Position numbers and translations under genes: made by a program. Below are positions 1 through 64,000 of a stretch of 64,000 nt of DNA, piece by piece. Where the stretch lies: the NCBI RefSeq assembly GCF_000715075.1, contig NC_134085.1, forward strand, positions 155,896,178 through 155,960,177, in the 5' to 3' direction. Below the pieces are notes generated by a model. It saw nothing but the letters and a program-made list of their open reading frames with translations, was not told the origin of the DNA and made no database searches. The stretch comes from Nicotiana tabacum. Taxonomy: Eukaryota; Streptophyta; Magnoliopsida; Solanales; Solanaceae. Position 1 is the first letter of the stretch, and the number at the start of each line of letters is the position of its first letter.

Positions 1-645
1 GGTGGAACATCTTGTCCATTCTCCATGTACCAAGTCAAATTGATCTTTTTTAGAGTTCTTATAAGTAATTCTAGTCCATTCTAGTCCTTATCCGAACGAA
101 CTTAAATTAAAATAATGAAAGAAGAAATAAGCCCAAACACTCATAATTTTGGAATATTGTCATATTGAAAGTATGAATTTTTTGTAGTTTTCACATTTGA
201 TAAATGCCATGTAATTATCATGAAGAGAAAGAGAGACGGTTGGAAAACATAAGCCAGAATTAATAATCGGAATATTTTACAATTTTATTAAGGCTATGGC
301 TGGAGTGATTGATCCATGAGATTCTAAATCATTTTCGAAGCCCTTATGCAACCAATGTGAGGGACAAGTCCATTACCTAACCATAGATAATGTTTCCTTA
401 TGTATAGAGATTTTCTCTCTTTTACTGTACCAACCAAAGAAAAGAAAAAGACGTGGTTTGGAATATGCGAGTATTTTCAATGAAACACTTTCTTATTACG
501 TAAGTGTTTATCTAATCAAGGGGAATGATTATGAATGCTCAGTGTTTGCCGTTTTACTTTACTTGTCTCGTTGGCAGGGGCAGATATAACTACTCGACTA
601 TATTGATTCAACTGAACCCAATAATTGTAATATGAAGCTTAAATA
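1..645. other. AT-rich flank, nothing recognised
   Basis: This is the flank to the left of the copia element. It is AT-rich and I see no open reading frame of note, no LTR boundary and no RNA gene. It could be old intergenic DNA or the remains of a still older element. Confidence 0.5.
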
Positions 646-882
646 TGTTGATTAAACCTTATTTAACAGCGCAATTTCAGGGATCTCCCAATATGACTAA
701 CAATTAAATTATACAGAAAATTAGCTGCCCAATTTCAGAGATATTTGTCTAGCAATTAGTAGGTTAGTAATCAGGAGATAATTAAGACTCCTTTACTTGT
801 ATAAATACCTTGTAAATCCTACATTTCTGGATAATTGAAAGATATTAGAATTCTTTCATTTTCTGGATCTCTCTCTTCTTCA
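646..882 (+). repeat. 5' LTR of the copia element
   Basis: The LTR is 237 bp, begins TGTTGATTAA and ends CTTCTTCA. It aligns along its length with 21998-22240. It is followed three bases later by a tRNA-iMet type primer-binding site, which fixes its end. Confidence 0.9.
800..807 (+). promoter_or_regulatory. TATA box candidate in the copia 5' LTR
   Basis: TATAAATA lies about 80 bp before the LTR end, a plausible place for the U3/R promoter. The matching place in the 3' LTR reads TACAAATA, so only the 5' copy keeps the box. Confidence 0.5.
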
Positions 883-885
883 ATA

Positions 886-898
886 TGGTATCAAGAGC
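886..898 (+). other. Primer-binding site (tRNA-iMet type)
   Basis: TGGTATCAAGAGC matches the usual plant copia PBS TGGTATCAGAGC with one extra A. It sits three bases after the LTR end. Confidence 0.85.
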
Positions 899-1030
899 CT
901 AGAATTTTTTTCCCTGAATACTCCATTTTTGGTTTCTTCAGTAAATCTGTTTGATCCATCTCCGACTCTCCTTGATTCATCTCCGGCTTTTTGATTCCCT
1001 TCGATTCCAATTTACTTTCTTCTTTGAATC

Positions 1031-1796
1031 ATGGAGGATTCACGAGATACCTTGTCTACAAAATTTGATGGGCATACCTTGAAAATTTCATTTCAAGGCT
1101 TTCATTCGAGGATGAACCCACAGACGATAAAAGAAAAAGAAGATTGGGAGGTTGCCAATGGCAAAATCATCACAGGGCTTATCAATTCTGTCTCTGTTGA
1201 TATAGCTATGGAGCTGATATCCTTGAGAAAACATCAGAAATGTGGAGTCATCTGCATTCCCTCGGTAACCAACAAAATTTGGCTAGAGAATTTAAGTTGG
1301 AAATACTACTTGCAGAATCGAAACAAAGTGAGAAAAATGTTCATTCCTTCTATTCTGGATTACTCACATTATGCGCTGAGCAAGATATGGTTTTTGTTGC
1401 TTCAATCTCCATGGCTGCACTGAAGGATCTCATGACTACTATAAAAGAGGACAAGGACTGTCCAATTCCTGATGAAACTCAGGTATGAGTTCGAATCGTT
1501 GCATGCCAGCATTCTCAACAGGGAAAAACTACCAGCTTTGGATGTGGTGGTTTCCGAAGTTCTTCGAGAAGAAACTCGATTGGGGTCTCAAGCTTCTATG
1601 GAGAATTCCCTTGCCATGGGTACTGCCATGGCTGCATACAGAAGTTCTTCCTCCTCGAGCAACTCCAACAAGTCAGCTCAGTGTTTTCATTACAACGAAA
1701 CATGACACATCAATGCTCACCGCAAGAAGCAATATTATTGCAACTATTGTAAGAAGGATGGTCACATTATTCTAGAGTACGTGTCGTAAGAAATAT
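1031..1796 (+). pseudogene. copia gag (capsid/nucleocapsid), frameshifted
   Basis: Gag would form the virus-like particle that packages the element RNA. The start is the first ATG after the PBS leader (1031). The reading passes through three frames: an N-terminal part to about 1250, a middle part to about 1490, and a C-terminal part from about 1472 holding the gag-typical LREETR segment and a Ser-rich linker. A zinc knuckle follows near 1738-1785 as C-x2-C-x4-H, with the final Cys replaced by Tyr. At least two frameshifts and the missing Cys mean it is not functional. Assignment to copia gag rests on these motifs and the position between PBS and integrase. Confidence 0.75.
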
Positions 1797-2654
1797 GATT
1801 TTTCAAGTAAACACTCAACTCCTCATAGAGCTTTTCAGGCGATGGCAAGGGATGTTGGTACACATCAAACACCGGCATTGCTTGATCACAATGATATTCA
1901 TAAGATGAATAAGAATCATTGGCGGCGGCTCTTCCTAATGCAATCTCTAAAGCTCCGACTGCTACATACCCTGGTAAGAATACAATTTCAGATTCAATGG
2001 TATGACATATTGATTCGGTTGTATCTAACCACATGACAGGAAATCAAATTCTTTTTCCTGATTTATCTAGAACACATTCTACAGATTAAATTATTACAGC
2101 AAATGGTCCTGTATTATCTGCATCAGGGATTGGCTCCATTAAACCATTTTTGAAAGTTCTTTTTATATCAAAACTTACTGCAAATCTTTTATCTGTTCGA
2201 CAACTTGTAGAAAGAATTTTTTGGTTATATTTTCTCCTAACAGTTGTATTATTAAGAACATATTGACAGGGGAGGGCGTAAGGTCGGCAGGCTGTTTCTT
2301 CTTCAATCTACGGATACCAAGCTTCATCAATGTTTTCTCTCAGCTTAAAAAAAGATATCGAGTTTTCAAATAAAATATGGAACTTGTGGAATCTTCACTT
2401 AGGCCATCTACACTCTTCTCGTTTAAATTTCATGTTGAAATCTTGTATTTTGCTGGATAAACACTCACTGATTTTTCCCTCAAAATTACCTTGTGAGAGT
2501 TGTGCAAGATCAAAGAGTCATAAATTTTCATTTCAATTAAGCAATAGTACTTATTCTACTCTTTCAATTTAATTCATAGTGATGTTTCGGGTCCTTCTAC
2601 AGTTATATCTCGTTTGGCATTCAAGTATTTTATCTTATTCATTGACCAAGTATT
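1797..2654 (+). pseudogene. copia protease remnant, pre-integrase domain and start of integrase
   Basis: Around 2095-2220 is a degraded stretch like the region after the copia protease. From 2330 a frame of 80 residues shows the GAG-pre-integrase zinc-binding pattern: LHLGHLH, then C-x2-C in PCESCARSKSHK. Just after a stop and shift, about 2580-2649, the integrase core starts and reads up to FIDQ, which carries or abuts the first catalytic Asp region. The reading then stops dead at the solo LTR insertion (2655) and resumes at 17578 with SRYT. Several stops are present. Confidence 0.8.
2650..2654 (+). repeat. Left target-site duplication of LTR A (gtatt)
   Basis: These five bases precede the TG of LTR A. 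The partner at 17578-17582 reads gcatc, differing at two positions, both C/T. The gcatc copy restores an uninterrupted integrase reading, so the C form is probably the original. Confidence 0.6.
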
Positions 2655-3090
2655 TGTAACGACCCGACTAGTCGATTCAGGTATTTGCACTTCGCTCGGT
2701 GTTTTGAGGGCTCGAGTAACTCCGCATGATGTATTATAACTTGCGTAAATCGTCAGTATTGATTTTCAAGTTATTCGGAATCGAATTGGGGGAATGAACT
2801 TCAAGATATAAGTTCTAAGTTGGCAGAGTTGATCAAGTTTGAATTTTGGGCAATTGACCTTGGAATGGAGTTTCGTCAGTTCCATTAGCTTCGTTGGGTG
2901 ATTTCGGACTTAGGAGTGTGTCTGGATTGTAATTTGGAGGTCCGTAGTGGAATTAGTCTTGAATTGGCGAAAGATGGATTTTTGGAAAGTTTGACCGGGA
3001 GTGGACTTTTTGATATCGGGGTTGGATTCCGATTCAGGAAGTGGGAATAGGTCTGTAATGTCAAATGTGACTTGTGTGCGAATTTTGAGG
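2655..3090 (+). repeat. LTR A, left part
   Basis: These are the first 436 bp of LTR A up to element B. The last five bases (tgagg) are B's target duplication. No coding potential is seen. Confidence 0.8.
3086..3090 (+). repeat. Left target-site duplication of element B (tgagg)
   Basis: A perfect match to 14126-14130 on the other side of element B. Confidence 0.92.
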
Positions 3091-3814
3091 TGTGATGACC
3101 TTTTAGGTCATCACTTGTGTTGCAAGTGAATTCAGTGTACCAAGGCCTAAAAAAACCTCCTTATTACATCAAATTGATTTACGTGCATGGTCTGGACCTA
3201 TATCCAGAAAGCCTTCTATGTGAAAATATGAGAAATAGAAATCTTTAGAGTTAAAAATTTAATTATGGTTGACTTTGGTCAACTTTTTTGAGCAAACGGA
3301 TCCGAATCCATATTCCGACGATCCCGAGAGGTCCGCATTAAAATATGGCACTCGGGCGTATGCCCGGAGATGAATTCCGAGGTCCCAAGCCTTAGAAATC
3401 AATTTTTGAAAGAAATTGTTTTCTTGAATTATCTAAGAAATGAAGAAAAGAATTAATGTTTGAAACCATTGTTATCGGGACCGTATTTTGGTTCCAGAGC
3501 CCGGTACAAATTTTTTATAGTATTTGAAAGATAACTGTGAAATTTGGTGAAAAATGGAGTTTATTTGACGTGAATTGCACTTCCGGTTAAAGAGTTATGA
3601 ACTTTGAGAGTTCTTGATGAAAATGTTGAGTTTTGAGGTTTAATTCATGATTTTACATGTTATTTTTATGATGTGATCGCACGAGTAGGTCCATATGATG
3701 TTTTTGAGTTAGTATGCACACTTGGTTTGGAGTTCCGAGGGCTCGGATGAGTTTCGGGTAAGTTCCGGGATGTTTTAGGCTTAAAACCAGAAGTTGCAGG
3801 TCTCTGAACTTGCC

Positions 3815-3960
3815 AGTGCGGTCTGCGGTCGACCTTGTGCGGTGCGCGGTGGAGGGCTATGCGGCCGCAATTGACTTTGTGCGCTCCACACAAGGGCACT
3901 AGATTGCAGTATCCTCATGAAGGGTTGTGCGGCCGCAGTCCATTTTGTGCGGTCCGCACA
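3815..3960 (+). repeat. Palindrome array in B 5' LTR
   Basis: A CG-rich patch with two copies of the palindrome TGCGGCCGCA (3860-3869, 3928-3937), the near-palindrome GTGCGGTCCGCAC (3947-3959) and degenerate partners such as GTGCGGTGCGCGGT. The 3' LTR has the same patch at 11945-12089. Confidence 0.75.
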
Positions 3961-5035
3961 GTGGGTCTGATAGGGGTAAAAATAGACAGGATTTTCAGTT
4001 ATTTGCATTTTTCAAAACCCCATAAACATAAGAAGCGATTTTTCAAACAACCTTTCTTCTCCAAAACATTGGTAGGTGATTTCTAACTCATTTTCTTTCC
4101 TCCTTAACGTCTTTTAACATGATTTCAACTCAAAATCAATGATTTTCATGGGGAAAATTGGGTGCTTTGGGTAGAACCTAGATTTTTCAAAAATTGGGGA
4201 TTTGGACCTCGATTTGAGGTCTAATTTCAAAACAAATCATGTATTTGGGTTCGTGGGGGAACGGGTAATCGGTTTTTGGTTCAAACCTCAGGTTTTGACC
4301 ATGTGGGCCCGGGGGCGATTTTGACTTTTTGGGAAAAACTTTAGAAAACTTATTTCCAAGCATTATAATTGATTCATTTAGTATTTATTGATGTAATTAA
4401 GTAACTTGTTACTAGATACGAGCGAATTGGTTGTGGAATCAAGGAGTAAAGCTATAATTAAATCGTGAATTGTGTTCGTGACATCGAGGCAAGTGTTTGG
4501 TCTAACCTTAGCTTGAGGGATTAGGAGTTGAGTATTGCTTGCTATGTGGTAATTGTTGAGTATGACGTATAGGCATGGTGACGAGTATCTATAAATTGGT
4601 ATCTAGCATGCCCGTGAGTCTTTATAATGTGATTATCATGACTTTGTTGTATCTTTCATGCCTTGGTGATGGCTTCTAATTGTTGTATAAAGTTTGTGGA
4701 AAGAATTGTGACCTATGAACATTAAGGAGCGTTGGATCAAGTTGTATAACGAATTGTGAAAGTATAAGTGAAAATTACACTTTTAGAGCATTGGCTCGAG
4801 TTGTGAAATGAATTGTGAAGGTATAAGTGATAATTGGACCTCTAGAGCATTGGATCGAGTTGTGAAATGAATTGTGAAGTAAAAGTGAGAAAGAGAAGAT
4901 ATCATTATTATATCTCCCTTGCGGGGATTTAATTGTTGACTTGTTGCTCCCTTGCTGGGATTCTTATTGCAAATTTTATTTATGTCCTTGCCTTATTGTT
5001 TGTGATTGTTGTTTGGGTGAGGAAAGAGAGTTAAA

Positions 5036-5300
5036 GCACGAACGGTGATGTCATACATTGTTTGTTTTGTGAGGAAAGAGTGCAAAACACGAAGGGTGAT
5101 GCCGTGTATTATTGTGAGGAAAGAGTGTAAAGCACGAAGGGTGATGTCATGCCGCACAATGTACCATTCTGTGCCTATTATATTGATTTCGTGGCGAGAA
5201 AAGAGAGTAAAAGCACGAAGGGTGATGCCGTGCACACTTTTATTATATGATTGCTTTGGTGAGGACGAGAGTAAAAGCACGAAGGGTGATGCCGTGCATT
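5036..5300 (+). repeat. Hairpin repeat array in B 5' LTR
   Basis: Five spaced copies of a 21-base unit GCACG-(11)-CGTGC, each able to fold into a 5 bp stem with an 11-base loop AAGGGTGATGC. Starts are near 5036, 5086, 5133, 5213 and 5278; some copies are mutated in one arm. Homologous arrays are at 13199-13415 and, in LTR A, 16040-16345. Confidence 0.75.
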
Positions 5301-6027
5301 TGTTGATTTCTGATTCTTTGTTGATATCCGAGTTATATTGTTTCTTTCATTACTTGATGTCTTTCTATTCGGAATTGTTATCTCCCCCACAACATGATTC
5401 CCCTCCCATATTGACTGGTTATTTCGGTATTTCTTTTTCGTTGTACATATTTGAACTGCACAGGTTTATTTGGTAGTCTGATCCTAGCATCGTCACTACT
5501 TCGCCGAGGTTAGGCTAGATACATACCAGCACATGGGGTCAGTTGTGCTGATACTGCACTCTGCACTGTGCGCAGATCCCGGAGCAGCTTTCGGACCGTA
5601 GTGTGGAGGCTACCTTCAATCCACGTAGAGATCCAAGGTAGACCTGCAGGCGTCCGCAGGCGTCCGCAGGCCTTGATGTCTCCCTCTATTCCTATTTCCT
5701 ATTTCATTTTCCTTTTATTTAGAAACAGTGTATTATTATTTCTTCAGACTTTGTATGTAGTAAATCTTAGACCGTCTGTGACACTATGACACCAGGTTTT
5801 GGGTGGTTAAGACTTAAGTAATTATAATAGACGAAAATTTCAGATATTTAATTGTTATCTTCCGTTTAATTTTTTTAAAGTTCCGTTGGTTTCCTGTTAT
5901 CACCTTACATTTGTTAAAAAAGAGTAGTTGAATAATGAAGTAAGTAGTTAAGGTTTTGGCTTGCCTAGCTCACATTATTAGGCGCCATCATGACTCCCGA
6001 GAGTGGGAAATTCTGGTCGTGACAAGT

Positions 6028-6039
6028 TAGTATCAGAGC
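6028..6039 (+). other. Primer-binding site of element B
   Basis: TAGTATCAGAGC differs by one base from the iMet PBS TGGTATCAGAGC. It lies four bases after the 5' LTR end. Confidence 0.85.
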
Positions 6040-6219
6040 TCTAGGTTACATAGGTCTCACAGTTCATAGATAAGCTTAGTAGAGTCTGAGGGATCGGTAT
6101 AGAGACGTCTGTATTTAACCCCAAAGGCTACAGAGTTAGGAAAACTTCACATTTATTCTTTCTTATCGTTCGGTTTGGTTTCTCAATGCTAATTGAATTT
6201 CTACTCTGTTCTTTCGTAG

Positions 6220-7710
6220 ATGGCGAGAACACGCGCTTCCTCATCCACTGACCAGCAGCCTGAGCCCCCAGCAGCAGCTCCCACGAGGGGTAGAGGGCGA
6301 GGCCGAGGTAGGGGCAGGGCTCATCCCCGAGAAGCACCACCAGTGGCGGAGCCTCAGGTTGACTTTGATAACGAGGTTCCGGCCCCAGCAGTTCCGATAG
6401 GCCCAACTCAGGTCCTAGAGGGGTTTATTTCTACCCCAGTTCTTCAGGATGCTCTGGTCCGTCTAGTGGGCCTCTTGGAGAGTGTCAGCCGGGCAGGCTT
6501 GTTTCTTGTAGCACTAGTCGTCTCTCATACTGGAGGAGGAGCCCAGACTCCTGCTACTCGCACTCCGGAGTAGGTAGCTCCCCCGATTCAGACTCCAGCA
6601 GTTCAGCCAGTTGGAGCAGTTCAGCCGAGTGTGGTAGCTCAGACCAATGATGGAGCAGCTATGTCGTTGATGCTTTGTAGATATTGGATAGGTTCACCAA
6701 GCTCTTCACTACTACTTTTAGAGGTGCATCTACTGAGGATCCCCAGGATTATCTAGACAGCTGTCACGAGGTTCTTAGGAACATGGGGATAGTTGAGACC
6801 AATGATATTGATTTTGCTACTTTTCGCTTATCTGGATCCGCCAAGACTTGGTAGAGAGATTATTGCTTAGCTAGACCAGCCGGATCGCCAGCCTTGACTT
6901 GGTAGCAGTTTACACAGCTATTTCTGGAGAAGTTTCTCCCTATTAATTAAAGAGAGGCCTATCGGAGGCAGTTTGAGCGCCTCCAGCAGGGTTCTATGAC
7001 TGTTACCCAGTATGAGACCATATTCATCGACTTGGCTCGTCATGCTCTTATCATACTTCCCACCGAGAGAGAGGGGGTGCGAAGGTTTATTGATGGACTT
7101 ATTTAGCCGATTCGTCTTCAGATGGCTAGGGAGGCTGGGAGTGAGATTACTTTTCAAGAGGTGGCCAATGTGGCCCGTAGAGTTGAGATGGTTTTGTCAC
7201 AGGGAGGTGGTCATAGGTCGGACAAGAGGCCTTGTCATTCAGGCAGATTCGGTGGTACCTCGTCCGGAGGTAGAGATTCATATGGTAGAGGCAATCCTCC
7301 TAGGTCTTTTCAGTCAGCGCTTCAGGTTTCTCACGGTGCTGCAGGTAGCCGTGGTCCTCAAATGCAGTATTTTGATCAGCAGTCCTAAAGTGCACCACCA
7401 ACTCCTATCAGTGCACCGCGGCTTCAGAGTTTTCGGGGTGGTCATTCAGGTCATCAAGGCCAGCAGTCTCAGCAGTTGAGGGCTTGCTACACTTGTGGTG
7501 ATATGGTTCACATTGCTAGCTTTTTCCCTCGAGCACCGAGTAGCTCTCAACATCAGGGTTCTCATGCCATGGTGCAGGCACTAGGTGTTCCACAGCCCGC
7601 CCAGCCAGCCAGCTAGAGGTGGGGGTAGAGGTGCTAGAGGTGGAGGTATATGCACTAGAGGTGGAGCTCAGGCCGCTAGAGGTGGAGGCCAACCAGCAGC
7701 AGGCCATCCC
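6220..7710 (+). pseudogene. Chromovirus gag (element B)
   Basis: The ATG at 6220 opens an N-terminus rich in Arg-Gly and Pro (residues 23-40 are RGRGRGRGRGR-like), typical of chromovirus Gag. A TAG at 6571-6573 stops it, where CAG would be expected. The capsid homology continues from about 6690 after a shift (TKLFTTTFRGA, then VTQYETIF and the FIDGL segment) with further TAG stops at Trp or Gln positions. The zinc knuckle near 7486-7536 reads C-x2-C-x4-H but the last Cys is Phe. After it, a Gly-Arg linker from about 7610 holds repeated stops. Gag would form the particle; this copy cannot. Confidence 0.85.
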
Positions 7711-7739
7711 AGAGATGTAGCTAAGGTGGTGGGGCCCAG

Positions 7740-8400
7740 CCCCGATGTTATGCCCTTTCAGCCAGGCCCATGGATGAGGCTTCAGATGCAGTTATTACAG
7801 GTATGGTTCTGGTTTGTGATAGAGATGCTTCAGTGTTATTTGATCCAGGGTCTACATATTCGTATGTGTCATCTTATTTTGCACCATATCTGGTCATGCC
7901 TAGTGATTCTTTAAGTGCTCCTATTTATGTGTCTACACCGGTGGGTGATTCTATTATGGTAGATCGAGTCCATCGTTCATGTATAGTTGTGATTGGAGGT
8001 TTTGAGACTCATGTAGATTTGCTTCTTTTGGACATGGTCGATTTTGATGTCATCTTAGGGATGGACTGGTTATCACCTTACCATGCTATCTTGGACTGTC
8101 ATGCCAAGACTGAGACCTTAGCTTTGCCAGGTATGCCTCGTTTAGAGGTGAGAGGGACTCCTGGTCATTCCACCCATAGTGTTATCTCTTATGTGAATGC
8201 TCGACGTATGGTCGAGAAAGGGTGTTTAGCCTATTTAGCATATGTTCCTGATTTTAGTGCTGAGGTCCATGCTATTGATTTTGTGCCCGTTGTTCGTGAG
8301 TTTTCTGAGGTTTTCCCTTCAGACCTACCGGGTATGCCACCCGTGACTTTTGCATTGACTTGGCTCTGGGCACTCAGCCCATTTCTATCCCACCATATCG
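7740..8400 (+). pseudogene. Aspartic protease domain (element B)
   Basis: The frame of 216 residues from 7770 holds a retropepsin-like domain. The catalytic motif is LFDPGSTYSYVS (residues about 25-36), the usual chromovirus variant of D-T/S-G, and the downstream hydrophobic FDVILGMDWL segment is also typical. It would cleave the Gag-Pol precursor. The frame then runs into the start of RT (EFSEVFPSDLPGMPP) and is broken by a frameshift near 8361. The domain itself looks intact; its links on both sides are not. Confidence 0.88.
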
Positions 8401-9085
8401 CATGGCCCCGCCGGAGTTGAAAGAGTTGAAGGAGTAGTTGCAAGACTTGCTTGAGAAGGGTTTCATTAGGCCGAGTGTTTCGCCTTGGGGTGCGTCGGTG
8501 TTGTTTATTAAGAAGAAGGATAGATCAATGAGAATGTTTATTGATTACCGACAGTTGAATAAGGTTACAATCAAGAATAAGTATCCATTAGTGAGGATTG
8601 ATGATTTGTTTGATCAGCTTCAGGGTGCCAGGGTATTTTCGAAGATTGACTTAAGATCTAGCTACCATAAGTTGAGGATTAGGGCATCCGATGTCCCTAA
8701 GACAACTTTCCGCACTCGGTACGGGTGTTATGAGTTCTTGGTTATGTTATTCGGGTTGACAAATGCCCCAACAGCTTTTATGGATTTGATTAACCGAGTG
8801 TTCAGGCCTTATTTGGATTCGTTCGTGATAGTCTTCATTGATGATATTTTGATATACTCCCGCAGCCGGGAGGAACACAAGCAGCATCTTAGAGTGGTTC
8901 TTCTGACTTTGAGGGATAGCCAGTTGTATGCTAAATTTTCGAAGTGTGAGTTCTGGTTGAGTTTAGTTGCATTTCTGGGTCATGTTTTATCAGTAGAGGG
9001 TATTTAGGTTGATCCGAAGAAGATTGAGACATTCAAGAACTTTCCCAGACCAGTATCAGCTACAGAGATTCGGAGTTTCTTAGGA
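8401..9085 (+). pseudogene. Reverse transcriptase, fingers and palm (element B)
   Basis: From 8438 a long frame covers most of the RT: the block [11 protein letters not shown], the KIDLRSSYH block with the first catalytic Asp, the [10 protein letters not shown] block and the YxDD-equivalent FIDDILIYS near 8835-8861. The last is the usual chromovirus FIDD form. A TAG at 8433-8435 precedes it and another at 9005-9007 ends it; both replace residues that are sense in relatives. It would copy element RNA into DNA. Confidence 0.92.
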
Positions 9086-9880
9086 TTGGCAGGTTACTAT
9101 CATCAGTTCGTGGAGGGGTTCTCATCTATGGCATCCCCAATGACCAGGTTAACCCAGAAGGGTGCCCAGTTCAGATGGTCGGATGAGTGTGAGGCGAGCT
9201 TTCAAAAGCTCAAGACAGCTCTAACTACGACAGCGGTGTTGATTTTGCCCATAGGTTCAGGGCCTTATACAGTCTATTGTGATGCATCTCGTATTAGACT
9301 CGGTGTAATATTGATGCATGAGGGCAAAGCCATTGCCTATGCTTCGCGGCAGTTGAAGATTCATGAGAAGAACTATCCGGTTCATGATTTGGAGTTGGCA
9401 ACCATTGTTCACGCATTGAAGATTTGGAGGCATTATCTGTATGGCATGGCATGTGAGGTGTTCACAGATCACAAGAGTCTTCAGTAATTGTTCAAACAAA
9501 AGGAGTTGAATTTGAGGCACAACAGGTGGTTGGAGTTGTTGAAAGATTATGATATCACCATCTTATATCATCCGGGAAAGGCCAATGTGGTGGTCAATGC
9601 TTTTAGTAGGAAGTCAGCCAGTATGGGCAGTCTTGCTTCTATTCCGGTTGGTGAGAGACCGCTTGCTTTGGATGTTCAGGCTTTGGCCAATCAGTTCATG
9701 AGGTTGGATGTTTCTGAGCCTAGTCATGTGTTATCTTGCACAGTTGCTTGTTCTTCATTATTGGAGCGTATCCGAGATCAGCAGTATGATGATCCCCATT
9801 TGTGTGTCCTCAGGGATACGGTGCAGCGCGGAGGTGCCAAGAAGGTTACCTTAGATGATGATGAAGTTTTGAGATTGTAG
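9086..9880 (+). pseudogene. RT connection and RNase H (element B)
   Basis: The frame resumes after the stop at 9005-9007 with [10 protein letters not shown] (connection). RNase H follows: the first Asp in [11 protein letters not shown], the catalytic Glu region in [10 protein letters not shown] and an Asp in [12 protein letters not shown] at 9485-9487 interrupts it where Tyr is expected. The last segment (LYHPGKANVVVNAFSRK) has Asn where chromoviruses usually have the final catalytic Asp in VVADALSRK, so activity would be lost even without stops. Confidence 0.88.
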
Positions 9881-10671
9881 GGTCGAGTTTGTGTACCTAA
9901 TATGGATGGGCTTCGGGAGTTGATTTTGGAGGAGGCCCATAGCTCCTGGTAATCTATTCATCCGGGCGCCGCGAAGATGTATCAGGATTTGCGGCAACAT
10001 TATTGGTGGCGGAGAATGAAGAAGGATATCGTTGCATATGTGGCTCGGTGTTTGAATTGTCAGCAGGTTAAGTATGAGCATTAGAGGCCTGGTGGCTTGT
10101 TTCAGAGGATTGAGCTTCCCGAGTGGAAGTGGGAGCAGATCTCTATGGATTTCGTTTTGGACTCCTGCAGACTTGGAGGAAGTTCGATGCAATATGGGTC
10201 ATTGTTGATAGGCTGACCAAGTCGGCGCATTTCATTCACGTGGCAATCTCCTATTCTTCTGAGAAGTTAGCTAAGATCTATATCCAGGAGATTGTTCATC
10301 TTCATGGTGTGCCCGTGTCTATCATTTCGGACCGAGGTACGCAGTTTACCTCGTGCTTCTGGAAAGCAGTTCAGCGAGAGTTGGGCATACGGGTTGAGTT
10401 GAGCACAACGTTTCATCCTCAGACGGACGGGCAGTCTGAGCGGACTATTCAGATTTTGGAGGATATGCTCCGAGCTTGTGTCATTGACTTTAGAGGCTCG
10501 TGGGATCAGTTTTTACCTTTAGCAGAGTTTGCCTACAACAACATCTACCAATCGAGTATTCAGATGGCTCCTTATGAGGCTTTATATGGTAGGCGGTGTC
10601 GGTCTCCGATTGGATGGTTGAGCTGGGAGAGGCTCGGTTGTTGGGTACGGATCTGGTTCAGGAGGCCTTGA
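9881..10671 (+). pseudogene. Integrase zinc-binding and catalytic core (element B)
   Basis: The HHCC zinc-binding domain is at about 9955-10075: His residues in IHPGAAKMYQDLRQHYWW and Cys pair CLNCQQ. The catalytic core follows: first Asp in SMDFV, second in ISDRGTQFTS, Glu in TDGQSERTIQ. Stops at 9878-9880, near 9950 and at about 10081 (CAG to TAG type) and a frameshift near 10160-10190 break it. The core would insert the cDNA into the genome. Confidence 0.9.
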
Positions 10672-11225
10672 ACAAGGTCAGGATTATTCAGGATAGGCTT
10701 CGTACAGCTCAGTCCAGGAAAAAGAGTTATGCCGACCGCAAGGTTTGTGATTTGGCATTCATGGTCGGTGAACGGGTATTGCTTCGAGTGTCGCCTATGA
10801 AGGGCGTAATGAGATTTGGGAAGAAGGGAAAGCTTAGCCCTAGGTTCATTGGCCCGTTTGAGATTCTTGATCGAGTGGTAAAGGTGGCTTATAGACTTGC
10901 ATTGCCACCGAGCTTGTCAGTCGTGCATCCAGTGTTTCATGTGTCCATTCTTTGGAAGTATCACGACAATCCATCTCACGTGTTAGATTTTAGCACTGTC
11001 CAGTTGGACAAGAACTTGTCTTATGAGGAGGAGCCGGTAGCTATTCTAGACCGGCAGGTTTGTCAGTTGAGATCGAAGAGTTTTTCTTCTATCTGTGTTC
11101 AGTGGAGAGGTCAGCCCGCTAAGGCATCGACCTGGGAGTCCGATATGCGAAGCCGTTATACCCATCTTTTTCCCGACTCAGGTACTTCCTTCTTATGTCT
11201 GTTCGAGGACGAACGGTTGTTTTAG
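10596..11225 (+). pseudogene. Integrase C-terminus with chromodomain (element B)
   Basis: This frame overlaps the end of the core after a frameshift near 10610. It holds the GPY/F-like segment ([15 protein letters not shown]), the conserved [10 protein letters not shown] segment and, from about residue 142, a chromodomain: [12 protein letters not shown], then [14 protein letters not shown] and SRYTHLFPD. Chromodomains in this clade bind histone marks and steer insertion to heterochromatin, which suits a window of stacked repeats. The 209-residue frame itself is open. Confidence 0.88.
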
Positions 11226-11235
11226 AGGTGTAGGA
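11222..11235 (+). other. Polypurine tract of element B
   Basis: A purine-rich TTAGAGGTGTAGGA immediately precedes the 3' LTR start at 11236. It is the expected primer for plus-strand DNA synthesis. Confidence 0.7.
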
Positions 11236-11944
11236 TGTGATGATCACTTGTGTTCCAAGTGAATTCAGTGTTCCGAGGCCAAAAAAAACCTCCTTATTAG
11301 CGCACCTTGATTTACGTGCATGGTCCGGACCTATATCCAGAAAGCTTTCTATGTTAAATTTGAGAAATAAAATCTTTAGAGTTAAAAATTTGATTATGGT
11401 TGACTTTGGTCAACATTTTGAGAAACGGACCCAGGTCCATATTTCGACAATCCCGGGAGGTCCGTAGTGAAATTTGCGACTTGGGCGTATGCCCGTAGAT
11501 GAATTCCGAGGTCCCAAGCCTTAGAAATCAATTTTTGAAAGAAATTGTTTTATTGAATTATCTAAGAAATGAAGAAAAGAATTAATGTTTGAAACCATTG
11601 TTGTCGGGACCGTATTTTGGTTCCGGAGCCCGGTACAAACTTGTTATAGCATTTGAAAGATAAATGTATAATTTGGTAAAAAACGAAGTTTATTTGACGT
11701 GACTTGGACTTCTGGTTGAAGAGTTATGAACTTTGAGAGTTCTTGATGTAAATGTTGAGTTTTGAGGTTTAATTCATGATTTTACATGTTATTTTGATGA
11801 TGTGATCACACGAGTAGGTCCATATGATGTTTTTGAGTTAGTATGCACACTTGGTTTGGAGTTCCGAGGGCTCGGGTGAGTTTCGGGTAGGTTCCCGGGT
11901 GTTTTAGGCTTAAAACCAGAAGTTGCAGGTCTCTGAACCTGCTA

Positions 11945-12089
11945 GTGCGGTCCGCGGTCGACCTTGTACAGTGCGTGGTGGAGGGCTATGCGGCCGCAAT
12001 CGACTTTGTGCGCTCCACACAAGGGCACTGGATTGCAGTATCCTCTGGAAGGGCTGTGCGGCCGCAGTTCAATTTGTGCGGTCCGCACA
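11945..12089 (+). repeat. Palindrome array in B 3' LTR
   Basis: The counterpart of 3815-3960, with TGCGGCCGCA twice and GTGCGGTCCGCAC once. It ends just upstream of the TATA candidate at 12106. Confidence 0.75.
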
Positions 12090-12105
12090 AGGGGTCTGAG
12101 AGGGG

Positions 12106-12113
12106 TATAAATA
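12106..12113 (+). promoter_or_regulatory. TATA box candidate in B 3' LTR
   Basis: TATAAATA lies directly after the palindrome array. The 5' LTR has GTAAAAATAG at the same place, so the box survives only in the 3' copy. Confidence 0.45.
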
Positions 12114-13198
12114 TACAGGATTTTCAGTTATTTGCATTTTTCAAAACCCCATAAACATAAGAGGCGATTTTTCAAACGACCCTTCTTGTCCAAAACATTG
12201 GTAGGTGATTTCTAACTCATTTTCTTCACTCCTTAACATCTTTTAACATGATTTCAACTCAAAATCAATGATTTTCATGGGGAAAATTGGGTGCTTTGGG
12301 TAGAACCTAGGTTTTTTAAAAATTGCGGATTCGGACCTCGATTTGCGGTCCGATTTCAAAACAAATCATGTATTTGGGTTCGTGGGGGAACGGGTAATAA
12401 GGTTTTGGTTCGAACCTTGGGTTTTGACCACGTGGGCCCGGGGGAAATTTTGACTTTTAGGGAAAAACTTTAGAAAACTTATTTCCAAGCATTAGAATTA
12501 ATTCATTTAACATTTATTGATGTAATTAAGTAACTTGTTACTAGATACGAGCGAATTGGTGGTGGAATCAAGGGGTAAAGCTATACTTGAATCGTGAATT
12601 GTGTTCGTGGGATCGAGGTAAGTGTTTGGTCTAACCTTAGCTTGAGGGATTAGAAGTTGAGTCTTGGTTGTTATGTGGTAATTGTTGAGTACGACGTATA
12701 GGCATGGTGACGAGTATCTATACGTTGGTATCTAGCATGCCCGTGAGTCTTTATATTGTGATTATCATGACTTTGTTGTATCTTTCATGCCTTGGTGATG
12801 GTTTCTAATTGTTTTATAAAGTTTGTGGAAAGAATTGTGACCTATGAACATTGAGCAGCGTTGGCTCAAGTTGTATAATGAATTGTGAAAGTATAAGTGA
12901 AAATTGCACTTTTAGAGCATTGGCTCGAGTTGTGAAATGAATTGTGAAGGTATAAGTGATAATTGGACCTCTAGAGCATTGGCTCGACTTGTGAAGTGAA
13001 TAGTGAATTAAAAGTGAGAAAGAGAAGAGATCATTATTTTATCTCCCTTGCCGGGATGTGGATGTTATGGATGTTATTCCCTTGTCGGGATTTAATTGTT
13101 GACTTGTTGCTCCCTTGCCGGGATTCTTATTGCAAATTTTCTTTATGTCCTTGGCCTATTGTTTGTGATTGTTGTTTGGGTGCGGAAAGAGAGTTAAA

Positions 13199-13415
13199 GC
13201 ACGAAGGGTGATGTCGTGCATTGTTTTTTTTGTGAGGAAAGAGTGTAAAGAATGAAGGGTGATGCTGTGCCGCACGATGTATCATTTTGTGCTGATTTTA
13301 TTGATTATATGGTGAGGAAAGAAGTAAAAGCACGAAGGGTGATGCCGTGCACACTTTTATTATATGATTGCTTTAGTGAGGACGAAAGTAAAAGCATGAA
13401 GGGTGATGCCGTGCA
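13199..13415 (+). repeat. Hairpin repeat array in B 3' LTR
   Basis: Four to five spaced copies of the GCACG-(11)-CGTGC unit, homologous to 5036-5300. Confidence 0.7.
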
Positions 13416-14125
13416 TTTGTTGATTTCTGATTCTTTGTTGATATCCGAGTTATATTGTTTCTTTCATTACTTGATGTCTTTCTATTCGGAATTGTTATCT
13501 CCCCCACAGCATGTTTCCCCTCCCATATTGACTGGTTATTTCGGTATTTCTTTTCCGCTGTATATATTTAAACTGCACAGGTTTATTTGGTAGTCTGGTC
13601 CAAGCCTCGTCACTACTTCGCCGAGGTTAGGCTAGATACTTACCAGCACATGATGTCGGTTCTGCTGATACTGCACTATGTGCAGATCCCGGAGCAGCTT
13701 TCGGACCGTAGTGTAGAGGCTACCTTCGGTCCATGTGGAGATCCAAGGTAGACCTGCAGGCGTCCGCAGGCCTTGGCGTCTCCCTCTATCCCTATTTCCT
13801 GTTTCATTTTCCTTTTATTCAGAAACAATGTATTATTATTTCTTCAGACTTTGTATGTAGTAAATCTTAGACCGTTTGTGACACTGTGACACCAAGTTTT
13901 GGGTGGTTGAAACTTAAGTAATTGTAATAGACGAAGATTTCAGATATTTAATTGTTATCTTCTGCGTAATTTTTTTAAAGTTCCGCTGTTTTCCTGTTAT
14001 CGCCTTACATTTGTTAAAAAAAGAGTAGTTGGATAATGAAGTAAGTAGTTAAGGGTTTGGCTTGCCTAGCTCACATTAGTAGGCGCTATCATGACTCCCG
14101 AGGGCGGGAAATCCGGGTCGTGACA

Positions 14126-14130
14126 TGAGG
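14126..14130 (+). repeat. Right target-site duplication of element B (tgagg)
   Basis: A perfect match to 3086-3090. LTR A continues immediately after it. Confidence 0.92.
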
Positions 14131-14295
14131 TCAATCAGAGGTGATGTGATTGGTTCCGGTATCAGTTGTGGAAGTTGAAGTTTCAAAGTTCATTGATTTC
14201 GGCTTCAGCTGTGATTCATCGTTTCGAGGTTGTCATATGTGATTTGAAACTTTGAGTAGGTTTGTCTTGTCATATCGAACTTGTCATATGATCAT

Positions 14296-14526
14296 TCAGG
14301 AAATTCACAGTAGAGCCACCATGTATCCTAGGATAAAAAGGACTATGACCAATGTAAACTGGTACCCGGATCCAATGGAACAATGATACAGGATTGGAAA
14401 GTAGGAAAGTAGAAATGTAGAATACCAAAACTGGGGCTGCATGTCCAGTGGGGTTAGTTTTTGTTCTGGTTTTTGCATGTACATATTTTACTTGGTAAAT
14501 AAAGTCAATTAATTACCAAAAAATTG
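14296..14526 (+). mobile_element. Possible truncated LINE or SINE 3' end inside LTR A
   Basis: This stretch breaks the expected run of chromovirus LTR sequence and ends in TTACCAAAAAA, like a retroposon tail. After it the LTR resumes with GATTTGCATGCGTTTTGGCG. I cannot identify the family and see no duplication, so the call is tentative. Confidence 0.3.
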
Positions 14527-14716
14527 ATTTGCATGCGTTTTGGCGTCCGATTCGTGGTTTTAGAAGTTATTTTGATGATTCGAGCACGCGAGCGGGTTCG
14601 TGTTATGTTTTTAGACTTGTGTGCATATCTGGTTTGGATCCCCGAGGGCTCGGATGAGTTTCGGATTGGTTTCAGAATGTTCTTGTATAGTTTTTTAATT
14701 GCTGGTTCTAATATTT

Positions 14717-14971
14717 TCGCATTTGTGAAGTTTTGATCGCAAATGCGGCCATCGCTTTGCGAAGAAACCTCGTATTTGCGAAGCCTGGGCGACTGGGCAG
14801 TTTTCGCATTTGCGATGAACCAGCCGCATTTGTGAAGGTAGGTCTTTGCATTTGCGAAGTTTTTGTCGCAAATACGACCTCATGAGGCATCCTTCAGGTT
14901 CGCAATTACGATGTATTTTTCGGAATTGCGGGATAGCAATTGCGAACCCCCTGTCGCAAATGCGACATCTG
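14717..14971 (+). repeat. Palindrome array TTCGCAaaTGCGAA in LTR A
   Basis: About ten copies of a 12-14 bp near-palindrome of the form TCGCAAATGCGA or TTCGCATTTGCGA, in both phases. It occupies the same place relative to the CGAGGGCTCGGATGAG block as the different palindromes in B's LTRs. Confidence 0.75.
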
Positions 14972-16039
14972 CAACTTGTTAAGTGCTGAGAATTTCGAGT
15001 TTTTGCTTCATTTTTTATATTTTTGAACCCTAGCCTCGAGGTGAGGCAATTTTGAGAAGGGATTTTCATACCAAAATATTGGGTAAATATCTATAACCAA
15101 TTTCCAACTATATTTCATGATTTTATACAAAATTTAACGTCAAATTAATGAGAAATCTATGGAAAAATTTGGAGATTTTGTCAAAATTTTGATAAATGAA
15201 AAATTGAGATTTGAGAGTCGAATATGACTCGAATTTTAAAACAAAATACATATTTGACTCGTGGAGCTATGAGTAGTCAAGACGTGCCTTTGGACCCGGG
15301 TTTTTGACTGGGTAGGCACGGGTTTTGACTTTTGTTGAATTCTTATAAATTGAATAAAAATCATGTCTCTTGCATCGTGTGGTGTATTCAAGTCGTCATT
15401 GACTAGATTGAGTCAAGCAGAGGCGAATTTGTAGAGGAAAAGGCTAAGTTGAGTGTTGAGTTGGTCGGATCAAGGTAAGTGTTTTGCCTAGCTTTGTTGA
15501 GGGAATTTTTCCTCCTATTTGTCATTATTTTCTACATGCGGGGGTGATACATATATGAGGAGACGAGCGTATATGTATATGCCAGGGTTAATCATGCTCG
15601 GGGGTGGATTATGTTATATTTGTGTTTGTAGAATTTTGTGACATTCTGCTTAATGCCTTGTTTGACTCTTAGATACTAATGACATAATATTAAATGATAG
15701 ATATCAAGACTTAATTTGTTATAACTTGATCAAACTTGAAGGAAATTGTAAGAATACATTGATGTGTTTAATTCAGTCACCTCTATGCTAAATCATTACT
15801 ACATTACTACAACCGAATTTCTTCAGATGCTAGGCTCTATACTTGTGTTGTGGATCATTTATGAGATTCGTGGATGTATTTGAATAATAAGGTTCTTGAG
15901 AGTTGTTGAACCATTGTTGACTTGGAAAGTTGTGATTTGGAATGTGTTTGGAATATCCGTTTAAGCACTCTCCTTGATGTTATTTGTGCTTCCTGCCTTA
16001 TTTGTCATTGATACTCATATGCTTGGTAAGAAAGAGTGT

Positions 16040-16345
16040 AAAGCACGAAGGGTGATGCCGTGCCATATAATTGAGAGTAAAAGCACGAAGGGTGATGCCA
16101 TGCCATATCATTGAGAGTAAAAGCACAAAGGGTGATGTCGGGCCATATTATTGAGAGTAAAAGCACGAAGGGTGATGTCGTGCCACATTATTGAGAGTAA
16201 AAGCACGAAGGGTGATGTCATGCCATATCATTTGAGAGTAACAACACGAAGGGTGATGTTGTGCCATTTCATTTGTATTGTTATGTTTGTATGTTATGGT
16301 GAGGTAATGGCACGAAGGGTGTTCCGTGCAGGTGAGGACGGGGGA
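16040..16345 (+). repeat. 40 bp tandem hairpin array in LTR A
   Basis: Tandem units start at 16071, 16111, 16151, 16191 and about 16231, a strict 40 bp period, with a partial unit before and a looser one after. Each holds the GCACG-(11)-CGTGC hairpin or a mutated form, preceded by TTGAGAGTAAAA. Two further isolated copies lie near 16871 and 16943. Confidence 0.85.
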
Positions 16346-17577
16346 CATGCATGTTGATGTGATATCTGTTTCCCATGTATATGGTTGTGCCCTTACCTTG
16401 AATTGTTATTGTTGTAATTACATATTTGGGGTAACTTGTTGTTATTGTCCTGTACATGACCTTTATCTCAATGGTTGTTGCACTGTCCATGTCTTTTACT
16501 TGCTTAACTTACAATTATCATGTCTATTTCTACTTTTATATTATATGTTGTATCTATTCTGTTGCACTTCAGTATAAGCCTTCCACTATGCTAGCCATTC
16601 ATGCCCTTACTTGTTAATTTGTAAAGAACATGTGTTTTCCTCTTAATTGTTATACTTGTACTTAGGCCTCCAATATGCTAGTTAATTGAAGTTGATATTT
16701 CTTATGTTGTTGTTACCCACATGTTTTCCGCTTAGTCCTTTACTGTGACCCACATATGTATCCTTGTCCACGGTTTCTACTTGTGTATTTCCTACTTAGA
16801 CGTTTATATTATTGTGTTCTTGTGATATGGTTAGTTCTGTTATACGATCACTTAGGAAAGATGAGTTGTACGCACGAAGGGTGTTGCCGTGCTAATTGAA
16901 TTGTTACATATTTTCATTTATACATGGAGAGAATGAGATAAAAGCACGAAGGGTGTTACTGTGCCATGTGATTTGATATTTTTGACGTATATCTCATACA
17001 AGGAAAGATCGTAAATATTCTATTGTGGTTCTTTACAGTATTCATTGTCTGACTTGCTGGGTTTTATTTGATACTTTTATCTATTATACTTTGAACTGCT
17101 TTACTGTTAATCTAATGTAAATGTTATTTAAATAAGCATATTTTTAACTAAAAGCCTCTTCACTGCTTCAACGAGGTTAGACAAAATACTTGCCAGTACA
17201 TGAGGTCGGCTGTACTGATACTTCACTTCTGCACGTCCCGTGCAGATTTTGGAGCGGAGTTGCTGGTGACGTCGGGTGCTGATTCAGAAGATGTTCGTGC
17301 GTTTGGATGTAGCTACCACTTGTCCTTGGTAGTTTAGATTATTTCTAATCTATTTATGTAATCTTCAAATAGAACATGTATTTATTTGTATCAGTTTTGA
17401 AGTTCAAAATCTTAGAAGCTCGTGATTCGTACTACCTGGTCTTGGTAAATTTGTAAATGTTCAGTTATCTATTTTCTATCCTCTTATAATCTCAGTTGGG
17501 TGGTATTTTCTATTAGTTAGCTTACTTAGCGGGTTGAGTTAGGTGTCATCACGACTTGTGGTTCTTGGGTCGTGACA

Positions 17578-17582
17578 GCATC
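17578..17582 (+). repeat. Right target-site duplication of LTR A (gcatc)
   Basis: The partner of 2650-2654 (gtatt), with two C/T differences. It belongs to the copia integrase frame. Confidence 0.6.
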
Positions 17583-18215
17583 TCGTTATACTTAGGGTTT
17601 TCTTGTTGAAACAAAAACCTAAGGTGCCAAACATTGTCAAATAATTTTATAACCTTCTAGAAACCCAGTTTGGAAAAAAGATCAAGGTTTGTCATTCAGA
17701 TTCAGGAGGGGAGTATGTCAATACGAACCTTACTAACTTTTTTCACGAAAAAGGCATTATTCATCAACGTGCTTGCTCCTATACACCTAAACAAAACAGT
17801 GTGATAGAACGTTAAAATAAACATGTTGTTGAAACTGCATTAGCTCTTCTTGATACATCAAATGTTCCAAAAACATTTTGGGATGAAGCCATTTAAACAT
17901 CTATTTATCTTATAAATAGAGAATCATCTTCAGACATTAAATAAAACAGCCCTTATTTTATTCTTTTAAAAAAATTCCCCGACCACTCGCATCTTAAAAT
18001 ATTTGGTTGTGTATGTTTTGTTCTTCTTCAAGATCATGAACTTCATAAATTATCCTCTAAAGTTGTTAAGTGTATTTTCTTGGGATACAATAATATTCAA
18101 AAAGGATATTTGCGTTATGATTCAATACGTCATTCATTGAGAATTTCTTGATACATTATCTTCTTTGAAAATTCTTTTACTTATGCTAGTAAAGATACAT
18201 AATCTTCTACTAAAT
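17578..18215 (+). pseudogene. copia integrase core, right part
   Basis: The integrase resumes in frame with what was left at 2649. It shows the second catalytic Asp in HSDSGGEYV, the segment YTPKQNSVIER with the catalytic Glu, and the downstream conserved IYLINRESS and FGCVCFV segments. Trp or Gln codons have become stops at several places (for example near 17593 and 17815). It would insert the copia cDNA; it is inactive here. Confidence 0.85.
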
Positions 18216-18489
18216 CCTTTTGGCAAATAAATTTCACTCATGATTCTCTTGGCCATAACAACCTAGCCACTGGTCTATCGTCGAACTTACCTGCTGCTGC
18301 AACAAGTACTACTGATGACTCTGACTCTTTTTTGATAACGACACTATTTTGGTAAACGCTAATCCTTTACCTCAACAACCTAAGACACATAATATTCTAT
18401 TAAATTATAATACTAGTTAAAATGAAAAAGATGATATAGACGATCACTTCGTCACATTTCCCCTTCAAATCAATATGGATACTCACCAG

Positions 18490-19111
18490 GTGAATATGGC
18501 AGATCATATGCCTTGGTTACAACATTGAATTCTATAGTTGTGCCAAGTTCTTATATACAGGCAAGTGGCCAGAAATGTTGGGAGGATACAATGCATGAAG
18601 TATTGGTTGCCCTTGAGGAAAATGATACATTGGATATGGTGGATAGACCAAAAAATGAAATAATTATTGGAAGTAGATGGGTGTACTAAATCAAGATGAA
18701 AGTTAATGGATCCCAAGATCGATACAAGAAAAGATTGGTGGTTCAAGGGTACAAACAGAAGTATGGAATCGACTACGATGAAATATTTGCTCCAGTATCT
18801 AAGATAAGACAATACGTATATTGCTCGCTTTAGCGTCAACAAAAAGTTGGAAGTTTCATCAATTGGACGTCAAGAATGCTTTCCTGCACGAGGACTTGCA
18901 AGAAGTGGTCTATGTGAATCCACGACTAGGTTATAAACATTTTAGCGCAATTTAGGTGTGTCGTCTTAAAAAATCTTTGTATGGATTAAAGCAGGCTCCT
19001 TGCTCTTGGATTGAAAAATTTCGAACAACAATCCTAGGTGCCAGTTTTACTCAGAGCATCTCAGATTATTCATTATTCCTATGTCGTTCTAGCTCAGGCA
19101 TTACTATTCTC
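18490..19111 (+). pseudogene. copia reverse transcriptase, left part
   Basis: The copia RT begins near 18575 (KCWEDTMHEVLVALEEN) and runs through [29 protein letters not shown] and, after a shift near 18800, the [16 protein letters not shown] and PPG..-equivalent segments, to SLFLCRSSSGITIL. Then it stops abruptly at about 19111, where organelle DNA begins. The missing next block, the catalytic YIDD box, is found after the insertion at 21029. Confidence 0.85.
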
Positions 19112-21023
19112 TAGTTTCCTCAATAAAATCCCACAGAAGGGCCAAAGCACAACAAGCCTACTCATCATCAAAGCAAGTCCAAGCCCATGCAAAAATGACC
19201 TCATTATCATGGGAGCCATTTTTGTGGAATATGGATTTTATTATTTATTTTCTCTATTATTGATAGGAATTCTCTTGTTAAGACCCTATGAAATGATCCT
19301 TCTACATGACGATTCCACCTTTCTCGACATATCACCTTTTTCGATCATGTGCCTTACTACGGAGCTTGGGGTTTTGAGATTCCCTGTGATGGTGGGCCAT
19401 TATGTTCCCTTGTCTCCCCTTAGACGGGAGGGGTAGAACTATTGAAGAGTTTATGTGAGACAACGTCAGAATTATGAGCTTTTACAGCTTGGAGATATAC
19501 GGTGGTGAGAGTGAGGTATTGAAGGGCGCCAATAATGCTACGTTATTTCGTTGCATCAGAGAGAGGAGCACCATCGTATGTAGAGAGATTTAAGCCAGAC
19601 GCAAGGGTTGTGGAACATGTCACCCAATATATATAGCACCTATCGGACGGGGAAACATTATTTAATTGAGTTCGGTCTAGAAGGTTCAAGCAAGGGATGT
19701 GGATTAAGTCCAAGTTCTGGAGAAAGAGGCAGTGTTCTCTCTATGCAGGTAGAACCCTACTCGTATTACCAAGGTCTTCCGAGTAGGATATGTAATACGT
19801 CGATAAGGACGATGTCACACCAGACGTTCACTTGGGTTTCGGTTGCAGATGCGATTGATTATGTCATTCTTGCTTTCGATGGAAGAGAATGAGCCTGACT
19901 GAAGTCAAAGACAGGTAAGGGGATAAGAAGATCAATCTTTCTCTCTACAAAGCGCCCCCTTTTTTTCCCTCTAAAGTCCCTCGCTCCACTCATTTTTGAA
20001 CTTTTAATCAGACCTAACTGAACTTTCCACGATATAGATTAAAGGGTCGTTCAGAGTTAGAAGTAGCCATCGGCCATGTCTTGGATAGATCTCAAGCGGG
20101 CTTGAACTGCTTTATTCGGTCTTCAGCTGGACTACGAGGCAGCTGAAGAGAAGAAAAGGAAAGGTGGTACTAAAAAGAGACTGCTACCAATTAGGCTAGA
20201 AAGTCTTTTCACATTCATTCTATAGGACCAACACGAGGCCTTTCCTCACTAGTTGGAATAAAAACCTCAACAACAACCTTCAATGAATCCCTTCTTTCTA
20301 TCCTTGCTACCTATGAAACGAGTCCCTCTTTCATTCACTAAAGAATACGGAGTTGATAGATGGATGAATATACATTTGATGGACAGTTCCCGACATATGT
20401 TGCAACATCTCCAATAGCATGCTCTTAATTCGTCTTTCCCTTAATAAGTCAGCATGGGGGATAAGTTCTTCCAACTGCTGAGTTTGCCAATAAAAACGAT
20501 ATGAATCGGCCAATGTTAAGTAAGGGGGGAAGTAACCATTTGAAGTGGTGTATGGTAAGAGGACTAAAAATAAGGGGGAAGCGCAACGATCAAAGCTTTG
20601 GGATTGCAACTACGTCATATAAAGAAGAATCCCCGAAAATAGAGGAATCCTCGGCTCTTCTCAACTCTCTCACTGAGGGCCCGACCAAGACACCGATCGA
20701 AAAAGTCATAAAGGGACGTTAAACTTAATTCTAGAGCTCGTTATTTAGTATGAATCGGTGAAATGACAGAATTTATAAAGATTATTCAACAGGTTCTGGA
20801 AGGAATTCCAGGAGGGCCTTACGAAAAATTAGAAATCTGACGTTTTGACAGATTAAAAGATCCTGAATGGAATGATTTTGAATATCGGTTTATTAGTAAA
20901 AAACCTTCTCCAACTTTTGAATTGTCGAAACAAGAACTTTATGTGAGAGTTGAAGCCCCAAATGGAGAATTGGGAATTTTTCTCATAGGAGATCAGAGCG
21001 TTTTTCCTTGGAGATGGAAAATT
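19112..21023 (+). other. Organelle-derived DNA inserted in the copia RT (plastid ndhH plus mitochondrial-like DNA)
   Basis: This 1.9 kb block separates two adjacent RT motifs, so it is an insertion. Its right end (about 20728-21023) is a fragment of chloroplast ndhH. The remainder (19112-20727) has base composition unlike the flanking repeats and reads like plant mitochondrial intergenic DNA, but I recognise no mitochondrial gene in it, so that part is inference. The block may be a mitochondrial piece that already held plastid DNA, or a mosaic. I see no duplication or terminal repeats, which suits double-strand-break repair. An open frame at 19038-19436 crosses the left junction and is not a gene. 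Confidence 0.75.
20728..21023 (+). pseudogene. ndhH: ndhH fragment (chloroplast NDH complex subunit H)
   Basis: The frame through 20763 reads ARYLV, then [40 protein letters not shown] and [17 protein letters not shown] up to FPWRWKI, matching the C-terminal third of the plastid-encoded 49 kDa NDH subunit. Two in-frame TGA codons (20751-20753 and 20838-20840) stand where ndhH has Arg; CGA to TGA is the change expected from cytosine deamination in methylated nuclear DNA. The fragment breaks off in the middle of the gene at the copia junction. It resembles mitochondrial nad7 distantly, but the sequence follows ndhH, not nad7. Confidence 0.88.
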
Positions 21024-21975
21024 TATTATTTACATAGATGACATGATTATCACAGGAAATGATGATGTTGGAATCTCTCATCTGAAAAACCTATTAGACT
21101 CTTCATTCAAGATAAAGGACCTAGGAAAGCTAACATATTTTTTGGGCTTGGAAATGATTTATGGAAAAGAAGGCATATGATTGAGTCAGCAAAAGTATGA
21201 CGAAGATCTTGTTCAGTTAGCTAATGTCACAGATGATAAGAAGGTTCATACTCCAATAAAAACGAATACGAAATAGAGAAAAGATGAAGGTGAACTTTTT
21301 GGAGATCAAACTTTGTATAGACGTTTGGTTAGGTCTCTTATATATCTTACCATGAGTCGTCCTGATATCTCTTATGCAGTACAATTGTTAAGTCAATTCG
21401 TCACTAAGCCTTGCAAGATCCACTACTCCACTTTGTTCAGAGTTATTAGATACATAAAGGGTACTATGAATCGAAGTCTCTTATTTCCATCATCTTCATC
21501 ACTGCACATGGTGAGATATGCTGGTGTAGATAGGGCTAGATACCCTGCTTCAAGACGATCCACTACAGGCTGGTGCATGATGCTTGGCTCGTGCACGATC
21601 TCATAGAAGTGTAAGAAATAATCCTGAACATCAAAGTCATCCACAGAGGCAGAATATAGAAGTATGTCTGCTGCATGCTCTAAAATCATTTGGCTACAGA
21701 GGCTATTATCAGAACTTGACATCAAGATCAAAGGATTGACCATATTTTATGGATACAATACCAGTGCAATTCGAATAGCAACCAACCCTTTTCATCATGA
21801 AAATACCAAGCACACAGACATAGATTGTCACTACATGCATCAGAGAACTGATTGAAGATCGGAGCATTAACCTGAGGTATATATCATCTAAAGATAAACT
21901 AGCAGATTTGTTCACAAAGGCTATGTCAAGAAGTCGACACAATTATCTTCGGTTCAAACTCTTGCTTTATGATAT
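21024..21975 (+). pseudogene. copia reverse transcriptase end and RNase H
   Basis: The RT resumes with the catalytic box [12 protein letters not shown] (from 21029) and KDLGKLTYFLGLE. From 21313 the frame shows RSLIYLTMSRPDISYAV and the RNase H start. RNase H continues after shifts through SSTEAEYRSMS (about 21646) to KHTDIDCHY and ADLFTKAM (about 21901-21925), the standard copia C-terminus. Stops at about 21179 and near 21275 and shifts near 21605 and 21855 inactivate it. Confidence 0.88.
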
Positions 21976-21984
21976 ATATCATTA

Positions 21985-21997
21985 GTTTGAGGGAAGG
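21985..21997 (+). other. Polypurine tract of the copia element
   Basis: GTTTGAGGGAAGG directly precedes the 3' LTR, as expected for the plus-strand primer. Confidence 0.85.
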
Positions 21998-22240
21998 TGT
22001 TGACTAAATCTTATTTCACAACCTAATCTCAGGGAACTCCCACTATGACTAACAGTCAAATTGCATAGCAAATTAGCTGCCCAATTTCAAGGTTATTTGT
22101 GTAGCAATTACTAGGCTAGTAATCAGGAGATAATTGAGACTCCTTTGTTTGTACAAATAACTTGTAAATCCTACAGTTTTGGATAATTGAAAGATATTAT
22201 AATTCTTTCATTTTCATTTTCTGGATCTCTCTATTTTTCA
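21998..22240 (+). repeat. 3' LTR of the copia element
   Basis: The LTR is 243 bp, beginning TGTTGACTAA and ending TTTTTCA, and aligns with 646-882. Confidence 0.9.
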
Positions 22241-22599
22241 ATAAGATATATATGTAAAAGATCACCAAATTTCAATAAATACTATGTTTTGAACCCATCA
22301 TGTTAATTGTATAATGAATCCAATGATAAAATTTAAAATATAAAAATTAAACCTCAAATTAAAATTATGGATGATCCGCCTCGGCTCGTTGGTATGTTTT
22401 TACTTCGTGTAGAGTAAGGTCTCGCTAAACTTTCCGTGGGGAGGGAACTCCGACAAATGAAAACAAATCATGGGTAATTTGCAAAACTATTATCAACTCA
22501 TAATTTTCGCTTCGATTGTAAGAGAAAGTAAACCCTTAAACAAGGGATGATTATTTATTTTTAAAAGTTTTTGGAAAGAAAGAACTTGAATGTTAAAAT
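22241..22599. other. AT-rich spacer, nothing recognised
   Basis: Non-coding DNA between the copia element and the next repeat. I see no gene, boundary or structured repeat in it. Confidence 0.5.
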
Positions 22600-23360
22600 T
22601 GTTGGGTTATTAAGCTTAATATAGTTTAAAAGAGCATGAATGAGAAATAGAGGGAGAATGAAATATTTGAGTTTCATTTGAGATTCCCTCCTTGATGAAG
22701 GGACATTGTCCCATATTGGAAGAAAAGGTTTTTAATGGTTATATAAGCAATTTCTATTCTTCTAACTCTTAAAGAGTTGAGAAGAGGGCAAGCCTCGCGT
22801 CGTCGTCGTCGTCGCGCTAGTTCTTCGGCTTCGGATTTGTATTTGGTCAAATGATCGATTGATTGATTAATTTTTTGGAACAAATTTATTTGTTAATAGT
22901 AAATATTAACAGAATTGTTATTAAATATCCGGTTTTTTGTAAACGAAATATTAATATTAAATCCAAACGTAAAATAGTTTTATAGCTGAAAATTAACCTC
23001 CCTCTTCAATTCTCCCGGTCTATTGTTGAGCTATTTATGTTATGACATTTATGCTATGGCCGTTTTGCATAAACAACCATTCTAAAGAATTGCACCTCTT
23101 CAGTTTTCAGCCCAACATTGGCTATAAATACAAGTCCATTCTCTCAGAATTTCCATACGTTGAGTTTCTCCTCCTTCTTCTTAATTATTTTAACTTCAAA
23201 AAAGGCAACAGTAAGTGTGATTTGCTACCAAACTTTGTGTTCGCTGAAGAATTGGCGTTTGAAGTGCCACTACACCAGTGTGTAATTCATTCTATCTTGG
23301 GAGAAAATAATCCATAACCTTGGGTACTAGGAGGGGATTAAATTCCTTAAGGAAACACTG
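22600..23360 (+). repeat. Probable LTR fragment, cut by element C
   Basis: It begins TGTTGGGTTATTAAGC and holds a promoter-like ATGGTTATATAAGC near 22737 and a (CGT)n run near 22799-22815. It ends abruptly where element C starts at 23361. The layout suits the left part of a copia-type LTR in + orientation, but no partner LTR is in the window, so this is tentative. Confidence 0.4.
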
Positions 23361-24084
23361 TGTCACAACCCAAATCGATGGGCCGCGACGGGCACCCGGT
23401 ACCTTACTCGACCGAGTACCAACGTAACATATCTTTCTTATTACATCATCATATACACGTGACATACGGGCCTAATAGGCCAACGTAATCATTTATAAAC
23501 TCAAAACATAGGCCGACAAAGTCGTACAATCTTTCACGTATACGACATATGTCTACAAGCCTCTAAGAGTACATAAATATCATAAAGGTCGGGATAGAGT
23601 CCCGCCATGCCAAACAATACACATCTAAATCATACTAACCAAACAAGCAACTCCGAAGCAAATGGAGCGCACCAACATCTTCTGCTGAGCTGATAGCCTA
23701 CTTGGAGGGCTCTCGACCTATCTATCAAGATCTACGGGCATGAAACGCAGCATCCCCAGGCAAAAGGGACGTCAGTACAAACAATGTACCGAGTATGTAA
23801 GGCACATAAATAAATACATAAGAGGCATGAAAGACATATATAGTACATGACTTAACCTGTAAGTTTGAATAACTTTGTAAATCATAAATTACTTTTAGCA
23901 TCGTGCGTATGCGTATGAATGCCATGTCGTGCATAGGTACATATTTCATAACATCATCAGCCTCTGAGGGCATCCCATCATATCATATCGGCCACTGTGG
24001 GCAAAATCATCATCGTATACCAGCTGATCAGGTGGTGGTGCGTATATAACGCCATAACCTTTCCCATATACATATATATACGTG

Positions 24085-24115
<31 letters not shown>

Positions 24116-25657
24116 ATATATATATATATATATACATATATACGAGTATATAATGCCGTTTGAATCATATTTACATATATACACGTATATAACGCCGTTT
24201 GAATCATATTTCAGCCACTGTGGGCAACATCATCATCATATACCAGCTGATCAGGTGGTGGTGTGTATATAACGCCGTAACCTTTTCCCATATCCCATAT
24301 ATATATACGCGTATATAACGCCATCTGGTCATGGGCTATATAACACCATTTGGTCATGGGTCAATACACATGAATGCAATGTATGAAAAGTACGTTAATA
24401 AAATCTTTCGGAGCTTCATAAGACCATTTTGCCTTTGAGTAACATCATAAAGTAAACTCTTTTCAACTTTCGTATTTTTCTAAGACCCATGAACAGATGA
24501 TAAAATATTATGACACATGGAAATTCAAGAACATAGATATCTCTAATACTCCTATGAATAAAGTCATTTATGGAATTTGTGCATTTGCACGTTTCATTAG
24601 TACCATATGGATCATGCCAACAGAAAGAAAGGAGAGCCTTAACATACCTTGGTCGATTCTCTTGGAAATCCCTCTAAAACACGTTAATTGAGACGAAACA
24701 TGTAATGGCGAGATCGAAATAGGGAACAATCCGTATGATATTCTTGAGAAAGATTGTACCGGGTTTCCTTTGAATTTGCATTTCCCTTTGAAATGTTCGT
24801 TTGATACATATATGGAAACTGGAGTATGATGATGGATTCCTTTTATTTTTGTGATTCAATCAAATATTGGTATGATGGAAATCCATCCCTACTCTCTGTC
24901 TAGGTAAGAATATAAAAGGGTGTAAAAAGGTGTAAATAACCTTGCGTATAACCTTAAAATGTTCAGATGGAGAACTAACTTCATTTGTTTTGGCTCCAAA
25001 TGGACATGAGCTCACATCAAAAAAGCTCCAAATTCCCTTACTAAGTAAACATTGACATTTATCTTTTATGATGTAGGAAGATGTGTCTTTTTTTAAAGAG
25101 AGTGGACCCTACTCTTTCTATGACTAAGCCACATAGTCATCTTAATTGTGCCACCTTACCATATGTTTTCAAGAGCATTAAATTGACCAAGCAATGCCGC
25201 CACGTTGTTGGCTTTAAGATTATCAATAACTTAATTAACTTTGTTAATCTCCCACTAATTCAATAATTAATTAATTACCCACATAATAAAAAATTATCCC
25301 AAATTACTTATAATACTTCTCACTTCTAACATACTTCATGCACCTTACTATTATGGACATGTGGTACGTTGTATGGTACTAGTCCATAAATATCGGGTAT
25401 TTTAGCCCAAAATGCCAAATTTTAACGGAATTCATTTCCTTCGATTTGCTTACCCTCTCAACTTCATGAATTAACTTATCACTCTTTTGAAATAGCGTAA
25501 TACTTATAATCCCAAATAAATCTCATTCCCGAACTTTCGTCGATTAACTTATAATGAAACTTCAACTTACAAAAATACGGGACGTAACATCTCATTTTCG
25601 ATCTTATATCGATTTATTTGTGGCATACTTCAACGTACGAAAACATGGGGTGTAACA
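23361..25657 (-). repeat. 3' LTR of element C
   Basis: On the minus strand it begins TGTTACACCCCATG and ends GGGTTGTGACA, the form of a gypsy LTR. A polypurine tract abuts it at 25658. It is about 2.3 kb with no coding. Confidence 0.7.
23985..24345. repeat. Microsatellite and short repeats in LTR C
   Basis: An AT/GTAT microsatellite at about 24063-24140 is flanked by copies of a segment GTATATAACGCCGTTTGAATC and by two copies of GCCACTGTGGGCAA..CATCATC..CAGCTGATCAGGTGGTGG (about 23990-24040 and 24214-24260). It looks like slippage plus a local duplication. Confidence 0.75.
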
Positions 25658-25668
25658 TCATCTCCCCC
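25658..25668 (-). other. Polypurine tract of element C
   Basis: On the minus strand GGGGGAGATGA runs straight into the LTR start TGTTACACC. Confidence 0.7.
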
Positions 25669-28387
25669 GTTGGAACATTTGTCCTCAAATGTTGACTGAC
25701 GCACTTATCATTCTCATAACCCATAGCTCTTGTGAATACTTTAGTACTCCACTTGTCATCTAGGCGACTGTTCTGTGAATGAATCCCAAAGGCCAGGGCA
25801 TACCCCCCTTTAATCATCTTCCTCACACCATGACTTGTATTCGGTATCCTTCTAATCACGTAACTGTTGCTGCCTTTTATCATGTAGTCTTTACGACTCT
25901 AACTTTGTATGTGCGCCTATGCGACTCTCTTCTTCTTTTTCCTCCAGATTTTAGCCAATCTCAAGGCTTCACTTTGTGAACATATATAAAATTATGTCAA
26001 TTTGTCCCTCGAGGCATTGTTAGCTTTACAACATTTATGTAGGTCATACTATACCATAACTCTTATTTCGATTTATCGTTACTGAGGTCTGCATCCAACT
26101 CTAGGTTATTCTCATTTTTTATCCTTAAGACTGATGGTCTAATCTCATCCCATACTATTGAACTTTTATCCATCTATTTTTGATTCACCTTAATGTTGCT
26201 CCATCATCTACCACTGATAACTTGATCTCTTATGTAACACCGCCGCAAGGGCTCACATCTCATTGGAGACATTTAGAATAATTAAAGTGATCCACCTAGG
26301 GGTGATACTATACTTCCATAACCGTACTTTATAGCATCTCAATGTGACTCACCTTATATGGGTATTTTAGCCCCTTACAATTCATGAAATCCTCTTCAGT
26401 TCATTACTCAATCGAAGGCCCACACGTCATCCTTTATCTATCATAATTACGCCCTTATTCCACTACCAGGGAACTATTCCATCTCTTCTAAATGCTACTA
26501 GTCTTAGACTTCTTTGAGTTCATTCTGGCTATACTGAGCCTTATATAACTTAGAGAACCCATCAACTCTCTTATTTTCATGAGTTTAATTCCAAGAACTT
26601 ATCCATTCTTGTCACCTTTTCACTCACCTTTTTTTATCCTTACTCCTGTCTTCCTAAAACCTTGTCATTCTAGGACATCAAGCGAGACATCACATCGTCT
26701 CTAACTCTTCTTTAGTGTCTTAATTAGCCTCCTCGATACCTAGAAACTATAGGCTAAGAGTATCTCGTACACTTCTATCCGAAGTATGGACTATTTACAT
26801 ATTCTGCCTTTGAGTATCTCGTACGTTGTTCACCTTTACCTTACTTACCTTAAAATATCGCATCGTATCTTCTATCTCTTTCATGACCTCCCTTCCACAT
26901 GGGTATAATTTCGTCCATAACTTGAAGCTCTATTATAATTCTTACACCTCTGGTGCATACACAGTCCGGTGGGAGCTTTGTACTGACTTCTTATGAGGAT
27001 GGTACTCTTCAGTTGGCTTCATCATAGAGCTATTATAAAATATGGCTACTGTACTGTCTTTCTTATACCTCTGCCACTAAAGAGTGATCCTGAGATCTAT
27101 AATTCTCTTGGTCCCTCCTGTTTTGCTTAGTCGATGTAACTCTTTACTCTCCTCTTCTTTCTGATCAGCCTCTATGTAGGCTTAAGAAATCTTCCGACCT
27201 ACGGCTCCTGGTATTAGTTATACTTTAGACTTTCATAGGCGCTGAGGGATATTTATGATAAAATCCTTTAACAATTCAATCCTTCATCTATGACCTAGGC
27301 TCAATTCTTTCTTTTAACATATACCAGAATCTTCTACGGATGTATATGATGCAGGTATAAAACTCCAAACTCTTAAGTGCGTTCATAACGTCACCAACTC
27401 GGGATAATTGATCGAATAATTTCTTTCATTCCTTCTAAGCTTTCTTCAATGTAAGTTATTACCTTTCCTGGTCTTTCTGCCCCCTTGTTACATGCATACT
27501 TAGCTTATCTTAGTTCCCACGCATGCTAGTGTTTTCGTGCAACTCATATGACCTTCGAATATTACTTTTAATTTTTTTTCCCGTTCAATATCCATGGTAG
27601 GGGCCACTTTCCTTTGGAGTGCGTACAATGTTGTTGTGAGACTATTGTTACACGACCCTTTCCTCTTAGGTCGTTGTGCTTAGGTTGAAACCTTCTTCCT
27701 TATTTCCTCAGCTAGTCTTTGGTTATAGTACTTAGGGAGAACCCTTGATTCCTGTAAAGTTGTGAGCTTATTATGGATCTTTTGATGTCCTTCCTTGCCT
27801 ATAATTATCCATAGTTGCTTACCTCCTTGCCCTTGAGCTTGTAGGGTTGCTTCTGAACCGATATTTTGACTGTCTCCCCAGTGGCACTCTCTTTTATTCC
27901 TGTAACATTCATATGGTACCTTTAACTACCCTGACTCCTATCTAAATATATTTCAAGTATTATAATAACATTACTGCGAAGCTCAATTCACTATATTGGG
28001 CTTTACTATATTTATCTTGCACGATCTGTTGATTCGCCGGTAACCTTCTGTCTAGCCGTCACTAGGATCTTCCTTAATCAACTGATACTACTCGTTGGCC
28101 CATTCTCATATAAATATTCCACATAATCTTTCTTAGGTTCTTTCCTTTGTCTTAACTTACTTCTCGCGCTGGCTCCTTATTTATCAATAACATTCCGGGC
28201 AGGAACGCCTCACTTCTTCTCCTTGACGTCGTGTTTGCATAATGTTATGGGATCGTAGCCTATCTGTAGGCTTTGAATAGTGCAATCTCATCCCTTTCTT
28301 ATTTTTATTGCATTCTTCCTTTACCATTTCGTAGCAAATATAACCACTTAATTCTGACTTAACACCACATCACTCTATATTCCCCCC
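25669..28387 (-). other. Interior of element C, no coding recognised
   Basis: This is 2.7 kb between the PPT and the Ogre E insertion. The + strand is pyrimidine-rich, with many CTT and TCT runs. Both strands are full of stops and I recognise no gag, RT or integrase motif. It may be non-coding 3' region or a coding region decayed past recognition. Confidence 0.5.
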
Positions 28388-28476
28388 TGTCACACCTCCT
28401 TTTTCCGCCCCCGCGAGGGGCGTAGGGAGTTTTTTCCAATTAAAGGACAATCGAAACGGGATTTGTTTATTTATTT

Positions 28477-28487
28477 CAGAGTCGCCA
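28477..28487 (-). other. Copy of the PBS core inside LTR E
   Basis: On the minus strand TGGCGACTCTG, identical to the first 11 bases of the primer-binding site of D. It lies about 90 bp from the LTR end. Confidence 0.7.
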
Positions 28488-28749
28488 CTTGGGAGATTTT
28501 AGGGTGTCCCAAGTCACCAATTTAATCCCGAATCGAGGAAAAGAATGACTCCATATTACAGTCTACGTACCAGAAATCCGGATAAGGAATTCTGTTAACC
28601 CGGGAGAAGGTGTTAGGCATTCCCGAGTTCCGTGGTTCTAGCACGGTCGTTAAACTGTCATATTTGGCTTGATTATCTGATTTAATACATGTTGAACCTA
28701 TGTGCAAAATTTAACTTTTAACCGCTTTTATCATTTACTGTTATTTTAT

Positions 28750-29340
28750 CAAGAATTGCAACATCGTGGAAACACATCTCGAACCACGCCACAATCAATG
28801 TACCCGTGGTTAGAGCTACATTTCAACTCTGTTGAGATTGGGATTTGGGTCACATAAATGTGCACCCGAGTTTAGAAAGATAACATTATTAAATACGTGC
28901 CTAAAGTGACTAGCGTATCATTTACTTTGGGTAGGGCCGTGGAATTTTACTAAACGGTCCATCCCGAAGTCTAAGAAATTTTAAAGAAAATATTTACTGA
29001 GGGCCCCGCAATTTTGTATTTTTATTTGGCGAGGCTCATCTCATTCTTATTTTTTGAAAGGAATTTGCAACGTCATGGACACGCATCTCGAACCACGTCA
29101 CAATCAATGTACCCGTGATTAGAGACGCATTTCGATTCTGTTGAGATTTGGATTTGGGTCACATAAATGTGAACCCGAGTTTAAGAAGGTAAGATTTATT
29201 AGAGCGCGTCCTAGAGAGACTAACGTATTGGTATTTTGGGAAAACCGTGAAATTTACTAAACGGCTCGTCCCGAAGGCTAAATAATTAAAGCCATATATT
29301 TTGTGAGGGCCCCGCAATCTACGCATTTTATTTGGCAAGG
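28750..29340 (-). repeat. Two tandem ~305 bp units in LTR E
   Basis: Units start near 28750 and 29055. Each holds the related string ATCTCGAACCACG.CACAATCAATG, a GTCACATAAATG..CACCCGAGTTTA segment and a CTAAACGG..C.TCCCGAAG segment. The same duplication exists in both D LTRs. Confidence 0.75.
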
Positions 29341-30084
29341 CTCGTCTCATTTTTATTTTAAAAGGATTTCCTAAAATGACTACATTTTCTCTATTAAATC
29401 CGTCTCTGGAATAAAACAATCGAGAAGTACTTTTCAATTACCTACTCGCAAAATGTGATAACTAGTTGATTGGATCAAAAGTAGACATGCATATGGCAAC
29501 CTTGTTCATCGATGGGCATACGTATGAGGTTCAGTTAATTATTCCATACACGCTTAATACTTAAAAGCGAAAAGACTGAAACTGGCCCTATCTAACTTAG
29601 GTGATACCACTACATGTTTCAGGCGACATTTATCCAATAACATGACCTATGCGATTTTTATCTTTTGCGATAATCCAAACTGCCTAGCATGCCTTTGAAA
29701 TATATATTATCTACTGATGAACCAAGGTGAAACAAACGCAATTACTGCATTGTCATTCTTAACCGACCCTGTGTGAAACCATTGTTGGCCGAACATCACT
29801 ACTATACCATTAGTTTCTTCTTGATTAACATACACCGACAAATTACTAGACCAAACTCTTATAGACTGAAAACTATTCTATTACACAGTTTGGAGGTCAA
29901 ACTTTACATGTCGGGTATACAGAATGTTCTAAACTGCAAACAACAAAAAGATAAAAATCACTACACTAAATTCAGACTGCAATTCTTCTTATACTCTTAT
30001 TCATGCTCCAAGTTCATCATTACACCAGTTAAATTAGAATGTGTACCTGGATGTTGGACAATAAGAACGAGAAGAAGAAGAATG

Positions 30085-30400
30085 ATATCAGCAGCAATCA
30101 AACAGACAGCAGTAATACAGCAGTAACACAGCAGCAACAAACAGCAACAGTATGACCACTAGTTCATGAACAACCAACAGCAGTTTCACCAACGATAAAC
30201 CCACAGGTGGTTGAGCCCCAACCAACAATCCCAGAACAAAGTGGTAAACCAGCAGAAAAACACAGAATATTCAAATGCAATAGTAACAGCAGTTCAATAA
30301 TCACAACAACTCGACGAATAACCAACAACAGCTTCAATAGAAATAAGACCAGAATCAATCAGCAGCATACAGAAGCCCAAAATACAGTAGTAATCCCACA
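30085..30400. repeat. CAG/CAA-rich low-complexity stretch in LTR E
   Basis: Irregular runs of CAGCAG, CAACAA and ACAGCAGTAA. They produce Gln- or Leu-rich short frames with no sign of being genes. Confidence 0.7.
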
Positions 30401-32804
30401 GAGAAATTAGAATACCCTAATGAAATAGTAATAGCCCAAACCCTTTAAAACTAACAGCTTTATTTCTCTCTGAACACTTAATAATTTTCCAGCCTATGCT
30501 CTCAATACTCACTGACTTCTCCCAGTTCGAAGACCCTTTTTCTTATTCTAAATAAGCCTATTTATAGGCAGAAATGGCAGGCCCCCAGGCCGCCTTCATT
30601 CCTTCAGCCTTTTCCTGCCCATAACTCCTTTAAACTAATTAAAGCTCCCCCAAAGCCCATCCTCTTGACAGCCCCCTTAGCATGTGTTTTCTGCCCAAAG
30701 GTATGGGCAGCCTATAGTATTTAATCAAAATTATGGGTGTCTACTTATTTTAATTGACCTCCCACATGCCATTTAATCTTGTTCCCCATTATTGCCTTAG
30801 TTTAAACCTATTATGGTACCCTACTGTCAGCTCAACTTAAACTAATCCTTTTTTGCTCTTTTCAAACCCCCAAACTACCCCTGTTAGCCCCCCAGCTATT
30901 ACTGTTTTACCCTGAGCTTTGGCAGTCTGAGTTTAAACTTTCTGAAAGTCCAAACTTAAACCACCCTAACTGAGTTCCAGCTAGTGCACTGCAACTATGA
31001 ATCATTCACAGATAGTGTGAAACACCAGCTAAGCGACAATGGTTTGAAACAATCATATATAGCTATACAAATCAGAATGTTTGATCATTCAATCCTATAA
31101 AGCTAATCAACGACGTTTATCTAATAGACTATACTAATCATGACGTAGAATAATCAGTCGATCAAACAAATGACATGAACGGGGCATTAACTACCTTCAA
31201 CCATTTTGCACGACATATGGAATCTATATGACTGACGACATTAATTAACTCGAGCATGTATATCACAAAACGTATTCAAACATACACAGAAGAACAATTG
31301 ACCACATAAAAGGTCTTACGAAGACGGAGAACAAATTGGAAACTAAATATTCGAAATACCAAACAAGCTAACCAAACATGCTGACAAATTGAAACAACAT
31401 TTTAAACAAAAATAGAAAAGAAGGAGGGGAACTCACTCTGAAAGGCTCAGACACAGACGACCCCAGCTTTGATCGTGTTTGCCCATTTGAGGTCGAACAA
31501 ACTTTAATCGGGGCGTTCTCAACCGAGAACACCTTGATTAAGGTCTATTAGACCCCAACCCTTTATTAAACTGGCCGGATTCCAAGGTTCTTGTGTTCTA
31601 GGGTTCGAACCAGCCCGATTTTGGGCTTGAGGATTTGTAGGTAGATTCGGACCAAACCAAACTTGGTTCGGTCACGAGTGAGGCCAGGGTGGTGACTGGT
31701 GTGAAACTGGGGTGGGTTGGTGTAGGTCAGGGTTGGGCTCGAACCTTCAATTTAAGATTCGAGATGATGGGGGGTGATTCGAGGTAATGGGGTAGCAGAT
31801 CCGTGTTCGGGGTGGTGAGGTGCATCAGGGGTGTTATTTTGGTGGTCACCGGCGTCGGGGCCGCCGGGTTCAGGACGAGAGTGTATGGGGGCGGCTAGGG
31901 TTTGGAATGGGGTCTTGGGTTTGTGTTTGGAACGATGGTGTACAATGGTGAAGAGTGGGGTTTGGTTTGGGGGCGTGGGGTGTGCTGGGGAGCTTATATA
32001 CGGAGGGGGGTGGCTTGATCCTGGCCGTTGGACAGAGAGTGATCAATGGCCAGGATCCCTTGGCTAATGTAGAACGGTGTCGTTCCACTTAAAAGGGGAT
32101 CGGGTTGGTCCGGGGTTAAATAGATCGGGCATATGGGGATGTTCTGAGGCCGTTGGATGGGGTTGGGTTAACGGTTGAGATCAGATGGCCCTATACGGCG
32201 TCGTTTGGGTAAGTGAATGGCCTGATCTGGGTCGTTCATTTGAATCAATCGATGGCTCAGAATGGGGATGCTAATACGGCGTCGTTTGGGGCGATGTCTG
32301 GGCAGCCTGGGTTTGGACTGGATCCATGTGGTTGGATTGGGCCTGAAAATTTGGTTCTACCTGGCCCAAACCAGGTTTTCCTTGATATTTTACCCATTTA
32401 TGATTACCAAAATTTAAACAAAAATCTTAAAAAAAAATTGTAGAATCATTAATAAAATCACACACATATTATTTAACACCTATAATAATTAGCACATAAA
32501 TTTAAATAAAATCACTCAATGACAAGAAACATACATGCATATATTTTTTGATTTTCTTTTAACCAAATTATGGTTAATTAATTTCTGAATGTATCATTAA
32601 TTCCTAAATGCATGCAACATGTATTTTTGTATTTTCAACTATTGCAAGGTGAGTGTTTACGGACAGAACAATTATCAAAATGTCGCGCATATTCTCAAAA
32701 TTGTACCCGCATATTCTCAAAATTGTACCCGAAGGTAACTTATTTTATATATTTTCGATTTCTTTTGGAGTAGTTTTCCGTGAAGCAAAAATCACGTGCT
32801 CACA

Positions 32805-32818
32805 GCTGCCCCTCTTTG
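32805..32818 (-). other. Polypurine tract of Ogre E
   Basis: On the minus strand ACAAAGAGGGGCAGC leads directly into the 3' LTR start TGTGAGCACG. The same string with one change precedes D's 3' LTR. Confidence 0.88.
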
Positions 32819-32947
32819 TCCGAAAACACAGAGAGTTTTCGTGCAAAGATAAAGTGAGCGGGTACGAGCGATTTTTGCCCGTTGGAGTACTTTGTGTGAA
32901 GCATTTTTTGGAAAAATATTTAATCGAACCCTTGCCTCAAAGGTTTT

Positions 32948-32986
32948 CTACATATCCCTGGCTAGAAGGGAATCAGGTTAATGTAG
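32948..32986 (-). promoter_or_regulatory. Two-stem inverted-repeat motif, E near PPT
   Basis: Outer arms CTACAT (32948-32953) and ATGTAG (32981-32986) pair perfectly. An inner CCC/GGG arm pair lies between, next to the conserved GAATCAGG. One of seven copies in D and E. Confidence 0.6.
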
Positions 32987-33029
32987 TTCGGGGAGTTTCG
33001 GTAGCTGGGACTACCATGTGACTGTAATG

Positions 33030-33103
33030 TTCGCTGCTGTTGTATGTTGTTACTGCTGTTGTATGATGTTACTGCTGCTGTATGCTGTTATTGCTGCTCT
33101 ACC
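33030..33103. repeat. Short tandem repeat, E 3' region
   Basis: About three copies of a 24-25 bp unit of the form GTTGTATGTTGTTACTGCT. Confidence 0.75.
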
Positions 33104-33561
33104 GGTCTCCTTATTACATCGTGCTAAAAAGAAAACAAGAAGCTAGACTAGACTGCAACTTGTTCTTGTTGCCTTGCTTTCTTGTCGGCTTGTGTTTCCT
33201 CCGGTGCTTTTTTCCGTGAATTTGGGGATGACACTGGCCCTTTGCTTTTCTGAATACCAGTTTTCATCATTTTGTTCGGTCCACTGGGGACATGGCTTTC
33301 TTCATTAAGCTTTTCGGCGGTTCCTCTAGGGATACGGCTTTCTTCATCAGACTTGTTATGTCGGGCATAATTATTTATGTTCACAAGTCGCTTCTTTCAA
33401 GATGCGTCTTTTCTTCCTTTTGACTCAGGCGCTTGAATTTGTGTTGGGACCTCTTGTTGCAACCTTTTGCTTCCCGGTGCTGGGATTTTTATTGCTTCCT
33501 GCTGGGGATTCCTGTTGTAACCTTCTGCCTTCCGGTGGGGTTACTGATTTCAAAATCTGCA
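33104..33561 (-). other. E 3' non-coding region
   Basis: Non-coding DNA between the short repeat and the 50 bp array. I see no gene in it. Confidence 0.5.
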
Positions 33562-34107
33562 GTATAAGACTGAAAAGTATTCCTCTTGTTATACAGGTGG
33601 GCGCCTATTTAAACTAAGACATAAAAATATTCCTCTCATTATACAGGTGGGCGCCTATTTAAACTAAGACATAAAGGTATTCCTCTCATTATACAGGACA
33701 TGAAAATATTCCTCTCGTTATACAGGTGGGCGCCTGTTTAAACTAAGACATGAAAATATTCCTCTCGTTATATAGGTGGGCGCCTATTTAAACTAAGACA
33801 TAAAAATATTCCTCTCGTTATACAGGTGGGCGCCTATCTAAACTAAGACATGAAAATATTTCTCTCGTTATACAGGTGGGCGCCTATCTAAACTAAGACA
33901 TAAAAATATTACTCACGTTATACAGGTGGGCGCCTATTTAAACTAAGACATAAAAATATTCCTATCGTTATACAGGTGGGCACCTATTTAAACTAAGACA
34001 TAAAAATATTCCTCTCGTTATACAGGTGGGCGCCTATTTAAACTAAGATATGAAAATATTCCTCTCGTTATACAGGTGGGCGCCTATTTAAACTAAGACA
34101 TAAAAAT
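33562..34107 (-). repeat. 50 bp tandem array, E 3' region
   Basis: About eleven copies of a 50 bp unit (marker AACTAAGACA at 33841, 33891 and 33941 gives the period). One copy near 33690 is shortened. Each unit contains CAGGTGGGCGCCT, which can form a short AGG/CCT hairpin. D has a related array at the same place with diverged units. Confidence 0.92.
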
Positions 34108-35071
34108 TGAGTCTGTTTCCTCGTTCCTCTGAGAAAAAATGTTGAAAACGGCAGAAAATTTTCTGCCCCAGTTTTGGTGACCTTTCTTGCGTCGCGTCCC
34201 TCTGCCATCATCAACCTTTATTTTCCTGCAGCAGACAAAGAGGATTTTGTTAGTTTTAATCATGGTGAGCAGCCGTGTCCTTCCTGCTGGGGGATGATTT
34301 TTCCTTTTCCCCTTCTGTGCTCTCAAAACTGGTTGGGGATAAAGCCGCTTGCTGGGGAAGGTATGTCTGCTGGGGATGGCTTTTCATTTATCCCTTCCCT
34401 GCTTTCTCTTTTCAGAACAAACAGTGGGAGTCCTCTTCAATCCTAAAACCCCTCTCTTAGAAGTTTGTTTCCTCCCAGAACTACAAGGTATAGAATGTTA
34501 TCACCTGGGGATAACCTTTAGGACTGTTAGTGTTATCTTACAGCGGATTAATTTTCCCTTCCTGTGGTGTCTGACCACCTTGGACCTGGGTCCGTGATTT
34601 ATCGACATTCTGCGGGGGAACCTTCTTGGAACTTGGTCCACAAGTCCCTCACCCGTCGTTTTCCGCTTTCTTCACGTCACCCTTAACTTTTTAAGCAATT
34701 CGTCCTTTGGTTTTGCAACAAACGCCTTTTGTCTTATTGCCTCGGCTTTTTGCCTGTCCCATTCGTACTTTGCTTTTTGTGCCACTTTGGCCTCTGGTAG
34801 TAAACTCTGAAAAATCCTTTTCAAAACGAATTTCTAGAAAGAAATGAAAAAGATAGAAAAGGAGAAAAATCTTTCTGAACAAATACTGTTGGGAAAGAAG
34901 AAAAGAAAAGAACTTATCTGGATGATATGACTGGTCCTTATGATCATGTCGTGCACCATGGATTTCCGACCCAGTCTATTTGTACCAATCAACCTGCCTG
35001 ATGGCCTTACTTGCTGGGGATGAATAGGTGTCCATTTCTTTGCAAATGTGGATCCTTTTGCCAATCTGCTT
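34108..35071 (-). other. E 3' non-coding region
   Basis: Non-coding. It includes, on the minus strand, the purine-rich AAAACTGGGGCAGAAAA near 34150, similar to a PPT. D has the counterpart near 41090-41107. Confidence 0.5.
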
Positions 35072-35250
35072 GTCGCCTTACAGTGCCCTTTGAGGGGTTT
35101 TCACTAATAAGACTCTCTTTTTTCTCTTAGCTCCCGGCGCCTTACGATGCCTGTGAAGGTTTTCACCAATAAGACTCTTTCGTTTTATATCTCTCATCTT
35201 TCGTCGCCTTATGATGCCTGCGAAGGTTTTCACCGATAAGACTCTCTCAT
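35072..35250 (-). repeat. ~67 bp tandem repeat, three units, E
   Basis: Units start at about 35072, 35138 and 35206 with CGCCTTA..ATGCC, then a TTTTCAC..ATAAGACTCTC segment. Part of each folds as GTGAA-GGTT-TTCAC. D has two units at about 42415-42530. Confidence 0.8.
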
Positions 35251-35622
35251 TTTGCCCTTCAACAGGGAATTGGGGTGTTGTCGACATGACTCTCTCTTTC
35301 GGAGATTCTTTCTGGCTATCAATTCATTTCTCATTTATGATCCTCTTCTTTGCTGGAGATCAGCGCATTTATCCTCGGCTTCCATTGTCCTAACTTGGCA
35401 CTTCTCGGACATTGATCGGGAGGTCTTTTTGGGCATCGATGTTGGTTTTGTGTGTCAAATTTTAACTTAACTCCGATGGGTGAAGTGTTACAACTCTTGG
35501 AATCAACCCTTTTGGATATTCAAAACATAATTCATGCCCTAGTTTTCTTGCTTGGGTAATTTTATATTTACACTATGTTGAGCTATGCACATTATGCACA
35601 CTATGACCGAGCCGTGAGGCGC

Positions 35623-35658
35623 CTACGTATCCTCTTTGAGGAATCAGGTCAAACGTAG
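35623..35658 (-). promoter_or_regulatory. Two-stem inverted-repeat motif, E after integrase
   Basis: Outer arms CTACGT (35623-35628) and ACGTAG (35653-35658); inner arms CCTC and GAGG; GAATCAGG follows the inner stem. It lies about 240 bp downstream of the integrase stop. Confidence 0.65.
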
Positions 35659-35896
35659 TTCCTAACTCTCTTGTTTTTCTTGTGATCTTTATCTTTCTCC
35701 TTCTTAACTTCTTTTTCATATCTTTTCCCATTTAGTGATTCCAAAAAAGGGATATGAAAGAATAACTTAAGGCTCAAAAAGGGGGAAGCAAGGGTTAAAA
35801 ATGTTTGGATAGAAGAAAGATTTACCTCCGTCATTTCATTATCCAATAAGTACCAAATACAAACAAACAAACCAATAACTATCATAATCGAAGAAA

Positions 35897-36721
35897 TTAC
35901 GCATAATATCTTTTGACTGCATCAGAATTGATAGCCATGTCGACACATCTTCCCTCAACATCTATTAGGCACAAAGCACTGTTGGACAACACTCTGGTCA
36001 CGATGTAAGGCCCTTGCCAATTTGGGGCGAACTTGCCTTTTGCTTCGACCTGATGCGGGAGGATCCGTTTCAATACCTGCTGCCCTACTTCAAATTTTCT
36101 GGGGCGTACCTTCTTATTGTATGCCCTTGCCATTCTCTTATGATACAACTGACCATGACACACTGCTACCAATCTTTTTTCGTCTATCAAGCTCAACTGT
36201 TCCAGTCGAGCTTTGACCCATTAATCATCATCAATCTCGGCTTCAGCGACAATCCGGAGGGACGGAATTTCGACCTCCGCTGGTGTTACTGCCTCAGTTC
36301 CGTATACCAACAAATAAGGAGTTGCACCTATGGAAGTCCGGACTGTAGTGCGATAACCCAACAAAGCAAAGGGTAATTTCTCGTGCCATTGTCTAGATCC
36401 TTCCACCATCTTCCGCAGTATCTTTTTGATGTTCTTATTGGCTGCTTCGACCGCTCCATTCGCCTTGGGACGATATAGGGTGGAATTGCGATGTGTAATC
36501 TTGAATTGTTGGCATACCTCTCTCATCAGGCTGCTATTAAGATTCGCACCATTATCCGTGATGATCACTTTTGGGATCCCAAATCTGCAGATGATATGGG
36601 AGTGAACAAAATCCACCACTGCCTTTTTAGTTACCGACTTGAAGGTTTTAGCCTCAACCCATTTGGTGAAGTAGTCGATGGTCACCAGAATGAACCTATG
36701 GCCGTTGGACGCTGTTGGCTC
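35897..36721 (-). pseudogene. Integrase catalytic core (part) and C-terminus of Ogre E
   Basis: This is the second half of E's integrase, starting at the D insertion. It holds the second catalytic Asp (IITDNGANLNS), the catalytic Glu (NGAVEAANK) and, after one in-frame TAA near 36220 where D has Glu, the C-terminal LIDEKRLVAVCHGQLY and KRILPH..GPYIVTRVL segments to the stop at 35897. The first half with the zinc-binding domain and first Asp is at 58180 and above. Apart from the insertion and one stop it is intact. Confidence 0.93.
36717..36721 (-). repeat. Left target-site duplication of Ogre D (ggctc)
   Basis: A perfect match to 58180-58184 across the 21.5 kb element. Confidence 0.95.
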
Positions 36722-36822
36722 TGTCACACCTCATTTTCCACTGCCTACACCCCCGGAAGAGGGGCGTAAAGGAGTTTTTCCATTTAAAGGACAATCGGAA
36801 TGGGATTTAATTATTAATTATT

Positions 36823-36833
36823 CAGAGTCGCCA
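36823..36833 (-). other. Copy of the PBS core inside D 3' LTR
   Basis: TGGCGACTCTG on the minus strand, the same 11 bases as the start of the PBS. Confidence 0.7.
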
Positions 36834-37083
36834 CTTGGGAGATTAATGGTGTCCCAAGTCACCGGTTGAATCCCGAACCGAGGAAATTTATGACTCTGTT
36901 AACAGTCCGCGAACCAAAAATCCGAGTAAGGAATTCTGTTAACCCGGGAGAAGGTGTTAGGCATTCCCGAGCTCCGTGGTTCTAGCACGGTCGCTTAATT
37001 GTTGTATTTAATTTTATCTGATTTTGATACACGCTATCTTATGTGCCTGTTATTAATTTTGAATTGCTTTTATTATAATTATA

Positions 37084-37620
37084 TTTTAGAAGAATTGCGA
37101 CGTCGTGAAAATGCGTTCCAAACCGCGTCGCAATCAATGCACCCGTGGTTATCGACACATTTCGACTTCATCGAGATTTGGATTTAGGTCGCATCAATGC
37201 GCACCCGAGTTTAAGAAAGTGATTTAATTAAATCGTGCCTAAAGATACTAAAGTGTTACTTTGGGGAAAAGCCATGAAGTTCGCTAAACGGCCATCCCAA
37301 ATTCTAATTATTTCGATAATTATTTACTAAGGGCCCCACATTTATTTATTTTGTGCGGTAAAGCTCTTTTCTATCATTATTAAGAATTACGATGTCGCGA
37401 AAACGTGTTTCGAACCCCGTCGCAATCAATGCGCCCGTGATTGTCAACACATTTCGACTTCATCGAGATTTGGATTTGAGTCGCATCAATGCGCACCCGA
37501 ATTTAAGAAGGTCATTTTATTAATAATGCTCCTAAATGGTCTAACGAGTTGTTATCTTTAGGGAATGCCGCGATATTCACTAAACGGCCCGTCCCGAAGT
37601 CTAAAAGTCCTAATTAATTT
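37084..37620 (-). repeat. Two tandem ~295 bp units in D 3' LTR
   Basis: Units start near 37084 and 37380. Each has GTCGCAATCAATGC.CCCGTG, ATTTCGACTTCATCGAGATT, GCATCAATGCGCACCCGA and CTAAACGGCC segments. The counterpart is 54933-55460 in the 5' LTR. Confidence 0.8.
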
Positions 37621-40333
37621 GCACGTTTTCAGCTTCAAGTTCATGGGATTATACTAATAGCCTCAGCGCTTATGAGATTGAGGAAGGCTGCCCAAATTCC
37701 AAGCATGCAGCTAGCTGCTCTTCAAATATGAGATTCAGTATTATCTGATCCCCAAATCATCTCAATTGACAAATTTTATGGCATAACAAAGGACCGAGGA
37801 TAGATGTATGCAACATACATTGTATTTAAGCTCGGACAGGATAGTAACCAATATCAACTCAAAACACAAGTTAGAAATGAACTCTTGTGTTGATGAATCA
37901 AGATGGAGGTTTGCAATTCAACAGTCAAACCAGTGGATCAAATAGCTAAGATAAAAGAATATGCAATCCTGCTACTACAAGAACAAAATGGATCCTGAAT
38001 TGCAGATAAACCAAAATCCAAGACAGATACCGCTAACAATGCAGAATTGGCACTCAAAATGCACAAACTTGCTGCTCAATTAATGCAAAACAAAGCAGAT
38101 TTTCAGCAGACCCGCAGTTCAAACAAATAACCAAAATACTGCACGTCATCAACTTAATCTACTACTGAAATTGCCTTCTTCAGCAGCTCGAAAGAGCAAG
38201 ACTATTACAGCAGTAACAAGACAAGGAGAGCATTTAAACCTTCAGATTCGCCACTGCCTCACCAGAAAACTATTCCAAGTATATATCAGAGAAGCAGCAC
38301 AAAACAAACTATTTCAAACTCGAACCTGATGGAACTAAACCATGTGATATCAAGCAGAGGGTCGATTGATTTAATAGAATTAGATGCCAAGGCAATCTCA
38401 GTTCCAACAAATGATCTATGTCAATCAGAGAGCAAGAGAAGTATCAAACCTCAACAAGAGAACTAACAAATTCGAACAACTCTCACCACACACGGAAGAT
38501 CAGTGATATTAAAGAAAAGTGAGACATGAATGAAGTAAGAGTTTTCTGATTAATCAAACCGAGGCGATTAGACGGACTGAAACAGAGCAGCAGTTTCAAC
38601 TAAATCAACATAGCATTCAAGACATAAGCCACACAAGTTTCACTATCGATGCCACAACTGGAAGGAAATGAAAATGCTGTCTAATCTAGACTTCAGCACT
38701 AGGCTACTACCAGTAATCTAAGAGAATGCCAACCAACAAGCAACCAAACAGCAATTTCATATTCTGCCAAACAATCTCATGAGCAGATGTTTTGCAACGA
38801 AAGGAAAACAAACGATATTCACCACGTATTCTTAGAGCATACGATCGATGTTCCATAGATTCCAATTGATGTTGAAAGAAACACAAAAATAGATATGAAA
38901 GTCAATTATCATACTAAATGGAAATCACAGGGAAGAAGGCAGGGGAGCTAAGATTTCATTATAGTAACCGGGAAGTATTCATGGACATACGCAGACTTTG
39001 TTTAACTCATTGCACAGGGCTATTCGACATCACTTAATTTTGAAAATGAAACTAGTACCTGAAATCAGCTCTTCAATTAACAAAGTTTGGCGATTACAGT
39101 GAATTACTCGAACCAAAACCAAATGAATCAATGACGACCAAGATACCTCGACTTGGTTCCACGACGAACAACAACGACGATGAACTCAAAACAGCCTCCT
39201 CTCAATTGCATTACACATCAGAACCAAACCAATGAATAACGAAATTCAGGGTTCGAAAAGAAAACCAACTCAAACTAAACCCTTTGATTTTTGTATATTT
39301 TGTTTAGAAATTCCAGAAAAACAAAGAAAAAGAAGTCACCATTTACTCTCTGAAAATCTATCACTCCCCAAAAATCCTCTCCGAAAAACCACCATTCAAA
39401 GAATCAGATTCAATCCTTTTATGAAACGAACCCCGGATGAATGTAGGGCTCGGATTGAATGAAATCTATCCGATGCCTCACATTCATCCAACGTATCATC
39501 TCTAGGACCTTCTAATCGCGTCACTTCTCTCAAACTCGAGCGAGTGAACGAAAACAGAATCTTTGGTGTGAAATCTGTTATCTGGGGTAGGAGGAGAGAT
39601 AGATGAACGCGCAGGTTAGGGATTTAGGCTCACTTGCTTGGAATTTGGATGGAATTTGGGGTTGGGTTCGAGTGATTTGGAGAAGAAGAACAGGGTTGCG
39701 TTGGGTTTGGGACTTAGGGCTCATCCGTTGCTTCTTCATGCTTTTGGGATGGTTCGGGTTACGGGGATGGGTTGGCAGGCAAGGACGGGTGATTTGGGCT
39801 GGGGTTAGAATAGGTATTGATTTTGGGCTAGGATCCGTTTGGGCTGGGGGTTTTAGGAACGGAACTTGGCCCAGATTTTGGGTCTTTTTAAGATCACCTA
39901 TTTTACTCTTATTTTCTTTTCTCTTTTATTTCCTTTTTCTCATTTTTAATTTTTTTTTTTATAATTTTTCTAATTTTTATAAAGATGTAAAACTAACATG
40001 AAATCCTAATTATTTCAAAACAAAGACTAATTAATTCCTAAAATTGTTTAAAAACTATTTCATGACAAATTCACAATAAAAATCATTAAAATGCAAAAGT
40101 GAACTAATTTTGTGATTTTTCATGTTTTGTCTAAACAAATTAACCCTTAATTGATACTAAAATATAAAACTAAAACCTAAATGCAAAAATGCATATTTTT
40201 GTATTTTATAAAAATTAACATGCGCAAATAAAAATGCAACCATTATCAAAAATGACACCAAAATGCACAAAAAATCATTTTACTTGAATTTTTGGGAATA
40301 ATTCATATATAGGGCAAAAATCACGTGCTCACA

Positions 40334-40347
40334 GCTGCCCCTCTTTG
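40334..40347 (-). other. Polypurine tract of Ogre D
   Basis: On the minus strand GCAAAGAGGGGCAGC abuts the 3' LTR start. Confidence 0.88.
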
Positions 40348-40473
40348 CTCGGAAACACAAAAGGTTTTCGGCCAAAGATAAGTGAGCAAATACGAGCGAT
40401 TTTTGCCCGTTTGAAAATTCCGTGTGAAGCAATTTTTTTGAAAAGTTTGACCGCGTCCTGCTTCAGAGGTTGC

Positions 40474-40512
40474 CTACATATCCTAGGCTAAACCGGAATC
40501 AGGTTAGTGTAG
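40474..40512 (-). promoter_or_regulatory. Two-stem inverted-repeat motif, D near PPT
   Basis: Outer arms CTACAT (40474-40479) and GTGTAG (40507-40512), five pairs plus one mismatch or wobble; inner arms TCC and GGA; GGAATCAGG follows. It is the D counterpart of 32948-32986. Confidence 0.55.
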
Positions 40513-40879
40513 TTCATAAATGAGTGAGATGACGGAGTATGCCGAGGTAGAGCTCCGATCGAGGTGTCGTTTCGTCGAGGTTCCGGTCTGCGGTCCCTGT
40601 TATTACATCAAAAATCAAAAGATGAAAAGACTAGCTAATCCTATCGACTACGAGCTACAAAATTTCTATCTATAAGTCTTTTGAAGCTTGATCTTGAGTC
40701 TTGAGTGGTTCTTTATGCAGACTTTAGATTTAAACCTTGACGCTTGTTAGTTGCATGTGCTAGCTCGTTCTTCTACAGCTTTTGGGTCAAGACCGGACAT
40801 GTAGTGCTTGTGACCTCGGCCATGTCTTGAGCATATCACATCCTTCATCAACTTCTGAATTGCTTTCTGAATTGAATTC

Positions 40880-41520
40880 CTTTTTCTTTTCCAGGTGGGT
40901 GCCAGATTGCTGAACTTGAAATTGAATGTATTCCCCTGTTATCCAGGCGGGCTCCTGATTTCCGAAACTTGAAATTGAATGTATCACCTCTGTTATTCAG
41001 GCGGGCTCCTGACTACTGAACTTGAACTGAATGTATTCCTCTGTTATCTAGGCGGGCTCCTGACTTCATAAAAATAAACGAACCAAGAAAACTTTCTGCC
41101 CCAGTTTGGAAACTGGGTACATGTTACTTGATATTAATAAGAATTTGATTAAAACTTGACTTGAAATACCTCTATTATACAGGCGGGCTCCTGACTTCCG
41201 AAACTTGAGTTGTATGCCTCTGTTCTTCAGGCGGGCTCCTGACTTCAAAGAGACAAAGAAATCGATTGAAAACTAAAATTTGAATTGTATCACCTCTGTT
41301 CTTCAGGCGGGCTCCTGATTGCTGAATTTGAAATTGAATGTCTCTATTCTCCAGGCGGACTCCTGACTTTTAAAATTTAAATTGTATGTCTCCGTTCTTC
41401 AGGCAGACTCCTGACATCAAACTTGAAAAGTATGTCTCTGTTCTCCAGGCTGACATCCTGACTTCAAACTTGAAAAGTATGTCTCTGTTCTCCAGGCGGA
41501 CATCCTGACAACTTGCATTT
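40880..41520 (-). repeat. Diverged tandem array, D 3' region
   Basis: About ten units of roughly 50-60 bp, each with CTCTGTT.T.CAGGCGGGCTCCTGA. Units are more diverged and less regular than E's 50 bp array. CAGG-CGGGCT-CCTG in each is a perfect 4 bp hairpin. A non-repeat piece (about 41065-41165) interrupts it. Confidence 0.85.
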
Positions 41521-42807
41521 TATCCTAAACATGCGAACTTTGCAACCAGATTATATTCCCCTATGCTACTCATGATCATCTTGTATTTTAATCATGCCAC
41601 ACTTGCGATTTAAACTTGATTAACACCCGCTCTTCCCCCATGGCAAATTCTTCATGACAAATAATTTCCTGCCCCTCTTTCAATCACTGAAAATTTCGTT
41701 AGTTTTTTTTTTAAAAACGGTGGTTAGTTGATGGCATTCTTGCTGCATCGTCCTTCCATTGCCTTGCTTTGTATTGCCCGACATCCTCGGAACTGCCTGA
41801 CTTTCCAAACGACTTCCACGTTCCCCCAATTTTTGACCACCTGAATGCCTTTGTACCCATACCGTTGTCTCATCTTTCCGGCCCTTTTGCTTGAACCTTC
41901 ATATTTCCCATAACATTTCCCAAATATTCTGCCGATGCAACTTCCGGCGACTTCCCTTATTCCATTTTACCTCTTGTTGTTTTGACATGCTCTGACCACG
42001 TTGTGCTTTACAATTCCGGAAGCTGGTAGTGAGCTTGAAATCCTTTCCCACTTGCTTTTGAACATAACTGACATTAGAACATTTAGACAAACAAAAACCC
42101 CCAAAAGAGAATGAAATGCAATGGTTTTACAGGTTAAGGATAAGAAGAATCCAAAATCGGATGACTACTAAAATGAAGCAAAGAAAAGAAACTTATTTGA
42201 CCGGAACAGCTAGCACCAATGGTCATGACATGCATTTTGGATTAATCGGCCCAATCTGTCCAAATAACCAACTTTCAATTGCCATACTTTGTTGCCCAAA
42301 ACTTCCATCAATTGTTTAAATTACCCAGACCTTTCCCTAGTTTTCCTGCGGTACCTCGAAACATTCTTCCACCCACAAACCTTTTGCCTTTTAACTATCT
42401 TCCAACTCACTTTCGCCTCAAGGTGCCCGCGAGGGTTTTCACCAATAAGACTTTCTCGTTTATTTTTCTCTCAGCTCCCGTCGCCTTACGATGCCCGTGA
42501 GGGTTTTCACCGACAAGACTCTCCCATTTTGCTTTCGTTCTTTCTTGTTTTAACCAGAGTGTCGCCACTGATACGAATTACCGTCACCTGTTCGACCTGG
42601 CATTTCTTAGAGATTGATCAAAAGGTCTTTCTTTGGACCGTAATGTAGGCTTTTGGATGGGGTTAGAAAGAGAGGTATAAAAGGCTCAAAACAATTCGAA
42701 TGGGTTCAAATTACAACTTTCGGAATCCAACTTTCATAACAATCACAATTTCTACCCCAGTTTCTTGCTTGGGGATTTTAGGATTTTTATTTGATATGAC
42801 TGAACCT
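41521..42807 (-). other. D 3' non-coding region
   Basis: Non-coding. It includes a PPT-like purine run on the minus strand near 41669-41682 (GAAAGAGGGGCAGG) and the two-unit repeat at about 42415-42530. Short frames are not supported as genes. Confidence 0.5.
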
Positions 42808-42821
42808 CGGAGTAAGGCTGC

Positions 42822-42854
42822 CTACGTACCCTTTCGGGATCAAGTCAAACGTAG
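42822..42854 (-). promoter_or_regulatory. Two-stem inverted-repeat motif, D after integrase
   Basis: Outer arms CTACGT (42822-42827) and ACGTAG (42849-42854); inner arms CCC and GGG; ATCAAGTCAA between. It is the D counterpart of 35623-35658. Confidence 0.65.
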
Positions 42855-42879
42855 TTCACTGTATTTAACTTTGTCATTG

Positions 42880-43110
42880 TGATTTTCTTTCTTTCCTTTT
42901 TCTTTCGCTTTTCTTTCTTTCTTTTCCTTTTCTTCTTTTCTTTTCTTCTCTTTCTTCTTTTTTTTTCTTTTTCTTTTCTTCTTCTTTCCTTTTTTTTTTC
43001 TTCTTCCTTTCCTTTTTTCTTTCCTTTCTTTTCTTTCCTTTTTTCTTTCCTTTCTTTTCTTTTCTTTCTTTTTCCTTTTGTTTTTCTCTTCTTTCCTTTA
43101 TGTTCGGCAC
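42880..43110 (-). repeat. Long polypyrimidine (+) / polypurine (-) tract in D
   Basis: About 230 bp of almost pure CTTT and TTCTT on the + strand, so AAAG/GAAA on the transcribed strand, just after the integrase stop. It yields Lys/Glu- or Phe-rich frames on either strand that are only a by-product. Confidence 0.9.
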
Positions 43111-43283
43111 CTGTGTTCTCTGATAGTGCCGCTGATTCCAAAAGAGGGGTATGAAAAATAAGTAAAGCTCGAAGAGGGATAACAAGGGATAAGAGTGTTT
43201 GGATAGCAGGACAAAATGCCTTCATCATTTCAATCTTTAAGATATGCCAAATACAGACAGACACATTCAGAAAAATAAAGAAA

Positions 43284-44655
43284 TTATACATAATATCTTT
43301 TGACCGCATCGGAATTGATGGCCATTTCTACACATTTTCCTTCCACATCGGTAAAATACAATGCTCCGTTAGACAACACTCTGGTTACTACAAATGGTTC
43401 CTGCCAGTTTGGGGCAAATTTTCTTTTGCCTCAGCCCAATGAGGCAAGATCCGCCTCGGTACTAATTGCCCGACTTCAAATTTCCTTGGACGTACCTTCT
43501 TGTTGTATGCTCTCGCCATTCTTCGTTGGTACAGTTGGCCATGACACACTGATGCCAATCTTTTCTCGTCGATCAAACTCAACTGCTCAAGCCGGCTTTT
43601 CACCCATTCATCATCATCGATCTCAGCCTCTGCGATGATTCGCAGAGATGGGATTTCCATTTCTGCAGGTATTACTGCCTCGGTACCGTATACCAATGAG
43701 TAAGGAGTCGCCCCGACTGAGGTACGCACGGTGGTGCGATATCCTAACAATGCAAAAGGCAATTTCTCGTGCCATTGTCTAGATCCTTCAACCATCTTCC
43801 GGAGTATTTTTTTTATGCTCTTATTGGCCGCTTCAACCGCACCATTTGCCTTGGGACGGTACGGAGTAGAGTGCCTGTGAGAAATCTTAAACTGCTCACA
43901 TGTTTCCTTCATCAAATGACTATTAAGATTAGCCCCATTATCTATGATGATTACCTTTGGGATCCCAAACCGACAGATGATATTTGAATGCACGAAGTCA
44001 ACTACAGCCTTCTTAGTCACAGACTTGAACGTCTTAGCTTCCACCCATTTGGTAAAATAATCTATAGCTACCAAGATAAACCTGTGCCCATTTGATGCTA
44101 CTGGATCAATTGGCCCAATAACATCTATGCCCCACGCAACAAAAGGTCATGGTGCGGACATCGTATGTAATTTTGATGGTGGAGAATGAATCAAATCTCC
44201 ATGTACTTGGCATTGATGACACTTACGCACAAAACTGATACAGTCCTGCTCCATCGTGAGCCAATAATAACCCGCTCGGAGAATCTTCTTTGCTAGAACA
44301 TACCCACTCATATGCGGTCCACACACTCCGGAATGCACCTCAGTCATGATAGTTGTGGCCTGCCGTGCATCTATACATCTCAACAAACTGAGATCTGGCG
44401 TTCTTTTGTACAGTAGTCCTCCACTAAGGAAAAACCCACTTGCCAACAGTCGAATTGTTCTTTTCTGATCAGCGATGGCCTGCGTTGGATATATTTCTGC
44501 TTTGATGTACTCTTTGATATCATGGAACCACGGCTTTCCATCGATTTTCTCTTCTATCACATTACAGTAAGCATGCTGATCGTGGACCTGAATCTGCAAC
44601 GGATCAATGTAAGCCTTATCTGGATGGTGCAACATTGACGCCAAAGTAGCCAAAG
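43284..44655 (-). pseudogene. Integrase of Ogre D
   Basis: It reads from the linker after RNase H (LASMLHHPDKAYIDP) through the HHCC zinc-binding domain (EVHSGVCGPHMSGY, FVRKCHQCQ) and the catalytic core: first Asp in IDVIGP, second in IIDNGANLNS, Glu in NGAVEAANK. The C-terminal LIDEKRLASVCHGQLY segment follows, with the end at 43284. A stop near 44147 replaces Trp. A frameshift near 43430 scrambles the segment after AEAKEN before the final residues, which are recognisable in another frame. Unlike E's integrase it is not split. Confidence 0.92.
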
Positions 44656-45454
44656 CATCATCAACCTCATTATGAATCCTTGGGATATGCCTGAATTCTA
44701 TGGCCTGAAAACGCTAGCAAAGCTCATGCAGACACTGCCGATACGGTATAAGCTTCAAGTCCCGTGTTTCCCACTCCCCTTGAATCTGGTGTACTAGTAG
44801 GTCCGAGTCGCCCATGACCAAGACTTCTCGTACACCCATATCCACAGCTAATCTCAATCCCAATATACACGCCTCATATTATGTCATGTTGTTTGTACAG
44901 TAGAAATGAAGCCGAGCTGTAACAGGGTAATGAAGACCTGTTTCCGAAATAAGTACTGCTCCTATTCCCACGCCCTTCATATTTGCAGCCCCATCAAAGA
45001 AAAGTTTTCATCCTGACTTCTCAGCTTGTTCCAATTCGTCAATGTGCATTACCTCTTCATCAGGGAAATAAGTTTTCAAAGGCTCATAATCTTCATCAAT
45101 GGGGTTCTCCGCCAAGTGATCGGCTAATGTCTGTGCTTTCATGGCAGTCTGTGTCACATAGACAATGTCGAACTCTGTAAGTAAGATCTGCCACTTTGCA
45201 AGCCTTCCTGTGGGCATGGGTTTCTGAAAAATATACTTCAACGGGTCCAGGCGAGATATAAGGTAAGTGGTGTAGAATGACAAGTAATGTTTCAATTTCT
45301 GTGCTACCCAAGTTAGGGAACAACATGTCCTTTTCCAGATGAGTATACTTGACCTCGTAAGATGTGAACTTCTTACTGAGATAGTAGATAGCCTACTCTT
45401 TTCTGCCTGTAACATCATGCTGCCCCAGTACACAGCCGAATGAACTGTCCACAA
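44656..45454 (-). pseudogene. Double RNase H region of Ogre D
   Basis: The tail of the first, degenerate RNase H (ALTWVAQKLKHYLS-like, TTYLISRLDPLKYIFQK) is followed by a linker and then a second RNase H: FFDGAAN with its Asp, NNM.YEACILGLRLA, the GDSDLLVHQ Asp and EVDDALATLAS. Stops near 45008 (Trp in E), 44882 (Glu in E) and 44716 (Lys in E) and a frameshift near 45310 break it. Tat-lineage elements, including Ogre, are known for this added plant-type RNase H. Confidence 0.88.
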
Positions 45455-46761
45455 CTGTCAGATATAAAATCAAAGGTCTCCCTAGTTCTGGCGGAACCAA
45501 CACAGGTGGGTTTGACAAATACTCCTTTATCTTATCAAAAGCCTCCTGACATTCATCAGTCCATTTGACCGCGACATCTTTCTTTAACAATTTGAAAATT
45601 GGTTCACACGTTGCCGTGAGCTGAGCAATGAACCTGCTGATATAGTTCAGTCTTCCCAACAAACTCATCACCTCGGTTTTGTTTCTTGGAGGTGGCAACT
45701 CCTGAATAGCTTTGATCTTTGACGGGTCTAGTTCAATACCCCTCCGGCTGACTATAAATCCCAACAACTTCCCAGATGGCACCCCGAAAGCACATTTCGC
45801 AGGATTGAGCTTAAGATTGTACCTGCAAAGCCTTTGAAAGAAGTTTCTCAAATCTCTGACATGGTCGGATTGCTGTCTAGACTTCACAATCACATCATCC
45901 ACGTATACCTCGATTTCTTTATGTATCATATCATGGAAGATAGTTTTCATGGCCCTCATATAAGTTGCCCCAGCATTTTTCAAACCAAACGGCATGACCC
46001 GATAACAATATGTTCCCCACGGCGTGATGAATGCCGTCTTTTCTGCATCTTCCTCGTCCATTAGAATCTGATGATAACCCGCGTAACAATCCACAAAAGA
46101 GCCAATATCATGTTTGGCACAATTGTCGATCAGTATATGGATGTTGGGCAATGGGAAATTATCTTTTGGACTTGCCTTGTTAAGGTCTCGATAATCGACG
46201 CACACCCTGGTCTTGCCATCTTTCTTTGGCACAGGCACGACATTAGCTAACCAAGTGGGGTACCGTGTCACCTGAATGACTTTTGCCTCAAACTGCTTGG
46301 TAATCTCTTCTTTGATTTTCACACTTATGTCTGTTTTGAACTTTCTCAACTTCTGCTTGACAGGGAGGAGTGCTGGATCAGTGGGCAATTTATGAACCAC
46401 CAAATCGGTGCTTAGACCCGGCATATCATCATAAGACCATGCAAAAACGTCTTTGTACTCATGCAATACTTCAATTATCTCTTCCTTGAGTTGTGGCTCC
46501 AAATGAACACTTATTTTAGTTTTCCGTACATTGTCTTGGTCCCCTAGATTAACCGCTTATGTGTCATTTAGGTTAGGTTTGGGTTTTTCTTCAAAATGAC
46601 TTAATTCTTTACTAATTTCCTCGTAAGCTTCATCATTGTTACAATCCACCCCATCATCACACTCGATCTCTTGTATTATTACTTCTGAACTAGATTGGCT
46701 TTTAAAACTGGGCTGAAGATTACTCATGCATGTCATGTCATTGATATCAGCATAAAAAGAA
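45393..46761 (-). pseudogene. Reverse transcriptase of Ogre D (start of exon 2)
   Basis: Exon 2 starts at 46761 after the intron. An acidic linker runs to a TGT-to-stop break at 46557; the 369-residue frame from 46502 then holds the RT: DDMPGLSTDLVVHKL, VPKKDGKTRVCVDYRDLNKA, FVDCYAGYHQILM with the first Asp, FGLKNAGATYMRAM, the catalytic EVYVDDVIVKS and LGRLNYISRFIAQLT. It ends at a stop at 45393 where E has Gln. The RT core is intact in D, including the residue that is a stop in E (60144). Confidence 0.93.
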
Positions 46762-46937
46762 CTGTACAAAGAAAAAAAAGAAAAGAAAATGGAAAGAGAA
46801 TTAGGGACGAAGAAAATTGCATTTCATTAAACGTAAAGACAACAAGGTTTTAACTCATCCAAACGGACGGAACATAGCAACTGGATTACAAACCCTGGAA
46901 TAATCCAGGTGACAAAAAGGAAAACAAGACCCACTAC
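46762..46937 (-). other. Intron of Ogre D between G-patch and RT
   Basis: On the minus strand a donor TG|GTAGTG (GT at 46937-46936) and an acceptor TTTTTTTTCTTTGTACAG| (AG at 46763-46762) bound 176 nt. Removing it joins two open frames in phase, two bases of the split codon coming from the left exon. The same sites, in the same phase, exist in E. Ogre elements of other plants are known to carry an intron at this place. Confidence 0.75.
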
Positions 46938-48322
46938 CACGACTCCCTCCGAACTGGAAGAGGAGTAGCTTCCCAATTGTTGATGTTAGCACGTGGTCCG
47001 ATGTACTGTATGTCTGCTCTGCTTGACCCTTCCCCGGCCTCAACCATGTTTACTTCAGCAAATACTTTCTCAAACACCTTATCCAAATTCCCCTCCGCCT
47101 CAATTAACGAACCTGACATCTTTGCCAATGACTGTTTCTTAATACTCGGCCTGACGAAGGACATGGACAATCGAGGAATTGGTTTAGGGAGCACCCAAGC
47201 TTTCTTCTTCAATTTACGGGCCTTTCTGACATCTGCCTCTGTTGGTTTGAACCCTAACCTGAAGGTGTCCAGATTCTTGGGCAAAGACACAGGTTGAGTA
47301 ATGACCTGCAGTTCAACCCCCAAACCTTTCCCGGGCACGAACCCGTTATTCAGCATTTCTGACACTACCATGACGGTTGCAGCTGACACCCTGGGACATG
47401 GCGTGCTTTTACCCTCAGGCACCCTGCTCACTGGAACCGTGTCGAGGATCTGATACACCCATGGCCCCTTATCATCTTCGGTCTCTATAAAGGGTACAAT
47501 GGCATCATTCATGGCGCATGAGGGATCTTACTCATGTAATACAATTTCTTGTTTGTCCCACTCAAATTTGACCACTTGGTGCAGCGTGGAAGGCACGGCT
47601 TTGGCCGCATAAATCCATGGTCGACCCAGCAACAGATTATAGGATACTGCAGCATCCAACACCTAAAATTCCATCGTGAACTCGACTGGGCCAATAGTCA
47701 ATTCGAGTACAATATCCCCTACCGTGTTTGTTCCTCCTCCGTCGAACCCTCGAACACAAATGCTATTTTTACGGATTCTATCCTCATCAATCTTTAACTG
47801 GTTCAATGTGGATAACGTGCAGATATTAGCGCTCAACCCTTTATCGATTAGTGCCCGAGTAACCATTGAACCTTCACATTTGACCATCAAATACAGAGCC
47901 TTGTTGTGTTCTGTGCCTTCCATAGGCAATTCATCATCAGAAAATGCTACCCTGTTCACTTCAAAGATCTTGTTGGCAATTGTCTCTAGATGCTTCACTG
48001 AAATTTTGTCAGGCACATGAGCCTCATTCAATATCTTCATTAAAGCTCGGTAGTGCTCATCAGAGTGAATTAATAATGACAACAACGAGATCTGGGCCGG
48101 TGTTTTTCTCAGTTGTTCAACAATGGAATAATCTTGTACTTTCATCCTTTTCAGAAACTCTTCCGCCTCTTCTTCCGTTACAGCTTTTTTAACTGGCACT
48201 GGATTGTCTTTTGCGCCCTTAGCCTTTCTTAACTCCTCGGGAGCGAAACAACGTCCCGACCAGGTTAGTCCTTGTGCTTCACAACTTTCTTCCTTAATTT
48301 TCTTTCTTTTGTATGTCACCAC
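46938..48322 (-). pseudogene. Protease and G-patch region of Ogre D
   Basis: From 48322 a 219-residue frame holds the aspartic protease: the active-site motif is ALIDKGLSANI, keeping Asp and Gly but with Lys-x-Leu where D-[NTS]-G-S is usual, so activity is doubtful. The flap and C-terminal ICVRGFDGGGTNTVGDIVL and [11 protein letters not shown] segments follow, the last after a TAG at 47663. After another stop at 47509 comes a 192-residue frame with a G-patch-like segment (MLNNGFVPGKGLGVELQ) and a basic KARKLKKK stretch, leading to the splice donor. G-patch domains after protease are known in betaretroviruses and in some plant elements. Confidence 0.82.
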
Positions 48323-48337
48323 TACCTTGTCATATTT

Positions 48338-50461
48338 TCACGGTACGGCTTTGCTATCAACCATGGGTAACTGGACTACCGGTTTTATGACAACCGGTTC
48401 TACATAAGCTCCCTTCACAACCACCACGGGTGCTGATACTGACCCTGGTACCACTATCTTGACTGGCTCCTGCTTTTTCTCGGCCACCAACGGTCCCTTC
48501 CCCATTACTAACACTGGCTTGTCTTTTACTGCCTTTAACTGAACCACTGGCCTTGCACTCACTGTCTTTTCTTTGGTTTCCGTAGAACGAATCACCATAA
48601 CCACCTGCGAAGGTTTCTTAGGCTCTGCCCCCTTATGTATCAGTTCGATCATGTTGACCTCATAATGCGCTGGTAACGGATTTTGATTGATATTTGGGGC
48701 CTCTGGAGCCTGTACCTCAATACGGCGATTATCAATGAGCTCTTGTATTGCGTTTTTCAATTTCCAGCATTTTTCAGTATCGTGCCCCGGCATCCCTGAG
48801 CAATACTCGCAACTAACGGAGTGGTCCAGGTTTCTGGGAAGAGGATTTGGTGCTTTGGATTAAACTGGGGTCAGCATCCCTAACTGTTTCAATCTGTGGA
48901 AGAGAGAAGTGTAAGATTCTCCCAGCGGAGTAAATGTTTTTCTGTTTGGGGCCTTCTCACTTCTAAAAGCTTGGTTTGGGTGAAAGTTGGTTCCTGGTCT
49001 GTTAGCCCTGGGAGGTGGATAGGTGTTTTGTGGGGGTGGATGTGTGTTTTGGGGGTTCGGTGCACGCCATTGCGAGTGCACTGGGGGCTGAGTGTAGGTC
49101 TGGGCGTGGTGAATAGAAAAGTGTGGTTCTGGTGGTGGATAATAGTGTTGCGGTGGGCCATATGGGGTATATTGATAGTTTGGGTGGTGGGGTCTGGGTT
49201 AGTTGTAGTAAAGTGGAGGGTTATTGTGCCTGGACCAAACATTAGCTTCAACTGCAGCGACTTCTTCTTTCTTCTTCTTCCCCAGCACACCACCAGTGCC
49301 GCTTTGGATGGCCTGGGTGGTTGCTTTCAACGCCGAGTAGCTCAAAATTTTGTTAGATTTCAACCCTTCTTCAATCATGGCTCCCATCTTTACCACTTCA
49401 TTAAACTACTTTCCGACAGATGTCACTAGATGACCAAAATAGGTAGGTTCCAATGTTTGCAAGAAATAATCTACCATCTCACTCTCCCTCATGGGAGGGT
49501 CAACCCTTGCAGCTTGTTCCCTCCAACGGAAACCAAATTCTCTAAAACTTTCCCCAGGCTTCTTTTCTAGTTTCAACAATGACAGACGATCAGGGACTAT
49601 CTCGAGGTTATATTGAAAATGGCCAATGAATGCCTGGGCCAAATCATCCCATGTATACCATCGGTCGGGATCTTGCATCGTGTACCATTCTAGTGCTGAC
49701 CCGCTCAGGCTTTGACCGAAATATGCTATCAACAACTCATCCTTTCCCCAGGCACCTCTCATTTTTCTACAGAAACCACGCAGATGGGCTACTGGGTCAC
49801 CGTGCCCCTCATACAAGTCAAACTTCGGCATTTTAAACCCCGCAGGCAACTGTACATCAGGAAAATGGCACAAATCTTTGTATGCGACACTAACTTGGTT
49901 TCCTAAACCATGCATGTTCCTGAAGGATTGCTCCAGGCTTTTGACTTTACGAATCACCTCCTCTTGTTCTGCATTCTTAACTGGTTTCTCAACTTCTCCC
50001 GGGATTTCAAAATGGGGAGAGTAGGTATACGGCTCAGGCGTTTTGAAGGTGGGTTCGGGAGGGTAATATTGGGTGTCGTGAGCTTGGAATAGCGGCTCAC
50101 TGGATGATCTATGTAATGGAGCTGGGGGAGGTGCCACAAAGACGGGAACCATGGGTGGTGGAGGGTTCTGTTTGGAGGGTGGAGCTGGGGGAGCGTATGA
50201 CGTGGTACCATAACCCTGGGCCTGATAAGGGAAAGCTGAAGATGCGTGGGGAGGGGTAGGCTCCTGAGCTTGAGCCATGGGTGGGATGTAAGATGGGTTG
50301 GCAGGATATAGTGGGGCTGGGTGTCCCTACGACCATGCCCAATGCATTTCAGCCATTTGTGCTTTTAATTTCCTCATCTCTTCTTTCATAGCACCCACAT
50401 CTGTTACTTCAACCTCATTCGAAGGGTCTACGATGCTGATTTCCAAATCCTACCCTGTCAT
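48338..50461 (-). pseudogene. Gag of Ogre D
   Basis: The most upstream in-frame ATG is at 50461, followed by TAG about three codons later and a second TAG near 50329; the first long open frame begins at the Met at 50278. It has a Pro-rich N-terminus (TPPHASSAFPYQ), a coiled segment (KSLEQSFRNMHGL) and the capsid-like core (FKMPKFDLYEGHGDP, LIAYFGQSLSGSALEWY, FREFGFRWREQA). TAG at 49406 replaces Ser. The C-terminal half has further stops near 49199 and 48860 and a zinc knuckle C-x2-C-x5-H-x4-C (CEYCSGMPGHDTEKC, about 48770-48815), then a Val/Pro-rich linker to 48338. Confidence 0.88.
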
Positions 50462-50689
50462 TTTTACTTGATCTTTCGACCGGGTGTTGTATGGATGAGT
50501 TGCCAGAATTGCCAATCAACTAACCACCTGCCTGAAATCACACATTTAGACAACCACTTTGTTAGCGATTAGGTCTTAACAGATTTAACAACCACACGTT
50601 GGCATGAATGCACTTATACAGTTAATCCTTTCTATCATGCGTTTGCACGATTGCATGCGCCATCCCGGTCATTTCATTTCTTGTTTCGT

Positions 50690-50890
50690 TTTTCTTCTCT
50701 TCGCCTTATCCCTCTTTTGTGCTTTTTCTTTTCTCTTTCTTGTTTTTCCGCTCTTTTCTTTCTTCCCCTTTTTTTGTTTTTCCGCTCTTTTTCTTTCCTC
50801 CTCTTTTTGTTTTTCCACTCTTTCTTTCTTTCTCTCTTTTTCGGTTTTCCTTCTATTTTCACTTTCATTCTTTTTGTTTTCCTTTTGGTT
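50690..50890 (-). repeat. Polypyrimidine (+) / polypurine (-) tract between ORF1 and gag of D
   Basis: About 200 bp of CTTTTT and TTTCTTC on the + strand, directly beside the two-stem motif at 50915. It is comparable to the tract after integrase, with no coding value. Confidence 0.88.
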
Positions 50891-50914
50891 ATGGTCGAAT
50901 CCTATGGAGATTGT

Positions 50915-50953
50915 CTACGTATCGTGACCCCGCACGAATCAGACCAAGCGTAG
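50915..50953 (-). promoter_or_regulatory. Two-stem inverted-repeat motif, D between ORF1 and gag
   Basis: Outer arms CTACGT (50915-50920) and GCGTAG (50948-50953), five sure pairs; inner arms CGTG and CACG; GAATCAGACCAA between. E has the counterpart at 63452-63490. Confidence 0.65.
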
Positions 50954-51170
50954 TTCGTGAAGATAAATGTAAAAACAAGGGTGGAAATAAAATGCTCAAC
51001 TTTCATTAATAAACAGACTCTTACAAACTGACATCTTTGTTTTGGAAAGAAACTAACAAACGCAAGCTGACAATGAACCACAAACTCTAAACCTGCAAAC
51101 ATACTCAAATCAGAAAGGTAACGGACGTACAAAAGACTGACTCGAAATGGTAGACACTTATAGACACGGA

Positions 51171-53228
51171 CTATGCATATTCTAGTGCTTCAAACTTAGG
51201 TATCCACGGGGCGTCGTTCGGCCTCGCCGCGGGTCTAGGATCCAAATCCCTTTCAAGCTGCTCTAACTCATTCATGGTTCACTTCACATAGATCATCACT
51301 GCTGAGATAAAAGTAGTACGGGTCATGTCTTCACAAACCCGGCACCTCCTGACAATAGCAAGAGCAATGGCTCTAATCTTGTCTTGTGTTTGCTTTTTTT
51401 CTATGAGCAAGCGTCTTATCTGATCGCTGCACATTTTTAAAGCTCAGGAGTCTTGCAAGTGCTGGTTTTGCAGCTGTTGCACTTCTGCCTCCATTTGGGC
51501 CAACAAGTTGTAACAATGCCAGCTTTCAGTTTCAAAGTCTCTAGCCTGCCTAACTGTTTTACCCTCAAGGGCAACCACTTTTCTCTTTAAATTGGCAATA
51601 ATTTTCTCATGGTCCCTTTTCAACCGATTCAAGTATTGGCGACGCTCTTCGGTTTTTGTTGCCCACTGTGCTTTAAGTTCTGCCATGACGCTTTCAGCTT
51701 TTCCTAACTCATCCCGCCATTCTCTGACTTCGCTTTCCAATCTTTTTACCAATTGTTCATCGGATCGGCTCCTCGGTTGCTTATTGATGGTTATCTTCAA
51801 CTGTCGGATCTGGGCCCTAAGTGCTTCATTTTCTTTGGCTAGTCTATTCTTTTCACCTTGATCCGCGGCAACCTGTACACTGTTCTCGAATTTCAGACTC
51901 TCGACTTGTTGCTTTAATTTACCAATCTCAACTCGATAGCTTTCTTCCTTTGCTAACCAATCCCACTGCTCATGGGACGACTTGGAGAAATCTTTGAGAT
52001 GAGGTCTTTTAGCCGGTCTCCCATATGCCACGTCACCTCTGAACCATTCGTGATACCCTGGAGCAATTTCCCCTTTGACCCTATCAGACACACAAGTGTT
52101 TGCCATCAGATATTGACACTCACTCCAAATTTGACGAACCTCTTCCTCGGGGAATCGACCGTCAGGACTAATTTCGACCACTTGGGTACTCAAATCTTCA
52201 TCTCTCGGTATTACTTGATATCTACCAAGTTGCCTCAGAACCCGATATGGTGCATAAGGTTGTATACTTTTGAGTCCCGTTAACAAAAAATGCGGTCGGG
52301 CTGCTGGCATATATATGACTTCCTCGACAGACAACCATCCAAGCACCCACTGTATCTGGCTAGCCTTGAGGTTCCGAAATAATAATACCCAAGCCGTGAC
52401 TCCTTCAGGTAGACTAGCCCCTTTGATTCTCGTACAAAATTCCCCTATACAAGTTTTCTCAGCCGAACCATAACTCAATAACTGAGAGCGCGGGCACAAA
52501 GGCTCAATCATCCACATTTGTAACAATAAGTTACATCCCTCAAAAAATTCGCCCCCAGCTTTGCACGCAGTGAGAGCTCTGAAGATATCAGCCACAATCA
52601 TAGGTGCTAAAGTGCTTTTCCCCATGGTTTGCAAAGTACTGACGACGCCTGCTACTTTTAAATCAATATTACCATCTTTCCTTGGGAATATTACGAGACC
52701 CAAAAAAGCTACCATAAATGCCACTCGCCTATGTTCCTCCCATTTTTGTCGGCTATTTCTGCTGCAAAGCTTAAAGTCCGGATTATTGAACCCGCCCACA
52801 TGGCCATATCTATCATACACGAAGCGGAAACTACAGAAACCCTTTGTAAAATCTGGGTGATGAACTGTCCGGGGTATTTTCAAGGAATCCAGGAATCGGT
52901 GTATGGTAATGGCCCTAGGAGCAATCAGGTACTTGAATCTCAATGGAGCTTGGTCACTTCCAATGTACCCCGCTATTTCTTCCAATATTGGGGTGAGTTC
53001 AAAGTCTGAAAAATGAAACACATTATGTGTCGAATCCCAATGGGCGACCAATGCCCTGATGATATCCCCCCGAGGCTGAATGTCTAATAAATCCGGAAGG
53101 TCTTTCAAATATTTTCTCACTTCGTCTTTCCCTTCTTTGTCCAAATCATTCCACCACAATTGCAGCTCAAAAGGGATTTTGGTCATTATTGAAAAAGGCT
53201 CATTTACCATCGTGCTCATCCTGCACAT
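51171..53228 (-). pseudogene. ORF1 protein of Ogre D (unknown function)
   Basis: A 594-residue frame from the ATG at 53228, between PBS and gag, is the extra ORF that sets Ogre elements apart. The N-terminal 400 residues look globular (LQLWWNDLDKEGKDEV, LKIPRTVHHPDF, WEEHRRVAFMVAFLGLVIFPRKDG). From about residue 430 it is a long coiled coil rich in Glu, Lys and Gln. The frame meets TGA at 51444 but continues in phase through a second TGA (51279-51281) to a natural-looking end at 51171; the C-terminal segment DLDPRP..RPNDAP matches the end of E's ORF1, so both TGAs are disabling mutations. Its role is not known. Confidence 0.85.
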
Positions 53229-54530
53229 TTATTAAAGCGTTTAAGCAAAAAGAAAACTTTTATTTAACTCCAAAAAAAAACTATCTATATTATCGACTCA
53301 AAATTACCCTTATATTTTCAAATGAAGAACTCGATTCTCAATTCTAATTTTTTTTTAAGATAAAGGACCCGATATTGCGACACGGCCTTTCAATGCCTCG
53401 AGGGCGAAAATTTTAAGACTGTGAAAAAAAAAATCAAAATACGACCAGAGGTGGCTGTTTATGCAAAGTCAGCCTTCCGACGCCCCATTTGGGAACATTC
53501 GGCTATTTTTGACAAAAACAGCATCACCTGGTTTATTTATGACAAAAATTAAAATTTTGATATTTTTTGGTTATTTTTGCAAAGTGGAGGTTGGACCCGA
53601 TGAGGGTTGCCTACGTATCTCACACCCTGTGAGAATCAAACCATGCGTAGTTCGGGCAAATTAACCGAACTATTTTAAAACATGATTTCTATTTTTTCCT
53701 GGCAAGACAACCTATTTTCCTTTTCTGTTTTTTGAAAACAAGACCAAATGACGATTTTTCCATTTTCAACATACAATAACACAATCTATTTTTCCAAATT
53801 AAACTAAAAGACTTCTCTTTTTTTCTATATATTTTTTTAGTAAAACAAAATAAAACACATTTTTTTTCAAAATTTCAGCAGAGTTTCGCCAGTAATTGGT
53901 CATTGACTTTCCTAAAATAATCAATTAACTCCCTAACTGATATTTTATTTTTCACTCTTTTCTCTTCTTTTTTTTAATTTTCCAACATTCCCGAGATTCA
54001 AAAACCGGTCAACACGCAAGTTCGAAGCAAATATATGTACAGAGCGAGTAGGATGCATTAGAATGGTCTTTTTATTTCAGGTTGCTAGCCCTAGACGGAC
54101 CCAACCCCTGTGTTGAGTCCCCTAAGTCAAATGCAACGTGATGCAAATAAGCGTTCCTACTAGGGATCCGGCATGAAGTCACGTTATTCTATATTCAAAA
54201 CCTGAGTCAGTGTACTAGACTGTGTACCCGAGCGGACAACTCGAGTCGAGGAGGGGGCAACTTACCGGGAACCAAAAGGCCATCCGGCTTCGTAACTTAT
54301 CCGACCTCTTTCTTATTTCAGGGTATGACACCAACAGAATAAGGAGTCTCAACCAGTGAGCACATCCCCGGAGGTGAAGAGAGAAGGGTGTCGACACAAT
54401 TTATATACAGTTCAGATAATATCAAAGCGGTAACATTTAGCACATTCAGCACAAAACATGTAGGAAAATCAGATACAATTAAATAAAACAATTTATCTAA
54501 GCTCGAATTCTGAACCCTGAACCAGAGATT
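53229..54530 (-). other. Leader of Ogre D between PBS and ORF1
   Basis: A 1.3 kb non-coding leader. It holds one two-stem motif (53611-53650) and T-rich (+) stretches at about 53690-53990. I see no gene; a splice or packaging role is possible but unproven. Confidence 0.55.
53611..53650 (-). promoter_or_regulatory. Two-stem inverted-repeat motif, D before ORF1
   Basis: Outer arms CTACGT (53611-53616) and GCGTAG (53645-53650), five sure pairs; inner arms CTCAC and GTGAG, the longest inner stem; GAATCAAACCAT between. It lies about 380 bp upstream of the ORF1 start. Confidence 0.65.
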
Positions 54531-54558
54531 CTGGGTTCGTTTCCCAGCAGAGTCGCCA
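54531..54558 (-). other. Primer-binding site of Ogre D
   Basis: On the minus strand, four bases after the LTR end, TGGCGACTCTGCTGGG continues into a further 12 bases complementary to a tRNA T-arm. On the + strand it reads as a tRNA 3' end: a T-arm stem CTGGG/CCCAG around TTCGTTT, then C, a 7-base acceptor strand and CCA. Ogre PBSs are reported to match tRNA-Arg; I could not confirm the isoacceptor. Confidence 0.85.
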
Positions 54559-54663
54559 GAGCTGTCACACCTCCTTTTCCACTGCCTACACCCCCGGAAG
54601 AGCGGCGTAAAGGAGTTTTTCCATTTAAAGGACAATCGAAACGGGATTTAATTATTAATTATT

Positions 54664-54674
54664 CAGAGTCGCCA
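54664..54674 (-). other. Copy of the PBS core inside D 5' LTR
   Basis: TGGCGACTCTG on the minus strand, about 110 bp upstream (in transcription) of the true PBS at 54558. Confidence 0.7.
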
Positions 54675-54932
54675 CTTGGGAGATTAATGGTGTCCCAAGT
54701 CACCGGTTGAATCCCGAACCGAGGAAATTTATGACTCTGTTAACAGTTCGCGAACCAGAAATCTGAGTAAGGAATTCTGTTAACCCGGGAGAAGGTGTTA
54801 GGCATTCCCGAGCTCCTTGGTTCTAGCAAGGTCTCTTAACTGTTGTATTTAATTTTATTTGATTTTGATACACGCTATCTTATGTGCCTGTTATTAATTT
54901 TGAACCGCTTTTATTATAATTATATTTTAGAA

Positions 54933-55460
54933 GAATTGCGACGTCGTGAAAATGCGTTTCGAACCGCGTCGCAATCAATGCACCCGTGGTTATCGACACA
55001 TTTCGACTTCATCGAGATGTGGATTTGGGTCGCATCAATGCGCACCCGAGTTTAAGAAAGTGATTTAATTAAATCGTGCCTAAAGATACTAACGTAGTGT
55101 TACTTTGGGGAAAAGCCATGAAGTTCGCTAAACGGCCATCCCAAATTCTAATTATTTCGATAAATATTTACTAAGGAGCCCACATTTATTTATTTTGTGC
55201 GGTAAAGCTCTTTTCTATCATTATTAAGAATTACGATGTCGCGAAAACGTGTTTCGAACCCCGTCGCAATCAATGCGCCCGTGATTGTCAACACATTTTG
55301 ACTTCATCGAGATTTGGATTTGAGTCGCATCAATGCGCACCCGAATTTAAGAAGGTCATTTTATTAATAACGCTCCAAAATGGTCTAACGAGTTGTTATC
55401 TTTAGGGAATGCCGCGACATTCACTAAACGGCACGTCCCGAAGTCTAAAAGTCCTAATTA
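54933..55460 (-). repeat. Two tandem ~295 bp units in D 5' LTR
   Basis: The counterpart of 37084-37620. Confidence 0.8.
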
Positions 55461-58179
55461 ATTTGCACGTTTTCAGCTTCAAGTTCATGGGATTATACTA
55501 ATAGCCTCAGCGCTTATGAGATTGAGGAAGGCTGCCCAAATTCCAAGCATGCAGCTAGCTGCTCTTCAAATATGAGATTCAGTATTATCTGATCCCCAAA
55601 TCATCTCAATTGACAAATTTTATGGCATAACAAAGGACCGAGGATAGATGTATGCAACATACATAGTATTTAAGCTCGGACAGGATAGTAACCAATATCA
55701 ACTCAAAACACAGGTTAGAAATGAACTCTTGTGTTGATGAATCAAGCTGGAGGTTTGCAATTCAACAGTCAAACCAGTGGATCAAATAGCTAAGAGAAAA
55801 GAATATGCAATCCTGCTACTACAAGAACAAAATGGATCCCGAGTTGCAGATAAACCAAAAGCCAAGATAGATACCGCTAACAATGCAGAATTGGCACTCA
55901 AAATGCACAAACTTGCTGCTCAATTAATGCAAACCAAAGCAGATTTTCAGCAGACCCGCAGTTCAAACAAATAACCAAAATACTGCACGTCATCAGCTTA
56001 ATCTACTACTGAAATTGCCTTCTTCGGCAGCTCGAAAGAGCAAGACTATTACAGCAGTAACAAGACAAGGAGAGCATTTAAACCTTCAGATTCGCCACTG
56101 CCTCACCAGGAAACTATTCCAAGTATATATCAGAGAAGCAACACAAAACAAACTATTTCAAACTCGAACCTGATGGAACTAAACCATGTCATATCAAGCA
56201 GAGCGTCGATTGATTTAATAGAATTAGATGCCAAGGCAATCTTAGTTCCAACAAATGATCTAGGTCAATCAGAGAGAAAGAGAAGTATCAAACCTCAACA
56301 AGAGAACTAACAAATTCGAACAGCTCTCACCACACACGGAAGATCAGTGATATTAAAGAAAAGTGAGACATGAATGAAGTTAGAGTTTTCTGATTAATCA
56401 AACCGAGGCGATTAGATGGACTGAAACAGAGCAGCAGTTTCAACTAAATCAACATAGCATTCAAGACATAAGCCACACAAGTTTCACTATCGATGCCACA
56501 GCTGGAAGGAAACGAAAATGCTGTCTAATCTAGACTTCAGCACTAGGCTACTACCAGTAATCTAAGAGAATGCCAACCAACAAGCAACCAAACAGCAATT
56601 TCATATTCTGCCAAAGAATCTCATGAGCAGATGTTTTGCAACGAAAGGAAAACAAACGATATTCACCACATATTCTTAGAGCATACGATCGATGTTCCAC
56701 AGATTCCAATTGATGTTGAAAGAAACACAAAAACAGATATGAAAGTCAATCGATCATACTAAATGGAAATCACAGGGAAGAAGGCAGGGGAGCTAAGATT
56801 TCATTATAGTAACCGGGAAGTATTCATGGACATACGCAGACTTCGTTTAACTCATTGCACAGGGCTATTCGACATCACTTAATTTCGAAAATGAAACTAG
56901 TACCTGAAATCAGCTCTTCAATTAACAAAGTTTGGCGATTACAGTGAATTACTCGAACCAAAACCAAATGAATCAATGACGACCAAGATACCTCGACTGG
57001 GATCCACGACGAACAACAACGATGATGAACTCAAAACAGCCTCCTCTCAATTGCATTACACATCAGAACCAAACCAATGAAGAACGAAATTCAGGGTTCG
57101 AAAAGAAAACCAACTCAAACTAAACCCTTTGATTTTTGTATATTTTGTTTAGAAATTCCAGAAAAACAAAGAAAAAGAAGTTACCATTTACTCTCTGAAA
57201 ATCTATCACTCCCCAAAAATCCTCTCCGAAAAACCACCCTTCAAAGAATCAGATTCAATCCTTTTATGAAACGAACCCCGGATGAATGTAGGGCTCGGAT
57301 TGAACGAAATCCATCCGATGCCTCACATTCATCCAACGTATCATCTCTAGGACCTTCTAATCGCGTCACTTCTCTCAAACTCGAGCGAGTGAACGAAAAG
57401 AGAATCTTTGGTGTGAAATCTGTTATCTGGGGTAGGAGGAGAGATAGATGAACACGCAGGCTAGGGATTTAGGCTCACTCGCTTGGAATTTGGATGGAAT
57501 TTGGGGTTGGGTTCGAGTGATTTGGAGAAGAAGAACAGGGCTGCGTTAGGTTTGGGACTTAGGGCTCATCCGCTGCTTCTTCGTGCTTTTGGGATGGGTC
57601 GGGTTACAGGGATGGGTTGGTAGGCAAGGAGGGGTGATTTGGGCTGGGGTTAGAATAGGTATTGATTTTGGGCTAGGATCCGTTTGGGCTGGGGGTTTTA
57701 ACAACGGAACTTGGCCCATATTTTTGGTCTTTTTAAGACCACCTATTTTACTCTTATTTTCTTTTCTCTTTTATTTCCTTTTTCTCATTTTAAAATTTTT
57801 TTTTTTATAATTTTTCTAATTTTTATAAAGATGTAAAACTAACATGAAATCCTAATTATTTCAAAACAAAGACTAATTAAATCCTAAAATTGTTTAAAAA
57901 CTATTTCATGACAAATTCACAATAAAAATCATTAAAATGCAAAAGTGAACTAATTTTGTGATTTTTCATGTTTTGTCTAAACAAATTAACCCTTAATTGA
58001 TACTAAAATATAAAACTAAAACCTAAACGCAAAAATGCATATTTTTGTATTTTATAAAAATTAACATGCGCAAATAAAAATGCAACCATTATCAAAAATG
58101 ACACCAAAATGCACAAAAAATCATTTTACTTGAATTTTTGGGAATAATTCATATATAGGGCAAAAATCACGTTCTCACA

Positions 58180-58184
58180 GGCTC
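58180..58184 (-). repeat. Right target-site duplication of Ogre D (ggctc)
   Basis: A perfect match to 36717-36721; both copies lie in E's integrase frame. Confidence 0.95.
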
Positions 58185-60837
58185 GATAGGCCCAATGACA
58201 TCCATGCCCCATGCGACAAATGGCCAGGGGGTTGACATCATATGCAACTCTGTTGGCGGAGAATGAATCAGATCTTCATGTATCTGACACTGATGGCATT
58301 TCCTCATGAAAGTGATACAATCATGCTCCATGGTGAGCCAATAGTACCCTGCTCGAAGGATCTTCTTTGCCAATATATATCCGCTCATATGTGGCCCGCA
58401 AACTCCAGCATGTACCTCTGCCATAACCGTCGTGGCTTGACCGACGTCTATACATCTTAACAATCCCAAGTCTGGGGTTATCCTGTACAACATTCCTCCA
58501 CTGAGGAAGAAACCATTCGACAACCATCGAAGGGCTCTTTTTTGGTCCCCAGTGGCCTGCTCTGGATATGTCCCCATCTTAAGGTACTCCTTTATGTCAT
58601 AGAACCGCGGCTCGCCATCCACTTCCTTTTCCACCATGCTGCAATAAGCATGCTGATCACGAACCTGAATGTGCAACGGGTCAACATACATTTTGTCGGG
58701 ATGGTGCAACATTGATGCTAAAGTGGCCAATGCATCAGCAACCTCATTATAAACTCTCGGGATATGTCTGAATTCCACTGATCGAAATCGCTTGCTCAGA
58801 TCGTGCAAGCATTGTCGATATGGTATGAGTTTCAAATCCCGTGTTTCCCATTCACCCTGAATCTGATGCACTAGGAGGTCCGAGTCTCCCAAGACCAAAA
58901 CGTCCTGGACATCCATGTCTGCAGCTAGTCGCAGACCCAAAATGCATGCTTCATACTCTGCCATGTTGTTGGTACAATAGAAGCGTAGCTGAGCTCTAAC
59001 AGGGTAGTGACGCCCTGTTTCCGAAATGAGTACCGCTCCTATTCCAACCCCTTTCGCGTTTGCGGCTCCATCAAAGAAAAGCTTCCAGCTTGGTTCCTCG
59101 GGTAGTTCCGGTTCACCTGTATGCATCACTTCTTTGTCGGGAAAATACGTCCTTAAAGGCTCGTATTTTTCATCAACGGGATTCTCTGCCAAATGGTCGG
59201 CCAGCGTTTGGGCTTTCATGGCCGTCCTCGTCACATAGATGATATCAAACTTTGTGAGCAAGATTTGCCATTTTGCTAACCTCCCTGTAGGCATGGGTTT
59301 CTGGAAGATGTACTTTAATGGGTCCAAACGGGAGATGAGATAAGTAGTATACGAGGACAAGTAGTGCTTCAACTTCTGAGCCACCCAAGTTAGGGCGCAA
59401 TATGTCTTCTCGAGTTGAGTGTACTTGACCTCATACACTATGAACTTCTTGCTAAGATAATAAATGGCCTGCTCCTTACTTCTTGTGACATCGTGTTGCC
59501 CCAGTACACAACCAAACGAATTCTCTAGGACTGTCAGATAAAGAATTAATGGCCTCCCTGGCTCAGGTGGAACCAACACAGGGGGATTGGACAGATACCC
59601 TTTGATTTGGTCGAAAGCCTCTTGACACTCCGTTGTCCAGTCTACCGCAGCATCTTTTTTCAGCAGTCGAAATATGGGTTCACAAGTCGCCGTGAGTTGG
59701 GCGATGAACCTGCTGATATAATTTAGCCTCCCCAATAGACTCATTACCTCCGTTTTGTTCTTTGGCGGTGGCAAATCTCGGATGGATTTGATCTTGGATG
59801 GGTCTAACTCAATACCCCATCGATTAACGATGAATCCTAACAGCTTTCCTGATGGAACCCCGAATGTGCATTTGGCCGGGTTGAGCTTGATATCATACCT
59901 TCGGAGTCTTTGAAAAAATCTCCTTAGGTCTGCTACATGGTCTCCCTGTCGCCGAGAATTTATGATCACATCATCTACGTACACCTCAATTTCTTTATGT
60001 ATCATGTCGTGAAACACAGTAGTCATTGCTCGCATGTACGTTGCCCCAGCATTCTTCAGTCCGAACGGCTTGACCCGGTAGCAGTAAGTTCCCCATGGTG
60101 TAATGAAAGCTGTCTTTTCCGCATCTTCTTCATCCATTAAGATCTAATGATATCCTGCATAGCAGTCCACAAAGGATCCGATCTCGCGCCCAGCGCAATT
60201 ATCGATCAGGATATGGATATTGGGCAACGAAAAGTTATCCTTGGGACTTGCTTTGTTGAGATTGCGGTAGTCAACGCACACCCTGATTTTCTCGTCCTTC
60301 TTCGTCACTGGTACCATATTGGCCAACCACTCGGGAAATCGAGTGACCCGAATGACCTTCGCCTGCAGCTGCTTAATCACCTCTTCTTTGATCTTTACAC
60401 TCATCTCTGTTTTAAATTTCCTTAGCTTTTGCTTGACCGGAGGGTATGCCGGGTCGGTGGGTAATTTGTGAACCACTAGATTGGTACTTAAACCCGGCAT
60501 ATCATCATATGACCATGCAAAAACGTCTTTGAATTCCACGAGGGTTTTGATCCATTCCTCCCTAGCGTTTGGCTCAATGTGGATGCTGATTTTGGTTTCT
60601 CTGATATTATCCGCGTCTCCTAGATTCACAGCCTTAGTGTCATTTAGGTTAGGCTTGGGTTTCTCTTCAAATTGGCACAGTTCTCGGTTTATCTCTTCGA
60701 AGGATTCATCCTCATCATATTCAGACTCATTGTCACAAACGACCTCTTGTATCATTAAATCGGAGTCAGATTGATTTATTAGACTAGGTCGAAGATCCGT
60801 TGTGCATGCCATGTCATTAGAACCAGTAAAAAGAGAA
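58180..60837 (-). pseudogene. RT, double RNase H and integrase N-terminus of Ogre E (exon 2)
   Basis: Exon 2 begins at 60837 after the intron. The frame runs to a single TAG at 60144-60146 (Gln in D, in the YH.ILM segment just after the first catalytic Asp of RT), then is open from 60137 for 656 residues. Positions in that frame: catalytic YVDD 53-56; degenerate first RNase H about 196-280; second RNase H about 351-475 with Asp 356, Glu 394, Asp 418, Asp 468; integrase HHCC with His 576, His 583, Cys 614, Cys 617; first integrase Asp at 646. It ends at the D insertion. With one stop in about 880 codons it is the best preserved pol in the window. Confidence 0.95.
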
Positions 60838-61004
60838 CTGTTCAGAAAGAAAAAAAACAAAACAAAAATTAAAATGAGACAAAAGAAGAGAACTTTATTA
60901 AACTTGCGGGATAACAGGGTTCACACTTTTACAAAACAAAAATAAAATTTGGATTACACCCTGGAATAATTCGAACAAGAAAAGCAAAAATCAAAGCCTA
61001 CTAC
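60838..61004 (-). other. Intron of Ogre E between G-patch and RT
   Basis: Donor TG|GTAGTA (GT at 61004-61003) and acceptor TTTTTTTTCTTTCTGAACAG| (AG at 60839-60838) bound 167 nt. Removal joins the frames in the same phase as in D. Confidence 0.75.
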
Positions 61005-61714
61005 CAGGACTCCCCCCCCCGGATAGGAAGAAGAGTAACCGTCCAATTGTTGGTTTTGGCCTCAGGCCCCACAAACTGTATGTCCGCTCCGCTGGAACTT
61101 TCTCCCACTTCTACCATATTGACATCAGTGAATAACCTCTCGAAACTCTGATTCAGGTCCTTGTCCATCCCAATCAATTGTCCGAGAATTTTGGGGACCG
61201 GTGACCCCTTGGCACTTGCTCTAACAAAAGATCTTGAGAGACGTGACACAGGTTTGGGAAGAAACCAGACTTTCTTCTTCATTTTCCGCGCTCGCTTTAC
61301 ATCTGCTGCAGTTGGTTTGAACCCTAACCCAAAGGTTTCCAAATTCTTGGGCAGGGAGACAGGTTGGACAATCCCCTAAAGCTCAACCCCCAGGCCTTTT
61401 CCCGGCACAAACCCATTACCCAGCATTTCTGAGACCATCATGATCGTTGCTGAAGCTACCCTAGGGTGCTGAATGATCTCACCCTCAGAAATCTTGTTTG
61501 CTGACATTGCATCGAAAATCTGGTAGACCCAAGGACCCTTGTCATCATTGGTCTCTATGAAGGGCACAATGGCGCCACCCATGGTGCGCGCAGTGTCCTC
61601 ACCGTGCAGTACGACCTCTTATCTATCCCACTCGAACTTGACCATTTGATGCAAGGTGGAAGGCACTGCTTTCGCTGCGTGGATCCACGGTCGTCCCAAC
61701 AGAAGGTTATAAGA
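61005..61714 (-). pseudogene. Protease tail and G-patch of Ogre E, left side of a deletion
   Basis: It starts inside the end of the protease ([18 protein letters not shown]) because the catalytic part is deleted. The frame continues with TAA near 61619 and TAG near 61378 (Gln expected). The G-patch-like MLGNGFVPGKGLGVEL and basic KRARKMKKK follow, to the splice donor at 61004. With no active-site Asp, E cannot process its own polyprotein. Confidence 0.88.
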
Positions 61715-63118
61715 TGCCCTCGGTGGAGGATAGGTGTTTTGTGGTGGTGCATGTGTGTTTTGGGGAGCCGGCGTGCGCCATTGCCGGCGAACCGGAGGCT
61801 GAGTGTATGTTTGGGCTTGGTGTACGGAGAAGTGTGGTTCTTGAGGTGGATAGTAGTGCTGTGGTGGGTTGTATGGGTAGTTTGGCCTGTGGGGTCTGGG
61901 TTGGTTGTAGTATGGTTTGCCGGACCTGGACCAACTGCTTGCCTCAATCGTGGCAATTTCTTCTTTCTTCCTCCTTCCCAGCGCACCTCACATGCCGCTC
62001 TGAATAGCTTGGGTCGTTGCCTTGAGTGCCGAGTAATTCAGGATTTTGTCAGACCTCAGACCCTCTTCTATCATGACCCCTATCTTCACTACTTCATTGA
62101 AGGATTTTCCAACCGTCGTCACCAAGTGACCAAAGTAAGTTGGATCCAGTGTTTGCAAGAAGTAGTCCATCATTTCTCCCTCTCTCATGGGAGGATCAAC
62201 TCTGGGCGTTTGTTCTCTCCAGCGGAAACCAAACTCACGAAAACTTTCCACAGGCTTCTTTCCGATCCTCAGCAACGTGAGACGGTCAGGGACTATCTCG
62301 AGATTGTATTGAAAGTGACCCGCGAAAGCCTGTGCCAGATCATCCCAAGTGTACCATCTGCTGGAATCCTGCCTGGTATACCATTCCAATGCTGATCCAC
62401 TCAAGCTTTGGCCGAAATAAGCTATCAGTAGCTCGTCTTTGCCACCTGCCCCTCTCATTTTGCTGCAAAAGCCTCGCAAATGGGCCATGGGATCACTGTG
62501 CCCTTCATACAAATCAAACTTAGGCATCTTGAACCAAGCCGGGAGTTGGACGTTCGGGAAAGGGCATAGATCCTTGTAGGCCACACTGACCTGGTTGCCC
62601 AATCCGTGCAGGTTCCTGAAGGATTGCTCCAGGCTTTTTAACTTCCTCATTACCTCATCTTGTTTTGGGACCTTAACCGGCTTCTCAATCTCCGCCGGTG
62701 CCTCCAAGTGCGGATTGTAGGTATGGGGTTCTGGTGCATTGAATGTGGGTTCAGGGGGATAGTATTGCGCATCATAAGCCTGAAATAACGGCTCGCTGGT
62801 TGATCTTTGTAGGGTGGTTGATGTGGGTCCCATAAAAGTGGGAACATTTGGTGTTGGGAGAGGTTGATGGGGTGGTGGAGCTTGGGAATCATGGTGGCTT
62901 CTCTCCTGATGATAACGGTGATTCGGGAGGCTTGTTGAAGGACCGGAGTTAAGGTATCCCGGCATGTGCCCCAGTGGCTCAGGGCTCTTTTGTCCTTTGG
63001 CTAGAGCTAACTGCATTGCATTAATCTCTAGTCACATCCTTTCTATCTTTTCCATCGCTTCCTTTAACAACTGGCTCAACGGCCTTTCTTCCTCGATACT
63101 ATTTTATGAAGTAGTCAT
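61715..63118 (-). pseudogene. Gag of Ogre E, truncated by deletion
   Basis: The most upstream in-frame ATG is 63118, followed by TAA after four codons and TGA at about 63032; the long frame starts at the Met at 63016. It shows a Pro/His-rich N-terminus, KSLEQSFRNLHGL, FKMPKFDLYEGHSDP, LIAYFGQSLSGSALEWY and FREFGFRWREQ, very like D. After a TGA near 61988 the frame goes on through the Pro/His/Tyr-rich segment to NTYPPPR at about 61717, where it jumps into the protease tail. Relative to D about 1.37 kb is missing, including the zinc knuckle. Confidence 0.9.
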
Positions 63119-63688
63119 GCTGGTTATTACCGGTCCTTTGGATATGGTTTGGTAAGGGTGTGTTGCCAGAATGCTTTTAACAACTAACTGTCTAGATTTT
63201 TGTGAAAAACAACAAACTTGTTAGCGTTAGAGTTTAACATATTTAATAACAACACATCGGGGATGCAATGCTCCTAGGCAGTTAACCGTTTCTAACATGC
63301 TTTGCTTCAAACAACATGCGTCATCCCGGATTGCTTATTTGTCTCTTTAAAGTATTTTGGGAACCCCTGTATTTTATTCTATTTTTGTATTTTCTTCTTC
63401 TTTCTTTTCTCTCCCCCTTTATTAATGGGGGTCGAATTTTATGTGGATTGCCTACGTATCACGTCCCCGCGCGAATCAGACCATGCGTAGTTCTGCCACA
63501 AAGTAAAGACACACAAAAATTCTTTCGGAATCAATTAATTCATCACCAAAATTTGCTATTACAAATTACTTCAAACAAGGAACAGCAATAGTACCGATTC
63601 CAAAGTTCTCAACCCGACTTGATTAAAAGAAAAGAAAACAACATGTGGGAAGACAACAAAGACAATTAAACAAGACTCGAACAAAAGA
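63119..63688 (-). other. E spacer between ORF1 and gag
   Basis: Non-coding, with a short T/C-rich stretch at about 63385-63420 and the two-stem motif at 63452-63490, as in D. Confidence 0.6.
63452..63490 (-). promoter_or_regulatory. Two-stem inverted-repeat motif, E between ORF1 and gag
   Basis: Outer arms CTACGT (63452-63457) and GCGTAG (63485-63490), five sure pairs; inner arms CACG and CGCG, which pair on the transcribed strand with one G-U wobble; GAATCAGACCAT between. Confidence 0.62.
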
Positions 63689-64000
63689 TTAAAATTCCAA
63701 CTTAGGGGCCCGCGAGGCATCATTCGGCCTTTCCGCGGGTCTCGGTGTAAGGTCTCTCTGCAAGCTCTTTAACTCATTCATGATCCGGTGGACGCAGCCC
63801 ATGATGGAAATAATGAGGGTTTTTCGAGGTTTTTGCTCACATGCTAGGCATCTCATGTAGATATAGTGTCCAATCTCATCAATCCTTCCTCGAATGTTGT
63901 CCCTTTCAGCGAACAATTGCTCTATCCGCTGGTTTTTTAATCCCAGTGTTTGAGCATTGTCGGCAAGTCGATCCTGGAACATATCCATTTGTCTTTCCAT
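63689..64000 (-). pseudogene. C-terminus of ORF1 of Ogre E, cut by the window edge
   Basis: The last 103 residues of ORF1, open to the window edge. A coiled-coil segment (NQRIEQLFAERDNIRGRIDE) is followed by MRCLACEQKP and the conserved end NELKSLQRDLTPRP..RPNDAS. It shows the natural C-terminus that D has lost to two TGA codons. Whether it is intact cannot be seen here. Confidence 0.85.

Follow-up and report, generated by a model that had tools for sequence, protein, structure and literature searches.

The helices of HDV-like ribozymes are named P1 to P4, and the pseudoknot of plant-virus xrRNA-D is one that employs an apical loop. To our knowledge, and judging from part of one review (PMC12786077), little is known about which RNA signals act in cis in plant LTR retrotransposons. 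Excerpts of published accounts describe structured cis RNAs in the mouse LTR retrotransposons musD (the MTE, which contains a pseudoknot and acts in splicing-independent export) and IAP (the RTE; PMC12786077), and short conserved inverted-repeat motifs in the Sireviruses of plants (PMC2829016). In the portion of PMC6317226 consulted, Ogre elements (Tat) are defined by an additional RNase H domain (aRH) that follows RH and precedes integrase; their intron lies between gag/protease and RT, and their transcripts are spliced only in part. An extra pre-gag ORF, often with a plant mobile domain, is a further mark of these elements. In the literature searched (titles and abstract openings; Macas and Neumann 2007, Macas 2009 and Steinbauerova 2008 lay outside this scope) no structured RNA is described in Ogre, and the words 'Ogre', 'pseudoknot' and 'retrotransposon' occur together only in PMC12786077, where, in the excerpt, 'pseudoknot' refers to musD.

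Host elements and the slots of the motif

The window, i.e. the whole 64 kb stretch of DNA that was analysed, contains an Ogre element, D (36721..58180, minus strand), which was delimited by self-BLAST for LTRs (36721-40334 and 54562-58180, minus strand, 97.5% identical) and by domain matches, and which sits as a nested insertion inside pol of a second element, E. Domain matches place both elements on the minus strand. ORF1 of D (51444..53228, minus strand; homologous end with stop at 51171-51173) lies upstream of gag and matches the plant mobile domain (E 2.7e-17) and DUF7745 (E 7.7e-22), while a second RNase H is present in the window between RH and integrase, in the domain order RVT_1, RT_RNaseH, RVT_3, Integrase_H2C2 (58167-60137). 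The host family is an ordinary Ogre; what is unmatched in Rfam is an RNA motif that these elements carry. At gathering scores the only Rfam match in the window is MIR6151, within the LTRs of D, and the motif has none; with the threshold relaxed to E 5 (31-64 kb) no match falls on or near any copy, and at E 10 there is none on the first copy of D and three at chance level on its third, none of them HDV.

An earlier note had listed seven copies of a two-stem inverted repeat, all of which were confirmed at their stated coordinates by a sequence check, and had placed the first copy of E off the window, where it was indeed found, just beyond the edge (L099 1913-1983, minus strand, 54.6 bits, E 9.7e-18). 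The orientation given in that note has to be corrected: with D and E both on the minus strand, the motif is read in reverse complement to the text printed there. Mapping of the copies against ORF boundaries gives four slots per element, all copies being on the minus strand: before ORF1 (D copy 1, 53589..53653), in the gap between ORF1 and gag (D copy 2, 50893..50956; E copy 2, 63430..63493), after integrase (D copy 3, 42798..42857; E copy 3, 35605..35661) and before the PPT (D copy 4, 40449..40515, also before the 3′ LTR; E copy 4, 32922..32989). None of 71 copies lies inside a coding match. The statement that every non-coding junction is marked holds for these four slots but not for the gap between gag/protease and RT, the site of the Ogre intron, in which the covariance-model search of the window found no copy. 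That model, which had been proposed as a check, recovers in the 64 kb all seven of the copies on which it was trained (E 5.9e-25 to 8.2e-19), and no further match has an E below 0.49. With the pseudoknot made part of it, a search descriptor matched six of the seven, missing 40474-40512, with no other match in the window and a single match in total on 20 Markov-shuffled windows.

The slots bear on the proposal that the copies serve translation of the separate ORFs. Copies 1 and 2 precede ORF1 and gag, with 3 (D1), 16 (D2) and 9 (E2) ATGs between copy and downstream ORF, as might suit an element aiding ribosome access by internal entry, shunt or reinitiation. However, no comparable ORF follows copies 3 and 4: on the transcribed strand between them the longest ATG ORF of E has 69 aa and D has no ATG ORF of at least 60 aa. 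Since the interval between copies 3 and 4 is without a long ORF, and since copies 1-3 are kept at the gene-less loci described below, a role in translation is weakened and appears very improbable.

Architecture and covariation of the RNA

By computation, every copy represents a structured element within the Ogre RNA and can adopt an H-type pseudoknot into which two hairpins are inserted. On the transcribed (minus) strand the window copies are RNAs of 57-68 nt with four helices, in the 5′-3′ order GAA, P1 5′ strand, P2 5′ strand, UGAU, P3 hairpin, UA, P1 3′ strand, P4 hairpin, P2 3′ strand. The two stems seen previously are present as P1 (the outer arms) and P3 (the inner hairpin), but the motif is larger, for the additional hairpin P4 and the pseudoknot P2, which pairs the P1-P3 internal loop with the tail, had been overlooked. 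Likewise, the outer arms, given as six bases, form five pairs in all seven window copies; at the sixth position (the T of CTACGT) 4/7 show a C.A mismatch when the transcribed strand is read. The altered arms reported for the PPT-proximal copy of E are there, but the fifth P1 pair is changed in the PPT-proximal copy of D as well.

The P2 strands are GGUU/AACC in D copy 1 (where P1, P3 and P4 also form), GGUC/GACC in D copy 2 and E copy 2, GACU/AGUC in D copy 3 (with a P3 of CCC/GGG and a GAAA loop) and GACC/GGUC in E copy 3; slots 1-3 each favour P2 base pairs of their own. In the fourth slot three of four pairs form, both in D (AACC/GGUC; the weakest of the seven copies) and in E (AACC/GAUU, in the alignment register). 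In a structure-blind alignment of the seven copies, P2 ranks first of 3,402 registers, with 26 of 28 cells paired and two-sided changes at all four pairs. In the seven copies 91.3% of cells are paired, and none of 500 shuffles equals it in pairing or covariation score; the copies being related by descent, however, such covariation counts are not independent events. The observation that the inner stem varies yet pairs was upheld: pairing in P3 is copy-specific at positions 3-5, where 18/21 cells pair; when the 3′ arms are permuted in all 5,040 ways, 2 arrangements reach this figure, one of them the true one. The motif also stands out from its surroundings: in the pairs D2/E2 and D3/E3 it aligns above shuffled sequence (z 3.2-3.3), and the 200-nt flanks align like shuffled ones (z -1.8 to 1.9). 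P4 alone is weak on the seven copies (1,054/5,040 permutations do as well). When any register in the loop-tail block is permitted, 68/5,040 row permutations equal the seven-copy pairing, and free (any-register) complementarity tests on these copies are not significant. Pseudoknot-free folding gave ordinary single-copy energies on the transcribed strand (z -2.29 to 0.04), the lowest value (z = -4.58) being that of copy 1 on the opposite strand, and G.U versus C.A pairs in P3 show no preference for the transcribed strand (4/8). K-turn, SECIS, hammerhead and an extra GAA-UUC helix were considered and dropped after inspection by eye.

A motif without present function, or a DNA-level site, i.e. inherited repeats or palindromes bound by protein, would agree with the relatedness of the copies by descent and with the TACGTA found within the P1 arms of several of them. 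Yet pairing in P2, P3 and P4 survives sequence change, and a DNA palindrome has no need of a pseudoknot, which makes this reading extremely improbable.

The helix order is that of HDV-like ribozymes (R2 consensus in the excerpt of PMC3774820), and a C stands directly before the P2 3′ strand in 7/7 window copies and 63/69 copies of the genome, features that would suit a self-cleaving RNA cutting the transcript at each junction. However, P3 and its loop vary freely between copies, in a region that is conserved in R2 ribozymes according to the same excerpt, P1 is preceded by the unpaired GAA, and copies 1 and 3 of D match no HDV family as noted above; cleavage of this kind is therefore highly improbable.

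The conserved block has an abrupt start at GAA, and the sequence upstream of it shows no conservation. Such an edge would fit a reading in which each copy halts 5′-3′ decay by XRN4, leaving defined pieces of RNA, and plant-virus xrRNAs are indeed pseudoknots of intergenic regions and 3′ UTRs (PMC6299227, in part), while 5′-3′ decay factors matter in Ty1 packaging (excerpt of PMC12786077). Against this stand a helix order unlike that of the xrRNA classes, as far as the excerpted descriptions go, and the missing Rfam match, and an exoribonuclease block is decidedly unlikely.

Copies across the genome and the proposed role

A half-motif pattern gave 59,786 matches in the 4.0 Gb host genome and its reversed control none. 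In 69 distinct genome copies the four pairs of P2 are formed in 273 of 276 cells (98.9%), those of P1 in 345/345, of P3 in 317/345 and of P4 in 286/333; a copy's own P2 complement is present in the tail in 62 of the 69 (shuffled mean 19.7, maximum 33, 10,000 shuffles). Genome-wide, P2 pair 4 is Watson-Crick in 15,309 of 16,146 matches (C-G 11,550, U-A 3,759, U.G 333, C.A 504). The suggestion of a selected secondary structure is thus strongly supported, and beyond its original terms, by P2 covariation, by the seven and the 69 copies and by the genome-wide counts: the structure is almost certainly real and under selection.

Viral contigs held motif patterns at 30, 12 and 6 loci, the full structure at 0/48, and an RT search of them found nothing; bacterial and archaeal contigs gave 0 motif matches, and antisense-frame peptide searches for additional copies found none. 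The motif letters in a lentil SSR primer, met in the text of a paper, were too weak a match to be retained.

Seven loci without a tblastn match to any Ogre ORF carry two to four copies each, in the order of the slots and with shrunken spacing between copies. One such element retains all four, its LTR pieces being 97.4% identical, and the exact P2 complement is kept in 21/21 copies of these loci plus L097. This is the retention in cis by gene-less derivatives that is looked for in a packaging signal, although the loci may go back to one shared founder, with copies kept by descent. The distance between the integrase stop and copy 3, which is not conserved (about 430 nt in element D as against about 240 nt in E), also counts against such a role. 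The fold is kept through sequence change even in elements without genes, and it is therefore probably a signal that Ogre needs for multiplying. It is likely that the signal acts in cis in the retrotransposition cycle and does not control translation of the ORFs; packaging in particular, i.e. selection of genomic RNA, is the leading reading, held tentatively. The shared fold and its nearly invariant unpaired core would form a putative site of recognition, by the Gag of the element most likely or else by a host partner, through which the genomic RNA of Ogre would be singled out for entry into virus-like particles. Avidity would come from the presence of several such sites across the untranslated parts, and gene-less derivatives would have to retain copies in order to be mobilised by proteins acting in trans. 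Of the functions listed in the earlier note, packaging thus leads, and RNA processing and template switching stand as candidates.

Nuclear export, with the pseudoknots recruiting export factors for intron-containing genomic RNA, as the MTE and RTE do for musD and IAP of the mouse, would fit the partial splicing of Ogre transcripts (PMC6317226, in part) and the export activity of the pseudoknot-containing musD MTE (PMC12786077, in part). But copies persist in gene-less elements from which pol is gone, elements that would need such a signal only if their own RNA also retained an intron, and four scattered copies exceed what export should require; this role is unlikely. A rather unlikely further reading sees here a new type of structured RNA, with the helix order of HDV and tens of thousands of copies in a single plant genome, that acts on RNA by itself, by exonuclease block or cleavage; if true, the very long transcript of Ogre would thereby be split into discrete pieces, i.e. 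virus-like subgenomic RNAs of an LTR retrotransposon. A covarying pseudoknot that recurs at set untranslated slots and persists in gene-less derivatives offers a short RNA for directly testing selection, export and processing of Ogre genomic RNA, and the motif can serve as a precise sequence marker by which Ogre elements, and non-autonomous elements related to them, are found in this genome.

Comparison with known systems

The likeness to HDV-like ribozymes (HDV, R2 5′) consists in the order P1, P2 pseudoknot, P3, P1 3′ strand, P4, P2 3′ strand, which emerged here from covariation alone, and in the C before the P2 3′ strand. The Ogre motif differs in its 5 bp P1 after an unpaired GAA, in the UGAU between P2 and P3 and in its variable P3 and loop; the P3/L3/P1.1 active-site region that is conserved in the excerpt of PMC3774820 is not found, there being no conserved P1.1, and neither is a match to the Rfam HDV models (window at gathering score, two copies to E 10).

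With plant-virus xrRNA-D and coremin the motif shares a compact RNA in intergenic regions or the 3′ UTR of plant RNAs, with a pseudoknot in xrRNA-D (PMC6299227, in part). The Ogre pseudoknot, however, forms between the tail and the internal loop on the 5′ side of P3, the apical loop is variable, and an extra P4 stands before the 3′ strand. The layout of xrRNA-D as we understand it, partly from the excerpt of PMC6299227, with a pseudoknot between the apical loop of its P2 and the 3′ tail and with conserved L1 and L2B, is not seen.

Like the musD MTE and the IAP RTE, the motif is a structured RNA that an LTR retrotransposon carries in cis; these are single elements, whereas the Ogre motif is present as four short repeats in different slots and in a plant element. 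Sireviruses (Ty1/copia) resemble Ogre in having short conserved inverted-repeat motifs in non-coding parts of otherwise divergent plant LTR elements, also beside the PPT, but in the portion of PMC2829016 consulted these are PPT clusters, palindromic boxes within the LTRs and an inverted repeat that spans the junction of PPT and LTR, with no pseudoknot described.

Helices and strand of the motif

All seven copies of the motif, which an earlier note made by a model from the sequence alone had placed at 32948 to 63490, were found where it had them, but its letters have to be read as the reverse complement, since Pfam domains put both Ogre elements, D and E, on the minus strand. Element D (36721-58180, minus strand; LTRs 97.5% identical) is an insertion within the pol of E and has on that strand an ORF1 containing a plant mobile domain, as well as gag, RT and integrase. 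A covariance model built on the seven copies, as the note had proposed, recovers those seven in the window and no others below E 0.49, so that extra copies were not detected in the LTRs, the coding sequence, the protease-RT interval or the first 28 kb.

The two stems of the note, P1 (outer arms) and P3 (inner hairpin), are both predicted by RNAalifold, with two-sided change in five of ten pairs across the seven copies, and the inner stem does vary yet pair, as had been remarked (18 of 21 pairs; equalled in 2 of 5,040 permutations of the 3′ inner arms). Between orthologous copies of D and E, this stem shows an exchange of U-A to C-G in copy 2 and of C-G to U-A in copy 3. The two-stem description was nevertheless incomplete, as it missed a pseudoknot, P2, and a further hairpin 3′ of P1, P4. 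When the alignment was extended 3′ with structure-blind MAFFT and every 4-bp register was scanned (3,402 in all), P2 came top, pairing the four bases of the loop that precede UGAU with four in the tail, starting 14-22 nt past P1 in the window copies; the inner stem ranked next. P2 is paired in 26/28 cells, with two-sided changes in all four pairs, and is matched in its own register by 8/5,040 row permutations and, for the loop-tail block in any register, by 68/5,040. Free complementarity tests on the seven copies gave no significance, and P4 by itself is weak there (1,054/5,040 permutations equal it). Taken together, the four helices pair in 91.3% of cells (shuffled mean 77.9%) with a covariation score of 0.537 (shuffled mean 0.267), neither value being reached in 500 shuffles, and displacing the helices by 1-3 columns leaves at most 36.9% of cells paired. 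Taken singly, the copies fold with unremarkable energies on the transcribed strand (z -2.29 to 0.04); the lowest z overall, -4.58, comes from the opposite strand of copy 1.

With its helices in this order the motif is an H-type pseudoknot in which just 1-4 nt make up the first connecting loop. On the transcribed strand this loop runs over the deep groove, a crossing open to loops so short, whereas the opposite strand would force a shallow-groove crossing. Read on the transcribed strand, G.U outnumbers C.A by 4/0 in P1, 9/1 in P2 and 49/32 in P4, while P3 runs the other way (4/8); a would-be sixth P1 pair is C.A in 41 of 69 host-genome copies. The structure likely, if not provenly, forms on the transcribed strand.

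Copies across the host genome

In the host assembly (3.996 Gb), the half-motif has 30,226 + 29,560 matches and the reversed pattern none. A tail-blind search of 42 loci (202 kb; 40 stretches plus L051 and L052, nearly all picked around listed matches in the first 4.3 Mb of one contig, C1) yielded 74 copies, 69 of them distinct. The exact complement of a copy's own loop lies in its tail in 62/69 (shuffled mean 19.7, maximum 33 in 10,000). A second structure-blind scan covered 1,266 registers; when those more than 80% paired were ordered by their number of two-sided cells, P3, P2 and P4 came out on top, and the 69 copies pair in 345/345 cells of P1, 273/276 of P2 (its four pairs), 317/345 of P3 and 286/333 of P4. 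A tally of 72 copies, which counts repeats and L097 but not L051 or L052, has five without an exact P2 complement: three of these still pair by way of a single G.U, and the other two contain a single mismatch. Genome-wide, the fourth P2 pair of GACY-type copies is C-G in at least 11,550 cases, U-A in at least 3,759, U.G in at least 333 and C.A in at least 504 (odds ratio 259), these counts being lower bounds from related copies, not independent events. The pseudoknot structure of the motif is well supported.

Neighbouring coding matches placed 36 of the 71 copies of L057-L096, 35 being unplaceable. Those before ORF1 are GGUU (5) and GAUU (1), named by their P2 loops; those in the ORF1-gag interval GGUC (5), GAUC (1) and GGUU (1); those less than 800 nt before gag GGUC (6) and GAUC (2); and those after integrase GACC (9) and GACU (6). 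None of the 71 lies within a coding match. Copies 1-3 of D and E obey the same rule, which is why the P2 difference between slots probably predates the split of these families. Copy 1 of E, predicted to lie off the window, turned up with 54.6 bits (E 9.7e-18) in the adjoining 3.7 kb, some 230 nt ahead of the ORF1 homology; it has one U.G pair in P1 and pairs GGUU with AACU in P2 (one G.U), and was missed by the regular expression. In L052, L063, L066 and L089 either the P2 loop is of another type (UACC, GAUC) or a GGUU copy is preceded by a GGUC one, which suggests that the arrangement has further variants.

Surroundings of the copies and gene-less loci

For the pairs D2/E2 and D3/E3 (element and slot), the 200-nt flanks align like shuffled sequence (z -1.8 to 1.9) and the motif above it (z 3.2-3.3); in the D4/E4 pair conservation extends to the PPT-containing flank downstream (z 3.7). 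Long purine-rich tracts stand directly before copy 3 of D (42860-43110, minus) and directly after its copy 2 (50670-50870, minus), and a second non-coding block, conserved by eye, is common to the copy 2-gag intervals of D and E (50560-50670 and 63220-63330, minus). The 50-bp tandem repeats between E copies 3 and 4 (33468-34196) are the hypervariable 3′ untranslated region known for Tat elements (PMC7004042). Both LTRs of D (39426-39496 and 57271-57341, minus) match the Rfam MIR6151 precursor family (88.6 bits, cut-off 71), and because of these matches this microRNA family may have originated in an Ogre LTR.

In ten of the 40 loci, all partial stretches, tblastn at E 1e-5 matches none of the Ogre ORF pieces taken from the window (L059, L060, L069, L076, L077, L078, L081, L084, L089 and L091). 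Seven carry between two and four copies each, with P2 types in slot order; the other three, L060 and L091 (single copy) and L089 (two copies, other P2 types), were left out of this group. Spacing is about 0.75-1.0 kb between slots 1 and 2 and 1.3-2.0 kb between slots 2 and 3, against 2.4-2.8 and 7.6-7.8 kb with genes between, and intermediate loci have gag and little or no pol (e.g. L062, L070, L075, L079). One gene-less element was traced outward: across the 14.3 kb examined it has all four copies in slot order and nothing that matches coding sequence, and its LTR pieces share 97.4% identity along 1,195 b. The exact P2 complement is present in 21/21 copies of the seven loci and L097. A similar gene-less layout is seen at C1:3822200-3836500 of assembly G000 (L097, L081, L098) and in L059, L069, L076, L077, L078 and L084, and these Ogre derivatives probably form one or more non-autonomous families. 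In two gene-less loci copy 1 is doubled about 225 bp apart (L077, 639/868; L078, 3190/2969).

Possible function and known systems

Mainly because copy 2 is kept between two missing coding blocks, we infer that the copies would act in cis when the element multiplies, and not in translation, with the caveat that the gene-less loci could share one gene-less founder. Among the functions considered, packaging, already listed in the note, would now rank first, followed by nuclear export, exonuclease blocking, translation and ribozyme activity; the note's translation of separate ORFs is argued against by the retained copy 2. Against Rfam the motif gives no match at a family's cut-off, and none of the literature found by searching describes it. 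Since the conserved active-site region of HDV-like ribozymes is absent from the motif, it is not filed under that family, despite a helix order that strikingly resembles theirs.
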